A stretch of 64,000 bases of DNA, from positions 254,128-318,127 of the forward strand of contig NZ_JAIXCQ010000001.1 of the NCBI RefSeq assembly GCF_020297055.1, given 5' to 3'. The notes under the pieces were generated by a model. The model was not told the origin of the DNA, ran no database searches, and saw only the letters and a list, made by a program, of their open reading frames with translations. A program made the translations under genes and the position numbers. Shown piece after piece: positions 1 through 64,000 of this stretch (position 1 is the stretch's first letter; each line of letters begins with the position of its first letter). The stretch comes from Isoptericola luteus. Its GTDB lineage: Bacteria; Actinomycetota; Actinomycetes; Actinomycetales; Cellulomonadaceae.

Positions 1-296
1 GGGGTCAGGCCGCGACGGCGGGCCTCCTCGCCGAACGTGGTGAGCCGCATCTCGAAGTCGGCGCGGGGCGGGGCGACGAACGTGCCGCGGCCCTGGGCGC
101 GCTCCAGGATCCCCTCGGTGACGAGGGCGTCGACCGCCTGGCGGACCGTCATCCGGGAGACGCCGAACCGCTCCGTGAGGCTCCGCTCGGAGGGGACGGC
201 GTCCCCGACCGAGAGCTCGTTCGCGACGAGCTCGGAGAGGTAGGCGCGCACCGCGAGGTACTTGTGCTCGCTGCCGCGGTCCCGCGCCCTGACCAT
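1..296 (-). CDS. GntR-family regulator (N-terminal part, cut by window edge)
   Basis: Only the first 98 codons are present; the gene runs off the left edge. The protein opens with a GntR winged helix (roughly residues 12-75, with PSERSLTERFGVSRMTVRQA as recognition region) followed by the RGTFV turn and the beginning of what looks like a UTRA effector domain. GntR/UTRA proteins of the DasR/NagR type sense phosphorylated amino sugars and repress PTS and chitin/GlcNAc genes. It is divergent from a GlcNAc-type EIIC gene, and three DasR-like operators lie between the two, so control of that transporter and of itself is a strong inference. The effector is not visible from this fragment. Confidence 0.85.
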   Translation of the reverse strand, partial: MVRARDRGSEHKYLAVRAYLSELVANELSVGDAVPSERSLTERFGVSRMTVRQAVDALVTEGILERAQGRGTFVAPPRADFEMRLTTFGEEARRRGLT

Positions 297-363
297 CGTC
301 GTGTCCTGTCCTGCTGGTGTGCTCCGGTGCTCACCGGGCGGAGTCCCGGGGGTTGACACATCA

Positions 364-418
364 TGAGGTCTAGACCACTCTTCCTGCAAGTGGTCCAGAC
401 AACTTGGTCCGGACCCTC
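364..418. promoter_or_regulatory. Three DasR/GntR-like operators upstream of the EIIC gene
   Basis: Three near-copies of the known DasR consensus (ACTGGTCTAGACCACT) lie at 364-379, 389-404 (AGTGGTCCAGACAACT) and 403-418, the last two sharing bases. A TTGACA hexamer sits just upstream at 353-358, so the sites would block a promoter reading into the EIIC gene. The adjacent GntR gene is the obvious binder. The consensus is established for Streptomyces; its use here is inferred. Confidence 0.75.
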
Positions 419-521
419 GGCAACGGCGCCGCAGGCGTCGCGACACTGCCGCCGGACGACGACCGCCCGGGCCAACTGCATGCCCACCCGCCCGATCAGG
501 GCCACCCCACGGAGGAGAACC

Positions 522-2000
522 ATGACCACGGTCGCTGAGACCAAGGAGAAGCGGGGCTTCCCAGGCCTCGCGCAGCTGCAGCGCGTCGGACGCTCGCTCA
601 TGCTGCCGATCGCCTCGCTCCCTGCCGCCGCGCTGCTGCTGCGGCTCGGTCAGGCCGACATGCTGGGCGCCGACGGTGTCGCCGGGACCCTGCCCTGGAT
701 GCAGCCCGTCGCCGACGTGCTCGGCGCCGCCGGCAACGCCCTGTTCGCCAACCTGGCCGTGATCTTCGCCCTCGGCGTGGCGGTCGGCTACGCCCGCAAG
801 TCCGACGGCTCGACGGCGCTGGCCGCGCTCATCGGCTACTTCGTCTTCTCGGGCGTCAGCACCGCCCTGTCGCCCTACGTGCTGGGCAAGCCCGACCAGG
901 TCCTCGCCGAGGACGTCCTGGACACCGCGGACCCCGGGGCCGTGACCGCGGCGCAGAACGGCGACTTCACCGAGCTGCTCACGCACGCGATCACCGTCGG
1001 CGGGACCGCCCCCGGGCAGAACGTCATCAACTACGGCGTGCTCGGCGGCATCGTCATCGGTCTGACCGCCGCCCTGCTGTACCAGAAGTACTACCGGATC
1101 AAGCTGCCCCCGTACCTGGCCTTCTTCGGCGGCCGCCGCTTCGTCCCGATCATCACGGCCGGCGTCTCCGTCCTCATCGCCGTCGTCGGCGCCCTCGTGT
1201 ACCCCGCGTTCGACTGGCTCATCAACGACCAGATCGGTGGCTTCGTCACCGGCTCCACGATCTTCGGCGCATTCATCTACGGCACGCTCAACCGGCTCCT
1301 GGTGCCGATCGGCCTGCACCACCTGCTGAACTCGCTGCCCTGGTTCCAGTTCGGGGAGTACACGGACGGCAACGGTGCCGTCTGGCAGGGCGACATCGCC
1401 CGCTTCCTGCACGGCGACCCGACGGCCGGCACGTTCATGACCGGGTTCTTCCCCATCATGATGTTCGCGCTGCCCGCCGCGGCGCTCGCCATCATCCACA
1501 CCGCCAAGCCGCAGAACCGCAAGGTCATCGCCGGCGTGATGGGCTCGGCCGCCCTGGTCTCCTTCGTCACCGGTGTCACGGAGCCGCTCGAGTTCGCGTT
1601 CGTCTACGTCGCCTACCCGCTGTACGCGATCCACGCGGTGCTCACCGGTACCTCGATGGCGCTCGTCAACGCGCTCGACATCCGCAGCGGCTTCGGCTTC
1701 TCCGCCGGCGCCATCGACTACCTGCTGAACTTCCGGATCGCGGAGATGCCGCTGCTGCTCCTCCCGATCGGCCTGGCGTACGGCGCCCTGTACTACTTCC
1801 TGTTCCGCTGGGTCATCACCAGGTGGAACCTGAGGACGCCGGGCCGTGAGGACGACCCGGAGGCCGCGGCCGCCGTCGTCGGCGAGTCCGCCGCCGTCGG
1901 TGCCGCCGTGCCCCCGGTGACCGCGGAGACCGAGCGGACCCCGGAGACCGGCACGCCGCCGGGCGACTCCCGGGCGGCGAGGGGCGAGGACCCGGTCTGA
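522..2000 (+). CDS. PTS EIIC permease, N-acetylglucosamine/glucose family
   Basis: A 492-residue polytopic membrane protein of the PTS glucose/GlcNAc EIIC family. It has the usual run of hydrophobic helices and the conserved GVTEPLEFAFVY motif at about residues 350-361. It would translocate and help phosphorylate an amino sugar or hexose. No EIIB or EIIA domain is fused; the C-terminal 55 residues are Ala/Pro/Glu-rich and look disordered, so EIIA/B must be encoded elsewhere, as with NagE2/NagF in Streptomyces. The start at 522 follows a GGAGGAG ribosome site; an upstream in-frame ATG at 363 lies inside the operators and is not credible. The stop overlaps the EI start by one base (TGATG), implying coupled translation. 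Confidence 0.88.
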   Translation: MTTVAETKEKRGFPGLAQLQRVGRSLMLPIASLPAAALLLRLGQADMLGADGVAGTLPWMQPVADVLGAAGNALFANLAVIFALGVAVGYARKSDGSTALAALIGYFVFSGVSTALSPYVLGKPDQVLAEDVLDTADPGAVTAAQNGDFTELLTHAITVGGTAPGQNVINYGVLGGIVIGLTAALLYQKYYRIKLPPYLAFFGGRRFVPIITAGVSVLIAVVGALVYPAFDWLINDQIGGFVTGSTIFGAFIYGTLNRLLVPIGLHHLLNSLPWFQFGEYTDGNGAVWQGDIARFLHGDPTAGTFMTGFFPIMMFALPAAALAIIHTAKPQNRKVIAGVMGSAALVSFVTGVTEPLEFAFVYVAYPLYAIHAVLTGTSMALVNALDIRSGFGFSAGAIDYLLNFRIAEMPLLLLPIGLAYGALYYFLFRWVITRWNLRTPGREDDPEAAAAVVGESAAVGAAVPPVTAETERTPETGTPPGDSRAARGEDPV

Positions 2001-3673
2001 TGAGCACCACCCTCACCGGTGCCCCGGTGAGCCCGGGGCGGGCGACCGGCGTCGTCGTGACGATGCCGGCCCCCGTCCCGGAGCCCCCGGAGGGGACCGT
2101 CGCACCGGCCGAGGCCGAGGCCGCCGTCGATCGACTGGCGGCGGCGACCGACGCCGTCCGTGAGCGGCTCGAGGCGCTGGCCGGCACCGCGACCGGCACC
2201 GCCGCGGAGGTGCTCACCGTGACGGCCGCGATGGCGGCCGACCCGACCCTCGCCTCGGACGCGCAGCGGCGCGTCCGGGACGAGGGCCGCACTCCGGAGC
2301 GGGCGGTGTGGGACGCGGCGAACGCGCTCGCCGCCCAGCTCGAGCCCCTCGGCCCGCCGCTGAGCGAGCGTGCCCGCGACGTGCGCGACGTGCGCGACCG
2401 CATCGTCGCGGAGCTCACGGGGGTGCGCCCCCCGGGCGTGCCCTCGCCCGGGCACCCGTTCGTGCTGCTGGCCGAGGACCTGGCGCCGGCCGACACGGCC
2501 ACGCTCGACCCGGCCGTCGTCGTCGCCATCGTCACCAGCGGCGGCGGCCCGACGTCGCACACCGCGATCCTCGCGCGGGCGCTGGGCATCCCGGCGGTCG
2601 TCGCGGTCACCGGCGCCCTGGAGCTCGCCGAGGGCGAGCGGGTCGTCGTCGACGGCGGGGCGGGCACCGTGGTGCGTGACCCGTCCGACGCCGAGGTGGC
2701 GGCCGCCGAACGTGCGGTGCACGTCGAGCGCACCTTTGACGGCCAGGGCCGCACGTCCGACGGGCACCGCGTGGAGCTGCTGGCCAACGTGGCCGACCCG
2801 GCGGCCGCGAAGGCGGCCGTCGACGCGCACGCCGAGGGCGTCGGGCTGTTCCGCACCGAGTTCTGCTTCCTCGGCCGCGACACCGAGCCGCCGGTGGCGG
2901 AGCAGGTCGAGGCCTACCGCGGGGTGCTCGGCGCGTTCGCCGGGAAGAAGGTCGTGGTGCGCACCCTGGACGCGGGGGCGGACAAGCCGCTGCCCTTCGT
3001 CACCGCCGACGACGAGCCCAACCCGGCGCTCGGCGTGCGCGGCCTGCGCACGGCCGCCGGCCACCCCGAGGTGCTGGACCGCCAGCTCCAGGCGATCGCC
3101 GAGGCGGCCGCGGCCGAGGAGGCCGACGTGTGGGTCATGGCGCCGATGGTGGCCACGACCGCGGAGGCGCTCGGCTTCGTCGACGCCTGCGAGCGGCACG
3201 GGCTGCGGCGGGCGGGGGTCATGGTCGAGGTGCCCGCGGCGGCCCTGCGGTCGCGGTGGATCTTCGCCCACGCGCGGTTCGGCAGCATCGGCACGAACGA
3301 CCTCGTGCAGTACACGATGGCGGCGGACCGGATGCTCGGTCCGCTCGCGGCGCTGTCGACGTCGTGGCAGCCGGCCGTGCTGGAGCTGGTCCGGTCCACC
3401 TGCGAGGGGGCCGCGCAGCACGCGCGCCCGGTCGGGGTGTGCGGGGAGGCGGCGGCCGACGCCGTGCTCGCGCCCGTGCTCGTGGGGCTCGGCGTGAAGT
3501 CGCTGTCCATGACGCCGCGGGCGCTCGCGGACGTCGCGGCCGTGCTCTCGCGGGTGTCGTTCGCGCACTGTCGCGCCCTGGCGCACCTGGTGCTCGAGGA
3601 ACCGGACGCCGACGCCGCGCGCGCCGCCGTCCGGCGCGAGCTGGCGGACGTCCTGGAGGAGCTGGCCCTCTGA
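2000..3673 (+). CDS. ptsI: PTS enzyme I (phosphoenolpyruvate-protein phosphotransferase)
   Basis: A 557-residue cytosolic enzyme that takes phosphate from PEP and passes it to HPr, the first step of all PTS sugar uptake. Visible parts: an N-terminal HPr-binding helical region, the phosphohistidine domain with GGPTSHTAILAR (His187 the phosphorylated residue), and a C-terminal PEP-binding TIM barrel with EGVGLFRTEFCF, DAGADKPLPF, IGTNDLVQYTMAADR and VGVCGE (Cys481). The length is normal. It is translationally coupled to the EIIC gene, so it should share the DasR-like control of that promoter. It converges on the HPr-VKOR unit, and a 46-bp perfect inverted repeat separates the two. Confidence 0.96.
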   Translation: MSTTLTGAPVSPGRATGVVVTMPAPVPEPPEGTVAPAEAEAAVDRLAAATDAVRERLEALAGTATGTAAEVLTVTAAMAADPTLASDAQRRVRDEGRTPERAVWDAANALAAQLEPLGPPLSERARDVRDVRDRIVAELTGVRPPGVPSPGHPFVLLAEDLAPADTATLDPAVVVAIVTSGGGPTSHTAILARALGIPAVVAVTGALELAEGERVVVDGGAGTVVRDPSDAEVAAAERAVHVERTFDGQGRTSDGHRVELLANVADPAAAKAAVDAHAEGVGLFRTEFCFLGRDTEPPVAEQVEAYRGVLGAFAGKKVVVRTLDAGADKPLPFVTADDEPNPALGVRGLRTAAGHPEVLDRQLQAIAEAAAAEEADVWVMAPMVATTAEALGFVDACERHGLRRAGVMVEVPAAALRSRWIFAHARFGSIGTNDLVQYTMAADRMLGPLAALSTSWQPAVLELVRSTCEGAAQHARPVGVCGEAAADAVLAPVLVGLGVKSLSMTPRALADVAAVLSRVSFAHCRALAHLVLEEPDADAARAAVRRELADVLEELAL

Positions 3674-3677
3674 CCTG

Positions 3678-3771
3678 CCCTCTTCGGCTGAGTGTTGTGA
3701 GCGGGCGTTTGGCCCCCTTCTCGTCCGAGAAGGGGGCCAAACGCCCGCTCACAACACTCAGCCGAAGAGGG
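3678..3771. terminator. Perfect 46-bp inverted repeat between convergent genes (family A palindrome)
   Basis: Left arm 3678-3723 and right arm 3726-3771 are exact reverse complements around a 2-base loop. The right arm covers the stop and last codons of the VKOR gene. There is no U-tract, but an RNA hairpin this long would stop transcription from both sides. The arm core (GAGCGGGCGTTTGGCCCCCT) recurs in the palindrome at 39113-39176, so this is one member of a dispersed intergenic repeat. Confidence 0.8.
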
Positions 3772-4369
3772 CGGCGCCGTACTTCAGCAGCACCCCGGCG
3801 GCGAGCAGCAGGAACCACGCCGCGGTGAGGATGCCGAACGCGCCGGACCGCACCAGGGACATGGCCCAGGACTGCAGCCACCGGGGCCAGTAGAGGTTGT
3901 CCTCGAGGATGTTCCAGTGGAGCATCGAGACGAACACGAGGGTCGTCGAGACGGTGATGGTCAGGCACCACGGGCACAGGGCGCCGATGACGAACATCGA
4001 CTGCCAGAAGAGCCAGTAGGCGAAGACGAGGCCCAGCAGGTAGACGGTCTGCGCGGCCGTCATGAACCACCGCGGGAACCGCACCCCCGCCAGCCCCGAC
4101 ACCGCCACGGTGATGACCACGGACTCCGCGACGAGCCCGAGGAACGCGTTGGGGAACCCGAACAGGCTCGCCTGCCACGACGTCCCCACGGCGCCGCAGG
4201 ACAGCACCGCGTTGATGTTGCACGACAGTGCGGCGTCCGGGTTCGCGGCCAGCTCCACCGCGTCGACCGACAGCACGAACGCGGCGACCAGGCCGATCAG
4301 CGCCCCGACGAGCATCTCCCCGAACAGCCAGCGTGCCGAGTGGAAGAAACCGCCGGGTCGCTGCGTCAC
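3758..4369 (-). CDS. Vitamin K epoxide reductase (VKOR) family membrane protein
   Basis: A 203-residue integral membrane protein with about five helices. Bacterial VKOR homologues re-oxidise DsbA-like thiol oxidases and pass electrons to quinone, so supporting disulfide formation in exported proteins. The active-site CPWC motif is at Cys132/Cys135 and the loop cysteine pair at Cys50/Cys58, all four in the expected places. The start is GTG at 4369, only 4 bases after the HPr stop, so HPr and VKOR form one transcription unit. That pairing is odd functionally and places VKOR downstream of a DasR-like operator. The 3' end lies inside the long convergent hairpin. Confidence 0.9.
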   Translation of the reverse strand: MTQRPGGFFHSARWLFGEMLVGALIGLVAAFVLSVDAVELAANPDAALSCNINAVLSCGAVGTSWQASLFGFPNAFLGLVAESVVITVAVSGLAGVRFPRWFMTAAQTVYLLGLVFAYWLFWQSMFVIGALCPWCLTITVSTTLVFVSMLHWNILEDNLYWPRWLQSWAMSLVRSGAFGILTAAWFLLLAAGVLLKYGAALFG

Positions 4370-4373
4370 GGCG

Positions 4374-4643
4374 TCAGGCTACTTCCTCCTGCGAGAGGAA
4401 CTCGACGAGGGCGTCGAGGGCGGCCGTGGCGTCCGCGCCGTCGGCGTCGGTGCTCAGCACGACCTCGTCGCCGGCCCCTGCGCCGAGCGTCATGATGCCG
4501 AGGATGCTCGCGGCGTCGACCGGGTCGCCGCCCGTCTTGGCGATCTGGACCCCGACGGGCTGGGCGCCGGCCTTCTGGGCGAACAGTGCGGCGGGGCGTG
4601 CGTGCAGGCCCTCGGTGATGGCGACGACGACGGTGCGTTCCAC
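4374..4643 (-). CDS. ptsH: Phosphocarrier protein HPr
   Basis: An 89-residue HPr. It accepts phosphate from enzyme I on His14 (GLHARPAALF) and donates it to EIIA domains. Ser46 sits in the usual helix (DAASILGIMTLG); whether it is a regulatory phosphorylation site in this organism is not known. The GTG start at 4643 is preceded by a GGAGGAACC ribosome site. Longer in-frame starts upstream run through the operator and adjacent TetR gene and are shadows. A DasR-like operator 19 bases upstream suggests co-regulation with the EIIC-EI operon across the convergent junction. Confidence 0.95.
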   Translation of the reverse strand: MERTVVVAITEGLHARPAALFAQKAGAQPVGVQIAKTGGDPVDAASILGIMTLGAGAGDEVVLSTDADGADATAALDALVEFLSQEEVA

Positions 4644-4661
4644 GGTTCCTCCGGTGCGACA

Positions 4662-4677
4662 GGTGGTCTGGACCAGT
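4662..4677. promoter_or_regulatory. DasR-like operator upstream of HPr
   Basis: GGTGGTCTGGACCAGT, with the GGTC-N2-GACC palindrome of the DasR site, 19 bases before the HPr start. It matches the cluster at 364-418 upstream of EIIC. Confidence 0.72.
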
Positions 4678-4714
4678 TCATCGTAGGGATGCCGCGGGCG
4701 GTTGGGAAGGGGGC

Positions 4715-5509
4715 TCAGCCGTCGCTCTGGCGCGCGCGCTCGATCGCCGACCCGACGGCGTCGAGCAACCGCTCCAGCGGCCCCGTCAGCGGGCCCCGGC
4801 TCGACGTGTCGAAGCCGCCGGCGTTCCAGATCCGCGTCATCGTCGGGTAACGCTCCTGGTCGAAGTAGTCCACCCAGAAGCTGCTCATCGACGTCCAGTA
4901 CTCGTCGTTGCTCTGCCCGGAGCTCGCCTTGTCGACGGCCTCCGCGACGGCCGCGCGCGCGAGCCCCCGGACGAACGCGTCGAGCAGCCCGACGATCTCC
5001 ACCACCTGCGCCTCGGGCAGGCCCGTGTCGACCAGGGTGCGCAGACCGGCCTCCTGGGCGTCCAGGACCGACGGCGTCGGCGGGAGCCGCCACATGCTCG
5101 TCTGCAGGATCCACGGGTGGCGCCCGAAGAGGTCCCACTGCTGGTGCGCGTACCGGGTCAGGCCCTCGCGCCAGCCGGTGCCCGGGTCGGGCAGGTCGAG
5201 CTCGGCGAAGGCGCGGTCGATCATGAGGTCGACCAGCTCGGTGCGCCCCGGCACGTACGTGTAGAGGGACATCGCGCCGACGCCGAGCCTCGCCGCGACC
5301 TTGCGCATCGACAGGCCTTCGAGGCCCTCGGCGTGCGCCACCTCGATCCCCGCCCCGACGACCTGCTCCAGCGTGAGCCGCGCCTTGCGCCCGCGCCCGG
5401 ACGGCTGCGGCGGGTCCCACAGCAGCGCGAGGCGCCGCACGACGTCGGGCGGGCGGGGGACCTGTTGCTCCGCCTCGGGGTCCTCGGCGTGCGGCTCGGC
5501 GTTCGACAT
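4715..5509 (-). CDS. TetR-family regulator with tetracycline-repressor-like C-terminal domain
   Basis: A 264-residue repressor. After a Pro/Glu-rich N-terminal stretch of about 40 residues the TetR helix-turn-helix covers roughly residues 48-92 (SMRKVAARLGVGAMSLYTYV), followed by the longer ligand-binding domain of the TetR_C_1 group. It is divergent from an ABC exporter pair and is the likely local repressor of it; such proteins commonly sense the drug or metabolite exported. A GTAC-AGC-GTAC palindrome lies in the divergent promoter region. The inducer cannot be predicted. A related TetR-ABC set occurs at 60.7-63.7 kb. Confidence 0.9.
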   Translation of the reverse strand: MSNAEPHAEDPEAEQQVPRPPDVVRRLALLWDPPQPSGRGRKARLTLEQVVGAGIEVAHAEGLEGLSMRKVAARLGVGAMSLYTYVPGRTELVDLMIDRAFAELDLPDPGTGWREGLTRYAHQQWDLFGRHPWILQTSMWRLPPTPSVLDAQEAGLRTLVDTGLPEAQVVEIVGLLDAFVRGLARAAVAEAVDKASSGQSNDEYWTSMSSFWVDYFDQERYPTMTRIWNAGGFDTSSRGPLTGPLERLLDAVGSAIERARQSDG

Positions 5510-5576
5510 GCCCGCATCCTCCCACCGTGGCGGCTGGGTCGAGGGGTGGGCCGAGGTGGCTGTCGGTGCCTCGGTC

Positions 5577-5607
5577 TAGCCTCGAACCATGATCCAGTAC
5601 AGCGTAC
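5577..5607 (+). promoter_or_regulatory. Promoter -10 box and candidate TetR operator for the ABC exporter
   Basis: TAGCCT at 5577-5582 ends six bases before an ATG at 5589, the leaderless geometry repeated across this window. GTAC-AGC-GTAC at 5597-5607 is palindromic and sits just downstream of the start point, where a TetR dimer would block transcription. Confidence 0.5.
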
Positions 5608-5627
5608 GAGAGTGGGTGGGACGATGA
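5589..5627 (+). CDS. 12-codon leader ORF overlapping the ABC ATPase start
   Basis: ATG at 5589 follows the TAGCCT box by six bases and opens a frame of 12 residues (MIQYSVREWVGR) ending in TGA 5625-5627. That stop overlaps the ATPase start codon at 5624 as ATGA, the arrangement used for translational coupling. The peptide itself has no recognisable function. Translation of it would bring ribosomes to the ATPase start. It could also be chance, since short frames are common. Confidence 0.45.
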   Translation: MIQYSVREWVGR

Positions 5628-6583
5628 TCCGAGCACGGGGACTGACCAAGACGTTCCGACGGGGCAAGGAGGTGGTCGAGGCCGTCAAGGGCATCGACGT
5701 CGACGTGGCCGAGGGCGAGCTCGTCGCCTTCCTCGGCCCCAACGGGGCGGGCAAGTCGACGACCCTGAGGATGCTGACCTCGCTGCTGGAGCCGACGGCG
5801 GGCGAGGCGGAGGTGGCGGGGCACGACGTCGCCCGCAGCCCGGCGCAGGTGCGCGCCAGGATCGGGTTCATCGGGCAGGGCAACGGCGGCGGGTTCAGCT
5901 ACCGGGTGCGCGACGAGCTGCACAACCAGGGCCGGTTCTACGGCCTGTCGTCCGCCGTCTACACCGAGCGCGCGGCCGACCTCCTGGCGGCCCTGGAGCT
6001 GGGCGGGCTCGAGAAGCGGTCGGTGCAGTCGCTCTCCGGCGGTCAGCGCCGCCGCCTGGACGTGGCGCTCGGCCTCATGAACCACCCGCCCCTGCTGTTC
6101 CTCGACGAACCCACCACGGGCCTCGACCCGCACTCGCGGGCCAACCTGTGGGAGCACATCTCGGCGATGCGCGAGCGGTACGGCATGACGGTCGTGCTCA
6201 CCACGCACTACCTCGACGAGGCGGACAGCATGGCCGAGCGCGTCGTCGTCATCGACCACGGCCAGATCATCGCGGACGCCGCGCCGGACGCGCTCAAGCG
6301 CGAGCACGCCGACGACCGTCTCACGCTCGTCGTCGACGGGGACGAGGCCGCCGTCCGGCAGGCGCTCCCCGTCGGGCTCGGCGAGGTGACCACGCGGCCC
6401 CACGACGGGGGGCTGATGGTCCAGGTCGCGACGGCGCACGGCGCGGCCGCCCTGCCGGGGGCCATCGAGGCGCTGCGCCTCGCCGGCGTCCCGACCACGT
6501 CGGCGGACGTGCGCCGGGCCAGCCTCGACGACGTCTTCCTCAACCTCACCGGACGCAGCCTGCGAGAGGAGGCGGCAGCATGA
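5624..6583 (+). CDS. ABC transporter ATP-binding protein, DrrA/ABC-2 type
   Basis: A 319-residue nucleotide-binding subunit. Walker A GPNGAGKST is at residues 38-46, signature SLSGGQRRR and Walker B LLFLDEPTTGLDP follow, and the C-terminal domain of about 90 residues is the one found in daunorubicin-resistance (DrrA) ATPases. With the permease encoded four bases into its stop codon it should form an efflux pump. The start is ATG 5624 (GGGTGGG upstream, also coupled to a 12-codon leader ORF); longer frames overlap the divergent TetR. The substrate is unknown. Confidence 0.93.
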   Translation: MIRARGLTKTFRRGKEVVEAVKGIDVDVAEGELVAFLGPNGAGKSTTLRMLTSLLEPTAGEAEVAGHDVARSPAQVRARIGFIGQGNGGGFSYRVRDELHNQGRFYGLSSAVYTERAADLLAALELGGLEKRSVQSLSGGQRRRLDVALGLMNHPPLLFLDEPTTGLDPHSRANLWEHISAMRERYGMTVVLTTHYLDEADSMAERVVVIDHGQIIADAAPDALKREHADDRLTLVVDGDEAAVRQALPVGLGEVTTRPHDGGLMVQVATAHGAAALPGAIEALRLAGVPTTSADVRRASLDDVFLNLTGRSLREEAAA

Positions 6584-7449
6584 GCCGCCCGACCGATCCC
6601 CCGACCACGACCTCCACGATCGTCACGCCGGCGCCCGTCCACGAGGCTCCGCGGATCGTCAGCCGCACCGGCCCGGGCAAGTTCCTCGCGGACACGGGCG
6701 CCGTGTTCACGCGCGAGATCCTGCTGGTGCTGCGCGACCCGTTCACGCTGATCTTCTCGCTGCTCCAGCCGCTGATCTTCCTGGGGCTGTTCGGGCCGCT
6801 GCTCACCGGCACGTTCGGCGGCGGGTTCGGCGGCGAGGGCGCCAGCACCGCCGACACCCTGCAGTGGTTCGTGCCCGGCGTCATCGTGATGATCTCGCTG
6901 TTCGGCACCTCGATGGCGGGCTCGAACCTGCTCTACGAGATCATGACCGGCTCGTACGAACGGGTGCTCGCCACGCCGCTCGACCGGTCGGCGATCCTCG
7001 TGGGACGGGCGCTCAAGGAGTTCGCGCCGCTGCTGGTGCAGGGGCTGCTCATCGCGGTGGTGTGCATCCCGTTCGGGTTCCGGTTCCACGTGCTGCCGGC
7101 ACTCACCGGTCTGGTGCTGCTCGGCATCTTCGGCATCGGGGTCGGGGCGCTGTCGCACTCGCTGGCGCAGGCGGCCAAGGGCCGCGAGTGGCTGTTCTGG
7201 GGGGTGCAGCAGTCGTTGCTGTTCCCGCTGCTCATCCTGTCCGGGATGATGCTGCCACTCGAGGCCGCGCCATCGTGGATGCAGACCGCGGCGCTGTTCA
7301 ACCCGCTCACGTACATGGTCGACGCCGAGCGGGCGCTGTTCGCCGGCACGTTCGACGACCCGGCGGTGCTGTGGGGGGCCGTGGCGGCGGCCGTGACGTG
7401 CGCCGTCGGCCTCGTCGTCGGCATCCGCTCCACCCGCAGGGCGGTCTGA
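6580..7449 (+). CDS. ABC-2 type permease, DrrB-like
   Basis: A 289-residue membrane protein with about six helices after a Pro/Thr-rich cytoplasmic N-terminus of about 35 residues. It has the ABC-2 permease pattern, including YERVLATPLDRSAILVGR after helix 2 and the ILSGMMLPLEAAPSWMQ region before the last helix. It pairs with the preceding ATPase (ATGA overlap) to form an exporter, probably for a hydrophobic drug or metabolite. Expression should follow the divergent TetR. The gene ends 14 bases before a palindrome. Confidence 0.92.
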   Translation: MSRPTDPPTTTSTIVTPAPVHEAPRIVSRTGPGKFLADTGAVFTREILLVLRDPFTLIFSLLQPLIFLGLFGPLLTGTFGGGFGGEGASTADTLQWFVPGVIVMISLFGTSMAGSNLLYEIMTGSYERVLATPLDRSAILVGRALKEFAPLLVQGLLIAVVCIPFGFRFHVLPALTGLVLLGIFGIGVGALSHSLAQAAKGREWLFWGVQQSLLFPLLILSGMMLPLEAAPSWMQTAALFNPLTYMVDAERALFAGTFDDPAVLWGAVAAAVTCAVGLVVGIRSTRRAV

Positions 7450-7463
7450 GCCCCGCCCCGCGG

Positions 7464-7524
7464 ATCGAGGTACCCGTGCCGAGATCGACCTTCAGAAGGT
7501 CGATCTCGGCACGGGTACCTCGAT
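7464..7524. repeat. Perfect 30-bp inverted repeat (family B palindrome), probable bidirectional terminator
   Basis: Arms 7464-7493 and 7495-7524 are exact reverse complements with a one-base loop, between two convergent genes. The arm begins ATCGAGGTACCCGT and ends GAGATCGACCTTC. A second copy with the same blocks lies at 59241-59307, so it belongs to a dispersed family. Confidence 0.78.
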
Positions 7525-7540
7525 CTCGCGGGAGGAGACC

Positions 7541-8380
7541 TCAGCGGCCGGTGTTGTTCATCTCGTCCGGGTGCGAGCCGACGCGCTCGCCCCGGTCCAG
7601 CGCGGTGATGTCGGCCAGGTCGGCGGCGCTGAGCTCGAAGTCGAACAGGGCGAAGTTCTCCTCGATGCGCGACGGCGTCACCGACTTGGGGAAGACGACG
7701 TCCCCGCGCTGCAGGTGCCAGCGCAGCACCACCTGGGCGGGCGTGCGGCCGTGGTCGGCGGCGATGCGCACGATCGTCGGGTCCGCGAGGACGGCGCCGC
7801 GCCCGAGCGGGGACCACGCCTCCGTGACGATGTCGTGCTCGGCGTCGACGGCGCGCACGTCCTCGTTGCCGAGCCACGGGTGCACCTCCACCTGGTTGAC
7901 GGCCGGCACCACCGTGGTCTCCGCGAGCAGGCGGCGCAGGTGGTGGGGTTCGAAGTTGGAGACCCCGATCGCCCGGGCACGCCCCGAGCGGTAGATCTCC
8001 TCCAGGGCACCCCACGCCTCCACGTACCTGTCCACGGCGGGCAGCGGCCAGTGGATGAGGAACAGGTCCACGTGGTCCAGCCCCAGCTCGTCGAGCGAGC
8101 GGTCGAACGCGGCGTGCGCGTCGTCGTGCGCGTGGAACGCGTTGTTGAGCTTGGTGGTGACGAACAGCTCGTCGCGCGCGACGCCGGACGCCGCGATCGC
8201 CTCTCCCACGCCCCGCTCGTTGCGGTACATCTGCGCGGTGTCGAGATGCCGGTAACCCGTCTCGAGGGCGGTCAGCACCAGGTCGCGGGTCTGCTCCGGC
8301 GGGATCTTGAACGTGCCGAAGCCGAGCTGCGGGATCGTCGTGCCGTTGTTGAGGGCAAGGGTGGGGATCGTGGTGCTCAT
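7541..8380 (-). CDS. Aldo/keto reductase
   Basis: A 279-residue NADPH-dependent reductase of the AKR5-like group (2,5-diketo-gluconate reductase-like). The catalytic tetrad is complete: Asp47, Tyr52, Lys77 and His110 (HLDTAQMY, VTTKL, LIHWP). GVSNF and the C-terminal PKSVTPSRIEEN cofactor segment are present. The start at 8380 has a GGATGGGA ribosome site; an ATG three codons upstream at 8389 is the alternative. It stands alone between two intergenic regions. The physiological substrate cannot be told. Confidence 0.93.
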   Translation of the reverse strand: MSTTIPTLALNNGTTIPQLGFGTFKIPPEQTRDLVLTALETGYRHLDTAQMYRNERGVGEAIAASGVARDELFVTTKLNNAFHAHDDAHAAFDRSLDELGLDHVDLFLIHWPLPAVDRYVEAWGALEEIYRSGRARAIGVSNFEPHHLRRLLAETTVVPAVNQVEVHPWLGNEDVRAVDAEHDIVTEAWSPLGRGAVLADPTIVRIAADHGRTPAQVVLRWHLQRGDVVFPKSVTPSRIEENFALFDFELSAADLADITALDRGERVGSHPDEMNNTGR

Positions 8381-8557
8381 ACGTCCCATCCTGTCCCGCG
8401 CCGGGAGTCCTCGCAGCGGCCGTCGCGGGACCGGCGATCGAGATGACCGGCGTGCGTGATCGATCCCATCGCGCCCGCACTGGCCCGCGGGCGCCCTTCA
8501 GGAGCACGCTGGGAGCGTCGTCCCGGCCGCCCAGCGGCCACCCCGCGAGGAGGTCCG

Positions 8558-9025
8558 ATGTCGCTCGACCAGGTGCTGCCGGACCCGCCGCCGTCCGAGG
8601 TCCAGGTCTACTTCGCGTCGTCCGCCTCGGGGATGGTGCGGCAGTTCTGCGAGCGCCTCGGGCGGCCCGCGCACGACCTGGCCGACCGTGAGGTGCGCGG
8701 GTCCGTGCCCACCGGCCCGTGGGTGCTCGTGACGCCGTCGTACAAGACGGGCAACCCGGACAACGACACCCTGCCCGAGCCGGTGCGCCGGTTCCTGCGC
8801 CACCCCGTCACACGCCGTCGACTGGTGGGCGTCATGGGGTCGGGCAACCGCAACTTCGGCACGCACTACCAGGCGGCCGCCCGGCAGGTGGCGCAGGCGT
8901 CGGGGCGCCCGGTGCTGTTCGAGTTCGAGCTCCAGGGCACGCGGTGGGACGTCGAGCAGGCACGCGAGACCCTCGCCGCTCTCGACCGCCGGATCCGGGC
9001 AGGGCACGCGCGGACGCCCGCCTGA
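8558..9025 (+). CDS. nrdI: NrdI-like flavodoxin (ribonucleotide reductase accessory)
   Basis: A 155-residue flavodoxin-fold protein. NrdI supplies the oxidant that builds the Mn2-tyrosyl radical of class Ib ribonucleotide reductase (NrdF). Visible hallmarks are VYFASSASGMVRQFCERL in place of the FMN phosphate loop, LVTPSYKTG, and GVMGSGNRNFGTHY. The start at 8558 follows a GAGGAGG site. It is unusually alone: no nrdH, nrdE or nrdF is adjacent, whereas the class Ib genes normally form one operon. It may be a relocated or second copy. Confidence 0.85.
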   Translation: MSLDQVLPDPPPSEVQVYFASSASGMVRQFCERLGRPAHDLADREVRGSVPTGPWVLVTPSYKTGNPDNDTLPEPVRRFLRHPVTRRRLVGVMGSGNRNFGTHYQAAARQVAQASGRPVLFEFELQGTRWDVEQARETLAALDRRIRAGHARTPA

Positions 9026-9190
9026 GCCCGGCGGGGTGGCCCGGCGTCGACGACGCGCCGGACGTCAGCGTGGACCGGCCGCCCCGCCCGGAACCGCACC
9101 CGCCCTGCACCCACCCCGTACCCACCCCGTACCCACCCCTGGGCCGGGCGTCGGCGGCGGGGGCACAATAGAGGGACCCGGAGGTGTTCC

Positions 9191-9412
9191 ATGGTCACGA
9201 TCGACAAGGCACGGGCCGCCAAGCCCGCCCTGCGCGCCGCGCTCGAGAGCGTCGAGGGGGTGTGCGGCGTCGGGCTCGCCCAACGCGGCGACGAGTCGGA
9301 CTGGGTGCTGCGGGTCAACGTCTACACGCTGAGCGCCCGCAAGGACGTCCCCCCCGTCATCGACGGCGTCCCCGTGCAGGTCGCGGTCGTGGGAGCGGTC
9401 ACCGCCCTCTGA
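9191..9412 (+). CDS. Small protein of unknown function
   Basis: A 73-residue soluble protein with no motif I recognise. It begins MVTIDKARAAKPALRAALE and contains alternating hydrophobic strands (WVLRVNVYTL, VPVQVAVVGAVTAL). Its reading quality is good (GGAGG site 7 bases before ATG, typical codon use). It is the last intact host gene before the interrupted thioredoxin/NHL gene. Confidence 0.6.
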   Translation: MVTIDKARAAKPALRAALESVEGVCGVGLAQRGDESDWVLRVNVYTLSARKDVPPVIDGVPVQVAVVGAVTAL

Positions 9413-9606
9413 CGCAGGGACCGTGGGCGCCACCGCCACCTTCCGGCAAGGCTCGAATGCTGCGGGTATGACCGTCCGCCTGCTGCTGGAAACGCTGGCG
9501 CAATGGCTCGCGGCACACGCCCGGCCACGATGAGGTGGGTCGGGTGTCTCCGCACGCGCCGCCTCCGGGCGGGCTCGGGCCGTGCCAGCCGCCCCACACG
9601 ATGCCC

Positions 9607-9612
9607 CAGAAT
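9607..9612 (+). promoter_or_regulatory. -10-like box of the displaced host promoter
   Basis: CAGAAT ends six bases before the GTG at 9619. The element-borne copy at the other end has CACAAT at 22243-22248 in the same position. Both fit a leaderless transcript. Confidence 0.45.
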
Positions 9613-9618
9613 GGCCGG

Positions 9619-9747
9619 GTGGCTTCCTCGTCTCGTCTGCCCCGTGTCCGCGCCTCCGAGCTGGTCGGGCGCGGCTGGCTCAACACCGGCGGGCGCGACG
9701 TCTCGCTCGCGGACCTGCGCGGCAAGGTCGTGGTGCTCGACTTCTGA
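9619..9747 (+). pseudogene. Displaced native 5' end of the thioredoxin/NHL-repeat gene
   Basis: GTG at 9619 opens a 42-residue frame ending in TGA 9745-9747. It matches the first 42 codons of the intact gene at 22255-24354: 98 of 128 bases and 35 of 42 residues are the same by my count. The next codon in the intact gene is TGG (Trp); here the mobile element has changed it to TGA. This is therefore the original chromosomal start, cut off from its body by integration at the TCGACTTCTG core. The product would be a useless fragment of the thioredoxin domain. Confidence 0.88.
9737..9746. other. attL core of the integrated element
   Basis: TCGACTTCTG is shared with 22373-22382 and marks where host gene sequence ends and element sequence begins. 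The serine integrase gene starts 33 bases further in. The true crossover dinucleotide lies within this string but cannot be fixed from one copy of each junction. Confidence 0.75.
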
Positions 9748-9766
9748 ACGTCGTTGACAGTAGCAC

Positions 9767-9772
9767 TAAACT
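9767..9772 (+). promoter_or_regulatory. -10-like box for the integrase gene
   Basis: TAAACT ends six bases before the integrase ATG at 9779. The -35 region would fall on the attL junction, so integration state could change integrase transcription. A TTGACA at 9754-9759 is too close to this -10 to be its partner. Confidence 0.4.
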
Positions 9773-9778
9773 TTCCCC

Positions 9779-11563
9779 ATGACGACGGACGCGCCGACCC
9801 CGGGAAGGTGCTGCGCCCTTTACGTGCGCCGCTCCTCCGCTGCGAAGACCGGAAACCGGACACTCGCCGAACAGGAGGCGGAGGCGCGCGCCCTCGCGAC
9901 GAGGGAGAGCCTTCACGTTGTTGAGGTCTACGCGGAGCGGGAGGGGACCGGAGCGTCCGCGCGGAGTGGCAAAAAGCGGCCTCAATGGGAGGCGGCCCTC
10001 GCCGCCCTCGACAAGGGCGACCGTTTCCGGACGGTGATTGCCTACGCCCTCGATCGCGCCGACCGTCGCGGCGCGGACACGCTCGGGAACATGCTCACCA
10101 AGCATGCCGCGACGGGCCGCCGCGTCTTGACGTGCGACGGCGTCGACACGTCCGACGAGAAGCAGCGCATGACGACCATCATTCGCGGCGAGGTGGCGCG
10201 CGATTACTCGGAGCGTCTCGGAGACAACATTGCCCGGACGAAGCGCTACCGCCGCGAGGAGGGTCGTTGGCTGGGTGGCCGCCCGCCCTGGGGGCTCCGC
10301 GTCGAGTCGGTGCCGGACCCTGTGACGGGTGACCCCGTAAAGACGGGTCGCTTGGTGCATGACCCTGTGACGTATCCAGAGGCGCGCAAGGCGGCCGAGG
10401 CTCTCCTTGCGGGCGCGTCCTTGTGGTCGGTCGTGAACGATTTGAACGCGCGCCAAGTGACGCCCCTTGCCTCCGGCGTCGAGTGGGGCGCGCGGGTCAC
10501 CCGCAAGGCTCGCAATGGCCCGGAGGACGTGGTGAGCGCGCCCCAGGGCTGGAGGGTGCCGAGCCTGGCGAACCTCGTACGTCAACCGTCGTGGGCAGGG
10601 CTGCAAGGCATCCGTCACCGCAAGCGGGATGGGGACGGGAAACTCCTGCCGTGGCCCGCTGTCGCCGAGGTCTACCGTTCGACGGAGACGGGCGAGCCCG
10701 TGAGCATCGGTGAAGGCGTGGTGACGCCCGAGGAGCGGCTTCTCATCCTCGCGCACCTCGATGCCCGGACGGCAGAGGCCGTTGGCGCGGTGCCGACCGT
10801 CCAGGGTCGGCCCCGTCGTCACGTCGCCAATCAACCAACGTCGCTTTTGGGTACACGCCTCGTGTGTTCCTCGTGCGGCTCCCGGTGCGTCGTGAACAAT
10901 GCGAAGAAGAAGGACGGCACGCGGTATCGCTATTACCGTTGTTCCTCCGCGGCCCAAGGCGGGAGCCGCTGCCCCGGCTTTTCGGCCCCGCTCCTCGACC
11001 TAGACGACTATGTCGGCTGGCGAGTGCGCTCGTACATTGCGAGCCTCACGCCGGAGGATGACGCCCTATGGGCCGCTTCCGCGGTGTGGGCCGCGACCGA
11101 GGATCCAGCCACTCGCGACGCGCTGAAGAGTGCGGAGGCCGCCTTGAACGCCGCCCGGGCGAATTTGGAGCGCATCCGGCGCTTGGTGGCCGCGGGTGTC
11201 TTCCTGGAGGAGGACGCCGCGGTCGAGATGCCCCGTGCCCGAAAGGCGGTCGAGGTAGCCGAGCGGGACGTCGCCGATGCTGGCGGAGGAACGCCCGACG
11301 TTGGAGCACTCCTCGACGCTGCGGGTACGGAGGATGCGTGGGAGGCCCTAGACACGCTCGCACGTCGCCGCGTGATCGAGTCGGTCGTGGAGCGCGTGAC
11401 CGTCACCCGTGCTGGTCGGCGCGGCGTGAGGTTTTCTCCGGAGCGCGTGACGGTCACCTGGGCGCATACCTCGGCGCCCATCGACGCTGATTCCACCGGT
11501 GCCCCGTCGCCCGTCTCGGATCGTCCGTGGGGAGAGAAGCGGCGAGGCGGCTTGAAACGCTGA
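9779..11563 (+). CDS. Large serine recombinase (integrase)
   Basis: A 594-residue phiC31-type serine integrase that catalyses attP x attB integration. The N-terminal resolvase domain (about residues 10-150) carries YVRRSS with Ser19 as nucleophile, then FRTVIAYALDRADRRG. The recombinase domain includes GRPPWGLRV, a zinc ribbon starts at Cys363/Cys366, and a coiled-coil region follows near residues 440-510. It sits just inside the left end of the element, the normal place. No recombination directionality factor is recognisable, but one of the small proteins of the element could serve. Confidence 0.96.
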   Translation: MTTDAPTPGRCCALYVRRSSAAKTGNRTLAEQEAEARALATRESLHVVEVYAEREGTGASARSGKKRPQWEAALAALDKGDRFRTVIAYALDRADRRGADTLGNMLTKHAATGRRVLTCDGVDTSDEKQRMTTIIRGEVARDYSERLGDNIARTKRYRREEGRWLGGRPPWGLRVESVPDPVTGDPVKTGRLVHDPVTYPEARKAAEALLAGASLWSVVNDLNARQVTPLASGVEWGARVTRKARNGPEDVVSAPQGWRVPSLANLVRQPSWAGLQGIRHRKRDGDGKLLPWPAVAEVYRSTETGEPVSIGEGVVTPEERLLILAHLDARTAEAVGAVPTVQGRPRRHVANQPTSLLGTRLVCSSCGSRCVVNNAKKKDGTRYRYYRCSSAAQGGSRCPGFSAPLLDLDDYVGWRVRSYIASLTPEDDALWAASAVWAATEDPATRDALKSAEAALNAARANLERIRRLVAAGVFLEEDAAVEMPRARKAVEVAERDVADAGGGTPDVGALLDAAGTEDAWEALDTLARRRVIESVVERVTVTRAGRRGVRFSPERVTVTWAHTSAPIDADSTGAPSPVSDRPWGEKRRGGLKR

Positions 11564-11976
11564 CGCCCTCTTGCGGCCCTGAACGAAGGCTCGACGCCCG
11601 ATCCCCGGGCGCCAGGCTTTCGTCGTCTCTACAGATTTGTCTGCATTTCCTAGGGCGTCATACGCGCCGGGTGCGGTCGCCGGGGAAGGCGTCCCGCTCA
11701 TCCTCGTTTACTCGGGTGTACCGAATGGCTACATCCCTATGTTCTCTCTCTAGACGACGACGTCTTGAGAGAGAACATAGGGATGTAGCCATTCCGTACA
11801 CCCCGCCATACCCCACCCGGCACCCGTTCCACGGCGACGCGGCGGGCGGCGTGCGAATTAGCACCGGAAGCCGGCTAGTGGCCGCTACGGGCAACCCCCT
11901 GCGCACTGTCTCTACGGAGAACGAATCGCGCGACGCTGCCGAGCGCCGCCCCGGCTGAACTTGGAGGCCACCCGCT
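11564..11976. other. Gene-free stretch after the integrase
   Basis: About 410 bases without a credible coding frame. It holds the long inverted repeat at 11714-11803 and otherwise shows nothing I can name. Frames reported here are broken or run through both arms of the repeat. Confidence 0.55.
11714..11803. repeat. Long near-perfect inverted repeat within the mobile element
   Basis: Arms 11714-11750 and 11767-11803 (37 bases each) are reverse complements with one mismatch. The 16-base centre itself has a 5-bp stem (AGACG/CGTCT, loop 11757-11760), giving one hairpin of about 90 bases. It is clearly AT-richer than its surroundings. No transposase or target-site duplication is visible. It could be a terminator, a replication structure of the excised element or an inserted palindrome. 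Confidence 0.8.
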
Positions 11977-12114
11977 ATGACACCGAGGCACTGCCACGCA
12001 CCGGACTGCACGGAGGGCCTCCTCCCAGGCGTTCGCCGTGATGCACGGTACTGCTCTTCACGTTGCAAGGCGGCCGCCGCCCGCGCTCGCAAAGTCACGG
12101 TCCTCGGCCTCTAA
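11977..12114 (+). CDS. Small zinc-finger protein
   Basis: A 45-residue protein with two cysteine pairs, CHAPDC (Cys6, Cys11) and YCSSRC (Cys26, Cys30), followed by a basic tail (KAAAARARK). This is the common small phage-type treble-clef pattern. GGAGG lies nine bases before ATG. A strong terminator hairpin follows. It probably binds nucleic acid or a protein partner; no function is assigned. Confidence 0.65.
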   Translation: MTPRHCHAPDCTEGLLPGVRRDARYCSSRCKAAAARARKVTVLGL

Positions 12115-12185
12115 TTCGCCCGCGCCGCTGGACCGGCGCGTTCCACTCGCTCTCCGCTGCCGCCACCCCAGCGTTGAGCGCGTCC

Positions 12186-12236
12186 AGGCCCCGGCCTCCC
12201 TCGTAGCGAGTCCAGTCGCTCGGGAGGCCGGGGCCT
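12186..12236 (+). terminator. Intrinsic terminator
   Basis: A 15-bp GC-rich stem (12186-12200 with 12222-12236) with an inner AGCGA/TCGCT stem, followed by TTTCTT. It ends the short zinc-finger transcription unit. Confidence 0.8.
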
Positions 12237-12321
12237 TTCTTCGTACCGGCGTTGAGCGGTACCACGCTCCGCCCCACTGACTTGACGCGGGAGACGCCCG
12301 CGGGAACGGAACGAGCCGACC

Positions 12322-12465
12322 ATGGCTGACGACGTCAACGAGACAGAGATCCCCGAGGAGTCCGTGGGAATGCTCCTAGCCCGAGCCGCCTTCGCGGAGC
12401 CAGGGAGCCCCGAGCACGCCGAGCACACCGAGGCCGCCGCGCGAGCCGCAGGCATCGTCCCGTGA
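12322..12465 (+). CDS. Small acidic protein of unknown function
   Basis: A 47-residue acidic protein (MADDVNETEIPEESVGMLLA). Its TGA overlaps the GTG of the next frame (GTGA), which is the main support for it. It is the first of a chain of short overlapping genes leading toward the portal gene. The ribosome site is weak. Confidence 0.5.
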   Translation: MADDVNETEIPEESVGMLLARAAFAEPGSPEHAEHTEAAARAAGIVP

Positions 12466-12791
12466 GCCGCTCCCTGACGTCCGGGTCATGGCACCGCTGG
12501 TCCCGGCCGTTCTACACGCCCGTGTCCCTGGCGTCCGGGACGCACGTCCCACGGGCCGACGCTCCCGAGCGTCCCGCCCGCCCCGTTCGTTCGGTGAGCC
12601 CGCCGAGCCCGGCGCCCTCCGACGCCCCATCGCTCCGGTTGCACCCGGGCGAAGGAGCCCTCCGCATCTGGAGCGTGCCGTCCCAGGACGACGGCCAGGC
12701 TCGCGGGCTGGACGCCGCCGAGGTCGTCCTAGAGCACCTTGTCTCGTCCTGTCCCACTCTCACCCGCAAGGAGGCCCACCGTGGCCGCTAG
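12462..12791 (+). CDS. Protein of unknown function
   Basis: A 109-residue frame, GTG start overlapping the previous stop, ending inside the next gene (11-base overlap). It is Pro/Ser/Arg-rich in the middle and ends with an amphipathic stretch (LDAAEVVLEHLVSSCPTLT). No family is recognised. Overlaps on both sides suggest a real operon member, but composition alone would not prove it. Confidence 0.45.
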   Translation: MSRSLTSGSWHRWSRPFYTPVSLASGTHVPRADAPERPARPVRSVSPPSPAPSDAPSLRLHPGEGALRIWSVPSQDDGQARGLDAAEVVLEHLVSSCPTLTRKEAHRGR

Positions 12792-13473
12792 CAAGTCCCG
12801 CAACATCACGACCGCGCCCGGCCTGGTGAGTCTGGCCGACCTTCTCCCGCCCACCGGTCACTACAACGTGAGTGTCGCCCTGCATCCGGAGTCCCTCCGC
12901 GAGGTTCTCTCTGGCGACCTCCGGAGGACCACCGCACTCCGCGACCTGCCGCCTGCGTTCAAGGATGGCCCGCTGGCCGCGCCCGGCACCGGCGAGGCCC
13001 TCCAGGCTCTCGCGGAGGAGCGCACGGCGCACAACGCCGCGGTCGCGGCTTTCCGCGCCGCCCGCGCCGACCGTGCTGCCCTGCCCTCGGACTCCACTCC
13101 CGGCGAGGTCGAGGGTGCCGAGGTTGCTCAGCGCGACGCCCGGCGCGCCGAGGTAGCGGCCGAGCGCGCGAAGGTTGGTGCCGAGCACGATGCGGTGCGC
13201 GTCATCTACGACGTGACCGAAGACCTTGTGACCCGACGCCGCGAAGCGTATGCCGCTGCTCGGGCGGTCGCCGTGAACCAGGCGACCGAGGCGATTGCAT
13301 CTCTGACCGAGGCGCTGACCGTCACCGCGGCTGACGAGTACGTCAACGGCGACCGCACCAAGCCTCGGACCTTCGTTGTGAACACCCCGGCCGGGAGCGA
13401 GCATCTTGCCGCGCTCATTCAGCACGTCGAGACGCTGAACGGCACCGCAGAGCCCGAGTGGAGGCAAATCTGA
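12781..13473 (+). CDS. Hypothetical protein with central coiled coil
   Basis: A 230-residue protein, GTG start preceded by AAGGAGG. The N-terminal 70 residues are mixed (LVSLADLLPPTGHYNVSVAL), the centre (about residues 80-150) is Ala/Arg/Glu-rich and looks helical or coiled-coil, and the end has strand-like segments (PRTFVVNTPAGSEHLAALI). No catalytic motif is visible. Its place two genes before the portal would suit a head-assembly, scaffolding or packaging helper, but that is only positional. Its stop overlaps the next start (TGATG). Confidence 0.65.
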   Translation: MAASKSRNITTAPGLVSLADLLPPTGHYNVSVALHPESLREVLSGDLRRTTALRDLPPAFKDGPLAAPGTGEALQALAEERTAHNAAVAAFRAARADRAALPSDSTPGEVEGAEVAQRDARRAEVAAERAKVGAEHDAVRVIYDVTEDLVTRRREAYAAARAVAVNQATEAIASLTEALTVTAADEYVNGDRTKPRTFVVNTPAGSEHLAALIQHVETLNGTAEPEWRQI

Positions 13474-13616
13474 TGCCCGTCGGTTTCGACCGTGCCGAGC
13501 GCGTCGCCACCGCTCTCCGCCAGCGCGAAGAGGACCACGCTCGCGCGGAGCGTGCCGCTCTCGGCGAGATGACTGCCGAGGACCTGGACGCGATCGCGGC
13601 GGCTGCCCGCCGCTGA
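13473..13616 (+). CDS. Small helical protein of unknown function
   Basis: A 47-residue protein (MPVGFDRAERVATALRQREE) coupled by TGATG to the preceding gene. It is almost wholly predicted helix with alternating charges. Too short for a family call. Confidence 0.5.
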   Translation: MPVGFDRAERVATALRQREEDHARAERAALGEMTAEDLDAIAAAARR

Positions 13617-13698
13617 CCCCCGGGGGAGGCGCGACGCCGCGTCTCCACTCCCGGAGTGGCATGGCACCTCCCTGTACGCGCGGGTTTGGAGGTCGCAA

Positions 13699-13974
13699 TC
13701 AAACCCGCCGCACCGCGGACGCCCAGACCCACGCGAACCCCTCCCGTCCGCCCGGATCGATGTAGCGAACGTGGACCTGCGGGTGATCGCACACCGTCCA
13801 TGCATCTGCCTCCGCTGTCTCGGCGAGGAACTCCCTACCGCGCCCGCTCACGACCCACACCCGCACCGGCACCGGCTCCGAAGGCCGCGCCTGGCGTGCA
13901 CCGTCGCGCGCCGACCGCGGCGCGTCCGTCGCGTGCTCGTGCAGCGGCACCTGTTCCAAGCCCTTCGAACGCAC
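13699..13974 (-). CDS. SOS-box-controlled small protein of unknown function
   Basis: A 91-residue protein on the opposite strand to its neighbours. The C-terminal half reads like a compact globular domain (VWVVSGRGREFLAETAEADAW, then VHVRYIDPGGREGFAWVWAS). I do not recognise the family. The GTG start at 13974 follows a TAGGCT box by six bases (leaderless), and a perfect actinobacterial LexA box spans the start point. An overlapping Pro/Arg-rich frame on the plus strand is a shadow. Damage-induced expression suggests a role in induction, excision or interference with the host or helper. Confidence 0.62.
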   Translation of the reverse strand: MRSKGLEQVPLHEHATDAPRSARDGARQARPSEPVPVRVWVVSGRGREFLAETAEADAWTVCDHPQVHVRYIDPGGREGFAWVWASAVRRV

Positions 13975-13980
13975 GTTCGA
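13965..13980. promoter_or_regulatory. LexA (SOS) box
   Basis: TCGAACGCACGTTCGA fits the mycobacterial SOS box TCGAAC-N4-GTTCGA exactly. It covers the predicted transcription start and GTG of the minus-strand gene, next to its -10 box (TAGGCT at 13981-13986 on the minus strand). It also lies 55 bases upstream of the portal start on the plus strand, so it may control both directions. Confidence 0.75.
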
Positions 13981-14034
13981 AGCCTACGCCTGCCCGGAGG
14001 GCACGCCCTCCGGCCCCGCCCACTGGAGAATTCT

Positions 14035-15456
14035 GTGACAACCACCGCCCGAGCCCGTGAACTTGTCGAGATGCTCGACGCGGAGAAGCGCCCAGGCGCC
14101 CGGCTCGACCTCGCGCGCCGCTATGCCTACACGGGTGACCACGACCTGCCGTACATGCCCCGTCGCGTCGGCCGGGAGTTCCGCGCCCTCGCCGAGTCCT
14201 CCCGTGAGCACCGGATCCCTGCCGTCCTCCAGACCCTTTCGGCGCCCCTTCGAGTCGTCGGCTTCCGCACTTCCGGGACAAGCGAGAACGCTGCCCCGTG
14301 GGCAAACTGGCAGGCGAACGGCCTGGACGCCAGGCAGGACGGCGTGCACTTCGACGCTCTCGCGGCTGGGGTGTCCTACGTCCGCGTCGTGCCCAGCGGC
14401 AACCGCGGCGACGTCGCCGCCATCACCCCGTGCGGGTTCGATTCCGTCCTCGCCCTCTACGCGAGCGCTGACGCCGAGTGGCCCATTGAAGCTATCCACC
14501 ACGTGGGCCGCGGCACCGACTCCAACGGAGTCACCCGGAACATCTACGACGTCTGGACGCCGTCACACCGCCAGCGCTTCGAAGAGGCCGACCGATCCAC
14601 CAACACCGACGGCCTCGCTGCTAGCGAGCCGGTGCCACACGGCCTCGGCGTCGTGCCCTTCGTCCGCTTCGTTGAGCGGTTCGGCGCCCCCTGCCAAGGC
14701 CTCGCGTCGACGCTGAAGCCCCAGGCCGATCGCTTGAACCGTGCTCTGCTCTCCCTGGAGGTCGTCCAGCAGTACGCCTCCTTCCGCCAGCGTTGGGCGA
14801 CCGGCCTTGCCATCCCGGTGGACGAGGAGACAGGCGAGCCGCTGGAACCGTTCGAGGCAGCCGTGAGCCGGCTATGGGTCTCGGACTCAACGGATGCCAA
14901 GTTCGGCGACTTCGCCCAGAGCGACCCGAGCGGCGTTCTGGCGAACATCGCCGACGCACGGACCGCCATGGCGGTCCTCGCGGGAGTCCAACCGGGCCTC
15001 GTGGAGGGTCTGGACGTCGCGGGCGCCAAGGCAGGCGCCGCGGCGACGTCGTCCAGCCTGATGGATCGCCGGATCCGCTCCCTGTCGGCTTCGTTCGGCG
15101 AGGCCTGGGAGCAAGTCCTCCGCCTCGCGGCCAAGGTCACCGGCGACTCCCGCGCCGCCTCTGATAATGCCTCCCGCGTCACCTGGGAGACCGTCGAAGC
15201 CGAGTCCGTCCAGGCCACGGTGACCGCCCTAGCGACCGCAGTCGGAGCCCTCGGCCTTCCGCCGGAGGCGACTTGGCCCGCCCTGGTTGCCACGATCCCC
15301 GGCGCCACTGCGGATGACCTGGAGACCTGGCGCGCCCTGGCCGCCGAGCGCGACGGGACCGTGAGGCTCGCCTCCGACTACGTCCGTGGCGGCACGACCG
15401 CGGCCGAGCCCTCCGAACCCGCCGACGGCGCGGCGGTCCTCTCCGAGGCTGCGTGA
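14035..15456 (+). CDS. Phage portal protein, SPP1 Gp6-like
   Basis: A 473-residue portal. The portal ring sits at one capsid vertex and is the channel for DNA packaging and exit. The sequence has the family layout: N-terminal clip region (YAYTGDHDLPYMPRRVGREF), crown/wing strands, LASTLKPQADRLNRALLSLEVVQQYASFRQRW, and the long stem helix near SSLMDRRIRSLSASFGEAWEQVLRLA. The length is normal. GTG start with GGAG upstream. It is coupled to the MuF-like gene by GTGA. No terminase gene precedes it, which is abnormal for a functional phage head module. Confidence 0.85.
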   Translation: MTTTARARELVEMLDAEKRPGARLDLARRYAYTGDHDLPYMPRRVGREFRALAESSREHRIPAVLQTLSAPLRVVGFRTSGTSENAAPWANWQANGLDARQDGVHFDALAAGVSYVRVVPSGNRGDVAAITPCGFDSVLALYASADAEWPIEAIHHVGRGTDSNGVTRNIYDVWTPSHRQRFEEADRSTNTDGLAASEPVPHGLGVVPFVRFVERFGAPCQGLASTLKPQADRLNRALLSLEVVQQYASFRQRWATGLAIPVDEETGEPLEPFEAAVSRLWVSDSTDAKFGDFAQSDPSGVLANIADARTAMAVLAGVQPGLVEGLDVAGAKAGAAATSSSLMDRRIRSLSASFGEAWEQVLRLAAKVTGDSRAASDNASRVTWETVEAESVQATVTALATAVGALGLPPEATWPALVATIPGATADDLETWRALAAERDGTVRLASDYVRGGTTAAEPSEPADGAAVLSEAA

Positions 15457-16238
15457 CACCCGAGGAAGTCGCCGCCTGGGAGGCGCTCCGAAAGGCCGTC
15501 GCCGCCCGGTCCGACCGGGTCGGCGAAGCCCTCGGCGCCCTCTGGCGAGGCCGAGTGGCGCCTGGGACCTTCGGGTCCTCGATGTCCCGGGCGCGGTTCC
15601 TCGCGGACGTCGTGGAGGTTGTCCTGGTCGGATACGGCGACAACGCCGCCGACGCCCTCCGCGCGTACGACCTCGCGCGCAAGGCTGCGGGGCTCGGCCC
15701 CCTGCCCGCGGATTTCGCACGCGTCGCGACTGCCGACCCTGGCGCCATCCTCGCGGCCGTGGATGAGACCGTGACTCGACGCCTCGCCTCGGAGGCCACG
15801 TCGAGCCTGACGACCGCCCAGGCGGTCCTCGCGGCGGCCTCGGCCAGGGCGGCCACTCTCGCCGCCTACGGCGCCACGGACACGGTCACGACCGCGGTTC
15901 GTCGTGACCCCCGTGCGGTCGGCTGGGAGCGTTTCGACGACGTCGGCACGACGTGCCACCGATGCCTAGTCCTCATCGCCCGCGGGCCGGTGTACGACGT
16001 GCTTTCGGGATCCTTCGCCCGACACCCTGGCTGTACCTGCGGCGCCCGGGCGGTCTTCCGGGACCGCGGACCCTCCCCGGAGGCCCGCGAGGCGTACGGG
16101 CTCTATTTGGCCGTCGACCGTCAAGAATTCGTCTACCCCGACGGGCACCGCTTCGGGGGGCAGCCGCTATCGCTCCGCTCTGTCCTCGCGGCCGAGCGCG
16201 CCGGAACGCTGGACGCCTACCGCCCGCCCACGGCGTGA
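15453..16238 (+). CDS. MuF-like minor head protein
   Basis: A 261-residue protein directly after the portal, the conserved position for MuF/VG15-type proteins that enter the capsid or assist its assembly. The C-terminal half has the cysteine/histidine pattern of the family (TTCHRCLVLIARGPVYDVL, then HPGCTCGARAVF), probably metal-binding. The N-terminal half is helical. GTG start overlaps the portal stop. A terminator follows at once, so the structural block ends here without protease, scaffold or major capsid genes. Confidence 0.78.
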   Translation: MTPEEVAAWEALRKAVAARSDRVGEALGALWRGRVAPGTFGSSMSRARFLADVVEVVLVGYGDNAADALRAYDLARKAAGLGPLPADFARVATADPGAILAAVDETVTRRLASEATSSLTTAQAVLAAASARAATLAAYGATDTVTTAVRRDPRAVGWERFDDVGTTCHRCLVLIARGPVYDVLSGSFARHPGCTCGARAVFRDRGPSPEAREAYGLYLAVDRQEFVYPDGHRFGGQPLSLRSVLAAERAGTLDAYRPPTA

Positions 16239-16240
16239 CA

Positions 16241-16276
16241 AAGGCCCCGACCCTCACACCCGAGGGCCGGGGCCTT
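16241..16276 (+). terminator. Terminator after the head genes
   Basis: A 15-bp stem (16241-16255 with 16262-16276, one mismatch), AAGGCCCCG type, immediately after the MuF stop. It isolates the head genes from the oppositely transcribed cargo block. Confidence 0.75.
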
Positions 16277-16283
16277 CCGCCGT

Positions 16284-16586
16284 TTACACGCCCGGATCTG
16301 GCAGGAGCACCGAACGGCCCCACAACTGCCAATCGCCGTCGCTGCGGTGTTGCCAACCGTCCATCTCCATGGCTCGTTCGAAACCATGCTCGCCAATCCG
16401 AGACAGCAGCCCCGCGGCCCACGACCGCACGGTGTCCACGCGCTCGTCTGGGATATCGGGGTTCACCGTGAGCCAGTAGGTCACTCCCTCGGGCCGCTTG
16501 CCCACGAGGATGCACGCATCGCGGTCCGGCATCTCGCGCCACGCAGCCGGGTCGTGCGGCTCAATCTGTACGTCGCTGGGATCCAT
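16284..16586 (-). CDS. Hypothetical protein, element cargo
   Basis: A 100-residue protein (MDPSDVQIEPHDPAAWREMP). It contains strand-rich text (GVTYWLTVNPDIPDERVDTVRSWA) and many tryptophans. Start 16586 is chosen because GATGAT lies six bases upstream (leaderless pattern); a longer frame to 16640 adds 18 residues of poor quality. It is convergent with the MuF gene across the terminator. No family recognised. Confidence 0.58.
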   Translation of the reverse strand: MDPSDVQIEPHDPAAWREMPDRDACILVGKRPEGVTYWLTVNPDIPDERVDTVRSWAAGLLSRIGEHGFERAMEMDGWQHRSDGDWQLWGRSVLLPDPGV

Positions 16587-16765
16587 CCCGCGATCATCCC
16601 TGCGGCCGCTGACACACTCCGCGGGGCAATGCCCTGACATCCGGTGGTCCTTCGCGCGCCACGAGGGCGGAACATAGTGCTGGTGCAGTCTTCAGCGGCC
16701 GCCCCGGGTCGGTGCCCGCAAGGCAAGGTGCTCAATTGCGTCGAGCCGGCAGTTCGCCCGCGCTG

Positions 16766-17308
16766 CTAGTGGGATGCTAGTGCCGAAAATTCTTCCTTCA
16801 CTTTATCGTCCATCCCGTGCCAGATCTCGTCGATACCGACCCGGAATTGGTCAGACGTTGAGGTGGCGAGATATTCCTCAAACTTGATATCGATTCCCAG
16901 AATGGTTACCACCATAAAGAACCAGGCGGCCATGGACATTTTGTGACGATCGGTCTCGGCGTCGCTTGGCCCGGGGTGTCCAGGTCCATGCTTTCGGACA
17001 AGCTGATTGATTCTGGCGAGGTCTTCGTCGGTCATCTCGAATTCAAGATTGTGAACCGCGTTGTTTCTGTCGCGATTCATGATTCGAATGCTGCTCATAA
17101 GTTCCGATGATGCAAGGCCGATGGCGTCGACCATTCTCGCTTTCTGCGAGAAGGTGAACCGGTCGCCGAGCGCTGTCGGGCGTTTGAAATGTCGACGAAG
17201 GGTCTCGTCCATTGCGTGCTCGACCCAAAGATGTCCCTTCAGGAACATGGTCATCGAGTTCTCTTCGCGGTAGACCTGCCGCCCGAACGCTTCGAAGTCA
17301 AAGAGCAT
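16766..17308 (-). CDS. HEPN-domain protein (candidate RNase or toxin)
   Basis: A 180-residue, mostly helical protein with RNNAVH at Arg81-His86 inside IRIMNRDRNNAVHNLEF, the Rx4H motif of HEPN nucleases. HEPN proteins often cut RNA in toxin-antitoxin and abortive-infection systems. The C-terminal part has hydrophobic helices (SMAAWFFMVVTILGID). The start at 17308 follows CATACT by six bases; a longer frame to 17452 is rejected. The gene is visibly AT-richer than the host, so it was probably acquired. No nucleotidyltransferase (MNT) partner is adjacent. A non-nuclease HEPN-like fold is the alternative. Confidence 0.6.
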   Translation of the reverse strand: MLFDFEAFGRQVYREENSMTMFLKGHLWVEHAMDETLRRHFKRPTALGDRFTFSQKARMVDAIGLASSELMSSIRIMNRDRNNAVHNLEFEMTDEDLARINQLVRKHGPGHPGPSDAETDRHKMSMAAWFFMVVTILGIDIKFEEYLATSTSDQFRVGIDEIWHGMDDKVKEEFSALASH

Positions 17309-17411
17309 GTTCGAAGTATGGCGGCGATGCTCTTGCTCGCCAAGGTTGAAGCGCGGCCTTCGGGCACTCGGTTGCGTCCGGTGCGTCAGACGCTGCCCAT
17401 ATGCTCGCCTC

Positions 17412-17606
17412 ATGACGCCCGCCGATGCCCTCCGCAACGCGCGCCCCCGCATCCAAGCCGCCCTTGCCGAGGGCTCGTTCCTGGCTGTCCAGGAGGCCCA
17501 GGGCTCCGGAGCGACAGACGCCGAGGCGGCCGAGATCCTGGCGGCCTACGGCGCTGGCTGGCGCGAGATGGCGGAGTGGCTCGACGCGCGCGGCGCGACG
17601 GCGTAG
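17412..17606 (+). CDS. Small helical protein
   Basis: A 64-residue protein (MTPADALRNARPRIQAALAE) ending GAGWREMAEWLDARGATA. TATGCT ends six bases before ATG 17412, supporting a leaderless start. It is divergent from the HEPN gene with a short shared promoter region and could be its partner or regulator, but nothing in the sequence proves that. Confidence 0.5.
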   Translation: MTPADALRNARPRIQAALAEGSFLAVQEAQGSGATDAEAAEILAAYGAGWREMAEWLDARGATA

Positions 17607-17663
17607 CCTCGGCTTCGAAAGTTCATCCTTTCTGCCCGGCGCCCGGAGTTCTACTGTCCGTCC

Positions 17664-17984
17664 GTGCCTAACTCCGGCGGTCGGCGACTCGCGATAGTCG
17701 CCCTTGCGTGCTCGTTGACGGTCGGCCCTGCCGCGGGAGCCGTCGTTGGGTACGCGGTGGCCGACGCGAAGGCGTCGCAAGGGCCGGAGGGGCCAGCGGG
17801 ACCGCAGGGCACGAGGGGCGCAACGGGTGAGTCTGGTCCCCAAGGTCCGCCCGGGGTGTCCCTGTCCGGCGCTGTTGTCCTCAAGAGTCGATTCGGCTCC
17901 TGCCCTGACGGCACTTGGTGGCTCATCGGCGATTCGGTCTATATCGCCGATGGCGAGGAGCGCGACCTCTGCGAGGTTGAGTAG
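17664..17984 (+). CDS. Collagen-like secreted or anchored protein
   Basis: A 106-residue protein with a basic N-terminus, a hydrophobic segment at about residues 8-33 (signal or anchor), then eight Gly-X-Y triplets at about residues 40-64 (GPEGPAGPQGTRGATGESGP) and a small C-terminal domain with two cysteines. Collagen-like proteins occur in phage tail fibres and on bacterial surfaces. Here there is no tail module, so a lysogen surface role seems likelier. The GTG start follows TACTGT by six bases. Confidence 0.7.
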   Translation: MPNSGGRRLAIVALACSLTVGPAAGAVVGYAVADAKASQGPEGPAGPQGTRGATGESGPQGPPGVSLSGAVVLKSRFGSCPDGTWWLIGDSVYIADGEERDLCEVE

Positions 17985-18046
17985 TCAAATTGCGACGAGT
18001 GTGCAAGCCGTGTGCCCGCGAAGTGCGAGATTTTGGGCGGTCCGGC

Positions 18047-18712
18047 CTAACGCTGAGGTTCAATATCTTCCAGACCTTGAAGCCCTAGATGTCGCCTCGC
18101 TTCATCGACGAGCCGATTCACCGCTTTGCGAATCTTCTTTATCTCGTCGCTGGAGAGGTCTTCGTGATCGTCGAAGTTCAGCACTCTGCTCGCGGTTGTG
18201 ATTAGGTTGTCAAGTGCATCGCAAATGTCTCTTGATGCCACGAGACTGATGCTTGCGGTCAGCGTGAAGGCCCGCTCCCAGGCGGCCCTGCTGCGCTTCT
18301 CGCTCTTCTTGTAGATGGGAGATTCTGCGCGGCTGGTATTGACCGTGTCACGGATTAGCTTTCGCATTTCCTCACTCGGATCAGCCGTGAGGTTGTGTCC
18401 GATGACAACCTCCGTTGCCTCTCCCAATTTCTGTTCAAGAACCCAGACCATACCTTTTGTAAAGGCTCCTCGTCGGGAGCGCTCTTTAATCAGGGTTTCG
18501 ACAACTCCAACGAGTTCGGCGACGTACTGTCGAATGTCGCCGTCCCAGCGGATCGCTTCCGATCGTCCCTGCCTGCGTCCTTCGAGAATCCAATTAAACC
18601 AAAAGCCCAGCGCTCCACCGACTATCAGGAAGGATCCTGCGATCGCGGGCACCCCCCACCACGGCGCCGCAGTGCTCTGGGCGGCGGCCATGAGGCTAGA
18701 CATGGGCGACAT
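18047..18712 (-). CDS. Membrane-anchored helical protein, element cargo
   Basis: A 221-residue protein with one N-terminal transmembrane helix (about residues 19-42, VPAIAGSFLIVGGALGFWF) and a charged, helix-rich cytoplasmic part ending DEIKKIRKAVNRLVDEARRH. Start 18712 follows TATCTT by six bases. Composition is AT-richer than the chromosome, like the HEPN gene. The architecture resembles membrane-anchored phage-exclusion or defence accessory proteins; no specific family is recognised. Confidence 0.65.
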   Translation of the reverse strand: MSPMSSLMAAAQSTAAPWWGVPAIAGSFLIVGGALGFWFNWILEGRRQGRSEAIRWDGDIRQYVAELVGVVETLIKERSRRGAFTKGMVWVLEQKLGEATEVVIGHNLTADPSEEMRKLIRDTVNTSRAESPIYKKSEKRSRAAWERAFTLTASISLVASRDICDALDNLITTASRVLNFDDHEDLSSDEIKKIRKAVNRLVDEARRHLGLQGLEDIEPQR

Positions 18713-18845
18713 AGGTGGAAGATAGCAGTTGAGTCATGAGGCGTCGACCGAAACGAATTGTATTCCCCGCCTTACGCCAGGCCCCGACTAATGGCGCGAT
18801 GGTCCACGACGAGAGGCCCGCATCGGCGCGGGCGGCGATGGGAGG

Positions 18846-19150
18846 CTAGGAAGCCACGGTCCGCAACCGCCGCGCGACAGCCGACGCATGGCACCCGAAC
18901 GCCGCGCCGACCTCGCGCAACGTCGCGCCTCCGTCACGCATGGCGCGCATGGCCGCGACGTCGCCCAGGGCCGCAAACTCGCCGAATTCGTCGCCCTCTG
19001 CTCGGCGCTCACGATCACCGGCGCGCCGTCCGTAACGGGCGCCGCAACACGTGCACCTTGTGGTACAGCCAGTGTTGTTGCGAGGACGTGCGACGCTTGC
19101 GAGCGTCCGAACCCGCTGCCCCGCACACGCAACGCGAGCCCGGCGAACGT
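18846..19150 (-). pseudogene. Broken gene for a helix-turn-helix protein
   Basis: The frame ending at TAG 18846-18848 encodes GDVAAMRAMRDGGATLREVG followed by AAFGCHASAVARRLRTVAS, very like the C-terminus of the DUF2637 protein encoded at 19990-20604 (DIAAMLAMRDAGTSLRTIGE, then RFGVHASTVSRRLAAVAR). Upstream in the same frame is a Cys-rich stretch (CTTRCTCCGARYGRRAG) but no ATG, GTG or TTG start that I can find. A frameshift or decay is the likely reason. Other frames here are lower quality. Confidence 0.45.
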
Positions 19151-19283
19151 GTAGGCGAGAGTTCTGGGGGCGACCATTGCGGGTTCCGTCTGCGCGAGCC
19201 TTGGGCCAACGGCGACACGTCGCGACATCGGCGAGGGCCGCCGCCGAGGCTTTCCTCGACGACGACCCTCGCGATGAACGACC

Positions 19284-19556
19284 TCAGGCCGCCTTGTCGA
19301 ACCACTCCCACATGTCCTTGTCGAGCCATCCCTGTCGGGCCTGGCCCGTGATGTCGACGCAGAACAGGCTGGTCGACTTGTCCATGACGGCACGAAGCGT
19401 GTCGGACACCGAGTACGGCGTGAGCCCGACGCCGCTGACGGCCCACGTGGAGTCCATGAGGTGGGCCCACCCCGGGAACTTCTTGATCGCCTCGTGCACA
19501 GCCTTGTAGTCCTGGCCGGGCTTGTTGAGGTCGTACGTGATGAGGATGGTGGCCAT
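19284..19556 (-). CDS. Stand-alone Cas2/SinR-like small protein
   Basis: A 90-residue protein starting MATILITYDLNKPGQDYKAV, with a STWAVSG segment and ending GWLDKDMWEWFDKAA. This matches my knowledge of a widespread family with a Cas2/VapD-like ferredoxin fold, often labelled SinR family; the opening beta strand with Tyr-Asp is typical. It is not part of a CRISPR locus: no repeats, Cas1 or other cas gene is present. Members occur near toxin and defence genes; activity is unproven. A GGAGGT site precedes the ATG. Cargo of the element. Confidence 0.72.
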   Translation of the reverse strand: MATILITYDLNKPGQDYKAVHEAIKKFPGWAHLMDSTWAVSGVGLTPYSVSDTLRAVMDKSTSLFCVDITGQARQGWLDKDMWEWFDKAA

Positions 19557-19989
19557 GCGCCTACCTCCGATCCGTGAGGCGGCTCATGGCTGCTGCACGC
19601 GGTGCGCCGTTGCGCGATCCGCGTTCGCCGGGTCTAGGGTGTGATTGCCTACCAAGCGAATCACCCGCTCGTCCCGCCAGGCTTCGGCCATTCCCGCGGT
19701 GGGATGAGCGCCGCCTCACTGCGTGGAGTCTGGCATCTGTCACTGACACCCAGAACGCGACACGCCGAGGCGACGTCCAAAAGCCCGGGCCTGCCGTGTG
19801 GCAGAGTCCGGGCTTTTGTAGTTGAGGCCGGGGTATCTCGCTACGCTGCCCGCAGGATCGATGCAGGTCTACGCGGCATCGTTCACCGTGGGTGTCCCAA
19901 TCGGCACGCGTCACGCTCTGTCGGCCCCATCTAGCACCCGACAGCCCTCGAATCTCGCCGAGGCGATGTCTGACGGGGCCACCGGGCCC
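19557..19989. other. Gene-free stretch between the Cas2-like gene and the DUF2637 gene
   Basis: About 430 bases. It contains the bidirectional hairpin at 19779-19817 and presumably the promoter of the Cas2-like gene. The frames through it are unlike proteins. Nothing else is recognisable. Confidence 0.5.
19779..19817. terminator. Bidirectional terminator hairpin
   Basis: AAAAGCCCGG (19779-19788) pairs with CCGGGCTTTT (19808-19817), with an inner CTGCC/GGCAG stem. T-runs occur on both strands. It ends the minus-strand DUF2637 operon and shields the Cas2-like gene. Confidence 0.75.
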
Positions 19990-20604
19990 TCACCTAGCGA
20001 CTGCGGCGAGGCGCCGCGACACGGTCGAAGCATGGACCCCGAATCGCTCGCCGATCGTTCGAAGCGACGTTCCTGCGTCGCGCATCGCGAGCATGGCCGC
20101 GATGTCGTCCGCGGGGTCGTCGTCTCTCTCGCTCACGGCGTCTGCAACGTCGTCCGCGGGGGTGCTGCACTCGGCCGCCTCCGGCGCGTCGCTGGCCAGT
20201 TGTCTCGCCTCGGGAGCAATTAGCGACGCGAGGGTGTGCGTCGTGACGAGCACGACAACTGGCGCGAGCCCGACGACCGCAACGCCCACCGCGACGCGCA
20301 CTGCCTCGCCGACGTGCAGGCCGAGCCCGTGCGCGACGTTCGCCGCAACACTGACGACCGCCAGGACGCCCAGGCTCGCCCACTCCACGCGCGCCCCGCG
20401 CCCCTGCCCCCGGCGCACGAGCGCGGCGTGCGAGAACGCGAGCGCGCCGCCGTCGGCGAGCACGGGCGCACACCACGCAAGCGGACCGCGCACCCCCGCC
20501 CATCCCGCAACGGCCACGAGAGCCGACGCCGAGAGTGCGAACGAGACCGCGGCGACGATCCCGACGAGTGCCGCCACGGCCCACACGATGCCCTTGTTGC
20601 TCAC
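19990..20604 (-). CDS. DUF2637 / SpdB-like membrane protein with C-terminal helix-turn-helix
   Basis: A 204-residue protein with four hydrophobic helices (residues 5-30, about 40-55, 75-95, 100-125) and a C-terminal DNA-binding tail (MLAMRDAGTSLRTIGERFGV, then HASTVSRRLAAVAR). DUF2637 proteins are typical of actinobacterial conjugative elements, plasmids and phages, where related Spd proteins act in intramycelial spread. GTG 20604 has a GAGGGGAAG site; GTG 20619 is the alternative. It is last in a minus-strand operon after the winged-helix gene. Its tail also occurs in the broken gene at 18846. Confidence 0.78.
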   Translation of the reverse strand: MSNKGIVWAVAALVGIVAAVSFALSASALVAVAGWAGVRGPLAWCAPVLADGGALAFSHAALVRRGQGRGARVEWASLGVLAVVSVAANVAHGLGLHVGEAVRVAVGVAVVGLAPVVVLVTTHTLASLIAPEARQLASDAPEAAECSTPADDVADAVSERDDDPADDIAAMLAMRDAGTSLRTIGERFGVHASTVSRRLAAVAR

Positions 20605-20615
20605 GTCTTCCCCTC

Positions 20616-21656
20616 TCACGCGCCGACCGGCGCGGCGTACTTACTTCCCTGTCGGGCCGCGGCGATCGCCGCCCGGATGCTGTCCCGTGCGATGCGGGCC
20701 GCGGGGGAGTGCGTCGTGGCCCTGGCCGCCCGCTCGGCGACACGCTCGGCTGCCCTTCGTCGCTCCCGCTCGGTCCGCGCCTCGGCGTCCCTGGTGGCCC
20801 GTTCCGCGGCCGTAGCAAAGCCCCTGGAGCGTCCAGCGCGGATCCGGGCACCGAGCCAGCCCCACACGTCCCGCACGCCCTCCAGAGCCCACACACGACC
20901 GGCGCCCCCGGCCTCGGCGATCCTGAAGACGTCGGCCACCCTCGCGGTCTCGACGGCCTCGCCAAAAGCCCGAGCGAGCACGTCCGCCAGCCCGCCGAGG
21001 TGGCGCCCCTCCGGCGCGAGACCTGGCGACCGTCGGGCGACCTCGGCCGTGAGCCGCTGGAGCGCGAGGGACCGCGGAGCGGTGTCCCTGGCCGTCGTCT
21101 GACGCTTGCGCTTGGTCCCGGCGCGACGCGCCTGGGGGAGTTGAGACTTCCTGGAGATACCCGAGACCTCTACGAGGTCCGGGTGGGCGGCACCGATCGG
21201 CTCATGCGTGAGCGCCCACACCGACGCCGTCACGATGCCGCCACGCCCCAGCGCACGCCGCGCCTGCCGCTCGGCGCGCGTCAGGTGGCGACCACGCACG
21301 GCCTCAACCGCGAGCCCCTCGACCGCGAGCCACGCCCGCACGTTGCGGACGGACCGCTCCGACACCTCGGCCCGCTCGGCGATCGTCTCGACCGCCAGCG
21401 CAACACCGCGCCCGGTATGGCCGTCGGCTGCCGCGGCGAGTACCTCGGCGACCGCGAGGCGCACCCGAGCCCGCCGAGGCTGCCCAGCCGCCCGCTCGGC
21501 GACGAATGCGAGCCACGTGCGCCGCGAGGCCCACACCGGGACGTGCGAGTAGGCGCCCGGCTCCACAACGTCATGCCAAGCCCGACGACGCCCCCGACGG
21601 GACGCCGACGGGCGGCCCGCCCCCGAAGTGGGAGCGGGCGAACCCGCCGCGCTCAC
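20616..21656 (-). CDS. Winged-helix replication- or regulation-like protein
   Basis: A 346-residue basic protein. A winged helix-turn-helix lies around residues 65-125 (TIAERAEVSERSVRNVRAWL). After a linker there is a helical region and a long Arg/Ala-rich helix (ARTERERRRAAERVAERAAR). Such proteins often sit next to DUF2637 genes in actinobacterial mobile elements and are called replication initiators or DNA-binding proteins. No Walker or HUH nuclease motif is visible, so initiation would be by DNA binding only. GTG start overlaps the previous stop; the ORF ends 11 bases before the DUF2637 start. Confidence 0.65.
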   Translation of the reverse strand: MSAAGSPAPTSGAGRPSASRRGRRRAWHDVVEPGAYSHVPVWASRRTWLAFVAERAAGQPRRARVRLAVAEVLAAAADGHTGRGVALAVETIAERAEVSERSVRNVRAWLAVEGLAVEAVRGRHLTRAERQARRALGRGGIVTASVWALTHEPIGAAHPDLVEVSGISRKSQLPQARRAGTKRKRQTTARDTAPRSLALQRLTAEVARRSPGLAPEGRHLGGLADVLARAFGEAVETARVADVFRIAEAGGAGRVWALEGVRDVWGWLGARIRAGRSRGFATAAERATRDAEARTERERRRAAERVAERAARATTHSPAARIARDSIRAAIAAARQGSKYAAPVGA

Positions 21657-22159
21657 GCGGCGACGGCCTCGGAGAAGAACGCGGCGCCGAGGCGAACGCG
21701 CTCCACGACCACGGCCAGCACGCGAGCCCAGGCCGCCGCATCCTGGAGCGAGAGCCCCGCGTCCCGCACGTCGTCACGCTCGGCGAGCACGAGGAGGACG
21801 CGCCCGTGGAGTACACCGGAGACCGGGAGCCTGGTTGTCTCCTGGGCGTCCACGACGGCGCGGCGGAGGAGTCCATCCGCCTGGGCGACCTCCTCGGCGA
21901 GGCTCGGCGCTGGGAGGCTCTTGGGCTCGGCCGCCGTCGTGTGGTCGTCGGCCTCCCACGAGTCCGACCACTCGGCCTGCCAATCGGCGATCGTCGCGAC
22001 CGCTTCGGCGACCTCGGCCGCCCCGGCCTCGGTCGGGTCGAACGCCGACGCGCCGCACTGGAGGCAGTCACGCCGGTACTGGTCACGCCGCATCGTCGCG
22101 GCGTGCAGGCACTCCAGCGACTCCGCGCCAGACGCATAGAAGAAAGTAGGGTTGTGCAC
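21653..22159 (-). CDS. Hypothetical protein, first gene of the element's minus-strand operon
   Basis: A 168-residue acidic, helical protein. It begins VHNPTFFYASGAESLECLHA and has Cys at the CLHAATMRRDQYRRDCLQCG segment, perhaps a metal site. GTG 22159 has a GAGGAG site. It is divergent from the element-borne start of the NHL gene, sharing about 95 bases of promoter region, and its stop overlaps the winged-helix gene. Function unknown. Confidence 0.65.
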   Translation of the reverse strand: MHNPTFFYASGAESLECLHAATMRRDQYRRDCLQCGASAFDPTEAGAAEVAEAVATIADWQAEWSDSWEADDHTTAAEPKSLPAPSLAEEVAQADGLLRRAVVDAQETTRLPVSGVLHGRVLLVLAERDDVRDAGLSLQDAAAWARVLAVVVERVRLGAAFFSEAVAA

Positions 22160-22242
22160 GTCGGTGTCTCCTCACCGGCCATGCCCTCGGACGGTTGCCG
22201 CCGTCGCGAGGGCTCCTTCGTCGGTGACCCAACGCGGTGCCG

Positions 22243-22248
22243 CACAAT
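22243..22248 (+). promoter_or_regulatory. Element-borne -10-like box driving the rebuilt NHL gene
   Basis: CACAAT ends six bases before the GTG at 22255, matching the native CAGAAT at 9607. The promoter of the host gene is therefore now supplied by the element. Confidence 0.45.
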
Positions 22249-22254
22249 GGGCCT

Positions 22255-24354
22255 GTGACCGCTACATCCCGCCTGCCCCGCGTCCGCGCATCCGAACTCG
22301 TCGGGCGCGGCTGGCTGAACACCGGCGGTCGGGACTTGTCACTGGCCGATCTGAAGGGCCGTGTCGTTGTCATCGACTTCTGGACCTTCTGCTGCATCAA
22401 CTGCCTGCACGTGCTGGACGAGCTGCGCGAGCTGGAGGAGCGGCACCGCGACGAGCTGGTGATCGTCGGTGTCCACTCGCCCAAGTTCGCGCACGAGGCG
22501 GACCCGGTGGCGCTCGCGGCCGCCGTCGAGCGGTACGAGGTGCACCACCCCGTCCTCGACGACCCGGAGCTCGTCACCTGGGGCGCTTACACCGCGCGCG
22601 CCTGGCCGACGCTCGTCGTCGTCGACCCGGAGGGGTACGTCGTCGCGCAGATGGCGGGGGAGGGGCACGCGTCCGCGATCGAGGCGATCGTCGAGGAGCT
22701 GGTCGCCGAGCACGAGGCCAGGGGCACGCTGCACCGCGGCGACGGCCCGTACGTGCCGCCCGAGCCGACCGCGGGCACGCTGCGGTTCCCCGCCAAGGCC
22801 GTCACGCTGCCGGGCGGGAACCTGCTGGTCGCGGACGCCGGGCACCACTCGCTGGCCGAGCTCGCCCCCGACGGCGAGACGCTCGTGCGGCGCATCGGGT
22901 CCGGGGAGCGAGGCCTGGTCGACGGCGCGCCCGACGGCTCCGGCTCCTCGACGGCACGGTTCAGCGAGCCGAACGGCCTGTGCCTCGTGCCCGCCGGGCT
23001 GCGGGCGTCGCTCGGCTACGACGTCCTCGTCGCGGACACCGTGAACCACGCGCTGCGCGGCGTGCGCCTCGCCGACGGTGCGGTGACGACCGTGGCCGGC
23101 ACGGGCGAGCAGTTCATGGTCGGCGGCCAGGAGAACGTCGTGCGGGACATCGAGCCCGGTGCGCCCGGCGAGACCGGTCCGTTCGACGACGGCGCCTCGT
23201 ACGCCGCGCGCCGCGTCCGGCTGTCCTCGCCGTGGGACGTCGAGTGGTCCGGAGCGTTGGGTGCGTTCGTCGTCGCGATGGCGGGCAACCACACCCTGTG
23301 GTCGTTCGACCCCGTGGGCGGCAGGGTCCGGCTGCTGGCCGGGACGATGAACGAGGGCCTGGAGGACGGCCCCGGCGACGGCGCGTGGTTCGCCCAGCCG
23401 TCGGGCCTCGCTCCGGCGTCCGGCGCCGACGTGCCCGGTGGCCTGTGGCTCGCCGACGCGGAGACGTCGGCCCTGCGGCTCGTCACCCCCGACCTGTCAG
23501 GGTCACCTGCTGGTTCTGATGCTCCTGGTCCTGACAACTCAGAAGCCCGGGAGCTGTCAGGTTCTCGTGCAGGTTCTGATGGTCCTGGGCCTGACAGCTC
23601 GGCCGGGTCGGGCGGGGTGACCGTCACGACCGTCGTCGGGCAGGGGCTGTTCGACTTCGGCCACCGGGACGGCCCGGCCGCCGACGCGCTGCTGCAGCAC
23701 CCGCTCGGCGTCGCCGCCCTGCCGGACGGCAGCGTCGTCGTCGCCGACACGTACAACGGCGCGCTGCGCCGCTACGACCCCGCCACAGGTGAGGTCACGA
23801 CCGTCGCGACGGGCCTCGCCGAGCCCAGCGACGTCGTCGTGCAGGTCGCGGACGACGCGGGGTCGCCCGCCGTGCACCTCCTCGTCGTGGAGTCCGCCGC
23901 GCACCGGCTCACGCGGGTCGCGCTGCCGGCCGACCTCGCCGGCCGGGTGCTCGACGGGGGCGCGCACCGCGTCGCCCGGCCGGCCACCGAGGTCGCACCC
24001 GGCCCGCTGCGGCTCGACGTGCCGTTCGTGCCCGCGCCGGGGCAGAAGCTCGACGACCGCTGGGGCCCGTCCACCGAGCTGCGGGTCAGCGCCACCCCGC
24101 CCGAGCTGCTGCTCGACGGCGCCGGTGACGGCGTGGACCTGGTGCGCGACCTCGTGCTCAACCCCGAGATCTCCGAGGGCGTGCTGCACGTGACGGCGAA
24201 GGCGGCGTCGTGCGACGTCGTGCCGCTGGGCCCGGACGGCGAGCCCGACCCGGACGTCTTCCCCGCCTGCCACCTGGCGCAGCAGGACTGGGGCGTGCCG
24301 GTGCGGGTCACCCCGACGGGTGAGGCGGCGCTCAGCCTTCCCCTGCGCGGCTGA
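22255..24354 (+). CDS. Thioredoxin-domain NHL-repeat protein (5' end replaced by the element)
   Basis: A 699-residue protein. Residues 1-150 form a TlpA/thioredoxin-like domain with WTFCCINC as redox motif; the rest is a beta-propeller of NHL repeats (VTLPGGNLLVADAGHHSLAE and similar), like NHLRC2. It probably acts in redox or scaffold functions; no signal peptide is seen. The first 42 codons come from the mobile element and the rest from the host; the joint is at 22373-22382, inside VIDFW. A Ser/Gly/Pro-rich insert at about residues 415-450 is made of two 60-bp-spaced palindromic units. Confidence 0.88.
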   Translation: MTATSRLPRVRASELVGRGWLNTGGRDLSLADLKGRVVVIDFWTFCCINCLHVLDELRELEERHRDELVIVGVHSPKFAHEADPVALAAAVERYEVHHPVLDDPELVTWGAYTARAWPTLVVVDPEGYVVAQMAGEGHASAIEAIVEELVAEHEARGTLHRGDGPYVPPEPTAGTLRFPAKAVTLPGGNLLVADAGHHSLAELAPDGETLVRRIGSGERGLVDGAPDGSGSSTARFSEPNGLCLVPAGLRASLGYDVLVADTVNHALRGVRLADGAVTTVAGTGEQFMVGGQENVVRDIEPGAPGETGPFDDGASYAARRVRLSSPWDVEWSGALGAFVVAMAGNHTLWSFDPVGGRVRLLAGTMNEGLEDGPGDGAWFAQPSGLAPASGADVPGGLWLADAETSALRLVTPDLSGSPAGSDAPGPDNSEARELSGSRAGSDGPGPDSSAGSGGVTVTTVVGQGLFDFGHRDGPAADALLQHPLGVAALPDGSVVVADTYNGALRRYDPATGEVTTVATGLAEPSDVVVQVADDAGSPAVHLLVVESAAHRLTRVALPADLAGRVLDGGAHRVARPATEVAPGPLRLDVPFVPAPGQKLDDRWGPSTELRVSATPPELLLDGAGDGVDLVRDLVLNPEISEGVLHVTAKAASCDVVPLGPDGEPDPDVFPACHLAQQDWGVPVRVTPTGEAALSLPLRG
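22373..22382. other. attR core of the integrated element
   Basis: TCGACTTCTG, the same ten bases as at 9737-9746. Left of it is element sequence, right of it the body of the host gene. The distance between cores makes the element about 12.6 kb. Confidence 0.75.
23494..23597. repeat. Two palindrome-ended units inserted in the NHL gene
   Basis: Units of about 43 bases start at 23494 and 23554, exactly 60 apart. Each begins CTGTCAGG and ends CCTGACA, so the ends are inverted repeats. They are in frame and encode SGSPAGSDAPGPDNS and SGSRAGSDGPGPDSS, and are less GC-rich at codon position 3 than the rest of the gene. Confidence 0.65.
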
Positions 24355-24464
24355 GGCATCGGTCGGCTTTGATGAGAGGAGCCTCATCGGGGCCACACGG
24401 TCGGCTCATTCACGGCGCGGACGGTGGTGCGTGTCCACACCCGGACCGACACGGAGGTTTCATC

Positions 24465-25085
24465 ATGAGAACCACCACGTTTCGCGCCACCCGCACCGGG
24501 CGGCTGGCGGCACTTTCTCTTGCGACGCTGACGGCGGCGGGCCTCTCGGTCACGGCCACCGCCACGTCGGCCCAGGCGGCGACCCCCACGTGCCACGGGC
24601 TGCGCGCCACGATCGTCGGCACGAACGGTGCGAACGAGATCAACGGCACGTCGGGTCGTGACGTGATCGTCGCGCGCGGCGGCGACGACGAGATCGACGG
24701 CCGCGGTGGGCACGACGTGATCTGCGCGGGCGGCGGCGACGACGAGGTCGAGGGCGGTTCCGGCAACGACTGGATCCACGCCGGCAGCGGCCACGACGAG
24801 GTCGAGGGCGAGCGCGGCAACGACCGCCTCTACGGTGGTACCGGCAAGGACGACCTGGAGGGCGACTCCGGCCGTGACAGCATCAGCGGCGGGAGCGGCA
24901 ACGACCACATCGAGGGCGGTTCAGGGCGAGACCGGCTCCACGGCGGTTCCGGGCGCGACCTCGTCGAGGGCGAGGGCGGCCGCGACCGCGTCAGCGGCGG
25001 CTCGGGCCAGGACGTCGTGCGCCAGGGCAGCGCCTCCGAGCGGGTCGAGGACCGCTGGGAGGACAGGTACGGCCACGATGACTGA
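24465..25085 (+). CDS. Secreted RTX (haemolysin-type) calcium-binding repeat protein
   Basis: A 206-residue exported protein. The signal peptide ends near AATSAQA-A (about residue 39), after which nearly the whole protein is a run of nonapeptide repeats of the GGxGxDxUx type (for example GGSGNDWIH, GGTGKDDLE). Such repeats bind Ca2+ and fold as a parallel beta-roll outside the cell. No enzyme or type-I secretion signal domain is visible. A GGAGG site precedes the ATG. The role is unknown; it could be a surface or matrix protein. Confidence 0.85.
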   Translation: MRTTTFRATRTGRLAALSLATLTAAGLSVTATATSAQAATPTCHGLRATIVGTNGANEINGTSGRDVIVARGGDDEIDGRGGHDVICAGGGDDEVEGGSGNDWIHAGSGHDEVEGERGNDRLYGGTGKDDLEGDSGRDSISGGSGNDHIEGGSGRDRLHGGSGRDLVEGEGGRDRVSGGSGQDVVRQGSASERVEDRWEDRYGHDD

Positions 25086-25110
25086 CCGCACCGGTGACTA
25101 GGGTGTCCAC

Positions 25111-25968
25111 GTGATCTCACCGCACGTGCTCGTGGCCGGTCCCGCCTCGTGGAACCGGGTCGTCCACGTGGACACCCTGCCGGAGCCGACGCCGCACACG
25201 ACGTTCGCCCGTGACAGTTACGACGTCGTGGGCGGCACGTCGGCCGGCAAGGCGCTCAACCTGTCACGGCTCGGGCGCACCGTCGTGCTGCGCACGGTGC
25301 TCGGGGACGACGACGAGGGCCGCCGGGTGCGCGAGGCGCTCGCCGGCGGGGGCGTCGGGCTGATCGTGGAGCCGTCGCCCGACGGGCGCACCGAGAGCCA
25401 CCTCAACCTCATGGACGGGGACGGCGGGCGGCTCTCCGTGTACCTGCGCGCGCCGGGGGCCGTTCCGGCGTCGGGTCCGGGCTGGGCCGCGACGCTCGCC
25501 GCGCTGGACGACGCCGAGGCCGTCGTCGTGGACCTGGCGCTGCCCGCGCTGCCCGTGCTCACGGCAGCGTTCGAACGGGGCCGCGATGTCTGGGTGGACC
25601 TGCACGACTACGACGGCTCCGCCGACTTCCACCGCCCGTGGGTCGAGGCGGGGTCGCACCTCTTCCTGAGCTCCGACCGGCTGGCCGACCACCGTGCGTT
25701 CATGGCCGCGCGGCTCGACGCCGGGGCGCGGCTCGTCGTGTGCACGCACGGGGCGCGGGGGGCCACCGCCCTGGACGCGGACGGCTTCGTCGACGTGCCC
25801 GCGGTGGCCGTGCCCGACGTCGTCGACACGAACGGCGCGGGCGACGGGTTCTTTGCCGCGTTCCTCGACGCCCACTTGAGCGGCGCGGGCGTCGGGGCCG
25901 CGATGCGGGCCGCGGCCGCGCACGCGGCCGACGTCGTGCGGGGCCGGGGCCTGGCGCCCGGCGCCTGA
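25111..25968 (+). CDS. PfkB-family carbohydrate kinase
   Basis: A 285-residue ribokinase-fold kinase. The N-terminal GGTSAGKALNLSRLG and C-terminal DTNGAGDGFFAAF (catalytic Asp and anion hole) are intact. It would phosphorylate a sugar or nucleoside with ATP; the substrate cannot be called. GTG 25111 follows TAGGGT (25099-25104) by six bases, a leaderless start. It is transcribed alone, converging on the two-component system. Confidence 0.9.
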   Translation: MISPHVLVAGPASWNRVVHVDTLPEPTPHTTFARDSYDVVGGTSAGKALNLSRLGRTVVLRTVLGDDDEGRRVREALAGGGVGLIVEPSPDGRTESHLNLMDGDGGRLSVYLRAPGAVPASGPGWAATLAALDDAEAVVVDLALPALPVLTAAFERGRDVWVDLHDYDGSADFHRPWVEAGSHLFLSSDRLADHRAFMAARLDAGARLVVCTHGARGATALDADGFVDVPAVAVPDVVDTNGAGDGFFAAFLDAHLSGAGVGAAMRAAAAHAADVVRGRGLAPGA

Positions 25969-26003
25969 CGCCCGACCGCTGGCACCGAGGCGCCCGGCCG
26001 CCG

Positions 26004-26693
26004 TCAGACCAGGCCCGCGTCGCGCGCGACGACGGCCGCCTGCATGCGCGACGTCACGGCCAGCTTCGCCAGCACCCGCGAGACGTGCGTCTTCGCGGTG
26101 GCCTCGGTGATCACCAGCTCGGCGGCGATGCCCTGGTTGGACAGCCCGCGCCCGAGCGCCGCGAGCACGTCCGTCTCGCGCGGCGTGAGGCCGGCGAGGC
26201 GGGGGTCGGGCGCCGGCCGACCGTCGCCACCGGGAGTCCCGGCGGCGGGCACCGGCCCACCGGCGTAGCCCGCGAGCACGCGCCGGGTCACCTCCGGCGC
26301 GAGGACCCCGTCTCCGCGGGCCACCCGGCGCACGGCGTCGAGCAGGGCCGCGGGCTCGGCCGACTTCAGCAGGAACCCGGCGGCCCCCGCCCGCAGGGCG
26401 CCGTCGACGTACTCGTCGAGGTCGAAGGTGGTGAGCACGAGCACTTCCGCCAGCCCCTCGGCGCGGATGGCACGGGTCGCGTCGATCCCGTCCACGCCGG
26501 GCATGCGCAGGTCCATGAGGACGACGTCCGGCCGCAGCGACCGGGCGTTCGCCACGGCGGACGTCCCGTCGGCGGCCTCGCCCACCACGTCGACGTCGTC
26601 CGCCGCGTCGAGCAGCAGCCGCAGCCCGGCGCGGATGGCTGCGTGGTCGTCGGCGATCAGCACCCGCACCGGCGTGCGGCCGGTGGCCGTCAT
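26004..26693 (-). CDS. NarL/LuxR-family response regulator
   Basis: A 229-residue regulator. The receiver domain (about residues 8-125) has the phosphorylated Asp in VVLMDLRMPGVDG and the conserved Lys in LLKSAEP; the C-terminal LuxR helix-turn-helix reads LTPRETDVLAALGRGLSNQG. It is the partner of the histidine kinase upstream (ATGA overlap). Target genes are not evident; the adjacent GAP-family gene is a possibility. Confidence 0.94.
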   Translation of the reverse strand: MTATGRTPVRVLIADDHAAIRAGLRLLLDAADDVDVVGEAADGTSAVANARSLRPDVVLMDLRMPGVDGIDATRAIRAEGLAEVLVLTTFDLDEYVDGALRAGAAGFLLKSAEPAALLDAVRRVARGDGVLAPEVTRRVLAGYAGGPVPAAGTPGGDGRPAPDPRLAGLTPRETDVLAALGRGLSNQGIAAELVITEATAKTHVSRVLAKLAVTSRMQAAVVARDAGLV

Positions 26694-27973
26694 GGCCGGA
26701 CCTCCGGCACCGGGACGTGGGCGCGCACGACCCAGCCGTCGTCGTCGAGCCCCGCCTCCAGGCTCCCGCCGAGGCCTTCGGCCCGCTCGCGCATGGTGAC
26801 CATCCCCGTGCCCGCGCTGAGAGCGGGCTCCGCCAGGGGCACCCGGGCCCCGGAGGGCGACGCGTTGCGGACCTCCAGCAGGACGCCGGTGCCGGCTCGC
26901 GCGAGCCGCACGTGGACCGGTGCGCCTGGTGCGTGCTTGCGGGCGTTGGTCAGGGCCTCCTGCGCGATGCGGTGCAGGGCCTGGCCCGCTGCCGCCGGCA
27001 GGGCGGTCTTGGCCATGTCGTCCGGGTCGTCGACCGTGACGTCCACGCCGGCGTCGCGCGCGGCCCCGACGAGGTCGTCGAGCCGGTCCAGCCGTCCGGG
27101 GGCGGTCAGGGGGTCGCGCGGCGCGTCCGCGCGCAGCAGCTCGATCATCGAGCGCATCTCCGACAGGGAGGCGACGGCGCTCTGGCGCACCTGCGTGAGG
27201 GCGGCCCGGTCCCGCTCGGTGTCCGGCGGGCTCGACAGCACCGCGCCGGAGTGGATCGCGATCGTGGACAGGTGCGAGGCGATGACGTCGTGCAGGTCGC
27301 GGGCCATGGCCGCGCGCTCCGCCTGCACGGCTTCGTGGCGCTCGGCGGCGCCGAGCCGCACCAGGTCTGCCGCCCGTTCCCGCTCGAGCTGCGCGGCCAG
27401 TGCCGCGGAGTCGGCACGATCCCGCTCGAGCGCGGCGAGCTCGGACTTCTGCCGCACGTTCGTCGCCCACCACATCGGCACCAGGAGGACCGCACCGATG
27501 TTCAGGCCCGTGTACACGAAGGCGCGCACGTCCCGCTCCACCTCGCCCGCGACGACCGCGACACCCACCGTGACCGCGAGCATCGTGACCCACAGCCACC
27601 GGCGCGCCGTCGGGCGGGTCCACATCGCCGCCGCGTACAGCAGGTCCCAGAACACGAGCAGGACCGCCAGGCTGCCGCCCCAGGTGATGTCGACCGCGGT
27701 GACGGCGACCCCGCCCGCGAGCGCGGTGAGGGGGTGGGTCCGCTTGGCGAGCGTCAGGGCGCACCCGAGGGCCAGCAGCGCGACGCGCCACCACGGTTGC
27801 GGCGTCACGCTGCCCAGCACGCCACCGGAGAACAGGTCCACCAGGCCGACCTCGAGGAAGAGCAGGCCGAGGAGGAACAGCATGACCGCGGTCGTCACGT
27901 CGCCGCGGCGGTCGTCGCCGCCCCAGGTCTCCAGCAGCGTGCGCAGCCGGCGCTCGGCGGTGTCCACACTCAC
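26690..27973 (-). CDS. Sensor histidine kinase, HisKA_3 type
   Basis: A 427-residue membrane sensor. About five transmembrane helices in the first 170 residues and a coiled-coil linker precede the HisKA_3 domain, with the phospho-acceptor His in MARDLHDVIASHLSTIA, then an HATPase domain (HRIAQEALTNARKHA and GTGMVTMRERAEGLGG). There is no large extracellular domain, so the signal is probably membrane- or envelope-related. GTG 27973 is chosen because longer starts overlap low-quality sequence. It is coupled to the response regulator. Confidence 0.92.
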   Translation of the reverse strand: MSVDTAERRLRTLLETWGGDDRRGDVTTAVMLFLLGLLFLEVGLVDLFSGGVLGSVTPQPWWRVALLALGCALTLAKRTHPLTALAGGVAVTAVDITWGGSLAVLLVFWDLLYAAAMWTRPTARRWLWVTMLAVTVGVAVVAGEVERDVRAFVYTGLNIGAVLLVPMWWATNVRQKSELAALERDRADSAALAAQLERERAADLVRLGAAERHEAVQAERAAMARDLHDVIASHLSTIAIHSGAVLSSPPDTERDRAALTQVRQSAVASLSEMRSMIELLRADAPRDPLTAPGRLDRLDDLVGAARDAGVDVTVDDPDDMAKTALPAAAGQALHRIAQEALTNARKHAPGAPVHVRLARAGTGVLLEVRNASPSGARVPLAEPALSAGTGMVTMRERAEGLGGSLEAGLDDDGWVVRAHVPVPEVRP

Positions 27974-28111
27974 CGTGCCATCCCAGCACAGGTGGCCGGC
28001 CGGCGGATCGCCCGAAGGGTGTACGACGCGCCGGGGCCCGGCACGACGGCGCCGGAGGATCACTCGTTCGGCCGACGACGGCGCCCGCGGCGCGCCGCGA
28101 GGATCGTCGGC

Positions 28112-28990
28112 ATGGAAATCCTGGACCTCGGTGGCATCGAGGGTGCCGGGCTCGGCGCCATGGCCGGAGTGCTCGTGGTGCTCGCGCTCGTGGACTCGAC
28201 CAGCTTCGGCACCCTGCTCATCCCCGTGTGGCTGCTCATGGCGCCCGGCAGGCTCCGGCCGGCACGGCTGCTCGCGTACCTGGGCACCGTCGCGGGCTTC
28301 TACCTCGCCGTGGGCATCGCGGTCATGCTCGGGGCGGGCGCGCTGCTCGCGCTGTACGGGGACGTCCTCGAGTCCCGGCCCGTCATGATCCTGCAGCTCC
28401 TGCTGGGCATCGGCCTGTTCGCGATCAGCTGGCGCTTCGACGGCAAGAAGGCCGAGGCCCGCGCCGAGCGGCGCGGCGGTCGCCCCGGGCGCCTCGTCCG
28501 CTGGCGGGCGCGGGCGATGGGGGTGGAGGCGGTCGCCGCCGGCACCGCTGGCACCGCCGGAGCGGAGCTCGCCGTGGGGGGTTCGCTCCCGGCGCCGACG
28601 ACGGCGTCCGCGCCCACCGGCTCCGCGCCCACGGCCTCCGTGGCCGCGCGGCCCTCCTTGCTCCCGCTGCTGGGGCTGGCGCTCGGCGCGGTCGCGCTGG
28701 AGGTGGGCACGATGCTGCCGTACCTGGCGGCGATCGGTCTGATCACGACGTCGGACCTGCCGACCCTCACCGGGGTGGGCGTGCTCGCGGTCTACTGCGT
28801 GGTCATGGTGCTCCCGGCGCTGCTCCTGCTCGGTGGGCGGCTGCTGGCCGCGCGGTTCGTCGATCCGCTGCTCCGCAGGCTGGAGAGGTGGCTGACCAAG
28901 AACGCCGCGGACATGACGGGGTGGGTGCTCGGCATCCTCGGCGTGCTGCTGGCCCTGGGTGCGATGGGCAACCTGGGCTGGACGGGCTGA
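28112..28990 (+). CDS. GAP-family (Sap-like) polytopic membrane protein
   Basis: A 292-residue membrane protein with six helices in two blocks of three, separated by an Ala/Gly/Arg-rich cytoplasmic loop (about residues 110-185). This is the layout of the GAP/LysE-related family that includes mycobacterial Sap, which helps export glycolipids. The start at 28112 fits the first helix; it is divergent from the histidine kinase gene with about 140 bases between. The substrate is unknown. Confidence 0.75.
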   Translation: MEILDLGGIEGAGLGAMAGVLVVLALVDSTSFGTLLIPVWLLMAPGRLRPARLLAYLGTVAGFYLAVGIAVMLGAGALLALYGDVLESRPVMILQLLLGIGLFAISWRFDGKKAEARAERRGGRPGRLVRWRARAMGVEAVAAGTAGTAGAELAVGGSLPAPTTASAPTGSAPTASVAARPSLLPLLGLALGAVALEVGTMLPYLAAIGLITTSDLPTLTGVGVLAVYCVVMVLPALLLLGGRLLAARFVDPLLRRLERWLTKNAADMTGWVLGILGVLLALGAMGNLGWTG

Positions 28991-29025
28991 CGGCGGAGGC
29001 CGGGCGTCGGCGCGGGCGCCGCGCG

Positions 29026-30045
29026 TCAGCGAGGCGGGTCGAGCTCATCGAGCTCGTCGAGCTCGTCGAGCAGTCGTGCCAGGTTGGCGCGCGCGAGTCC
29101 CGACTGCCACTCGGCCTGGTCCGGTGGGTAGCCGCGGGGCACCACCTCGACGACGAGCAGGCACGCGAAGTAGGCGCGGTACAGCCGCAGGCGGGTCCAG
29201 GCCTCGCGGTCGCCCGAGCCGGGGGTGCCGTCGCCGAGACCCGTCTCGCGACCGGCCTCCCGGTACCCGGCCAGCAGGTCGGGATCGACGGCACCCGTGC
29301 TGAACTGGTCGGCGCCGACGAGCTCGAACAGCGGGTCGCCCCACAGCGCGCGCTCGGCGTCGAGCACCCCCGTGACGCGCTGCGTGCCAGGGTCGAGCAG
29401 GAGGTTGCCTGCCCACAGGTCCGCGTGCACGAGCCGTGGCGTCGTGACGGTGGCGAGGACGTCGCGGTGTGCGGCCACGGCCGCGGTCAGCCGGGCCGCG
29501 GGCAGGTCCACCGCCCAGCGGGCGGCGTCGTCGAGCACCGCCGCCACCATCGCGGCGAACGCGTCGGGCCAGGTGTCCCGCGCCAGCCCGGACCCGGGGG
29601 CGGGGTACCCGTACCGCCCGGCGACCGGCAGGGAGTGCAGCCGGGCCATGAACGCCCCGAGCGAGCGTCGGGCGCGGGTGGTGCCGACCTGGTCCAGGTC
29701 GAGCTCGCTCCACAGATCGCCGTCGAGGAACGTCGTGACCATCGCGTCACCGGCGACGTGGCGCCGGGTCGCGTCGTGCAGCAGCACCCGCGGCAGCGGC
29801 AGGCCCGCAGCGTGCGCGAGGCGGTTCACCTCGACCTCCGTGCCGAGCAGGCCGCGCTCGTAGCGCAGCAGGCGGGCCTGGTCGGCGCCCGTCACCTTGA
29901 CCACGACGCGGCGGCCGTCGACCAGGTCTGCCCGCAGCACGCTCGCGAACAGCCCGCCCGCCAGCGGGGCGACCTCCCGCACGGCGCCGAGCGGGTCGAG
30001 GACCGCCGCCACCTGGGCGTCGCTGACCGGTGTCTTGGTGAGCAT
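29026..30045 (-). CDS. Aminoglycoside phosphotransferase-like kinase
   Basis: A 339-residue APH/fructosamine-kinase-fold protein. The catalytic loop LVHADLWAGNLLLD and metal motif GVLDAERALWGDPLFEL are intact, and VVVKVTG is the nucleotide-binding Lys region. Many members phosphorylate sugars or small metabolites rather than antibiotics. The C-terminus is a short acidic repeat (LLDELDELDELD) from a 9-bp DNA repeat. TACGCT lies seven bases before the ATG, suggesting leaderless expression. Confidence 0.87.
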   Translation of the reverse strand: MLTKTPVSDAQVAAVLDPLGAVREVAPLAGGLFASVLRADLVDGRRVVVKVTGADQARLLRYERGLLGTEVEVNRLAHAAGLPLPRVLLHDATRRHVAGDAMVTTFLDGDLWSELDLDQVGTTRARRSLGAFMARLHSLPVAGRYGYPAPGSGLARDTWPDAFAAMVAAVLDDAARWAVDLPAARLTAAVAAHRDVLATVTTPRLVHADLWAGNLLLDPGTQRVTGVLDAERALWGDPLFELVGADQFSTGAVDPDLLAGYREAGRETGLGDGTPGSGDREAWTRLRLYRAYFACLLVVEVVPRGYPPDQAEWQSGLARANLARLLDELDELDELDPPR

Positions 30046-30116
30046 GCGCGCGAGCGTAGCGGCCGGTTCCGACCGGGCCGCTACGTCGCTGCGTCGCAGG
30101 GGGGCGTCCGGCGAGC

Positions 30117-30884
30117 TCAGCGAACCCGCCGGCGGTAGCGCGCGACCGCGAGCCCGTAGGCGACGGCGAGGATGCCGACGAGCCACGCGAGGGCGACCCA
30201 GATGTCCGCGCCGACGGGCTGCTGGGCGAACAGGGCCCGGACGGTGTCCACGATCGACGTCACGGGCTGGTTCTCCGCGAACCAGGCGACCGGGCCCGGC
30301 ATCGTCTCGGTGGGCACGAAGGCCGAGCTGACGAACGGCAGGAAGATCAGCGGGTAGCTGAAGGCGCTCGCGCCGTCGACGGTCTTCGCGGAGAGCCCGG
30401 CGATCACGGCCAGCCAGGTCAGTGCGGACGTGAACAGGACCAGGATGCCGGCGACCCCGAGCCAGGCGCCCACGGACGCCCCGGTACGGAACCCGATGAG
30501 CAGCGCGACGCCGATGACGATCGCGACCGACACGATGGTGGCGAGCACCGACGTGAGCACGTGGGCCCACAGCACGCTCGAGCGCGCGATCGGCATGGAC
30601 TGGAACCGGTCGACGATCCCGCCCTGCAGGTCGAGGAACAACCGGTAGGACGTGTACGCGACGCCGGACGCGATCGTGATGAGCAGGATGCCGGGAAGCA
30701 TGTAGTCCACGTAGGACTCTCCGGAGCCGGTGTCGATCGCGCCGCCGAGCACGTAGACGAACAGCAGCATCAGGGCGACGGGCGTGACGGCGGTGGTGAT
30801 GATGGTGTCGGGGCTGCGCAGGACGTGACGCAGGGAGCGGCCCGTGAGGGCGCTGGTGTCGGCGAGGGCGGCGGTGCTCATCAT
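30117..30884 (-). CDS. ABC-2 type permease, daunorubicin-resistance-like
   Basis: A 255-residue membrane protein with six helices. It has the ABC-2 pattern (GGIVDRFQSMPIARSSVLWAH after helix 2 and SSAFVPTETMPGPVAWFAENQP before the last helix). It is coupled to the ATPase gene by ATGA at 30881-30884. ATG 30884 and the adjacent ATG 30881 are both possible starts. Together they form an exporter of unknown substrate, in an operon with a DUF4097 protein and a small regulator. Confidence 0.92.
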   Translation of the reverse strand: MMSTAALADTSALTGRSLRHVLRSPDTIITTAVTPVALMLLFVYVLGGAIDTGSGESYVDYMLPGILLITIASGVAYTSYRLFLDLQGGIVDRFQSMPIARSSVLWAHVLTSVLATIVSVAIVIGVALLIGFRTGASVGAWLGVAGILVLFTSALTWLAVIAGLSAKTVDGASAFSYPLIFLPFVSSAFVPTETMPGPVAWFAENQPVTSIVDTVRALFAQQPVGADIWVALAWLVGILAVAYGLAVARYRRRVR

Positions 30885-31672
30885 GCTTCCTTCCGGGTGC
30901 TGGTCGGCGCTTCGGTGACGAGGGCGAGGAAGACGTCCTCGAGGGTCGGCTGCTTCTCGACGTACTCGACCGTGGCGGGCGGCAGGAGCTGCTTGAGCTC
31001 GGCGAGGGTGCCGTTCTGGAGGATCGTGCCGTCGTGCAGGATGGCGATCCGGTCGGCGAGCTGCTCCGCCTCCTCCAGGTACTGCGTGGTGAGCAGCACG
31101 GTGGTCCCGCCGGCGGCGAGGGCCCGCACGGTCTGCCACACCTCGATGCGGGACTGCGGGTCGAGGCCCGTGGTGGGCTCGTCGAGGACGATGACCGGAG
31201 GGTCGCCGATGAGGCTCATCGCGATGTCGAGCCGACGCCGCATGCCGCCGGAGTAGGTGCCCGCCCTGCGGTCACCGGCGTCGGTGAGCGAGAAGCGGGC
31301 GAGCAGGTCGTCGGCCACGGCCCCCGGGTTCTTCAGGTGCCGCAGCCGCGCGACGAGCACGAGGTTCTCGCGGCCGGTGAGGACCTCGTCGACCGCGGCG
31401 AACTGGCCGGTGAGGCTGATCGTCCTGCGGACGTCGGCCGCCTGCGTGGCGACGTCGAAGCCCTGCACGGTGACGGTCCCGGCGTCGGCGCTCAGCAGCG
31501 TCGACAGGATGCGCACGAGCGTGGTCTTGCCCGCGCCGTTCGAGCCGAGCAGCGCGAGGATGCTCCCCGCGCGGACGTCGAGGTCGACCCCGCGCAGCAC
31601 GTGCAGGTCGCCGAAGGACTTCTCGACGCCCCGTACGCGGATCGCGGGTGCCTGGGTCTGGTCGGTGGTCAT
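30881..31672 (-). CDS. ABC transporter ATP-binding protein, DrrA type
   Basis: A 263-residue ATPase with Walker A GSNGAGKTT, signature YSGGMRRRLDIAM, Walker B VIVLDEPTTGLDP and the switch His region. It is shorter than the other two DrrA-like ATPases of this window because the C-terminal domain is reduced. It is downstream of the DUF4097 gene and overlaps the permease. Its operon begins with a ribbon-helix-helix-like regulator. Confidence 0.94.
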   Translation of the reverse strand: MTTDQTQAPAIRVRGVEKSFGDLHVLRGVDLDVRAGSILALLGSNGAGKTTLVRILSTLLSADAGTVTVQGFDVATQAADVRRTISLTGQFAAVDEVLTGRENLVLVARLRHLKNPGAVADDLLARFSLTDAGDRRAGTYSGGMRRRLDIAMSLIGDPPVIVLDEPTTGLDPQSRIEVWQTVRALAAGGTTVLLTTQYLEEAEQLADRIAILHDGTILQNGTLAELKQLLPPATVEYVEKQPTLEDVFLALVTEAPTSTRKEA

Positions 31673-31699
31673 GGGGTCTCCTCGGGTGGGGGCGTGGCG

Positions 31700-32542
31700 T
31701 CAGGGGCGCCGGACGACGATGTCGCCGTAGCCGGTGCTGGCGTGGACCTCGGCGGTCGACTCGTCGTCCACCGGGCCTTCGGCCGGGGTGAGCTGGTTGC
31801 GGACCTTGCCGTGCTGCGACTCGACGTCGAGGTACGCCGCGGTGCCGTGGGGCACGCCGACCTCGATCGCGCCGAAGGAGGTGGTGAGCGTGGCACTCCC
31901 GGACACGAGGCTGCCGACCCGGACGTCGCCGTTGGCCGACCGTGCGACGACGGTGCCGCGGACCTGGTCGACCGTGATGTCGCCGTGCGCCCCGTGCACC
32001 TCGAGGGCGCCGGTGACGGTGCCGACGGCGGTGCCCCCGGCGCTCGTGCGGATGCTGGCCTGGCCCGCCGCGTGGTCGACGCGCACGGAGCCGGCGCTCG
32101 CCTTGACGTCCGCGGTGCCCCGGGCCTGGCCCACGGTCACGGAGCCGGCGGCGACCTTGACCGCGAGCCGGTCCACGTCGTCGACCCGGACGTCGCCGGC
32201 CGAGAGCGTCATGTCCACGACGGCGAGCGGGCCCTCGGTCTCGAGGCTGCCCGCCTTGCCGCGTACCTCGGAGCTCGTGGGCAGCTCGACCGTGATGTCG
32301 GCGGTGCCGGCCGCGAAGGGGAGGACGTACTGCTTCCACGAGCCGGGGAAGGTGATCGTGATCGTGTCGCCGTCGCGGGCGACGCGGACGTCGGCGGCGG
32401 CGCGCGTGCTGCCCGACCGCGAGGGGTCGGTCGGCAGCACGGTCACGACGACGTCGTCCCGTGCGGAGGCCACGACGCGCAGGTTCGCGAAGGGGACGTC
32501 CACGACGACAGGGACGGGGTGGGGGGCGGGGAAAGTGGGCAT
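31700..32542 (-). CDS. DUF4097 beta-strand repeat protein
   Basis: A 280-residue protein made of short beta-strand repeats (for example VKASAGSVRVDHAAGQASIR), the pattern of the DUF4097/adhesin-like beta-helix family. No signal peptide or anchor is seen. Homologues are often next to ABC-2 exporters and small regulators, as here. The function is not established; a scaffold or sensor in the envelope-stress or exporter context is possible. Confidence 0.82.
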   Translation of the reverse strand: MPTFPAPHPVPVVVDVPFANLRVVASARDDVVVTVLPTDPSRSGSTRAAADVRVARDGDTITITFPGSWKQYVLPFAAGTADITVELPTSSEVRGKAGSLETEGPLAVVDMTLSAGDVRVDDVDRLAVKVAAGSVTVGQARGTADVKASAGSVRVDHAAGQASIRTSAGGTAVGTVTGALEVHGAHGDITVDQVRGTVVARSANGDVRVGSLVSGSATLTTSFGAIEVGVPHGTAAYLDVESQHGKVRNQLTPAEGPVDDESTAEVHASTGYGDIVVRRP

Positions 32543-32558
32543 GACGAAGCTCCTGTGG

Positions 32559-32599
32559 TGGTGTCAGGCTGCTGAAGTGTGGTGTCAGTAGTGGTGTCG
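32559..32599. promoter_or_regulatory. Three TGGTGTCA half-sites before the DUF4097 gene
   Basis: TGGTGTCA at 32559-32566 and 32580-32587, and TGGTGTCG at 32592-32599, lie between the regulator gene and DUF4097. They match half-sites around the start of the regulator itself. Confidence 0.55.
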
Positions 32600-32613
32600 G
32601 TGAGGCGAGGTGC

Positions 32614-33153
32614 TCAGCGCACCCAGCCCGTGACGCGGCCGGCGCCGCGCCGGCCAGGGCTCGGCCGGGACTGCTCGGCCGGATGACGTGCGGGTTGCTC
32701 GAGCGCGGCGGAGACCGCCCGCACGAGCCACGTGTTGACCGAGACGCCGTCGCGCGCCGCGGCGACCTCGACCTGCGCCTTGATGCGGTCGGGCAGGCGC
32801 AAGGTGGTGCGGGTCGTGGAGGTGTCCTCCGGCGAGGTCTCCGCGGCAGGTGCCGCGGGCAGAGCAGGCACGACGTGCATGGCGGGCGCGGCGGGGCTCG
32901 ACGGCGAAGGCAGGGCCGGCGTGACGACGAACTCGGGCGAGCCGCCGCGCAGGCGGAGGTCGACGGCGCCGGGGGCGAGGTCCGCGGAGATCTCGCCCAC
33001 CGCGTCCGAGAGCGCGTCGAGCAGCACGAGCCGGGCGGCGGAGTCGAGCGGGGCGGTGAGACGGTCTGCGAGCTCGCGGGCCTCGTCGCCGCCGGCGGCC
33101 GCGGCCGTGGCGAGCTGGCGACGTAGCGTCTCGACGTATCGGTTCAGGTCCAT
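32614..33153 (-). CDS. Small regulator with ribbon-helix-helix-like (HicB-type) C-terminal region
   Basis: A 179-residue protein. The N-terminal 90 residues are helical and Ala-rich; the later part has TTLRLPDRIKAQVEVAAARD followed by GVSVNTWLVRAVSAAL, the Arc/HicB ribbon-helix-helix pattern that binds direct or inverted 8-bp half-sites. It heads the DUF4097-ABC operon. Four related half-sites surround its own start and three precede the next gene, so autoregulation is likely. The basic C-terminal tail may add DNA contacts. The start at 33153 is chosen; a longer frame begins inside the operator. Confidence 0.8.
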   Translation of the reverse strand: MDLNRYVETLRRQLATAAAAGGDEARELADRLTAPLDSAARLVLLDALSDAVGEISADLAPGAVDLRLRGGSPEFVVTPALPSPSSPAAPAMHVVPALPAAPAAETSPEDTSTTRTTLRLPDRIKAQVEVAAARDGVSVNTWLVRAVSAALEQPARHPAEQSRPSPGRRGAGRVTGWVR

Positions 33154-33202
33154 GACGCCACTATGACACCACCATGGTGTCATCGCAAGGGGTATGGCGT
33201 CA
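33153..33202. promoter_or_regulatory. Operator array around the start of the RHH-like regulator
   Basis: Half-sites TGACGCCA (33153-33160), TGACACCA (33164-33171), TGGTGTCA (33175-33182) and TGGCGTCA (33195-33202) form two nested inverted pairs. The central pair makes a perfect 9-bp inverted repeat with a 3-base spacer. The first overlaps the start codon. Confidence 0.65.
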
Positions 33203-33210
33203 CCGGGTGC

Positions 33211-33852
33211 TCAGGCCAGGAGCGCGGGCAGCTCGAGCAGCGAGTCGACGACGGTGGCGCGGGCAGCTTCGGGACGCTCCGCGTGCAGGTGGCCCCAGGG
33301 GCCGCGGCGGATCAGGATCGGCCGCATCCCGGCGTCGGCCGCGGGCAGCACGTCGTTGTCGAGCCGGTCGCCCACGTAGGCGATCTCGGCCGCGGGGACG
33401 CCGCTGAGCTCCGCGACCTTCGCGAAGAAGCCCGGGTCGGGCTTCTGGACGCCCCACTCGTCGGACGTGCGGATCGCGTCGACGGGCAGGTCCATCGCCT
33501 CGAGCGCCGCGCGGGCCTGCGGCGGCTGGTTGCCCGCGATGACGACGGCGAGCCCGGCGTCGTGCAGCGCGGCGAGTCCTTCGCGCACGTCGGGGTACAG
33601 GTCGTCGGCGTCGAAGTTCTCGCGCAGGCCGTCGGGGTCGTCGTCGGCCCAGCGCGCGATCTCGGCGTCGACGTCCAGCCCCGGCCGGACGAGGTCGAAG
33701 GCGTGCCGGTGCGGCCTGTCGAGCGCCGCGCAGGCGCCGAGGACGCCCAGGAACGTCAGCGCCGGCACGCCGAGCCGACCCGCCCAGCGGGTCCAGATCC
33801 GGGTCTCGTCGATGAGGGTCTCGCCGACGTCGAAGACCACGGTGCGCACCAT
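33211..33852 (-). CDS. HAD-superfamily hydrolase
   Basis: A 213-residue phosphatase-like protein. The HAD nucleophile motif is degenerate: FDVGETLID keeps the first Asp (nucleophile) but has Gly-Glu in place of the second Asp, a change known in a HAD subgroup. Motif II is IAGN, motif III Lys is in GVQKPDPGFF, and motif IV is YVGDRLDND. The substrate is unknown. TAAGGT seven bases before the ATG supports the start. It may be transcribed separately from the regulator downstream. Confidence 0.88.
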   Translation of the reverse strand: MVRTVVFDVGETLIDETRIWTRWAGRLGVPALTFLGVLGACAALDRPHRHAFDLVRPGLDVDAEIARWADDDPDGLRENFDADDLYPDVREGLAALHDAGLAVVIAGNQPPQARAALEAMDLPVDAIRTSDEWGVQKPDPGFFAKVAELSGVPAAEIAYVGDRLDNDVLPAADAGMRPILIRRGPWGHLHAERPEAARATVVDSLLELPALLA

Positions 33853-33949
33853 GCGCCCGACCTTAACCGGGGTTCACCGGGTAGCGTGTCGGGAGTGGGG
33901 TCAGTCGACGTTCAGCGTCTCGTCAGCCGGGGTGGCGAGGATGTCGGGC

Positions 33950-34810
33950 ATGCCTGAGACGACGATCCCCGTCAGCCTGTCGACCGCGTCCGTCTACCCG
34001 CGGCGCGCGGCGTTCGCCTTCGAGGCGGCGGCGGAGCTCGGGTACGACGGCGTCGAGATCATGGTGTGGTCGGACGACGCCACGCAGGATCCCGCGGCGC
34101 TGACCCGCCTCGCCGCCGACCACGGCGTGCCCGTGCGCTCGATCCACGCGCCCACGCTGCTGGTGAGCCAGCGGGTGTGGGGCCGGGCTCCGGCGTCCAA
34201 GCTGCGCCGGAGCGTCGAGATGGCCGGAGAGCTCGGGGCGAGCACCGTCGTCGTGCACCCGCCGTTCCGCTGGCAGTACAAGTACGCGCGTCAGTTCCAG
34301 GAGCTCGTGCACGAGCTCAACGAGAGCGGCGACGTCACCATCGCCGTCGAGAACATGTACCCCTGGCGGCCCCGGTCGAAGGGCGAACGCGAGCTCAAGG
34401 CCTACCTGCCCGGCTGGGACCCCGCCGACCACGACTACGACGCGGTGACCCTCGACCTGTCCCACGCCGCCGTCGCGCAGCAGGACGGGCTGGAGCTCGT
34501 GGCCGGGTTCGGCGACCGGCTGCGGCACGTGCACCTCGCGGACGGCACGAGCTCGGCGCGCGACGAGCACCTCGTGCCCGGCCGGGGCGACATGGGCTGC
34601 GACAAGGTCCTCGAGGAGCTGTCCCGCCGCGGCTACGCGGGCGACGTCGTCGTCGAGATCACGACGCGCAAGGCGCGCACGGCCCACGAGCGGCATGCGG
34701 ACCTCGAGGCCTCGCTGCGCTTCGCCCGGGCGCACCTGGCGCCCGTCCCGGAGCCCTACACGCCGCCCGCCCCCGAGCATCGTCACCGCCCGGCCGACGC
34801 CTGGGAGTGA
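33950..34810 (+). CDS. Sugar phosphate isomerase/epimerase (xylose-isomerase-like TIM barrel)
   Basis: A 286-residue AP-endonuclease-2-family barrel. Metal ligands are visible in the family order: Glu in YDGVEIMVW, His in VVVHPPFRW, Glu in IAVENMYPW, Asp/His in TLDLSHAAV, HVHLADG, and Glu in VVEITTRK. It probably isomerises a sugar phosphate or related keto acid. ATG 33950 has GGCGAGG nine bases upstream; ATG 33941 is too close to that site. No partner genes define the pathway. Confidence 0.85.
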   Translation: MPETTIPVSLSTASVYPRRAAFAFEAAAELGYDGVEIMVWSDDATQDPAALTRLAADHGVPVRSIHAPTLLVSQRVWGRAPASKLRRSVEMAGELGASTVVVHPPFRWQYKYARQFQELVHELNESGDVTIAVENMYPWRPRSKGERELKAYLPGWDPADHDYDAVTLDLSHAAVAQQDGLELVAGFGDRLRHVHLADGTSSARDEHLVPGRGDMGCDKVLEELSRRGYAGDVVVEITTRKARTAHERHADLEASLRFARAHLAPVPEPYTPPAPEHRHRPADAWE

Positions 34811-34811
34811 C

Positions 34812-34866
34812 GCCGGGGCGCCTCGGGCGGCGCCTGGATGTCAGGCCGGGGCGCCTCGGGTGGCGC
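34812..34866. repeat. Short direct repeat after the isomerase gene
   Basis: A 22-base unit starting GCCGGGGCGCCTCGGG occurs at 34812-34833 and 34845-34866 with one difference. It lies between convergent genes and has no obvious role. Confidence 0.55.
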
Positions 34867-34873
34867 TCGGGAG

Positions 34874-35476
34874 TCAGGCGGCGACGCCGCGGGCGCCCAC
34901 GGCGCGCAGGACGAACGCCTCCGCGGCGCGGATCGCCCGCTCGCGGGCGACGGGGTCGTCCGGGATGAGGCGCCCGGAGAGGCAGGCGTTGACGAGCTGC
35001 ACGGTCGGCTCGATGTCCTGCTCCGGGAACTCACCGAGGCCGATGCCGGCCCGCAGGATGCGCTTGAGGATCGACTCGACGATCTCCGCGTGCTCGCGCA
35101 GCCGGGACTGCGTGGAGCGCGACAGCACCGAGCGCAGGTCCGGGCCGGGGGCGAGGTGGAAGACGCGGGCGAGCTGCGCCTGCTGCCGGATGTACGTGCG
35201 CAGCTGCTCGACGGGGTCGGAGACGTCCGCCAGCGCCCGCTCCAGGGTCTGCGCGTACTGCTCCGTCTCGTGGGTGATGAAGCCCAGCAGCAGCGCCTCC
35301 TTGTCCGGGAAGTGGTTGTAGACCGCGGTGCGACCCACGCCCGCTGCCGTCGCGATGTCGGCCAGCGTGATGGAGTCGAAGCCTCGTTCCGCCATCAGCG
35401 TCGACAGGGCGGCGAACAGCTTGTGCCGGGTCATCTGGCGGTGCTCGTGGAGGCTGTTGCCGATGATCTTGGGCAT
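34874..35476 (-). CDS. TetR/AcrR-family regulator
   Basis: A 200-residue repressor with the helix-turn-helix at about residues 18-62 (ITLADIATAAGVGRTAVYNHF) and an acyl- or drug-binding type C-terminal domain. It is divergent from the DinB-like gene, and an inverted repeat lies between them, overlapping both promoter regions, so it likely represses itself and that gene. The ligand is unknown. Confidence 0.9.
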   Translation of the reverse strand: MPKIIGNSLHEHRQMTRHKLFAALSTLMAERGFDSITLADIATAAGVGRTAVYNHFPDKEALLLGFITHETEQYAQTLERALADVSDPVEQLRTYIRQQAQLARVFHLAPGPDLRSVLSRSTQSRLREHAEIVESILKRILRAGIGLGEFPEQDIEPTVQLVNACLSGRLIPDDPVARERAIRAAEAFVLRAVGARGVAA

Positions 35477-35504
35477 GCTGACATCATAGGCACTCGTTGT
35501 CAGC
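35477..35504. promoter_or_regulatory. Candidate TetR operator
   Basis: GCTGACA (35477-35483) and TGTCAGC (35498-35504) form an inverted repeat with a 14-base spacer, directly upstream of the TetR start and about 25 bases before the -10 box (TATGGT, 35528-35533) of the divergent DinB-like gene. Confidence 0.5.
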
Positions 35505-35539
35505 ACCTCTGACCACGGGCCGGGCGTTATGGTGCAGTT

Positions 35540-36109
35540 GTGACGGACTCCACGACACCCCGCCCCACGCCGGGAGACGCCGGCGTCCCGGACGCGATCG
35601 TCCCCGACACCAAGGACTGGACCTGGGTGCTCCGGGAACGCTGTCCCGAGTGCGGGTTCGCCGCCGCTCAGGTGGAGGTGCCGGACGTCGGTGCGGCGGT
35701 CCGCGACTCGCTGCCGCGCTGGCGGGCCGTGCTCGCCCGGCCGGACGCGCGGGAGCGCCCCGAGCCCGGCGTGTGGTCCCCGCTCGAGTACGGCGCCCAC
35801 GTCCGCGACGTCTTCCGGATCTTCGACGAGCGGCTCGGCCTCATGCTCTCGCAGGACGACCCGCTGTTCGCCAACTGGGACCAGGACGTCGCCGCGATCG
35901 AGGGCGGCTACGCGTCGCAGGACCCGGCCCGGCTCGCGCACGAGCTCGAAGAGTCCGGCGCCGTCGTCGCCGACCGGTTCGACGGGGTCGACCCGGCGGA
36001 CGTCGGGCGGGTCGGACGACGGTCGGACGGGTCGCAGTTCACCGTGCGAACCCTCGGCCAGTACTTCCTGCACGACATCGTGCACCACCTGTACGACGTG
36101 CGCGCCTGA
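35540..36109 (+). CDS. DinB / mycothiol-dependent maleylpyruvate isomerase-like protein
   Basis: A 189-residue four-helix-bundle protein. The three-His metal site expected for DinB-like enzymes fits GVWSPLEYGAHVRDVFRIF (one His) and FLHDIVHHLYDV near the C-terminus. Members are thiol-dependent transferases or isomerases using mycothiol in Actinobacteria. A CPECG pair near residue 36 is additional. GTG 35540 follows TATGGT by six bases (leaderless). The reaction is unknown. Confidence 0.78.
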   Translation: MTDSTTPRPTPGDAGVPDAIVPDTKDWTWVLRERCPECGFAAAQVEVPDVGAAVRDSLPRWRAVLARPDARERPEPGVWSPLEYGAHVRDVFRIFDERLGLMLSQDDPLFANWDQDVAAIEGGYASQDPARLAHELEESGAVVADRFDGVDPADVGRVGRRSDGSQFTVRTLGQYFLHDIVHHLYDVRA

Positions 36110-36254
36110 GCCTCCCGTCGAAGCCCACCGGCGGTCGTCGGGGCTGCCGTGCGGCGCCGCGCGGCCGCCCGCCGTCGCTCGGTGCCACGCATCGTGACCG
36201 GCTTGTCACACGATCGTCATAGACCGTGACCTGCGGGATCACTAGCGTCCTGGT

Positions 36255-37265
36255 ATGTCACCCGTCCAGACGCTCGTCCCCGCGGAGCACGCGTCGGACC
36301 ATGTGCTCGTCGTCCCCGCGGCTGCTCTCACGGTGCCGGACCTCGCGCCGGCCTGGTTCGACGACGTGGACTGGCTGGTCCCGCCCCGGACCACCCGAGA
36401 GCCGAAGGCCGTCGGCGCGAGGTTCCGGGGGATGCGGACGGCGGAGGTGGTCGCCGCCGAGCCCGGCGTGCTGAGGCTCGGCGAGGTGCATCGCGCCGTC
36501 GGGCCCTTCCCTGTCGCCGCCGAGGCCGCCGAGGCCGTTGGGGTCGTCGGGGCCGCCGAGGCCGTCGGGGTCGTCGGGGCCGCTGGCCCCGCCGAGGCCT
36601 GGGCGCTCGGTCGTGCCGACGGCCTGCCCGACGTGCGCGGGGTGCGACCCACGTCGTACGACGACCGTGACGGCATCCGCCGCGTGTTCGCGAGCGGGCT
36701 GCCCGAGGGTCCCGAGCTGCACCTGGTGCGCTGGGGCGTCGCCGTGGCACGGCGGGCCGGCGGGGTGCTGCTCGCGGACGGTGCCCAGGCGCTGCGGCCG
36801 GATCCGGAGGGCGGCGTCGACCTCGTGCTGCACGCCGACCGCGCGCTCGACCCGGCCGAGCTCCTGGCGGCGGTCCGGTCGGTGGTGGCGAACGCCCAGC
36901 CGGCGGACCGGACGCCCGGCGCCTCGTACGGCGTCGTCGCGTCCACGTCGTACGACGGGAGCCTCCTGGCAGACGTCGTCCCGGGCGCGCCTGCGCCTGG
37001 CGCGACGGCGACGGTCGGTGGCGGCGTGGCCCACCGGCTGCGCTGGCTGCCGCCGGACCCTTTCGAGCTGGAGGTGGAGCACCCCTCCGGGCTGCACCTC
37101 ATCGCCCGGTCGCGCGTGCGGGCGCTGCTCGCCCGGCTGGCGATCGTGCTGGCGCAGCGGGCCGGGGGCGAGGTGGTCGACGACGGCGGTTTCGCGCTGC
37201 GCAACCCGGACCTGGAGCGCCGGACGGCGGCGGGGGCGTCCGGCGTCCGCGCCTGGAGATCGTGA
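36255..37265 (+). CDS. Actinobacterial protein of unknown function
   Basis: A 336-residue protein without signal peptide or membrane helix. An Ala/Val-rich segment near residue 90-115 comes from a 27-bp tandem duplication (AEAVGVVGA twice). The remaining sequence is a plausible globular protein (LHLVRWGVAVARRAGGVLLA, HRLRWLPPDPFELEVEHPSG). No family is recognised. ATG 36255 follows TAGCGT (36243-36248) by six bases, so a leaderless start is well supported. Confidence 0.7.
   Translation: MSPVQTLVPAEHASDHVLVVPAAALTVPDLAPAWFDDVDWLVPPRTTREPKAVGARFRGMRTAEVVAAEPGVLRLGEVHRAVGPFPVAAEAAEAVGVVGAAEAVGVVGAAGPAEAWALGRADGLPDVRGVRPTSYDDRDGIRRVFASGLPEGPELHLVRWGVAVARRAGGVLLADGAQALRPDPEGGVDLVLHADRALDPAELLAAVRSVVANAQPADRTPGASYGVVASTSYDGSLLADVVPGAPAPGATATVGGGVAHRLRWLPPDPFELEVEHPSGLHLIARSRVRALLARLAIVLAQRAGGEVVDDGGFALRNPDLERRTAAGASGVRAWRS
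36531..36584. repeat. 27-bp tandem duplication inside the preceding gene
   Basis: Two adjacent 27-base units, beginning GAGGCCGT, differ at two positions. They keep the frame and could vary in number between strains. Confidence 0.6.
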
Positions 37266-37268
37266 AAG

Positions 37269-37604
37269 TTGTCCACAGCCCTGTGTGCAGACGGACGTCT
37301 GAACGGCTCAGAGCGCGCTCACCTGGGGCGTTCCTCGTCCGTGCGGGTCCCGGGGCGAGCGGATCGGGCCGCCGAGGGCGTCACCGCAGCGGTCGTCGGG
37401 CGCGGAAACCGCGAGATCTCGCCGATTGTGAACGTTCATGCGGGTTCCGGCCAGACCGCCGGCTCGCCGGCGGGGTCGCGCGGAGCCCCGCTCGGCCGCG
37501 GTGGGCGGGGTGCGGGACGGAGTGACTGTCCACAGATTTCTTCCACAGGCCTGTGGGCGGTGTGGGGATTCCGGGCCAGCGCCTGTGGACGAACCTGTGG
37601 TCAA
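37269..37604. promoter_or_regulatory. Cluster of DnaA-box-like sites
   Basis: One perfect actinobacterial DnaA box, TTGTCCACA (37269-37277), and three one-mismatch versions: CTGTCCACA (37526-37534), and on the other strand at 37584-37592 and 37596-37604. Two weaker ones lie at 37539-37547 and 37561-37569. dnaA, dnaN and rpmH are absent, so this is not a normal oriC. Confidence 0.5.
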
Positions 37605-37768
37605 AGTTCGGCCCCAGAAAACCTCCCGTTCACCCCTTGCACCCGCTCCGTTGCGGGTCTAGAAACGTGGCTACCGGTCTCGAAGAGGTCGGGTCGCCGA
37701 TCGCCCTTCAGGGCATGGTCGTGCACCCGCACCGAGAGGCGTCGGTCGACCGGAGAACGACGGGTCGC

Positions 37769-37786
37769 CCCGTACCGCGGTACGGG
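37769..37786. repeat. 18-bp perfect palindrome
   Basis: CCCGTACCGCGGTACGGG, self-complementary, within the gene-free stretch. It may be a protein-binding site; no adjacent regulator gene is present. Confidence 0.55.
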
Positions 37787-37985
37787 CTGCGGGTGACGAC
37801 GCAGGCACCTGTACGGGGCCGGAAGACCACCCGCGACTGGCGTGCTCGTGGAGAACGGGCTCGTGAGGCAGCGACGCACGGCGTCGTGCATGCGCCTCAC
37901 GGGGGCCGACGAGCCGTCGGGGCCGTGACGTCGACCACGGCGCCCCTGATCCCCGGGACCGTCGATCAGGGGTTCGCGGTGATCT

Positions 37986-38018
37986 CCGAGGCCCCCCGGC
38001 CGCCCCGGGGGGCCTCGG
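37986..38018 (+). terminator. GC-rich hairpin upstream of the pirin gene
   Basis: A 12-bp stem (37986-37997 with 38007-38018) and 9-base loop, without a T-tract. It ends 33 bases before the pirin ATG, so it may end an upstream transcript or affect the pirin leader. Confidence 0.4.
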
Positions 38019-38051
38019 CATCTCCCGCGCGGCTGTGAGACGCTCGCCGTC

Positions 38052-39095
38052 ATGAGCAACCTCGAGACCCGCCCGGCGGAGCGCGCGTGCACCGCGGGCG
38101 ACCAGCCCGCCGGCGTGGAGCTGCTCACCGCGCGGGACGTGCCGCTCGGCGGACTGCGCGCGATGACCGTGCGCCGCACCATCCCGCAGCGCCGGCGCTC
38201 CCTGGTCGGCGCCTGGTGCTTCTGCGACCACTACGGGCCCGACGACGTCAGCCGCTCGGCGGGGATGCAGGTGCCGCCGCACCCGCACATCGGGCTCCAG
38301 ACCGTCTCGTGGCTCTTCGCGGGCGACATCGTGCACCGGGACTCGGTGGGTTCGCTCGTGACCGTCCGGCCAGGAGAGCTCAACCTCATGACCGCCGGCG
38401 CGGGGATCTCGCACTCCGAGGAGACGCCCGCCGCCGGCCGCGCGCCCACGCTGCACGGTGTCCAGCTGTGGACGGTGCTGCCCGCCGAGCACAAGGACGT
38501 GGCCCCGCACTTCGAGCACCACGAGGACCTGCCGGTCGCCGAGGTCGACGGCGCGCGGGTCCAGGTGTTCATGGGCGCCCTGGACGTCGCGGAGCGCACG
38601 CTCGTCTCGCCCGCCAGGACCTACAGCCCGCTCGTGGGCGCGCAGCTCGACCTGGCCGCAGGCTCACGCGTCGAGCTCGACGTGGACCCGGCGTTCGAGC
38701 ACGCGCTGCTCGTGGACACGGGCGACGTCACGCTCGCGGGCGACGTCGTCCCCCCGGCGGCGCTCGGCTACGTGGCTCCGGGCCGGGACCGCCTGGTCGT
38801 GACGGCCGGCGACGCGCCCGCGCGTGCCGTCCTCATCGGGGGCGTGCCGTTCGACGAGGACATCCTCATGTGGTGGAACTTCGTGGGCCGCACCCACGAC
38901 GAGATCGTCCGCGCCCGCGACGACTGGACGGCCCAGGTGGGCGAGGGCGCGGGCGGCGACGTCGAGACCGCCTACGTCGCCGGCGCTTCCGCGCTCCGGT
39001 TCGGCGAGGTCCACGGCTACGAGGGCGGCGGTCCGCTGCGGGCGCCGGCGCTGCCCGACGTCCGGCTCCGGCCCCGGACGCGCCGCCGGCCCTGA
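38052..39095 (+). CDS. Pirin-family cupin protein
   Basis: A 347-residue bicupin. Metal-binding histidines of the N-terminal cupin lie in VPPHPHIGLQTVSWLF (HxH) and IVHRDS, with GAGISHSEE following, all as in pirins. Members include quercetinases and redox-sensing coregulators. The C-terminal cupin (FDEDILMWWNFVGRTHDEI) is complete. The start at 38052 is the only good one. It is transcribed alone; substrate unknown. Confidence 0.9.
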   Translation: MSNLETRPAERACTAGDQPAGVELLTARDVPLGGLRAMTVRRTIPQRRRSLVGAWCFCDHYGPDDVSRSAGMQVPPHPHIGLQTVSWLFAGDIVHRDSVGSLVTVRPGELNLMTAGAGISHSEETPAAGRAPTLHGVQLWTVLPAEHKDVAPHFEHHEDLPVAEVDGARVQVFMGALDVAERTLVSPARTYSPLVGAQLDLAAGSRVELDVDPAFEHALLVDTGDVTLAGDVVPPAALGYVAPGRDRLVVTAGDAPARAVLIGGVPFDEDILMWWNFVGRTHDEIVRARDDWTAQVGEGAGGDVETAYVAGASALRFGEVHGYEGGGPLRAPALPDVRLRPRTRRRP

Positions 39096-39112
39096 CCGCC
39101 CCCGCGCCCTCC

Positions 39113-39176
39113 CGCTGTGAGCGGACGTCTGGCCCTGTTGGCGCGCCGCAAGGGGGCCGAACGCCCGCTCACAGCG
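39113..39176. terminator. Imperfect inverted repeat (family A palindrome)
   Basis: Ends CGCTGTGAGCGG and its complement, around a GC-rich centre, between convergent genes. The right arm shares TGTGAGCGGGCGTT and GGCCCCCTT with the perfect repeat at 3678-3771; the left arm has diverged. Confidence 0.7.
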
Positions 39177-39195
39177 CAGCGCCGGCCGGCGGAGG

Positions 39196-39672
39196 TCAGT
39201 CGAGCTCGAGCCGCAGCTCCACCACGGGGACGACGCGCAAGGAGTCGTCCAGCCCGCGCTCGCGGGCGAGCGGCTCGGCCCACTCCGCCACGACGGGCTG
39301 CAGCGCGTTCCAGGAGCCCGGGTGCTCCGCGGCATAGCGCGCGAGCATCGCGGCGCCGTCGTCGGGCGACATGACGGCGGCCCGCGCCCGGACGTCGCGC
39401 CGACGCCCGATCGACACCAGCACCCGCGGGTCCGCCTGGATGTTGCGGAACCACTGCGAGCGGGGGCCGAGCCCGGCGACGACGACGATCCGGTCCGGCG
39501 CCGGGCGGTCCGACACCTCGAGCACCACGTACCGGGGCTCGCCGCTCGTGCGCCCACGGTGCGTGAGCATCAGCATCCGGTCGCCGAGGAGGAACCCCAG
39601 GCCGCTGCGGTACAGCCTGATGGGGGAGCGGACGAACCAGCGGGTGTGCAGCGCGCGCGAGACGAGGCCCAT
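39196..39672 (-). CDS. Nitroreductase-type deazaflavin (F420)-dependent oxidoreductase
   Basis: A 158-residue split-barrel protein of the Ddn/F420H2-dependent family found in Actinobacteria. GDRMLMLTHRGRTSGEPRYV is the typical cofactor-binding opening and GPRSQWFRNIQADPRVLVSIG the second signature. It would reduce an unknown substrate, often quinone-like, using F420. ATG 39672 follows TACGTT (39679-39684 on the minus strand) by six bases. A longer frame would run through the tRNA gene. Confidence 0.88.
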   Translation of the reverse strand: MGLVSRALHTRWFVRSPIRLYRSGLGFLLGDRMLMLTHRGRTSGEPRYVVLEVSDRPAPDRIVVVAGLGPRSQWFRNIQADPRVLVSIGRRRDVRARAAVMSPDDGAAMLARYAAEHPGSWNALQPVVAEWAEPLARERGLDDSLRVVPVVELRLELD

Positions 39673-39750
39673 GGATGCAACGTAGCCCGGACGGCACGGC
39701 AGGTGGGGGACGACGAAGGCCCGGGCCGTCGATGCGGTCCGGGCCTTCCG

Positions 39751-39824
39751 TGGAGCGGGTGACGGGAATCGAACCCGCGCTATCAGCTTGGGAAGCTGAA
39801 GTTCTACCATTGAACTACACCCGC
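39751..39824 (-). tRNA. tRNA-Gly (anticodon CCC)
   Basis: Read on the minus strand it starts GCGGGTGTAGTTCAATGGTA. The acceptor stem GCGGGTG/CACCCGC, the anticodon stem TCAGC/GCTGA with loop TTCCCAA (anticodon CCC) and the T-arm GGTTCGATTCC are all present. CCA is encoded at 39753-39751. It reads GGG codons. No integrated element is attached to it in this window. Confidence 0.96.
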
Positions 39825-40030
39825 GCAGCAGCACCGCTGATGGTGTGCGCGCCCCGATCATACCCAACTGGCGCCCATACTCCGAACCGATGTGAGGTCG
39901 CGCCGTGTTCGCCCGGTGATCGCGCCACCTCGGCGCGCCTGGGGTGTCCGCCGAGACGTCCGGGCGACCGTGGACGTCTTCACTCCCGGACGTCCGGCCA
40001 GGGGGCGGGTCCGGCGGCTACCGTGTGCTC

Positions 40031-40606
40031 GTGCTGCTCTCCGACCGCGACATCCGTGCCGAGCTCGACGCCGGGCGGGTGGTCCTCGACCCCTATGAGC
40101 CCTCGATGCTCCAGCCGTCCAGCATCGACGTCCGGCTCGACCGCTACTTCCGGCTGTTCGACAACCACAAGTACCCCTTCATCGACCCGTCTCAGGAGCA
40201 GCCCGAGCTGACGCGCCTCGTCGAGGTGGCGTCCGGCGAGCCGTTCGTGCTGCACCCGGGCGAGTTCGTGCTGGGCTCCACGTACGAGGGCGTCACGCTG
40301 CCCGACGACGTCGCCGCGCGCCTCGAGGGCAAGTCCTCCCTCGGCCGGCTGGGCCTGCTCACCCACAGCACGGCCGGCTTCATCGACCCGGGGTTCTCGG
40401 GGCACGTCACCCTCGAGCTGAGCAACGTGGCGACGCTGCCGATCACGCTGTGGCCGGGCATGAAGATCGGTCAGCTGTGCTTCTTCCGGCTCTCGTCGCC
40501 GGCCGAGCACCCGTACGGCTCCGACGCCTACGGCTCGCGGTACCAGGGCCAGCGCGGCCCGACGGCGAGCCGCTCCTGGCAGTCCTTCCACCGGAGCGGG
40601 CTCTGA
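40031..40606 (+). CDS. dcd: dCTP deaminase
   Basis: A 191-residue enzyme converting dCTP to dUTP (in Actinobacteria often bifunctional, giving dUMP) for thymidylate synthesis. It opens [53 protein letters not shown] (catalytic Glu region just after) and [11 protein letters not shown] are conserved. GTG 40031 is chosen because TACCGT ends six bases upstream and it matches the usual family N-terminus. It is a trimeric cytosolic enzyme. Confidence 0.95.
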
Positions 40607-40740
40607 CCAGGACCGCTCCCGGCGGGGAGCCGGGCGGAGGGCTGTTCCGTGGCGGGGGCAGACGTCGCTACGCTCGGTCCCGCCGCGCCGGTACCGGTGC
40701 GGGGCGCCCCGCGCCCACGTCCCGGAAGGAAGCCCGCCTG

Positions 40741-41868
40741 ATGGCCCAGAACGCGTCGGTCCCCGTTGCCCTGCCCCCGCTGCCGCGGGCCGCGGCCCAG
40801 GGGCACCAGGCGCGCCACCTGCTCGCGGTACCGGCGGACGTCGTCGTCGACGAGGTCGAGGTGCTCGCGATGTCGCGCTTCGTCGGCACCCGCTGGGACG
40901 TGGTGCCCGCGGACCTGCCGGGCGCCGACGTGCCCGTCGGGCGGATGGCGAACCCTGGCGAGCCCGGGGTGCTGCGCCTCTCGCGGCACAGCACCATCAC
41001 CGGCCCGTACGCGCCGCAGGCCGCGGGCATGGACCTCGGGCTGCCGGGCGGCACCGCGCTGGTGTTCGACGTCGTGTGCCCGCGCGAGCGCTGGGACGAG
41101 CCGCAGAAGTACGGCGGTGACAGGGACGGCCTGGCGCGGGCGTTCCCCGCCGGCCTGCCGAACCGGGAGGAGGAGCGGGTCGCGGTCTGGCTGATCCAGG
41201 CGGCCCGGCGGCTCGGGGGGTCGGTGCGGTTCGACGTCGCCGGCACCTGGGACGAGGCGGACGGCGGCCGACGCGGCCCCGGTCCTGGCCACGTCCTGAC
41301 GCCGGACCCGGGCGTCGCCGTCGACCTGACGGTCTACACGGACGTCTGGCTCGACCCGCAGGCCGCGCACCGGGTGCTGCAGGGAGCGCACCCGCGCGTC
41401 CGTCTCGCCACCGAGGGCAAGCCGTACCAGGGCCCCCCGAAGGGGCTCGCAGAGCGCCCGCTGTACCCGGGCGAGCCGCTCGACGACGAGGCCCGCCGCG
41501 CGCTGCACGCCCGTGCGGACGACTTCGACATCGACGCGCTGCAGGCCCCGATGGTGCTCGACGCCTACGGGCTGGTGACCGACCTCGGGGTGGACGGCTC
41601 GATCACGGTCGAGGTGTCCGGCGAGGAACGCCTGCCGCTGCTGGTGCGGGACCTGCCGTGGGCCGCGTCGGGCGCCGTCTGCTACCACGTGCGCTGGGAC
41701 GCGCCCGACCTGGTGGAGTCGCAGCGCGAGTTCCCCCAGCCGGGCCACGTCGTCGCGCGCAAGCGGGCGGCGGACCTCGTGGGCAGGATGGCGGTGGCGA
41801 TCCATGCCGCGACGGGCGGCGAGATCGCCGACGAGGCGGACTTCCTGCTCGCGCCCGAGGACCTGTAG
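40741..41868 (+). CDS. Actinobacterial protein of unknown function
   Basis: A 375-residue soluble protein. It has no motif I can name; the central part (GLPGGTALVFDVVCPRERWD, VAVWLIQAARRLGGSVRFDV) looks like an alpha/beta fold. GGAAGGAAG precedes ATG 40741, and codon use is typical of the host. It lies between dcd and the Mrp operon with gaps on both sides, so it seems independently expressed. Confidence 0.7.
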   Translation: MAQNASVPVALPPLPRAAAQGHQARHLLAVPADVVVDEVEVLAMSRFVGTRWDVVPADLPGADVPVGRMANPGEPGVLRLSRHSTITGPYAPQAAGMDLGLPGGTALVFDVVCPRERWDEPQKYGGDRDGLARAFPAGLPNREEERVAVWLIQAARRLGGSVRFDVAGTWDEADGGRRGPGPGHVLTPDPGVAVDLTVYTDVWLDPQAAHRVLQGAHPRVRLATEGKPYQGPPKGLAERPLYPGEPLDDEARRALHARADDFDIDALQAPMVLDAYGLVTDLGVDGSITVEVSGEERLPLLVRDLPWAASGAVCYHVRWDAPDLVESQREFPQPGHVVARKRAADLVGRMAVAIHAATGGEIADEADFLLAPEDL

Positions 41869-42051
41869 CAGCACCTGTAGCGGCACCTGTGGCGGCACGG
41901 CCGGGGGGCGGGGCCACGACGAGCCGCCCGGGAAGTCGTAGGGTCGGGTCGAGATCCACGTCACGTCCGCAGATCACGCCACCGGAGCCGGTGGGCCGCA
42001 GGGACCGATTAGAGTAAAGCCCTGCCCCGCCCCTCGACCGGACGGAGTGCT

Positions 42052-44934
42052 GTGCTCCCAGTGCTGCTGCTCACCTTCTTGCTGGCCCTCATGGCGCCGG
42101 CTCTGGTGTCATGGCTCGGTCGGCGTGCCTTCTGGGTGCTCGCCATCGGTCCCGCGGCGGCGACGGGCTACGCACTGGCGAACACCTCACGGGTCCTGGC
42201 GGGCGACCTCCCCGTCTCACGCACGGCCTGGGTGCCCGGCCTCCAGCTGTCGATCGACCTGCGTCTCGACCTCCTTGCCTGGTTCATGCTGCTGGTCGTC
42301 GGCGGCGTCGGTGCCCTGGTGCTGGTCTACTGCTCGGCGTACTTCGCGCGTGACGCCCTCGGCACCGGCCGGTTCGCCGCGATCTTCACCGCCTTCGCGG
42401 GCGCGATGGTCGGCCTGGTCACGTCCGACGACCTGCTGATGCTCTTCGTGTTCTGGGAGCTCACCACCGTCTTCTCCTACCTGCTGATCGGTCACTACGC
42501 CGACCGCAAAGCGTCCCGGCGCGCGGCCATGCAGGCGATCGTCGTCACGACGGCGGGCGGCCTGGCGATGCTCGTCGGCCTCATCGTGCTCGGCGTGGGG
42601 ACGGGCACGTGGCGGATCTCCGAGGTGGTCGCCGACCCGCCGACGGGCACCCCCGCGGTCGTCGCCGCCGTGTGCCTCCTGGCCGGCGCCGCCACGAAGT
42701 CCGCCCTGATCCCGTTCCACTTCTGGCTGCCGGCCGCGATGGCCGCGCCGACGCCGGTGTCCGCGTACCTGCACGCGGCGGCGATGGTCAAAGCCGGGGT
42801 CTACCTGGTCGCCCGGTTCGCCCCGTCGCTGTCTGACCTGCCCGTGTGGCGGTGGCTCGTCGTCGTCCTGGGCGGCGGCACCCTGCTGCTCGGCGGCTAC
42901 CGCGCGCTGCGCCAGCACGACCTCAAGCTGGTGCTCGCCTTCGGCACCGTCTCCCAGCTCGGGCTGATCATCCTGCTGCTGGGGAGCGGCGAACGCGCGC
43001 TCGCGCTCGCCGGGCTCGCCCTGCTGGGGGCGCACGCCATGTTCAAGGCGGCGTTGTTCCTCGTCGTCGGCGGCATCGACGTCGCCACCGGGACGCGCGA
43101 CCTGCGCAAGCTCTCCGGGCTGTGGCGCACGATGCCGTTCACCACCGCGGCGGGCCTGCTCGCCACCGCCTCCATGATCGGGTTCCCGCCGTTCGCGGGC
43201 TACGTCGCCAAGGAGGCCGCGCTCGAAGGGCTCTGGCACGACGTCACCCACGGGGGCGACGCGCTGGCGACCGCGACCCTGCTCACCGTCGCCGCCGGGT
43301 CGGCCCTCACCGTCGCGTACGGGCTGCGCTTCGCGTGGGGCGCGTTCGGCACGAAGCGGTCCGTGGCACCTCAGGTCACGGTGCCCACCCCGGTGCGCCG
43401 CCAGCCGTGGCTGCTCGTCGGCCCGCCGCTCGCCCTCGCCCTCATGGGCCTCGTGCTCGCCCTCACGCCGGGGGTGGGGGAGCGGCTGCTCGCGCCCTAC
43501 GCGGACCTGTACCCGAAGGGTGATCCCGGCCACCTCGTCCTGTGGGGCGGCTTCACCCCGGTCCTCGCGGTCACCGTGCTCGTGCTGCTCGGCGGCGCCG
43601 CCATGTTCTGGGGCCGGGCGCGCGTCGAACGGCTCCAGGACGCGCTGTGGTCCCCCCGCGGTGCGGACGTCGTCTACCGGCGCACCATGCGCCGTCTGGA
43701 CGACGTCGCCGCCGACGTCACGGCGGCCACGCAGCGCGGCTCACTGCCCGTCTACCTCGGCATCATCCTCGTGGTCCTCGCTGTCGCCCCGGGCGCGATC
43801 ATCGCGAGCGGCCTCGCCGGCGGCACCACCGTCCCGGTGGAGGTGGTGCCCTGGGACGAGCCCGCCCAGCTGGCCGTCGTGCTGATCATCGCCGCGTCGG
43901 CCGTCCTCGCCGCCCGCGCCCGGCGGCGCCTCAAGGCGGTCCTGCTCGTCGGCGTCGCCGGCTACGCCAACGCGGCGCTGTTCCTGCTGCACGGCGCCCC
44001 CGACCTCGCCCTCACCCAGGTGCTCTGCGAGACGGTGACCCTGGTGGTCATGGTGCTGGTGCTGCGCCGGATGCCCCCCTACTTCACGGATCGGCCTCTG
44101 GCCGCGAGCCGATGGCTGCGCCTGTTCCTCGCGGTGGTCACGGGCCTGGTCATGATGGGCCTGACCATTGCCGCACCGCTGGCGCGCGTCGCCACCCCGA
44201 TCAGCGTCGACTTCCCGTCGGAGGCGGTGGAGTTCGGCGGCGGCAAGAACATCGTCAACGTCACCCTCGTCGACATCCGTGCCTGGGACACCGTCGGCGA
44301 GATCTCCGTGCTGCTGGTCGCGGCCACCGGCGTCGCGTCCCTGGTCTTCCTGCGCCAGCGCAACGCCGAGGCGCTGCGGCTCTCCAGCGGCGACGACGTC
44401 CCGCCCGACACGTTCACGCGCCGCGTGTGGCTCGCGGCCGTGAGCACGGTCGCCCCCGAGCGGCGCTCGGTGATGTTCGAGGTCGTCACGCGCGTGATCT
44501 TCCACGTGATGATCCTGTTCGCGCTCTTCCTGCTGTTCAGCGGGCACAACGCGCCGGGCGGCGGCTTCGCCGCGGGCCTCGTCGCCGGCATCGCGCTGAC
44601 CGTGCGGTACCTGGCGGGCGGCCGCTACGAGCTGGCCGAGGCGCTGCCGGTGCACCCGGGCCTCCTGCTCGGCACCGGGCTGTTCCTGTCGGCGGGCGTG
44701 GGGCTGGCGTCGCTGGTGTCCGGGCACGACGTGCTGGAGAGCTTCATCGTCGACCTGCACGTGCCGGTCATCGGCACCGTGCACCTGGTGACGTCGCTGT
44801 TCTTCGACATCGGCGTGATGCTCGTGGTCGTCGGGCTGGTGCTCGACCTGCTGCGCGCGCTCGGCGCCGAGCTCGACCGGCAGGGCGACCTGAGCCGTCG
44901 TGAGCTGGAGCAGGCCGGGGAGGGAGCGCGATGA
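42052..44934 (+). CDS. mrpA: Na+/H+ antiporter subunit A (MrpA/MrpB fusion)
   Basis: A 960-residue polytopic protein, the core of the Mrp cation/proton antiporter. The N-terminal two thirds are NuoL/MrpA-like (WELTTVFSYLLIGHY, HAAAMVKAGVYLVAR with the key Lys, HAMFKAALFLVVG). The C-terminal part (FEVVTRVIFHVMILFALFLL, SGHNAPGGGFAAGLVAGIAL) is MrpB, fused as usual in Actinobacteria. A TAGAGT box is at 42010-42015. The GTG start follows GGAG. It begins a six-gene operon with four-base overlaps. Confidence 0.95.
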   Translation: MLPVLLLTFLLALMAPALVSWLGRRAFWVLAIGPAAATGYALANTSRVLAGDLPVSRTAWVPGLQLSIDLRLDLLAWFMLLVVGGVGALVLVYCSAYFARDALGTGRFAAIFTAFAGAMVGLVTSDDLLMLFVFWELTTVFSYLLIGHYADRKASRRAAMQAIVVTTAGGLAMLVGLIVLGVGTGTWRISEVVADPPTGTPAVVAAVCLLAGAATKSALIPFHFWLPAAMAAPTPVSAYLHAAAMVKAGVYLVARFAPSLSDLPVWRWLVVVLGGGTLLLGGYRALRQHDLKLVLAFGTVSQLGLIILLLGSGERALALAGLALLGAHAMFKAALFLVVGGIDVATGTRDLRKLSGLWRTMPFTTAAGLLATASMIGFPPFAGYVAKEAALEGLWHDVTHGGDALATATLLTVAAGSALTVAYGLRFAWGAFGTKRSVAPQVTVPTPVRRQPWLLVGPPLALALMGLVLALTPGVGERLLAPYADLYPKGDPGHLVLWGGFTPVLAVTVLVLLGGAAMFWGRARVERLQDALWSPRGADVVYRRTMRRLDDVAADVTAATQRGSLPVYLGIILVVLAVAPGAIIASGLAGGTTVPVEVVPWDEPAQLAVVLIIAASAVLAARARRRLKAVLLVGVAGYANAALFLLHGAPDLALTQVLCETVTLVVMVLVLRRMPPYFTDRPLAASRWLRLFLAVVTGLVMMGLTIAAPLARVATPISVDFPSEAVEFGGGKNIVNVTLVDIRAWDTVGEISVLLVAATGVASLVFLRQRNAEALRLSSGDDVPPDTFTRRVWLAAVSTVAPERRSVMFEVVTRVIFHVMILFALFLLFSGHNAPGGGFAAGLVAGIALTVRYLAGGRYELAEALPVHPGLLLGTGLFLSAGVGLASLVSGHDVLESFIVDLHVPVIGTVHLVTSLFFDIGVMLVVVGLVLDLLRALGAELDRQGDLSRRELEQAGEGAR

Positions 44935-45428
44935 CCGTCCTGGACACCACGCCGTCCCTCGCCCTCGTGATCGCCGTCGGCGTGCTCTGCGGCACCGGCG
45001 TCTACCTGCTGCTGGAGCGGCCGCTGACCCGCGTGCTGCTCGGCTTCGTCCTCATCGGCAACGGCGTGAACCTCATGCTCGTCGTCGCGGGCGGACGGGC
45101 GGGCGCCCCGCCCATCGTCGGGAACTCCCCCGCGAGCGAGCGGATGAGCGACCCGCTCGCCCAGGCGATGGTGCTCACGTCGATCGTCATCACGCTGGCG
45201 CTCACCGCGTTCGTCCTGGCGATGGCGTACCGCTCGTGGCAGATGCACGGGCACGACGAGGTCGCGGACGACGTCGAGGACCGCCGGGTCGCGCGGCACG
45301 CCGCGCTCAACGCGCCCGCGTTCGAGGACGCGGACGCCGCGGAGACGGGCGAGACGCTGGACGAGGAAGCCGCCGACGTCTTCGACGACGTCGACGACGA
45401 CGAGGACGAGACCCAGGGGGCCCGATGA
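44931..45428 (+). CDS. mrpC: Na+/H+ antiporter subunit C
   Basis: A 165-residue NuoK-like subunit with three helices in the first 100 residues (GVYLLLERPLTRVLLGFVLI, GNGVNLMLVV, DPLAQAMVLTSIVITLALTA) and an acidic cytoplasmic tail longer than usual (about 60 residues, Asp/Glu-rich). ATGA overlap with mrpA and mrpD. Confidence 0.94.
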   Translation: MTVLDTTPSLALVIAVGVLCGTGVYLLLERPLTRVLLGFVLIGNGVNLMLVVAGGRAGAPPIVGNSPASERMSDPLAQAMVLTSIVITLALTAFVLAMAYRSWQMHGHDEVADDVEDRRVARHAALNAPAFEDADAAETGETLDEEAADVFDDVDDDEDETQGAR

Positions 45429-47035
45429 CCACCGAACCCCTGTGGAGCGCCGCGACGCTGGTGCCGCTTCCTGTGCTGCTGCCGCTGTTCGCGGCCGGGC
45501 TGACGCTCGCCCTGCACCGGTTCCCTGTCGCGCAGCGGGTCATCAGCGTCGCCGCCCTCGCGGCCACCACCGCCGCGTCGGCCGCGCTCGTCGTGGTGGT
45601 CGACTCCGGGCCGATCGTCGTCGACGTCGGCGGCTGGGCCGCGCCCGTCGGCATCGACCTGGTCGCGGACCGGCTGTCCGCGCTCATGCTCACCGTCAGC
45701 GGCGTGATGCTGCTCTGCGTGCTCCTGTACTCCCTGGGGCAGGGCGTGCCCGAGGGCGACGAGATCCCGGACAAGGGCCAGCGCGTCGCCAACCTGCCGG
45801 TCGCGATCTTCCACCCCACCTACCTGGTGCTCGCTGCGGGCGTGGCCAACGCGTTCCTCACAGGCGACCTGTTCAACCTCTACGTCGGCTTCGAGATCCT
45901 GCTCGCGGCGTCGTCGGTGCTGCTCACGCTCGGTGGCACGGCCGAGCGGATTCGCGCCGGGTCGGTCTACGTCATCGTCGCGCTCGTGGCCTCCCTGCTG
46001 CTGCTCGCCGCCATCGGCCTCATCTACGCGGCCACCGGCACCGTGAACATGGCCCAGCTCGCGGTGCGGCTCCCCGAGATCGACCCGACGGTCCGCGTCG
46101 CCCTGCAGACCCTGCTGCTGCTCGCGTTCGGCATCAAGGCGGCGATCTTCCCGGTCTCGGCTTGGCTGCCCGACTCGTACCCGACCGCGCCCGCCCCGGT
46201 CACCGCCGTGTTCGCGGGCCTGCTCACCAAGGTCGGCGTGTACTCCATCCTGCGCACGCAGACCGTGCTGTTCCCCCAGCACGACACGGTCGACCAGGTG
46301 CTGCTCGTGCTCGCGCTGCTCACCATGATCATCGGGATCCTCGGTGCCGTGGCGCAGAACGACCTCAAACGACTGCTGTCCTTCACCCTCGTCAGCCACA
46401 TCGGCTACATGATCTTCGGCGTCGCCCTCGCCTCCGAGGCGGGCACCGCCGCGGCCATCTACTACGTGGTGCACCACATCTCCGTCCAGACGGCGTTGTT
46501 CCTGGTGGTGGGCCTGGTGGAGTGGCGGGGCGGCTCGACGTCGCTCGACCGGCTGGGCGGGCTGGCCAAGCTCGCCCCGGGGCTCGCGATCCTGTTCTTC
46601 ATCCCCGCGCTGAACCTCGGCGGGATCCCTCCGATGTCCGGGTTCCTCGGCAAGGTGGGCCTGCTCACCGAGGGCGTCGCCGACGGTTCCGGTCTCGCCT
46701 GGGCGCTCGTCGTCGGGTCGGTCGTGACGTCGCTGCTCACCCTGTACGCGGTGGTCAAGGCATGGAACAAGGCGTTCTGGCAGACGGCGCCGCCCGAGAT
46801 CGAGCCGCACGTGGCGCTGCCGCGCGGGATGGTGTGGCCCGCCGGTGCGCTCGTCGCGTTCGGCCTGATGCTCACGGTCGCGGCCGGCCCCCTGTACGGG
46901 TACGCGGAACGGGCCGCCAGCGCCGCCATGGACGGCCACACCTACGTCGACGCGGTGTTCCCGGGCGGCTCCGAGCGCGGCACTGGCGAGTCGGTCGAGG
47001 TCGCGGACGAGACCGGCGGGGGTGACCACCCGTGA
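45425..47035 (+). CDS. mrpD: Na+/H+ antiporter subunit D
   Basis: A 536-residue NuoN/MrpD-like membrane subunit with about 14 helices. Conserved ion-path motifs are present (FEILLAASSVLLTLGGT, GIKAAIFPVSAWLPDSYPTAP with Lys and Pro, and AQNDLKRLLSFTLVSHIGYM). It works with subunit A as a proton channel half. ATG 45425 overlaps the mrpC stop; the stop overlaps mrpE. Confidence 0.95.
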   Translation: MTTEPLWSAATLVPLPVLLPLFAAGLTLALHRFPVAQRVISVAALAATTAASAALVVVVDSGPIVVDVGGWAAPVGIDLVADRLSALMLTVSGVMLLCVLLYSLGQGVPEGDEIPDKGQRVANLPVAIFHPTYLVLAAGVANAFLTGDLFNLYVGFEILLAASSVLLTLGGTAERIRAGSVYVIVALVASLLLLAAIGLIYAATGTVNMAQLAVRLPEIDPTVRVALQTLLLLAFGIKAAIFPVSAWLPDSYPTAPAPVTAVFAGLLTKVGVYSILRTQTVLFPQHDTVDQVLLVLALLTMIIGILGAVAQNDLKRLLSFTLVSHIGYMIFGVALASEAGTAAAIYYVVHHISVQTALFLVVGLVEWRGGSTSLDRLGGLAKLAPGLAILFFIPALNLGGIPPMSGFLGKVGLLTEGVADGSGLAWALVVGSVVTSLLTLYAVVKAWNKAFWQTAPPEIEPHVALPRGMVWPAGALVAFGLMLTVAAGPLYGYAERAASAAMDGHTYVDAVFPGGSERGTGESVEVADETGGGDHP

Positions 47036-47628
47036 GCCTGCATCCCCGGCGACGGACCGTGCGCACCGTGCGCGGGATCGTGGCCCAGTGGCCGGCCATC
47101 GCCGTGCTCGCCGCCATCTGGGTGCTGCTGTGGGGCGACCTGTCCTGGGCGAACGTCATCGCCGGGGCGCTCCTCGCCGTCCTGATCATGGTCGTCTTCC
47201 CCCTTCCCCCCGTCGCGGCGCAGGGCAGGTTCCGGCTGGGGCCGTTCCTCGTGCTGGCGGGGCGGTTCGTCGCGGACCTCGTCGTCGCGTCGTTCCACGT
47301 GGCGTTCATGGCGCTGCGTCCCCGGTACGTGCCGCGGGGCGCCGTCGTCGTCGTGCAGCTGCGCAACCCCGACGACGTCTTCCTCACGATCACCGCCGTC
47401 CTGTCCACCCTCGTGCCGGGGTCGCTGGTGGTCGAGGCGCAGCGGCGCACCGGCCTGGTCTACCTGCACGTGCTGGACATCGAGGACTCCGGAGGGGTCG
47501 AGGGCGTGCGTCGCAACGTGCTGCAGCTCGAGGAGCGGGTGCTGCGGGCGTTCGCCTCCGACGACGTGCTCGCGCAGTGCGACGTGCCGCAACCCGGCGG
47601 CCGGACGTCGAACGAGGAGGTGGCCTGA
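47032..47628 (+). CDS. mrpE: Na+/H+ antiporter subunit E
   Basis: A 198-residue subunit with two or three N-terminal helices (PAIAVLAAIWVLLWGDLSWA, VIAGALLAVLIMVVFPLPP) and a cytoplasmic domain with the family motif LTVLVPGSLVVE-like text (STLVPGSLVVEAQRRTGLVYL). GTG start overlaps the mrpD stop. Confidence 0.93.
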   Translation: MSLHPRRRTVRTVRGIVAQWPAIAVLAAIWVLLWGDLSWANVIAGALLAVLIMVVFPLPPVAAQGRFRLGPFLVLAGRFVADLVVASFHVAFMALRPRYVPRGAVVVVQLRNPDDVFLTITAVLSTLVPGSLVVEAQRRTGLVYLHVLDIEDSGGVEGVRRNVLQLEERVLRAFASDDVLAQCDVPQPGGRTSNEEVA

Positions 47629-48050
47629 TGGTCGTCGTCGTCATCGTGGCGGTCACGCTCGTGGTGACCGCCGCCGTGCTCGCGCTGATCCGGATCGAGA
47701 AGGGCCCGTCGATGCTCGACCGGGCCCTCGGGCTCGACCTCCTCACCGCGAGCCTGGTGGGCGCCATCGCGATCGAGGCCGCGTGGGTGCGACGGACCGA
47801 GACCATCCCCATCCTCGTGGCGCTGTCGCTCGTCGGGTTCGTGGGGTCCGTCGCCCTGTCCCGGTTCGCGGCGCGCGAGCCGGAGGGCGAGGGCCGCGTG
47901 CGCTCGCCCGAGGAGGTCGCCGCTCAGGCTCGGGCCTCCGACGTCATGCGCACGGAGCACGGTCACGGCGGCACCGCCGCCGCCGAGGCGCCCGACGAGC
48001 AGGACGAGCAGGACGGCGGCCGGACCTCCGGGCGGGGGTGGCGGTCGTGA
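47628..48050 (+). CDS. mrpF: Na+/H+ antiporter subunit F
   Basis: A 140-residue subunit with three helices in the first 85 residues (RIEKGPSMLDRALGLDLLTA is the conserved loop) and an acidic, Gly/Arg-ended tail that is longer than in Bacillus. TGATG overlap with mrpE; its stop overlaps mrpG. Confidence 0.93.
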   Translation: MVVVVIVAVTLVVTAAVLALIRIEKGPSMLDRALGLDLLTASLVGAIAIEAAWVRRTETIPILVALSLVGFVGSVALSRFAAREPEGEGRVRSPEEVAAQARASDVMRTEHGHGGTAAAEAPDEQDEQDGGRTSGRGWRS

Positions 48051-48418
48051 TGCTCTTCGACGCCGGGACCTGGTCCCTGATCACCGACGTGCTGGCCGCG
48101 GTGTTCATCCTGGCCGGGGCGTTCCTCACGTTCGCCGCCGGCATCGGGGCCCTGCGGTTCCCCTCGCTCCTGGCGCGCATGCACGCCGTGACCAAGCCGC
48201 AGGTGCTCGGGCTCATCCTGCTGCTCATCGGCCTGTCGCTGCGGGTACGCAGCTGGTCGGCCGTGGCCATGCTGGCGCTCGTCGTGGCGTTCCAGCTCCT
48301 CACCGCCCCCGTCGGCGCGCACCTGGTCAGCCGGGCCGGGTTCCGCACCGGCAAGGTGGACGAGTCCGAGCTCCAGCCCAACCAGATGGAGCCGGACGAC
48401 GACGAGCACACCGCCTGA
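48050..48418 (+). CDS. mrpG: Na+/H+ antiporter subunit G
   Basis: A 122-residue subunit with three helices; FPSLLARMHAVTKPQVLGLI is the family signature. ATG 48050 is chosen; GTG 48047, one codon earlier, is the alternative and gives a four-base overlap. It ends the operon. About 200 bases without a credible gene follow. Confidence 0.93.
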   Translation: MLFDAGTWSLITDVLAAVFILAGAFLTFAAGIGALRFPSLLARMHAVTKPQVLGLILLLIGLSLRVRSWSAVAMLALVVAFQLLTAPVGAHLVSRAGFRTGKVDESELQPNQMEPDDDEHTA

Positions 48419-48617
48419 CGTCGCCGGCCCGGCCTCCGTGACGGACCGGCCTTGCCGGGCCTGGCCTCGGACGGCCCGTCGAGCACGCAGCGCGGGCGGC
48501 TGGAAGACCGGCTGCTGCCCCTCGACGACCTGGAGCGGGCGGCCACCCGGGTGCCCGCCGTCGCCGGGGCGGTGTCCACCGTCTCGATGCCGGAGGAGCC
48601 CTCGCTCGTCCCGGCCG

Positions 48618-49142
48618 TCACCGGGCGTGCAGCGCCTCGTGGTCCAGCAGCCGGCGCTTGACGTCGACACCGTAGCGGAAGCCGCCGAGCCCACCATCGG
48701 TGCGCAGCACGCGGTGGCACGGCACGAACAGCGCGACGGCGTTCATCGCGCACGCCCCCGCCGCGGCGCGGACGGCGGCAGGCCGCCCGGAGAGCTCCGC
48801 ATAGCGGGTGTACGTGACCGGGTCCCCGGGAGCGACGGTGCGGAGCACGTCCCACGCGTGGCGCCGGAACGGACCCGACTGCTGCTGGACGGCGACCTCG
48901 TCGATCGCGTTCACGTGCCCGGCGTAGTACCGGCGCACCGCGGCGACGGCCGACGCGACGGCGGCGTCGTCGCCGGGCGCGCGGGTGACGTCGGCGGGGC
49001 GCACGTCCGGGTGGACGAGCGCGACCAGGTCGTCGACGTCGGCGGTCCACCCGGAGGCGAGCACGACCCCGTCGGGGGTGGCGACCACGGTGAACGGTCC
49101 GTCGGGGGTGGTGACGGTGGTGCTGCGGGCGGTGCTGCTCAT
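48618..49142 (-). CDS. ogt: Methylated-DNA-protein cysteine methyltransferase
   Basis: A 174-residue suicide repair protein that moves the methyl group from O6-methylguanine to its own Cys in VPCHRVLR. TPDG near the N-terminus and YTRYAELSGRPAAVRAAAGA (helix-turn-helix, Arg finger) agree. A GAGGAG site precedes the ATG. It lies 38 bases after the Ada-AlkA gene on the same strand, so the two probably form an alkylation-repair operon activated by the Ada part. Confidence 0.94.
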   Translation of the reverse strand: MSSTARSTTVTTPDGPFTVVATPDGVVLASGWTADVDDLVALVHPDVRPADVTRAPGDDAAVASAVAAVRRYYAGHVNAIDEVAVQQQSGPFRRHAWDVLRTVAPGDPVTYTRYAELSGRPAAVRAAAGACAMNAVALFVPCHRVLRTDGGLGGFRYGVDVKRRLLDHEALHAR

Positions 49143-49180
49143 GGTGCTCTCCTCGGGTCGGGCGGCACGGGGCCGGGGGG

Positions 49181-50707
49181 TCAGGCGAGGCGCCACAGGT
49201 GCATGGCGGCGTAGGAGCGCCACGGCGCCCAGCGGGCGGCGTGGTCGCGCAGCGCACGGTTCCGGGCGGGCCGTCCGCCGTCGGGCAGCGGCACCCCGAC
49301 TGCCGCGGCGCCCGAGAGCAGCGCGACGTCGCCGTCGAGCCAGGCGTCCGGGTCGCCGATGACGCGCATCGCGACGTATGCGGCGGTCCACGGCCCGATA
49401 CCCGGCCGGGCGACGAGCGCGGCACGCAACGCGTCAGGATCGGCCCCGACGTCGACGACGAGGTCGCCGTCGGCCAGCGCGCGGGCGGTGCCCACGACGG
49501 CGGCGCGTGACCGGGCGGGCAGGCGCAGGTGCTCCTCGGCGCCGCCGGCGACCTGCGCGGCGGTGGGGAACAGGTGGGTCAGGCCGTCGATCCGGGAGGC
49601 GTACGGGGTGCCCGCAGCCACCGTCAGCCGGCCGAGGTGCGTGCGCGCGGCGGCGACGCTGATCTGCTGACCGACGATCGCGCGGACCACGAGCTCGTGC
49701 GGGTCGACCGTGCCCGGCACGCGGATCCCGGGCACGGCGGCGACGTGCGGCGCAAGTCCAGGGTCGCCCCCGAGGGCCTGGTCGACGGCGACCGGGTCGG
49801 CGTCCAGGTCGAGGAGCCGGCGCACCCGGGCGACCACGACCGGCACGTCGGCGAGCGAGCGGAGCTCCAGGTGCAGGTGCAGCCGGCCGTCCCACCGCAC
49901 CTCGAACGCGCCCGGTCCGTGCGGCAGGCGCAGCGTACGGGCATAGCGGGGTGCGGGGCCGTCGAGGTCCGCCGTCTCCACGCCCGCGACGGCGCGCGCG
50001 GCGAGGAACGCGAGCGTGCCGCGCGCGTCGAACGGGGCGCGCACGGGCAGCACCAGGTCGAGCTGTGTCGCGTCGCCAGCGCCCGTCGCCGAGGCGCCCG
50101 CCGCCGGGCGCCGGCCGCGGCGCTCGCGCAGCGTGCTGGGGGTGACGTCGAAGACCTCGGCGACGGTGTCGTTGAACTGGCGGATCGAGCCGAACCCGGC
50201 GGCGAACGCGACGTCGGACAGGGGCAGGTCGGTGCCCACGATCAGCGCGCGCGCCGTCTGCGCGCGCTGTGCGCGGGCCAGCGCGAGCGGACCCGCGCCG
50301 AGCTCGGCGGTGAGCACCCGGTGCACCTGGCGGACGCTGTAGCCGAGCCGCGTGGCGAGCCCCTCGACGCCGTCGCGGTCCACCACGCCGTCGGCCACGA
50401 GGCGCATGGCCCGGGCGGCGACGTCGCGGCGCAGGTCCCAGTCGGGGGTGCCGGGCGTGGCCTCCGGGAGGCAGCGCTTGCAGGCTCGGTAGCCGGCGTC
50501 GTGCGCGGCGGCCGACGTGACGTAGAAGGTCACGTTCTCCGGCTTCGGCGTGCGCGCCGGGCAGGACGGGCGGCAGTAGATGCCGGTGGTGCGCACGGCG
50601 GTGAAGAACTGCCCGTCGAACCGGGTGTCCCGCGCCGCGATGGCACGGTACCGGCCGGCGAACAGGGCGTCCGGGAACGGTGCGGGTGCCGGCGTCGTGG
50701 TGGCCAT
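49181..50707 (-). CDS. Ada-AlkA fusion: methyl-sensing activator and 3-methyladenine DNA glycosylase
   Basis: A 508-residue protein with three parts. N-terminal Ada domain with the zinc/methyl-acceptor cysteines ([20 protein letters not shown] and [10 protein letters not shown]); AraC-type helix-turn-helix ([38 protein letters not shown]); then AlkA N-terminal domain and HhH-GPD glycosylase ([23 protein letters not shown] with catalytic Asp near the end). It senses methyl phosphotriesters, switches on repair genes and excises alkylated bases. This fusion is typical of Actinobacteria. It likely regulates itself and the downstream methyltransferase gene. Confidence 0.95.
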
Positions 50708-50796
50708 GCCGTCATCCTCACCCGGCGCGGGCCCGCCGGGCTAGCGGGAATCGGACACGGCCGTCAACGCTGCTCCCGCCTGGAGCGCGGCTGCGG

Positions 50797-51786
50797 CTAG
50801 ACGTGGGTGTCGAGCCAGTCGGCGACCGTGTCCAGGTACCGCTCGCGCGCGGGCGACGGCGAGAGCGCCAGGTCGTGCGCGCCGCCGGCCACCTCGACGA
50901 CGGTCACGTCCCGGCCGAGCCGGAGCCCCAGGTCGCGGATGTGGGCGACGTCCAGCACGGAGTCGGTCGTCAGCACGTCCGGGTGCCACGTCTTGTGCGG
51001 GCCGGAGCGGTCGGAGGCCAGCACGAGGACCGGCAGGTCGAGCCCCAGCCCACGGGAGACCCGTCGGTGCGCGCGTCGCACGGAGCGCATCCACCCTGCC
51101 CGCGCCGGGAAGCCCTCGTGCGGCTTCCACGTCAGGTCGAACTCCCACTCGCCGCCCGACGCGTGATGCAGCGCCCGGCCGTAGTGCTCGTGGATGCTGC
51201 CCACCACGAACCGGGGTGCGACGCCACCGATCGCCTCGATGGCCCAGGTGGCCGGGCCGCGCTGCAGCCACCCCTCGTTGAGGTCCAGCCAGGGGCTGTT
51301 GAGGACCAGCGCGTCCGCCCGTCCGGTGCGCCCGGCCGCCCACAGCGGCGCGACGAGCCCGCCCGTCGAGTGGCCGAGCACGACGAGCCGCTCGTGCCCG
51401 GCGGCACGCACGACAGCCGCGGCGGCGTCGAGGTCCTGGGCATGCAGCGCCAGGTCCGTCACGAGGTTCGGGTCGTGCCCGGCGGCCGTGTGCGAGGTGA
51501 GCGAACGCCCGTAGCCGCGCAGGTCGAGGGCGTAGAAGGCGTACCCGCGCCCGGCCAGCGCCGCCGCCACGTGCGGGTGGAAGAAGTAGTCGACAAAGCC
51601 GTGCACGTACAGCACGGCGACGCGTCGCGCGTCGTCCACCGTCCCGGTGCCGGGGGTCGACGGGACGTGCCGGACGAGGGTCGCCTCCGCGCCCTCGGGC
51701 AGCGGCAGGGTCAGTGCCTCGAAGTCCGGTCCCAGGACGTCAGCACCCCAGACGCCCGGCGCCGGGGCCGTGCCGTGCTCAGGCAC
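50797..51786 (-). CDS. Alpha/beta hydrolase
   Basis: A 329-residue hydrolase with the Ser nucleophile in VLGHSTGGLVAPLW, oxyanion region YVHGFVDYFFHPHVAAAL, and a late Asp/His pair (LVLASDRSG, GGAHDLALS). No signal peptide. It resembles monoglyceride-lipase-like (lysophospholipase) enzymes. Its GTG start overlaps the end of the LppM-like gene by eight bases, so they are co-transcribed; a role in lipid turnover would fit but is unproven. Confidence 0.87.
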   Translation of the reverse strand: MPEHGTAPAPGVWGADVLGPDFEALTLPLPEGAEATLVRHVPSTPGTGTVDDARRVAVLYVHGFVDYFFHPHVAAALAGRGYAFYALDLRGYGRSLTSHTAAGHDPNLVTDLALHAQDLDAAAAVVRAAGHERLVVLGHSTGGLVAPLWAAGRTGRADALVLNSPWLDLNEGWLQRGPATWAIEAIGGVAPRFVVGSIHEHYGRALHHASGGEWEFDLTWKPHEGFPARAGWMRSVRRAHRRVSRGLGLDLPVLVLASDRSGPHKTWHPDVLTTDSVLDVAHIRDLGLRLGRDVTVVEVAGGAHDLALSPSPARERYLDTVADWLDTHV

Positions 51787-52744
51787 CGTGCGGCGGGTCC
51801 GTCGGACGGCGTCCGGCGTCGGGGCCGCTCTCCGGCTCGCTGTCGCCCTTCGGCTCGAACGGCTCCGGGGTCGGCCCGGTGGCGGACTGGCTCGCCGGAG
51901 CGGGCGCTGCGGCGGTCGGCTCGGCCGGCACGGGAGCCGCGGCCGGGCGGGTGCCGAAGACCTGCTCCTCCGGCGTCGGCCCGGTGCCCGTGCCCGGGAC
52001 GGTGCCGGGGTCGGCGACCGGTGCCCCCATGGGTTGCCCGGAGACGGCGGCGGATGAGCCGGAGCGCTGCGAGCGCACCACCAGCACCACGACGAGGGCG
52101 ATGACGAGGATGCCGATCACCAGGCCCACGAGCCACCACGGGAAGTCGTTGCCGGCGACGGCGGAGCCGCGGGCCTTCAGCTCGTTGGCCTCGCCGATCT
52201 TCGGCGCCCAGGTCACCGTGGTGCCCTCGATGGCGCCGTTGGTCGCGTCGGCGTCGACGGCGCCGGGGAAGGTGATGGCGATACGCATGTCGAAGGCGTC
52301 CCGGACGCCCTCGGGCAGGGACTCGAGCTGGCTCGTGTCGCTCATGTCCATGGTGCCGGCCACGACGAAGTCGTCGCCGTCGCGCGTGATGGAGAGCGTC
52401 TCGGAGTCGTCGGCCCCGAACTGGTCCAGCGGTGCGTCCGTGAACGTGTACTTCGTCCCGGTGTACTCGTCGTCCGCGTAGGGCTCCTGGGTGGCGCCCT
52501 CGGGCAGGTCGCTGCCGAGCTCGCCGGAGCCTTGCTGCCAGAGCTCGCCCGGCTCCATGTCCATGGACTCCGCGAGCCGGTTGGAGACCGCCATGACCAC
52601 GGATCCGGAGACGGTGTCGTCCGACGACAGCGTCATGTCCATGTCGACCTTCATGCAGCCGGCGAGGGCCAGCAGCCCGACGGTGGCGAGCAGGGCCGCG
52701 AGAGCGGTGCGGAGACGGCGTCGTGGCCGGGTGATCGTGTTCAC
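51779..52744 (-). CDS. LppM-like membrane lipoprotein
   Basis: A 321-residue protein. GTG 52744 gives a signal peptide ending in the lipobox LLALAGC (Cys30 lipidated). The extracellular domain (about residues 31-200) has the LppM pattern (MKVDMDMTLSSDDTVSGSVV); one transmembrane helix (VGLVIGILVIALVVVLVVR) and a Pro/Glu-rich cytoplasmic tail follow. In mycobacteria LppM affects phosphoinositol mannoside balance. It is divergent from clpB; a longer antisense frame through clpB is not real. Confidence 0.85.
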   Translation of the reverse strand: MNTITRPRRRLRTALAALLATVGLLALAGCMKVDMDMTLSSDDTVSGSVVMAVSNRLAESMDMEPGELWQQGSGELGSDLPEGATQEPYADDEYTGTKYTFTDAPLDQFGADDSETLSITRDGDDFVVAGTMDMSDTSQLESLPEGVRDAFDMRIAITFPGAVDADATNGAIEGTTVTWAPKIGEANELKARGSAVAGNDFPWWLVGLVIGILVIALVVVLVVRSQRSGSSAAVSGQPMGAPVADPGTVPGTGTGPTPEEQVFGTRPAAAPVPAEPTAAAPAPASQSATGPTPEPFEPKGDSEPESGPDAGRRPTDPPHGA

Positions 52745-52804
52745 CGGGCCAGCATCCCGTAGGAGGGGCACGGCGGCCAGTGGTGCAGGCTGCCGGCTTG
52801 CCAT

Positions 52805-52833
52805 CAAAGTTGAGCGGAATACACTCAACTTTG
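52805..52833. promoter_or_regulatory. HAIR operator (HspR binding site)
   Basis: CAAAGTTGAG (52805-52814) and CTCAACTTTG (52824-52833) form a perfect inverted repeat. The core TTGAGC-N7-ACTCAA fits the HspR HAIR consensus (CTTGAGT-N7-ACTCAAG) with few changes. It sits 68 bases upstream of clpB, a known HspR target in Actinobacteria. Confidence 0.75.
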
Positions 52834-52900
52834 GCCGGGTTGAACGTGGCAGGTTGACCGTCACCACCCGCTTCTCAGCATCGAGCCCCACGGAGGTTCC

Positions 52901-55504
52901 ATGGACATCAAGCTCACGACCATGTCGCAGCAGGCGCTCGGCGACGCCGTGCAGACGGCCTCGGCAGCGGGCAACCCGCAGCTCGAGCCGGTGCACGTGC
53001 TGTCCGCGCTCCTGCAGCAGACCGGCGGTGCCGCCGTGGGCCTGCTCGAGGCCGTCGGGGCGAGCGCCCAGCAGGTCGGCCAGCGCACGCGCGCCGCCCT
53101 CGTCGGGCTGCCCCAGGCCAGCGGCACCGCCGTCGCGGACCCGCGGGCCTCGCGCGCGACGACGGCGATGCTCGACGCAGCGGGCAAGGAGGCGGAGGCG
53201 CTCGGCGACGACTACGTCTCCACCGAGCACCTGCTCATCGCCATCGCCTCCGGGCAGTCCTCCGCCGCGCAGGCGCTCACCGGGGCCGGGGCCACCCCCG
53301 ACGCGCTGCGGGCCGCGCTGCCCGCCGTCCGCGGCAGCTCGCGCGTCACCAGCCGGAACCCCGAGGGCACGTACAAGGCTCTCGAGCAGTACGGCACCGA
53401 CCTCACCCAGGCCGCCCGCGACGGCAAGCTCGACCCCGTCATCGGGCGGGACTCCGAGATCCGCCGCGTGATCCAGGTGCTGAGCCGCCGCACCAAGAAC
53501 AACCCGGTGCTCATCGGCGACCCCGGCGTCGGAAAGACCGCCGTCGTCGAAGGCCTGGCCCAGCGGATCGTCGCCGGCGACGTCCCCGACTCCCTGCAGG
53601 GCAAGCGCCTCGTCGCGCTCGACCTCGCCGGGATGGTCGCGGGCGCCAAGTACCGCGGCGAGTTCGAGGAGCGGCTCAAGGCCGTGCTCGACGAGATCAC
53701 CGGCTCGGACGGCGAGATCGTGACCTTCATCGACGAGCTGCACACCGTCGTCGGTGCGGGCGCCGGCGGCGAGGGCGCGATGGACGCCGGCAACATGCTC
53801 AAGCCGATGCTGGCGCGCGGCGAGCTGCGGATGGTCGGCGCCACGACGCTCGACGAGTTCCGCGAGCACATCGAGACCGACCCGGCTCTCGAGCGCCGGT
53901 TCCAGCAGGTCTTCGTCGGCGAGCCCTCGGTCGAGGACACCGTCGCCATCCTCCGCGGCCTCAAGGAGCGCTACGAGGCCCACCACAAGGTCACCATCGC
54001 CGACTCCGCGCTGGTGGCCGCCGCCGGGCTGTCCGACCGGTACATCAGCGGCCGACAGCTCCCGGACAAGGCCATCGACCTCGTCGACGAGGCCGCGAGC
54101 CGGCTGCGCATGGAGCTCGACTCCTCGCCCGTCGAGATCGACGAGCTGCAGCGGGCCGTCACGCGGCTCGAGATGGAGGAGGTCGTGCTCAGCGAGTCCA
54201 CCGACGCCGCGAGCGTCGAGCGGCTCGAGCGGCTGCGCGCCGACCTCGCGGACAAGCGCGAGCAGCTCAGCGGGCTCACGACCCGCTGGGAGGCGGAGAA
54301 GGCCGGGCACAACCGGGTCGGCGACCTGCGAGCGCGGCTCGACGAGCTGCGCGTCGAGGCCGAGCGCAAGCTGCGCGAGGGCGACCTCGAGGGCGCCGCA
54401 CGCGTGCAGTACGGCGAGGTCCCCGCCGTCGAGCGGGAGCTCGCCGAGGCCGAGCACGCGGAGGCGTCGGACGCGTCCGGCGACGTCGCTGCCGAGGCGC
54501 CGATGATCGCCGACAAGGTCGGTGCGGACGAGATCGCCGAGGTCGTCTCGGCCTGGACGGGCATCCCTGCCGGCCGGCTGCTGCAGGGCGAGTCCGAGAA
54601 GCTGCTGAGCATGGAGGACGTGCTCGGAGAGCGGCTCATCGGGCAGAGGAGTGCCGTGCGCGCCGTCTCCGACGCCGTCCGGCGGGCACGTGCCGGAGTC
54701 GCCGACCCGGACCGGCCCACGGGCTCGTTCCTGTTCCTCGGGCCCACGGGCGTGGGCAAGACGGAGCTGGCCAAGGCGCTCGCGGACTTCCTGTTCGACG
54801 ACGAGCGCGCCATGGTGCGCATCGACATGTCCGAGTACGGCGAGAAGCACTCCGTCGCCCGGCTCGTCGGGGCGCCCCCGGGTTACGTCGGCTACGAGGA
54901 GGGTGGCCAGCTCACCGAGGCCGTGCGGCGGCGCCCGTACTCCGTCGTCCTGCTGGACGAGGTGGAGAAGGCGCACCCGGAGGTCTTCGACATCCTGCTC
55001 CAGGTGCTCGACGACGGCCGCCTCACCGACGGCCAGGGCCGCACCGTGGACTTCCGGTCCACGATCCTCGTGCTGACGTCGAACCTCGGCTCGCAGTTCC
55101 TCGTGGACCCGATGCTGGACGACGACGCGAGGCGCGAGGCCGTGATGGCGGCCGTGCGGGCGTCGTTCAAGCCGGAGTTCCTCAACCGGCTCGACGACGT
55201 GGTGGTCTTCGACGCGCTGACCGTCGAGGAGCTGGGGCGGATCGTCGACCTGCAGGTCGCGGCGTTCGCGCGCCGGCTCGCGGATCGGCGCATCGTGCTG
55301 GAGGTCTCGGACGCGGCACGAGAGTGGCTGGCGCTGGAGGGCTTCGACCCCGCGTACGGGGCGCGCCCGCTGCGCCGGCTGGTGCAGCGCGAGATCGGAG
55401 ACCGTCTCGCGAAGCGGCTGCTGGCGGGCGAGGTGACCGACGGCGACACGGTCGTCGTCGACCGCGACCCGGAGGGCACGGGCCTCACCGTCGCCGCCGC
55501 CTGA
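52901..55504 (+). CDS. clpB: ClpB disaggregase
   Basis: An 867-residue Hsp100 that, with DnaK, re-solubilises aggregated proteins. N-terminal repeat domain (residues 1-145), first AAA+ with Walker [10 protein letters not shown] (about residues 205-215), the coiled-coil middle domain (about 395-530), and second AAA+ with GPTGVGKTE (about 613) and sensor 2 GARPLRR near the end. The length is normal. A GGAGG site precedes ATG 52901. It is preceded by an HspR HAIR operator, so heat-shock control is expected. An intramolecular 21-bp hairpin follows the stop. Confidence 0.97.
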
Positions 55505-55540
55505 CCGCCGCCTGACCGCCGCATGGACGATGCTGGACGG

Positions 55541-55584
55541 ACGACGAGGGCGAGAGCTCGGAACCGAGTTCTCGCCCTCGTCGT
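55541..55584. terminator. Bidirectional hairpin between clpB and the NlpC/P60 gene
   Basis: A 21-bp stem (55541-55561 with 55564-55584, one G-U) and 2-base loop, lying between convergent genes. No T-tract, as is common in very high-GC genomes. Confidence 0.7.
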
Positions 55585-55606
55585 GCCACCCGCGGGGACG
55601 GGCGGG

Positions 55607-56461
55607 TCAGACCGCCTTGCTGCTCACGCGGATGAAGGTGGGGTTGCTCTGCCAGATCGCGCGCTTCACGACGCCGACGCCCGGGCGCGCGGCCTCGATG
55701 ACCTTGCCCTTGCCGGCGTAGATCGCGACGTGACCGGGTGACCAGACGAGGTCGCCGGGCTTGGCCTTGGAGCGCGAGATGGTCTTGCCGACCTTCTTCT
55801 GCGCCGACGAGGAACGCGGCAGGTTCTTGCCGATGGCCTTCTTGTAGACGTACGACGTGAAGCCCGAGCAGTCGAAGCCCTTCGGGGACGAGCCGCCGTA
55901 GACGTACTTCGCGCCGATGTACCTCGAGGCCACGCTGACGACCTTCGAGCCGGCCTTCTTGGCGGTGATCTTGATGGTCCGCGACGACTTCGGGCCGATC
56001 TTGGAGCTGGACGGGGTGACGACGACGCGCACCTTGTTCTTGCCGACCTTGTACATGGACCAGGTGGGGTTGAACCGCGCCTTGCCCTTGGACAGCTTCT
56101 TGGTGCTGACGACCTTGTTGTTGACGACCAGCTTCGCCCGGCCGCCGATGGCGTCGCCGGAACGGGTCGCCTTCACGGAGATGTGCGGCCGTGACTTCTT
56201 CGAGGTGGTCTTGGCGACTGTCGTCCTGGTCGCGCTCAGGGAGACCTTCGGCTTGGGCCGGGCCGGCTTCTTCGCGGTGCTGGTCGCGGACGCGACGCCG
56301 CTGGCGGTCGCGGCGCTGACCGGGGCTGCGGACGCCTGGCCGGCCTGGGCGACGAGACCGCCGCCGGTGAGGGTGGCGACGAGGCCGAGGGCGACGAGCA
56401 CCCGGCGGGGCCGCGTCATCGCGGCGGCCGTACCGGCGCGCGACAGTTCGGTGGAAGACAT
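55607..56461 (-). CDS. Secreted NlpC/P60 peptidoglycan hydrolase
   Basis: A 284-residue exported enzyme. A signal peptide with Arg pair (TRPRRVLVALGLVATLTGGG) runs to about residue 46; a Lys/Ser-rich linker and an immunoglobulin-like repeat region (about 70-175) precede the NlpC/P60 domain with Cys in FDCSGFTSYVYK and His in SPGHVAIYAGKG. It would cut gamma-D-Glu-diamino acid bonds in peptidoglycan. The start at 56461 has GAGAGG upstream; a c-di-AMP riboswitch covers the leader. Confidence 0.93.
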   Translation of the reverse strand: MSSTELSRAGTAAAMTRPRRVLVALGLVATLTGGGLVAQAGQASAAPVSAATASGVASATSTAKKPARPKPKVSLSATRTTVAKTTSKKSRPHISVKATRSGDAIGGRAKLVVNNKVVSTKKLSKGKARFNPTWSMYKVGKNKVRVVVTPSSSKIGPKSSRTIKITAKKAGSKVVSVASRYIGAKYVYGGSSPKGFDCSGFTSYVYKKAIGKNLPRSSSAQKKVGKTISRSKAKPGDLVWSPGHVAIYAGKGKVIEAARPGVGVVKRAIWQSNPTFIRVSSKAV

Positions 56462-56471
56462 GTGACCTCTC

Positions 56472-56645
56472 GAGCCTGCGAGATGAGCTGTCGGGTGAGG
56501 CCGAGATCGTTGGCCTGCCGTCCGTGGACGGCTTAACCCCAAGTCCGGTGCGCGACGCGTCGTCAGGCTCCGGCCGAAGGTGGTTCTCCCGCTGCTGCCG
56601 TAGGTCTCAGAGGGGGTACCGGGCCGCCGGCAGCACTCGGCTGCG
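56472..56645 (-). promoter_or_regulatory. ydaO/yuaA (c-di-AMP) riboswitch
   Basis: Read on the minus strand the leader contains GGGAGAACCACC, then TTGGGGTTAAGCC, a GTCC/GGAC stem, GGCAGG, and the diagnostic ACCCGACAGCTCATCTCGCA, in the order of the ydaO element. In Actinobacteria this riboswitch precedes cell-wall hydrolase genes, exactly as here, and c-di-AMP turns the gene off. Ends are approximate. Confidence 0.75.
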
Positions 56646-56843
56646 ACCCGTCGCCGGCCACATGCGACGTGGTCGGTCGAGGGACGCTAACCCACAGCGG
56701 CCCGATGGTCACAGTCCGGTAACGACGCGCGTGTCGCCGTGACAGCGTGCCGTCGCCACGTCTCCCCAGGAGGACCCGGACATCTCGTCGCGATTCCGGC
56801 GCCCGTCGACCTGACGCTCGTGACCAAGATCACGCGGACCGCA
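56646..56843. other. Non-coding stretch between riboswitch and DUF4190-like gene
   Basis: About 200 bases, presumably holding the promoter of the NlpC/P60 transcript. No other recognisable feature. Confidence 0.45.
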
Positions 56844-57503
56844 CTACCGGTCGAGGATCGACCCGGACCGGTCGTCGTCCGACGCCGCCAGGCACAGCCC
56901 GGTGCGGTCCCCGGCCTCCCAGGACTCCTTGCTCGGCGTCCAGACGACGAACCGCAGCGTGTCGGCGGACTCGCGACCCGCGGGCCCCAGCAGGTCCGGC
57001 CCGCAGGCGAGCGAGGCGCGGCGCACCGCGTCCGGCGCGCCCGTCCACACGGCGGTGCGGGCGGCATCCGTGCGGCCCACCACCTGCGCGCGGTGCGGCT
57101 CGTCGCACGGCACCACGCGCACGCGGCCCACCGGTCCGTCGGCGGGCAGCTCGTCGAGGCAGGACCCGAGCACGAGCTGGACGGCGTTGACCTCGGTGGG
57201 CTCGTCGACATCGGCGGTCACCGGCTCCCACGCGGCGTCCCGCCACTGCAGCACCCCGAGCGTCACGCCCGCCGCGACGAGCACCACCGCGACGCCGACG
57301 ACGACCGCGATGCGCACGCGCCGCCGTGCCCGGGGGCCGAGGGGGCGTCGGGACGGGCGCCCGACCCGGCCGGAGGGCGGCCCCGCGGCCGCGCCGACCT
57401 CGGGTGCCACGGAGGGCAGCGCGAGGTCCTCGACCCCGGCCGCGGGCACCAGGTCGGGCGACGACGGCGAGGTGAACGACAGGTCGTCCGGGCCGCCGGT
57501 CAT
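56844..57503 (-). CDS. Membrane protein with septum-formation-like domain
   Basis: A 219-residue protein: cytoplasmic Pro/Ser-rich N-terminus (about 60 residues), a transmembrane helix (VRIAVVVGVAVVLVAAGVTLG, about 63-83), and an extracellular domain with cysteines in VLGSCLDELP, VVPCDEPHRAQVVGRT, LACGPDLL and TGLCLAA. The CDEPH motif is that of the septum-formation/DUF4190-associated family in Actinobacteria. ATG 57503 overlaps the exonuclease stop. Function unknown. Confidence 0.8.
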   Translation of the reverse strand: MTGGPDDLSFTSPSSPDLVPAAGVEDLALPSVAPEVGAAAGPPSGRVGRPSRRPLGPRARRRVRIAVVVGVAVVLVAAGVTLGVLQWRDAAWEPVTADVDEPTEVNAVQLVLGSCLDELPADGPVGRVRVVPCDEPHRAQVVGRTDAARTAVWTGAPDAVRRASLACGPDLLGPAGRESADTLRFVVWTPSKESWEAGDRTGLCLAASDDDRSGSILDR

Positions 57504-58333
57504 GCGTCGAGGTCCAGGATCACCGGCACGTGGTCGCTCGCGCCCTTGCCCTTGCGCTCCTCACGGTCGATGACGACGCCGGTCACCCGGTCGCGCAGCG
57601 CGGGGGAGGCGTAGGCGAAGTCGATGCGCATGCCCTTGTTCCGGGGGAAGGCGAGCTGCTGGTAGTCCCAGTAGGTGTACAGATGCTCGGCCGGCAGGTG
57701 CTCCCGCGTGACCTCGGTGTACCCCGCCCGCTCGAAGGCGGCGAACGCCTCCCGCTCGGGCGCGGTGACGTGCGTGTGTCCCACGAACGCCGCCGGGTCG
57801 TAGACGTCGGTGTCGAGCGGGATCACGTTCCAGTCACCCGTGAGCGCGACCTGCGCCGCGGGGTCGGCCGCGAGCCAGCGGGCGGCCTCGTCGCGCAGCG
57901 CCGCCAGCCACGCGAGCTTGTAGGCGTAGTGCGGGTCGCCGACCGCGCGCCCGTGCGGCACGTACAGCGACCACACGCGCACGCCGCCGCAGGTGGCGCC
58001 GAGCGCACGAGCCTCGACCGGGGGCGCTGCGTCGAGCAGGGTAGGGACGCCGGCGGCGTCGGCGGACGCCTTCGCGAAGCCCGGCTGGCCGGCGAACGAC
58101 GTCTCGACGTCCGACAGCCCGACCCGGGACACGACCGCGACGCCGTTCCACGCGGAGAACCCGGTGTGCGCGACCTCGTAGCCCGCGGCCTCGAAGGCCC
58201 CGACGGGGAACTGCTCGTCGCGGCACTTGGTCTCCTGGATCGCCAGGACGTCCGTGCCCGAGCGGTCCAGGAAGGCGATCACCCGGTCGACGCGGGCGCG
58301 GACGGAGTTGACGTTCCAGGTGGCCAGGCGCAC
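57500..58333 (-). CDS. xthA: Exodeoxyribonuclease III / AP endonuclease
   Basis: A 277-residue Mg2+-dependent enzyme that cuts at abasic sites and trims 3' ends in base excision repair. All family blocks are present: TWNVNSVRAR, IQETKCRDEQFP (Glu ligand), SLYVPHGR, TGDWNVIPLD, DYQQLAFPRNKGMRID and SDHVPVILD. GTG 58333 follows TAGCCT by seven bases. It is coupled to the downstream membrane-protein gene. Confidence 0.95.
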   Translation of the reverse strand: MRLATWNVNSVRARVDRVIAFLDRSGTDVLAIQETKCRDEQFPVGAFEAAGYEVAHTGFSAWNGVAVVSRVGLSDVETSFAGQPGFAKASADAAGVPTLLDAAPPVEARALGATCGGVRVWSLYVPHGRAVGDPHYAYKLAWLAALRDEAARWLAADPAAQVALTGDWNVIPLDTDVYDPAAFVGHTHVTAPEREAFAAFERAGYTEVTREHLPAEHLYTYWDYQQLAFPRNKGMRIDFAYASPALRDRVTGVVIDREERKGKGASDHVPVILDLDA

Positions 58334-58369
58334 GGGTGCCAGGCTACCGGCGCGCCGGACGCGCGCCGC

Positions 58370-59200
58370 TCACTCCCAGGTCGCCGTCTCGGGATCGACG
58401 CCGTGCGCGCGGGCGTTGGCGTCGATGACGTCGCGCAGCCACGCCGTCAGGCCCGGCCGTCGCGCGTCGTGGTGCTCCGCGAACCCGGGGTCCTCGGCGT
58501 ACATCCGGCCGACGCAGACGTGCATGGCGTGCGTGACGTCGAAGTAGGCGCCGAGCGACGCGCGGTGCCGCTCGGCCAGCGCGTCGGCCGCGTCGCTCCC
58601 GGGCCGCACGCCGCGGCCCATGGCGTCGGCCAGCGCGGTCACCACGGCGTCGGACTCGGCGGCGGCCGCCTGCCACTCCGCGGCCGTCCGGGAGGCCGCC
58701 CGCTCGGCGTACTGGGCCCACTGGTCGGTGTGGCCCCACCGCTCGCGCGCCCCTACGGCTGACGACGGCTGCCAGCTCTCGCCGAACAGCGCCACCTGCT
58801 CCTCGGCGGACAGGAGGATGCCGCGCTCCCGCGCCTCGACGAGGCGGTCCAGCGCCCCGGCCGCCCGCTCGAGCCGGTGCAGGCGCTCACGGACCAGGTC
58901 GCGCTGACGGCGCAGGGAGGCGTCCGCACCCTCGGGAGCGTCCAGCAGCGCGCCGATCTCCTCGAGCGGTACGTCGAGGTCGCGGTAGAGCACCACCCGG
59001 TGCACGCGGGCCAGGTCCCAGGGCGTGTACAGGCGGTACCCGCTCGTCGTGCGTCCGGACGGCCGCACGAGCCCGACGGAGTCCCAGTGGTGCAGCGTGC
59101 GGACGGTCACGCCGGCGGCCCGTGCCGCGGCGCCGACGGTGAGCGCGCCGGCGTCGGGGTCGCCGGCGTCGGGCCGCGAGGGGAGGCTGCCTGACGCCAT
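58370..59200 (-). CDS. MerR-family regulator with TipAS-like domain
   Basis: A 276-residue regulator. The MerR winged helix is at about residues 20-90 (GAAARAAGVTVRTLHHWDSV), a dimerisation coiled coil follows, and the C-terminal domain (AEEQVALFGESWQPS onward) is the TipAS fold that binds thiopeptides and other multidrug ligands. It lies upstream of no transporter in this window. CAGACT seven bases before ATG 59200 suggests a leaderless start. Confidence 0.9.
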   Translation of the reverse strand: MASGSLPSRPDAGDPDAGALTVGAAARAAGVTVRTLHHWDSVGLVRPSGRTTSGYRLYTPWDLARVHRVVLYRDLDVPLEEIGALLDAPEGADASLRRQRDLVRERLHRLERAAGALDRLVEARERGILLSAEEQVALFGESWQPSSAVGARERWGHTDQWAQYAERAASRTAAEWQAAAAESDAVVTALADAMGRGVRPGSDAADALAERHRASLGAYFDVTHAMHVCVGRMYAEDPGFAEHHDARRPGLTAWLRDVIDANARAHGVDPETATWE

Positions 59201-59240
59201 GTCGCCCAGTCTGCCCGTGGTGGGCACCTCCTTCCGCCGC

Positions 59241-59307
59241 GAGATCGAGGTAGCCGTCGCGAGATCGACCTTCGGTGGGTCGACCTCGCGACGGGTACCT
59301 CGATCTC
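59241..59307. repeat. Inverted repeat (family B palindrome)
   Basis: GAGATCGAGGTAGCCGTCGC at 59241 and its complement ending at 59307 with two or three mismatches. Shares its blocks with the perfect repeat at 7464-7524. It lies between two genes on the same strand (VOC then MerR), so it is not only a convergent terminator. Confidence 0.75.
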
Positions 59308-59322
59308 GGGGCAGGGGGACCG

Positions 59323-59832
59323 TCACTCCTCCGGGGCTCCGAAGCCCAGCTGGTCGCGCACGGTCTGCGCCTCGGGGCTGGCGGGGTCCCACGGGCGGGC
59401 GGCCGTCATGACCACCCGGGTGCGCTCAGGGGTGGTGATCTCCACCTCCACCGTTCCCCAGGGCCGCAGCTGCGGGCCGGTCGTGGAGCCGGGCACGACC
59501 TCCTCGCAGGCGGCCGCGATCTCGTCGACCTGGCTCAGCACGCACGAGAAGCTCACGCCCAGCGGGCCAGCGGCGTCGGCGGGCGGCGCCGGCACGAGGA
59601 GCACGTCCTGGAACGCCCACCTGCGCAGGTGCACGACGGTGCCCGGTGCGGAGAAGATGACGAAGAACCCGAGGCCGCGCACCCAGAAGTCGGTGGAGGC
59701 CTCGAGGTCGGCGGTCGGGACGGTGACGAACATGGGCATGCCGTAGATGCCGTGGAACTGCTCGGGCGGCTGCACGCCGAGGCCGGGCGGCGGGACGGGG
59801 CTGATGCTGAACGCGGTGAAGGTGTCGGTCAT
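59323..59832 (-). CDS. VOC-superfamily protein
   Basis: A 169-residue glyoxalase/bleomycin-resistance fold protein. It contains MPMFVTVPTADLEASTDFWV and a second half with FSCVLSQVDEIAAACEEVVP and the Glu of VEVEITTPERTRVVM. Possible roles include metal-dependent ring or lactone chemistry, or drug binding; nothing indicates which. Start 59832 is chosen over 59853 because the former begins the conserved text and CACGCT lies six bases upstream. Confidence 0.83.
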   Translation of the reverse strand: MTDTFTAFSISPVPPPGLGVQPPEQFHGIYGMPMFVTVPTADLEASTDFWVRGLGFFVIFSAPGTVVHLRRWAFQDVLLVPAPPADAAGPLGVSFSCVLSQVDEIAAACEEVVPGSTTGPQLRPWGTVEVEITTPERTRVVMTAARPWDPASPEAQTVRDQLGFGAPEE

Positions 59833-59930
59833 GCGGCCAGCGTGAGCCCTCACGTCGCGTCAGGGTCAAGCCTCCGGTGACGGCGCGGGTCGCGGTCCTG
59901 CCGACGCGCCGGACGCTCTAGGCTGCCACC

Positions 59931-60704
59931 ATGGGTACCGCGCTCGTCACCGGAGCCACCTCCGGACTCGGCCTGGAGTTCACCTGGCAGCTCGCCACCG
60001 CGCGCCACGACGTCGTGCTCGTCGCGCGTGACACCGAGCGCCTCGAGCAGGTCGCGGCTCAGGTCCGCGCCGCCGCGGGGGTCCGGGTGGAGGTGCTGTC
60101 CGCCGACCTCTCCGTGCCCGACGACGTCGCCCGCGTCGCCGAGCGGCTCGCCGTCACGGGGGACGAGGACGGCGACGACCGCCGCCCGGTCGGGCTGCTC
60201 GTCAACAACGCGGGCTTCGCCACCGCACAGCGCTTCGTGGGCGGCGACCTGGACGTGGAGCTGAAGGCCCTCGACGTGATGGTCCGGGCCGTGGTCCAGC
60301 TCTCCCACGCCGGGGCCGGCCAGATGCGGTCCCGCGGGCGCGGCGCGATCATCAACGTCGCGTCCGTGGCCGCCCTGACCGCGGGCGGCTCGTACGCCGC
60401 CGCGAAGGCCTACGTGCGGACCTTCACCGAGGGGCTGGCCGTCGAGCTGAAGGGCACCGGCGTCACCGCGACCGTCGTGTGCCCCGGCTTCGTGCACACG
60501 GAGTTCCACGACCGGGCCGGCATCGACATGGGCACGGTCCCCGAGGTCGGCTGGCTCACCGCGCCGGCCGTGGTGTCCGAGGCGCTCGCGGACGTGCGCC
60601 GCGGCGTCGTCATCTCCACGCCGTCCGCGCGGTACAAGGCGGCGTCCGCGCTGCTGCGGGTGCTGCCGCGTGGTGCGGTGCGCGCCGTCGGCCACTACCG
60701 CTGA
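59931..60704 (+). CDS. Short-chain dehydrogenase/reductase
   Basis: A 257-residue SDR. TGATSGLGLEF is the NAD(P)-binding loop, NNAG is present, and the catalytic Ser-Tyr-Lys fits NVASVAALTAGGSYAAAKAY. It resembles DltE-type SDRs. ATG 59931 follows TAGGCT (59919-59924) by six bases (leaderless). Convergent with the TetR gene. Substrate unknown. Confidence 0.93.
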   Translation: MGTALVTGATSGLGLEFTWQLATARHDVVLVARDTERLEQVAAQVRAAAGVRVEVLSADLSVPDDVARVAERLAVTGDEDGDDRRPVGLLVNNAGFATAQRFVGGDLDVELKALDVMVRAVVQLSHAGAGQMRSRGRGAIINVASVAALTAGGSYAAAKAYVRTFTEGLAVELKGTGVTATVVCPGFVHTEFHDRAGIDMGTVPEVGWLTAPAVVSEALADVRRGVVISTPSARYKAASALLRVLPRGAVRAVGHYR

Positions 60705-60710
60705 CCGCGA

Positions 60711-60752
60711 GCGGCCTGCCCCCGGTCGCACGGCCGGCCTCTCGCAGGCCGC
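60711..60752. terminator. Weak hairpin between SDR and TetR genes
   Basis: GCGGCCTGC (60711-60719) pairs with GCAGGCCGC (60744-60752) around a 24-base loop, between convergent genes. No T-tract. Confidence 0.4.
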
Positions 60753-60757
60753 GGCCC

Positions 60758-61783
60758 CTAGTCGGCCGTGCGCGCCCGCTCCGCGGCGGCCCGCGCCGCC
60801 TCGGCCTCCGCCTTGACGGCGTCACGCGCGGCCTTCTCCAGCTCACGCACCCGCTTCTGCGCCTCCCGGACCCGCTTGTCGGCCTCCTTGCGCTTGCCGG
60901 CGGCCTTCTTGACCTTGGCGTCCGACGAGTAGGCGGCGGCCAGCTCGAGCGCCGCGACCACCTCTGGGTCCGGCGTGGCGTCGGGCGGCGTGCCGGCCGC
61001 GGCACCCTCGGTGTCGTCTGCCGGGTGGGTGACGCCGCTGCGGGCGGCGACGTACGTCCCGAGGCCGTCGAGCAGGCGCTCGAGGCCCCAGGCGACGTCG
61101 TCGATCTCGTCCAGCCCTGGCTCGTCGGGCAGGTAGTTGCCGCGCTGGACCAGCGGGTGCAGCCAGGGGAAGCGGACGTCGTCGACGAGCTGGGCCAGGG
61201 TCGCGGCGAGCTCGGGGCCGTGCGCGTTCGAGACGTCCCCCGCGGCCTCGGCGCGACCGAGGTCGCGCAGGAGGAGCGCTTCGTTGCGGGCGTACCCGTT
61301 GACGAGCATGATCGTCGCGATCTTCTCGCCGTCCTCGAGCGGCGTGGACCGCAGCGCGCGCAGCCCGGCGTCGAGGGCGCGCAGGTTCGAGGGCGTCATC
61401 GGCGGCCCCGTGATGGGGATGTCGAGCACCCAGGGGTGGATCCGGAACGCCGCCATCACGAGCAGCGCCCACTCGCGCAGCTCCGCCCGCCAGTCGGCGG
61501 GCTCGCGGGCCGGCGGGAAGTCGACGACGATGGCGGCCTCCTGCATGAGCAGCAGCAGGTCGTCCTTGCTGGTGACGTACCGGTACAGGGACATCGTCGT
61601 GAAGCCGAGGCTCTTGGCGACCCGAGCCATGGAGACCCCGCCCAGCCCTTCGGCGTCCGCGATCTCGATGGCGGCCTCGACGATGCGCTCGATGCTGAGC
61701 TCCCGCCGTGGGGCGCGTTCCGGCCGTTCGGCGATCCCCCAGGCGAGCGCGAGCTGGGGCGGGAGCTCCGGCAGGTCCGTCAT
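60758..61783 (-). CDS. TetR-family regulator with long C-terminal coiled tail
   Basis: A 341-residue TetR. The helix-turn-helix (about residues 28-72, VSMARVAKSLGFTTMSLYRYV) and TetR_C_1 domain are like those of the TetR at 4715-5509. Beyond about residue 265 it has an extra region ending in a charged coiled coil (KRKEADKRVREAQKRVRELE), absent from ordinary TetRs. It is last in the operon ATPase-permease-TetR, so it probably autoregulates through the GTGTAC-GGC-GTACAC operator. Ligand unknown. Confidence 0.9.
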   Translation of the reverse strand: MTDLPELPPQLALAWGIAERPERAPRRELSIERIVEAAIEIADAEGLGGVSMARVAKSLGFTTMSLYRYVTSKDDLLLLMQEAAIVVDFPPAREPADWRAELREWALLVMAAFRIHPWVLDIPITGPPMTPSNLRALDAGLRALRSTPLEDGEKIATIMLVNGYARNEALLLRDLGRAEAAGDVSNAHGPELAATLAQLVDDVRFPWLHPLVQRGNYLPDEPGLDEIDDVAWGLERLLDGLGTYVAARSGVTHPADDTEGAAAGTPPDATPDPEVVAALELAAAYSSDAKVKKAAGKRKEADKRVREAQKRVRELEKAARDAVKAEAEAARAAAERARTAD

Positions 61784-61847
61784 GGCCACATCATCCCTGA
61801 TCCGTCCCGTCGGTCGACGGCCCGACCGACGGGACCGGTGCGGAGGT

Positions 61848-62666
61848 TCAGCGGGCGGTCCGGCGCCGGTAGAGCACGCCACCGGCGAGGACGCTCGCGA
61901 GGAGCAGGCCGCCGAGCCAGGCGCACGCCGTGAGGATCGTGCCGGCGTCGGGTGCGCCGGCCAGGAGCCCGCGCACCGACTCGATGACCGGGGTGAAGGG
62001 CTGGTGCTCGGCGAAGCCGTGCAGCCACGCGGGCATGGTCTCGACCGCCACGAAACCGGAGCTGAGGTAGGGCACGAAGAGGAAGATCATGTTGACGGAC
62101 ATCGAGGCCTCGACGCTCAGCACCAGGCCGAGGGTCACGCTGATCCAGGTGAAGGTCAGGACGGCGAGCACGGCGAAGGCGGCGAAGCCGAGCCAGTCGC
62201 CGAGGGCCGCCCCGGGGCGGAACCCGTACGCGACGGCCACGAGGACCACCAGCGCGGCCGAGGCCAGATTGCGCACGACGCTCGCGAAGACGTGCCCCCA
62301 CAGGGCCGACGAGCTGAAGATCGGCAGCGTCTTGAAGCGGTCGATCGTGCCGGAGGTCATGTCCTGCGCCACGGCGACGGCGGCCGACCCGGAGTTCATG
62401 CCCAGGCACATGACGAGGACGCCGGGCACGACGTAGTCGATGTAGCCGCCGCCGGGCCCGGAGATCGCGCCGCCGAAGATGACGACGAACACGGACATGA
62501 TCAGCACGGGCAGCGCGAAGGCGTTGATGAGGCTGTCGACGGAGCGCAGCGAGCGCCGTGCCTCGCGCCGGGTCATGGTGGCGACGTCGCGCAGCGGTGC
62601 GCCGCGACGCCCGGTCGGCCCCGGACGGGCGGGGGCGGTGGCGGGTGCCGGCAGGGTTGTGGTCAT
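61848..62666 (-). CDS. ABC-2 type permease
   Basis: A 272-residue membrane protein with six helices and ABC-2 signatures (SGTIDRFKTLPIFSSSALWGH, SSGFVAVETMPAWLHGFAEHQP). The Pro/Thr-rich N-terminus is like that of the permease at 6580. ATGA overlap with the ATPase gene. The pump substrate is unknown. Confidence 0.92.
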   Translation of the reverse strand: MTTTLPAPATAPARPGPTGRRGAPLRDVATMTRREARRSLRSVDSLINAFALPVLIMSVFVVIFGGAISGPGGGYIDYVVPGVLVMCLGMNSGSAAVAVAQDMTSGTIDRFKTLPIFSSSALWGHVFASVVRNLASAALVVLVAVAYGFRPGAALGDWLGFAAFAVLAVLTFTWISVTLGLVLSVEASMSVNMIFLFVPYLSSGFVAVETMPAWLHGFAEHQPFTPVIESVRGLLAGAPDAGTILTACAWLGGLLLASVLAGGVLYRRRTAR

Positions 62667-63625
62667 CGCTGGGCCTCCTCGGCTGAGCGCGTGTCGGTGC
62701 GGGTGAGGGCGAGGAAGACGTCGTCGAGGGTGGGCTTGACGACGCTCACGGCGGCGACGGCCAGGCCGCGGGTCTCCGCGTGCTCCAGGACGTCGCGGAT
62801 GGCGCGCACGGGCTCGGTGCTGGGGAACGTCAGGGCGAGCGCCTTGTCGTCGGTCTCGGCCTGGTCGAGCCCGGCGACGGCGAGGGCACGCGCGCCGTCC
62901 AGGCTGGCGGCGTCCTGGAAGGAGACCCGCACGTGGTCGCCCGCGACGAGGGCCTTGAGCTCGCTCGCCGTGCCGCGCGCGGCGATCCGGCCCTCGGCGA
63001 GGACGGCGATCGTGTCGGCGAGGCGGTCGGCCTCCTCGAGGTACTGGGTGGTGAGCAGGATGGTGGTGCCGTCCGCGGCGAGGGAGCGGACGACGTCCCA
63101 GAGCTGGGAGCGCGACGCCGGGTCGAGGCCGGTCGTGGGCTCGTCGAGCACGAGCACCCGCGGGTCGGCGACGAGGCTGATGGCGAGGTCGAGGCGGCGT
63201 CGCATCCCGCCGGAGTAGGTCGAGACGCGACGGCGGGCGGCGCCGGTGAGGTCGAAGCGCTCCAGGAGCTCGTGGGCGCGATGCCGCACGGTGCGTCTCG
63301 GCAGGTGGGCGAGGTCGGCCATCATGACGAGGTTCTCCTCGCCGGTCAGGAACTCGTCCACCGAGGCGTACTGACCGGTCAGGGCGATGGCGCGGCGGAC
63401 GGCGGCGGGGTCGCGGACGACGTCGGCGCCCGCGATGGTCGCGGTCCCGGCGTCGGGCCGGACCAGGGTGGTGAGGATGTTGACGGCGGTGGTCTTGCCG
63501 GCGCCGTTCGGTCCGAGCAGGGCGAAGATCTCGCCGCGCCGGACGGCGAGGTCGACGCCGCGCAGCACGTCGGTGCGACCGTAGGACTTGCGCAGTCCCC
63601 GGACGTCGATCATCGGGTCGTTCAT
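62663..63625 (-). CDS. ABC transporter ATP-binding protein, DrrA type
   Basis: A 320-residue ATPase: Walker A GPNGAGKTT, signature YSGGMRRRLDLAIS, Walker B VLVLDEPTTGLDP, and the DrrA C-terminal domain ending PTLDDVFLALT. It starts an operon with permease and TetR. ATG 63625 has GAGGGG nine bases upstream. Transcription starts near 63668 from a TTGCCA-N17-TACGCT promoter with an operator just after. Confidence 0.94.
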   Translation of the reverse strand: MNDPMIDVRGLRKSYGRTDVLRGVDLAVRRGEIFALLGPNGAGKTTAVNILTTLVRPDAGTATIAGADVVRDPAAVRRAIALTGQYASVDEFLTGEENLVMMADLAHLPRRTVRHRAHELLERFDLTGAARRRVSTYSGGMRRRLDLAISLVADPRVLVLDEPTTGLDPASRSQLWDVVRSLAADGTTILLTTQYLEEADRLADTIAVLAEGRIAARGTASELKALVAGDHVRVSFQDAASLDGARALAVAGLDQAETDDKALALTFPSTEPVRAIRDVLEHAETRGLAVAAVSVVKPTLDDVFLALTRTDTRSAEEAQR

Positions 63626-63658
63626 GACGGTCCCCTCGTGGAGGTGGTGCGGCTGGAC

Positions 63659-63703
63659 GTGTACGGCGTACACGAGCGTATGGGATACACAGAGTGTTGG
63701 CAA
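63659..63703 (-). promoter_or_regulatory. Promoter and TetR operator of the ABC-ABC-TetR operon
   Basis: On the minus strand TTGCCA (63703-63698), 17 bases, TACGCT (63680-63675) form a good sigma-70-type promoter. GTGTACGGCGTACAC at 63659-63673 is a perfect 6-bp inverted repeat placed on the start site. The GTAC-N3-GTAC core is shared with the operator at 5597-5607. Confidence 0.7.
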
Positions 63704-63755
63704 TACACCTCGAGTGCCGGATACACCGGCCGGGGCTGGCCGTAGGCTGGGGGCC

Positions 63756-64000
63756 GTGACGACCGCCGACTTCTCCCCGACCCCCCGCGAGCAGCTGCGC
63801 GACCTCATCTCCGAGCTCGCCGTCGTGCACGGGAAGGTGACGCTCTCCTCCGGCAAGGAGGCCGACTACTACGTCGACCTGCGCCGGATCACGCTGCACC
63901 ACCGCGCCGCGCCGCTCGTGGGCCACGTCCTGCTCGACCGGCTCGAGGAGGTCGGGCTCGGCACGGCCGAGGTCGACGCCGTCGGTGGGCTGACCCTCGG
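63756..64000 (+). CDS. pyrE: Orotate phosphoribosyltransferase (start only)
   Basis: The first 81 codons are present; the gene runs off the right edge. REQLRDLISELAVVHGKVTL, SSGKEADYYVDLRRITL (PRPP/orotate loop) and the beginning of DAVGGLTLG identify PyrE, which joins orotate to PRPP in pyrimidine synthesis. GTG 63756 follows TAGGCT (63743-63748) by seven bases. It is divergent from the ABC operon. Confidence 0.92.
   Translation, partial: MTTADFSPTPREQLRDLISELAVVHGKVTLSSGKEADYYVDLRRITLHHRAAPLVGHVLLDRLEEVGLGTAEVDAVGGLTL

What the first reader, a model, noticed from the sequence alone, without database searches (positions are those of the whole stretch)
9607..22400. Mobile element that rebuilds the gene it interrupts with its own 5' end
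Seen: the first 42 codons of a thioredoxin/NHL gene occur twice, at 9619-9746 (dead, followed by TGA) and at 22255-22382 (joined to the gene body), with a serine integrase just inside the left copy and the same TCGACTTCTG at both joints. The copies have the same length, 98/128 identical bases and 35/42 identical residues; most differences are silent. Serine integrases need only a short core, so this long, protein-level conservation is not an att repeat. Inference: the element carries a substitute start, promoter box and exon so that insertion keeps the host gene working and puts it under element control.
Basis: partly seen in the sequence, partly recalled or inferred. Interest (0 to 1): 0.85.

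Follow-up and report, generated by a model that had tools for sequence, protein, structure and literature searches.

The report
Mobile element that heals its target
A phage-derived element has inserted into the front of a thioredoxin-like gene and carries its own spare copy of that front part, so the gene stays whole; relatives in other species sit at the same place, and one that lacks the spare part leaves the gene without its beginning.

Summary
In detail: a 158-nt direct repeat (9592-9749 / 22228-22385) with a serine integrase starting 33 bases inside the left joint. In 17 of 17 same-genus relatives the gene front is uninterrupted and matches the left copy better, so the left copy is the host's and the right copy came with the element. 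The three other integrase relatives found in 221 family genomes all lie at this gene: a 3.3-kb element rebuilds its front, a 53-kb prophage does not and leaves it headless, one is a remnant beside an intact gene. Four more genomes have inserts without a detected integrase there; one holds a single GmrSD-like gene. All five element exons lack a lysine kept by 56 of 57 natives. In three of them the last 25 nt fit the attP palindrome better than any of 57 natives, so the exon may double as one attP arm; a fourth does not, and the fit is not specific to the own partner arm. Rebuilding a 5' end is known for SXT/prfC and dusA elements (tyrosine integrases). New are the serine integrase, the exonless sister and the possible exon/attP overlap. 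'Element control' is not shown.

The parts
9592..9746 (+). Left copy: native upstream box, GTG start (9619) and first 42 codons of the NHL gene, now a dead stub ending in TGA (9745-9747)
9745..9746 (.). Likely crossover dinucleotide TG at the left joint (its partner is 22381-22382)
   Evidence: inferred from seven pairs of junctions; G134 read by eye
9747..22382 (.). Integrated element, about 12.6 kb
9747..9771 (+). Left-end arm of attP (P')
   Evidence: inferred
9779..11563 (+). Serine integrase, 594 aa
   Evidence: Pfam Resolvase 1.1e-15 and Zn_ribbon_recom 8.9e-8; phrog_95 integrase 4.2e-57
13771..15456 (+). Phage portal protein (SPP1 gp6-like)
15453..16238 (+). Phage head protein (VG15 / head maturation protease family)
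19990..20619 (-). DUF2637 / HTH protein
   Evidence: 40% over 109 aa to a gene near the right end of the G134 prophage
20616..21656 (-). Probable DNA-binding or replication protein of the right end
   Evidence: weak phrog_391 hit 0.0045; 38% over 282 aa to the right-end gene of the G134 prophage
22183..22213 (+). Hairpin between the element's genes and the substitute exon, also present in G134 and G139
   Evidence: (z -4.34 for 22170-22235)
22228..22254 (+). Substitute upstream region with the -10-like box CACAAT (22243-22248)
22255..22380 (+). Substitute front: start codon and 42 codons carried by the element
22356..22380 (+). Last 25 nt of the substitute front, possible P arm of attP
   Evidence: inferred
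22381..24354 (+). Native body of the thioredoxin/NHL (NHLRC2/SOQ1-like) gene

Best explanation
A large serine integrase inserts its element into the coding sequence of an NHLRC2-like thioredoxin/NHL gene, at codon 43, just before the CCxNC motif (shown by comparison). The element's right end brings a promoter-like box, a start codon and 42 codons that replace the severed front in frame, so an open gene is rebuilt while the native front stays behind as a dead stub (shown by sequence; expression not tested). The substitute front is part of the element; whether all such fronts descend from one mobile exon is supported by a tree but not settled. Its last ~25 nt may also serve as one arm of attP, which would explain residue changes seen only in element exons (inferred). 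The likely benefit is that integration does not cost the host this gene, so the element is tolerated (inferred).
For: 17 of 17 same-genus relatives have the front continuous with the body and match the left copy better. Protein kept between the copies beyond chance. The three other integrase relatives in 221 family genomes lie at the same gene. G139 rebuilds the front in a 685-aa open frame; G134, without an exon, has a TAG three codons before the joint. All five element exons lack the Lys kept by 56 of 57 natives and by all 7 stubs. Palindrome fit of the exon arm above all 57 natives in G000, G139 and G132. The five exons form one side of a branch, support 96/88.7, against 57 natives.
Against: No excision, attP, attB or transcript was measured. 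G032's exon arm fits no better than natives (23 of 57 as good), resampling codons for the same protein gives P 0.12, 0.27, 0.12 and 0.80, G132 exceeds the best native by only one base, and some exon arms match the left arms of other inserts better than their own (G139: 16 with G085, 14 with G046, 13 own). By raw identity the exons G000, G139 and G032 are nearer to their best native (82-87 of 105) than to one another (77-79), and the native nearest to two of them (L075) is the one native without the Lys. With stubs added the exons fall into two groups, on long branches. G132 and G054 lack either upstream box.
Confidence: 0.82

Rival explanations
1. Old gene duplication: the two fronts come from a host duplication and the integrase element landed between them by chance.
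For: Both copies are host-like sequence. Two other inserts (G046, G085) have fronts close to the host's own, and G085 has a 564-bp tandem duplication.
Against: No second front copy in the 17 same-genus relatives at E <= 0.01 apart from paralogues in long open frames. The stub ends at the integrase-side joint in G000, G139 and G134.
Confidence: 0.04
2. The right front was taken from a host by homologous exchange, perhaps more than once, and drifted; there is no single travelling exon lineage. The gene is still healed.
For: Exons are nearer by raw identity to some native genes (82-87 of 105) than to one another (77-79 among G000, G139, G032); with stubs added they form two groups.
Against: One branch with support 96/88.7 against 57 natives; the shared loss of the Lys; GC3 of 0.60-0.80 against a native mean of 0.946, though the native minimum is 0.743, so two of five lie inside the native range.
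Confidence: 0.35
3. The element uses its own promoter to bring the gene under element control.
For: The upstream sequence differs from the native one beyond 27 nt. In a known parallel, dusA expression fell after insertion of IMEVchUSA3 (PMC8409611, passages).
Against: The upstream box is of the common native kind, the ORFs nearest the right end run away from the exon, and a hairpin lies between.
Confidence: 0.15

Closest known systems
dusA-specific integrative elements (IMEVchUSA3; Farrugia family)
   Same: [quoted passage not shown] leave the old 5' end behind (PMC8409611 and PMC4482086, passages)
   Different: Tyrosine-type integrase (recalled for the dusA family; not stated in the passages seen), Proteobacteria, another target gene; no exonless sister or exon/attP overlap in the passages seen
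SXT/R391 ICE in prfC
   Same: [quoted passage not shown]
   Different: Conjugative element, tyrosine integrase (recalled), gammaproteobacteria
Streptococcal ICEs in rumA
   Same: Serine integrase in a coding gene; integration swaps the end of the target gene (PMC4701971, passages)
   Different: The 3' parts of rumA and of the integrase gene are exchanged in another frame, so the C-terminus changes; no homologous substitute
phiJoe / SCO2603-type elements of Streptomyces
   Same: Actinobacterial serine integrases at one coding site occupied by elements of varying size and content (PMC5311408, passages)
   Different: Lie 74 bp from the 3' end of the ORF; no rebuilding in the passages seen
e14 / phage 21 in icd
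   Same: Prophage supplies a substitute gene end with many silent changes (recalled; no passage read, one search gave a listing only)
   Different: 3' end, tyrosine integrase, enterobacteria (recalled)

Membership tests
Large serine integrases | N-terminal resolvase domain and zinc-ribbon recombinase domain | tested here: met
   PF00239 1.1e-15, PF13408 8.9e-8; phrog_95 over residues 10-563
Large serine integrases | Middle Recombinase domain (PF07508) | tested here: inconclusive
   Not listed at E <= 0.01, though phrog_95 spans the region
Large serine integrases | One specific site, 2-bp crossover, short attP and attB | tested here: inconclusive
   Four of four family members at E <= 1e-20 lie at this gene; the crossover TG is inferred from joints
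Integrative elements that rebuild the 5' end of their target (SXT/prfC, dusA type) | Insertion in the 5' coding part of a gene | tested here: met
Integrative elements that rebuild the 5' end of their target (SXT/prfC, dusA type) | New in-frame N-terminus supplied by the element | tested here: met
Integrative elements that rebuild the 5' end of their target (SXT/prfC, dusA type) | Working promoter supplied by the element | not testable with these tools
   A -10-like box is present; expression needs an experiment
dusA-specific integrase family | Integration into dusA | tested here: not met
   The target is a thioredoxin/NHL gene and the integrase is a serine recombinase
Complete prophage | Terminase, capsid and tail genes | tested here: inconclusive
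   Of 10 element ORFs scanned only a portal and a head protease gave structural hits; further ORFs of the element were not scanned
Phage satellite | Helper-dependent packaging | not testable with these tools
   About 12.6 kb with few structural genes would fit; a decayed prophage fits as well

The most novel reading that the evidence does not exclude
A mobile exon: one 42-codon gene front has travelled with serine-integrase elements across several genera, under double selection to encode the host protein and to be one arm of attP. It heals the gene at each insertion, and it also lets small cassettes without an integrase (such as a single GmrSD-like gene) settle at the same codon, leaving stubs behind.
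Probability: 0.4. Interest if true: 0.78.

Novelty: new variant of a known kind. Interest (0 to 1): 0.6.

Why it matters
Related integrases at one codon exist here with and without a healing exon, so the cost of cutting a gene and the gain from healing it can be compared. It offers a direct test of whether one DNA stretch can be coding sequence and recombination arm at once, and it names a possible seamless landing site for genetic tools in these bacteria. It also shows that the start of a chromosomal gene can be of phage-element origin.

Tried and rejected
Named relatives of the integrase: scans of genome contigs with the protein and with the three-sequence alignment, and of viral contigs, confirmed none. 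The phage collection gave 16 records, all below 60% identity and none covering 80% of the query; 12 of them are phages of Mycolicibacterium aichiense of about 11 kb. The exon (68 aa with flank) has no match at E <= 0.01 in 50,697 phage records. The order sample (396 genomes, E <= 1e-40) and the class sample (394 genomes, E <= 1e-60) gave only the own genome, but only 3 candidates per genome were scored there, and 6 per genome in the family search, so relatives may be missed.

A DNA pattern of the exon without mismatches hit 99 of 396 order genomes; only the own genome had two hits. It would miss decayed stubs such as that of G132.

G046 and G085 inserts (about 0.55 kb) share 24 of 32 nt at their left ends and a 38-nt stretch at 79%, but keep native codons at the Lys and do not show the palindrome. 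I set them aside as another kind of insert, unexplained. G085's two stubs are copies in a 564-bp tandem duplication. G077 was suspected of an insert; its front has a disturbed frame and one TGA but no stub-and-insert was seen. Stubs G132L and G085L have length changes and were left out of the tree.

The fold of L101:17095-17170 (z 0.58) missed the hairpin because my coordinates began too late; folds the right stretch. The G134 frame printed was wrong, and the G134 right joint was split one base off; statements on G134 rest and on reading by eye. The Pfam rows for small insert ORFs gave nothing for the 111-aa ORF of G032 and a sub-cut-off hit for G085.

Papers: searches (listings with abstract starts); passages read in PMC8409611, PMC4482086, PMC4701971, PMC5311408. 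No listing showed a serine-integrase element with a homologous substitute 5' exon, or this NHL gene as a target, but only the listed top rows were seen and most subscription papers are not held, so absence is weak.
Full report
What is there. The first 42 codons of a thioredoxin/NHL gene stand twice, 12,636 bases apart. The copies match at 98 of 128 bases in one register and at 28-44 when shifted by 1-3. They differ at 30 of 126 coding bases but at only 7 of 42 residues, 21 of the 30 in third positions; none of 20,000 random placements did as well. The whole repeat is 158 nt at 75%, 9592-9749 and 22228-22385, the longest direct repeat found between 9500 and 22500, and takes in the upstream box and the start. 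The left copy ends in TGA. A 594-aa serine integrase begins at 9779.

Which copy is native. In all 17 other genomes of the genus the front runs without a break into the body (in G010 the gene runs off a contig further downstream). At the 30 positions where the copies differ, the relatives agree with the left copy at 11-24 and with the right at 3-11; all 17 lean left, the smallest margin being 2. So the left copy is the host's severed front and the right copy came with the element. A search of the same 18 genomes with the first 62 residues at E <= 0.01 found a stub only in the window's genome; the other extra matches lie in long open frames and look like paralogues or weak hits.

The site in related genomes. 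In 221 family genomes the integrase has three other relatives at E <= 1e-20, 47-58% identical (6 candidates per genome scored). All three lie at this gene. In G139 a stub is followed by the integrase and, about 3.3 kb on, by a new front joined to the body. In G134 a stub ending in TAA is followed by the integrase and a 53-kb prophage; of 10 of its ORFs scanned, 8 had PHROG hits, among them terminase, portal, head maturation protease, major head protein, tape measure and minor tail proteins. Its right end has no exon: an in-frame TAG stands three codons before the joint and the gene is headless. G139 and G134 share their right ends at 88.6% over 210 nt and part just after a hairpin. In G054 an interrupted integrase lies directly before an intact gene, and no stub was found.

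Other inserts. The 62-residue front was found in 198 of 221 family genomes at E <= 1e-9 (weaker rows were cut from its table). A second look at 39 of them at E <= 0.001, namely those outside the genus with more than one match and two with a poor best match (G139 having been read), gave stubs in G032, G046, G085 (two) and G132. None of these four is among the integrase-bearing genomes. G132's insert holds one 526-aa ORF with the GmrSD N-terminal domain (5.2e-26) and a hit to the PADLOC candidate PDC-M55C (3.8e-61). Its left end agrees with G134's at 20 of 32 nt; leaving out the first 8, 13 of 24, a value that 0.3% of positions in the insert also reach. It may have been moved by such an integrase in trans; this is inference. 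In all, eight of 221 genomes, in four genera, have an insert or remnant here; in seven the gene front is whole, in one it is missing.

The exon as part of the element. I read 57 native genes (17 of the genus; 40 chosen by me from the places listed for the family). Against them the five exons of G000, G139, G132, G032 and G054 form one side of a branch, support 96/88.7. With stubs and two further inserts added they fall into two groups, three at 95/93 and two at 98/69, with a warning of long branches and only 105 columns. Against one lineage: exons G000, G139 and G032 are nearer to their best native (87, 82 and 83 of 105) than to one another (77-79), and the native nearest to G000's and G032's exons, L075 of G168, is the one native that lacks the Lys discussed below. 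Exon GC3 is 0.60-0.80; the native mean is 0.946 and minimum 0.743, so G000 and G032 lie inside the native range. Stubs of G000, G139 and G032 match a native at 97-100 of 105, while exons match their own stub at 75-83. Either one travelling exon or repeated capture followed by fast change remains possible.

The exon as attP arm. The junctions agree best with a crossover at TG of the Trp codon. If so, the last bases of the exon are the P arm. In exonless G134 the two arms form a clear palindrome, 17 of 25. The exon arms reach 14 (G000), 13 (G139) and 12 (G132). In none of these four cases does any of 57 native arms reach the value (best natives 10, 12, 9, 11); the own stubs give 8, 9, 7 and 5, and shifted registers at most 10. 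Against it: G032 gives 9, which 23 of 57 natives equal; some exon arms fit the left arm of another insert better than their own (G139 with G085 16 and with G046 14); and resampling codons for the same protein gives P of 0.12, 0.27, 0.12 and 0.80, so residue changes carry much of the excess (all). The plainest residue change is at codon -7: Lys in 56 of 57 natives and in all 7 stubs (in G085 one codon nearer the joint because of a lost codon), but Arg, Cys, Ser, Arg and Arg in the five exons, four of them as NGT. If the exons share an ancestor this is fewer than five independent events.

Expression. Of 57 natives 43 have NA[CG]AAT and 11 have GTT[CG]ACT, 4-9 nt before the start, and 3 have neither; in 5,000 random 75-nt stretches of the window the rates are 0.0012 and 0. 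The exons of G000 and G139 have the first kind, G032's has the second like its own stub and 3 of 4 sampled relatives of its genus, G132's and G054's have neither. This suggests nearly leaderless transcripts. The ORFs near the right end of the window's element run away from the exon, and a hairpin (22170-22235, z -4.34) that is also found in G139 and G134 with changes on both stem sides (by eye) lies between. I see no sign of element control, but nothing was measured.

The gene. The protein matches chloroplast SOQ1 (1.8e-73), NHLRC2 (1e-50) and DipZ (7.9e-22) and has NHL and thioredoxin-like Pfam domains. The joint lies at WTFCCINC, so G134's insertion removes the front of the thioredoxin fold.

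Comparison with what is known. [quoted passage not shown] Farrugia et al. report replacement of the dusA 5' end and predicted promoters (PMC4482086, passages). So the principle is known. Different here: a serine integrase, an exonless sister prophage at the same codon, inserts without a detected integrase at that codon, and a possible overlap of exon and attP arm. I rate it a new variant of a known kind. No tool named the host; its relatives resemble Cellulomonadaceae in number and size, which is recall and was not tested.

The probability of the most novel reading was lowered from 0.45 to 0.40 and that of the best explanation set at 0.82, because the recount brought out the raw identities, the cross-matches and native L075, which weaken the single-lineage and attP-arm parts. 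The core reading, that the element brings a substitute gene front, is not touched by them.

Noticed in passing
window 11714-11803: Near-perfect inverted repeat just after the integrase: arms of 43 nt, 95% complementary, 4 nt apart. Possibly a terminator or a replication or packaging signal.
   Followed up: no
L055 (G132) 1497-3077: A single GmrSD-like / PDC-M55C ORF is the only ORF of 150 aa or more lying wholly on the plus strand in the 1.7-kb insert at the same codon, which suggests a one-gene defence cassette.
   Followed up: partly
L054 (G085): Two stubs in a 564-bp tandem duplication before the NHL gene; the insert's left end resembles that of G046. Another kind of insert, unexplained.
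   Followed up: partly
window 23486-23600: Inside the NHL gene, two 55-nt repeats (82%) with TGTCAGG/CCTGACA ends; relatives' alignments break at about residues 413-450, so this stretch looks inserted or fast changing.
   Followed up: no
window 18868-18966 and 20012-20110: A 99-nt direct repeat at 74% inside the element; the second copy lies in the DUF2637/HTH gene, perhaps a decayed duplicate of its HTH part.
   Followed up: no
L075 (G168): The one native gene of 57 with Arg (CGG) instead of Lys at codon -7 is also the native nearest to the exons of G000 and G032. It may be a source of such exons or a gene once healed by one.
   Followed up: no
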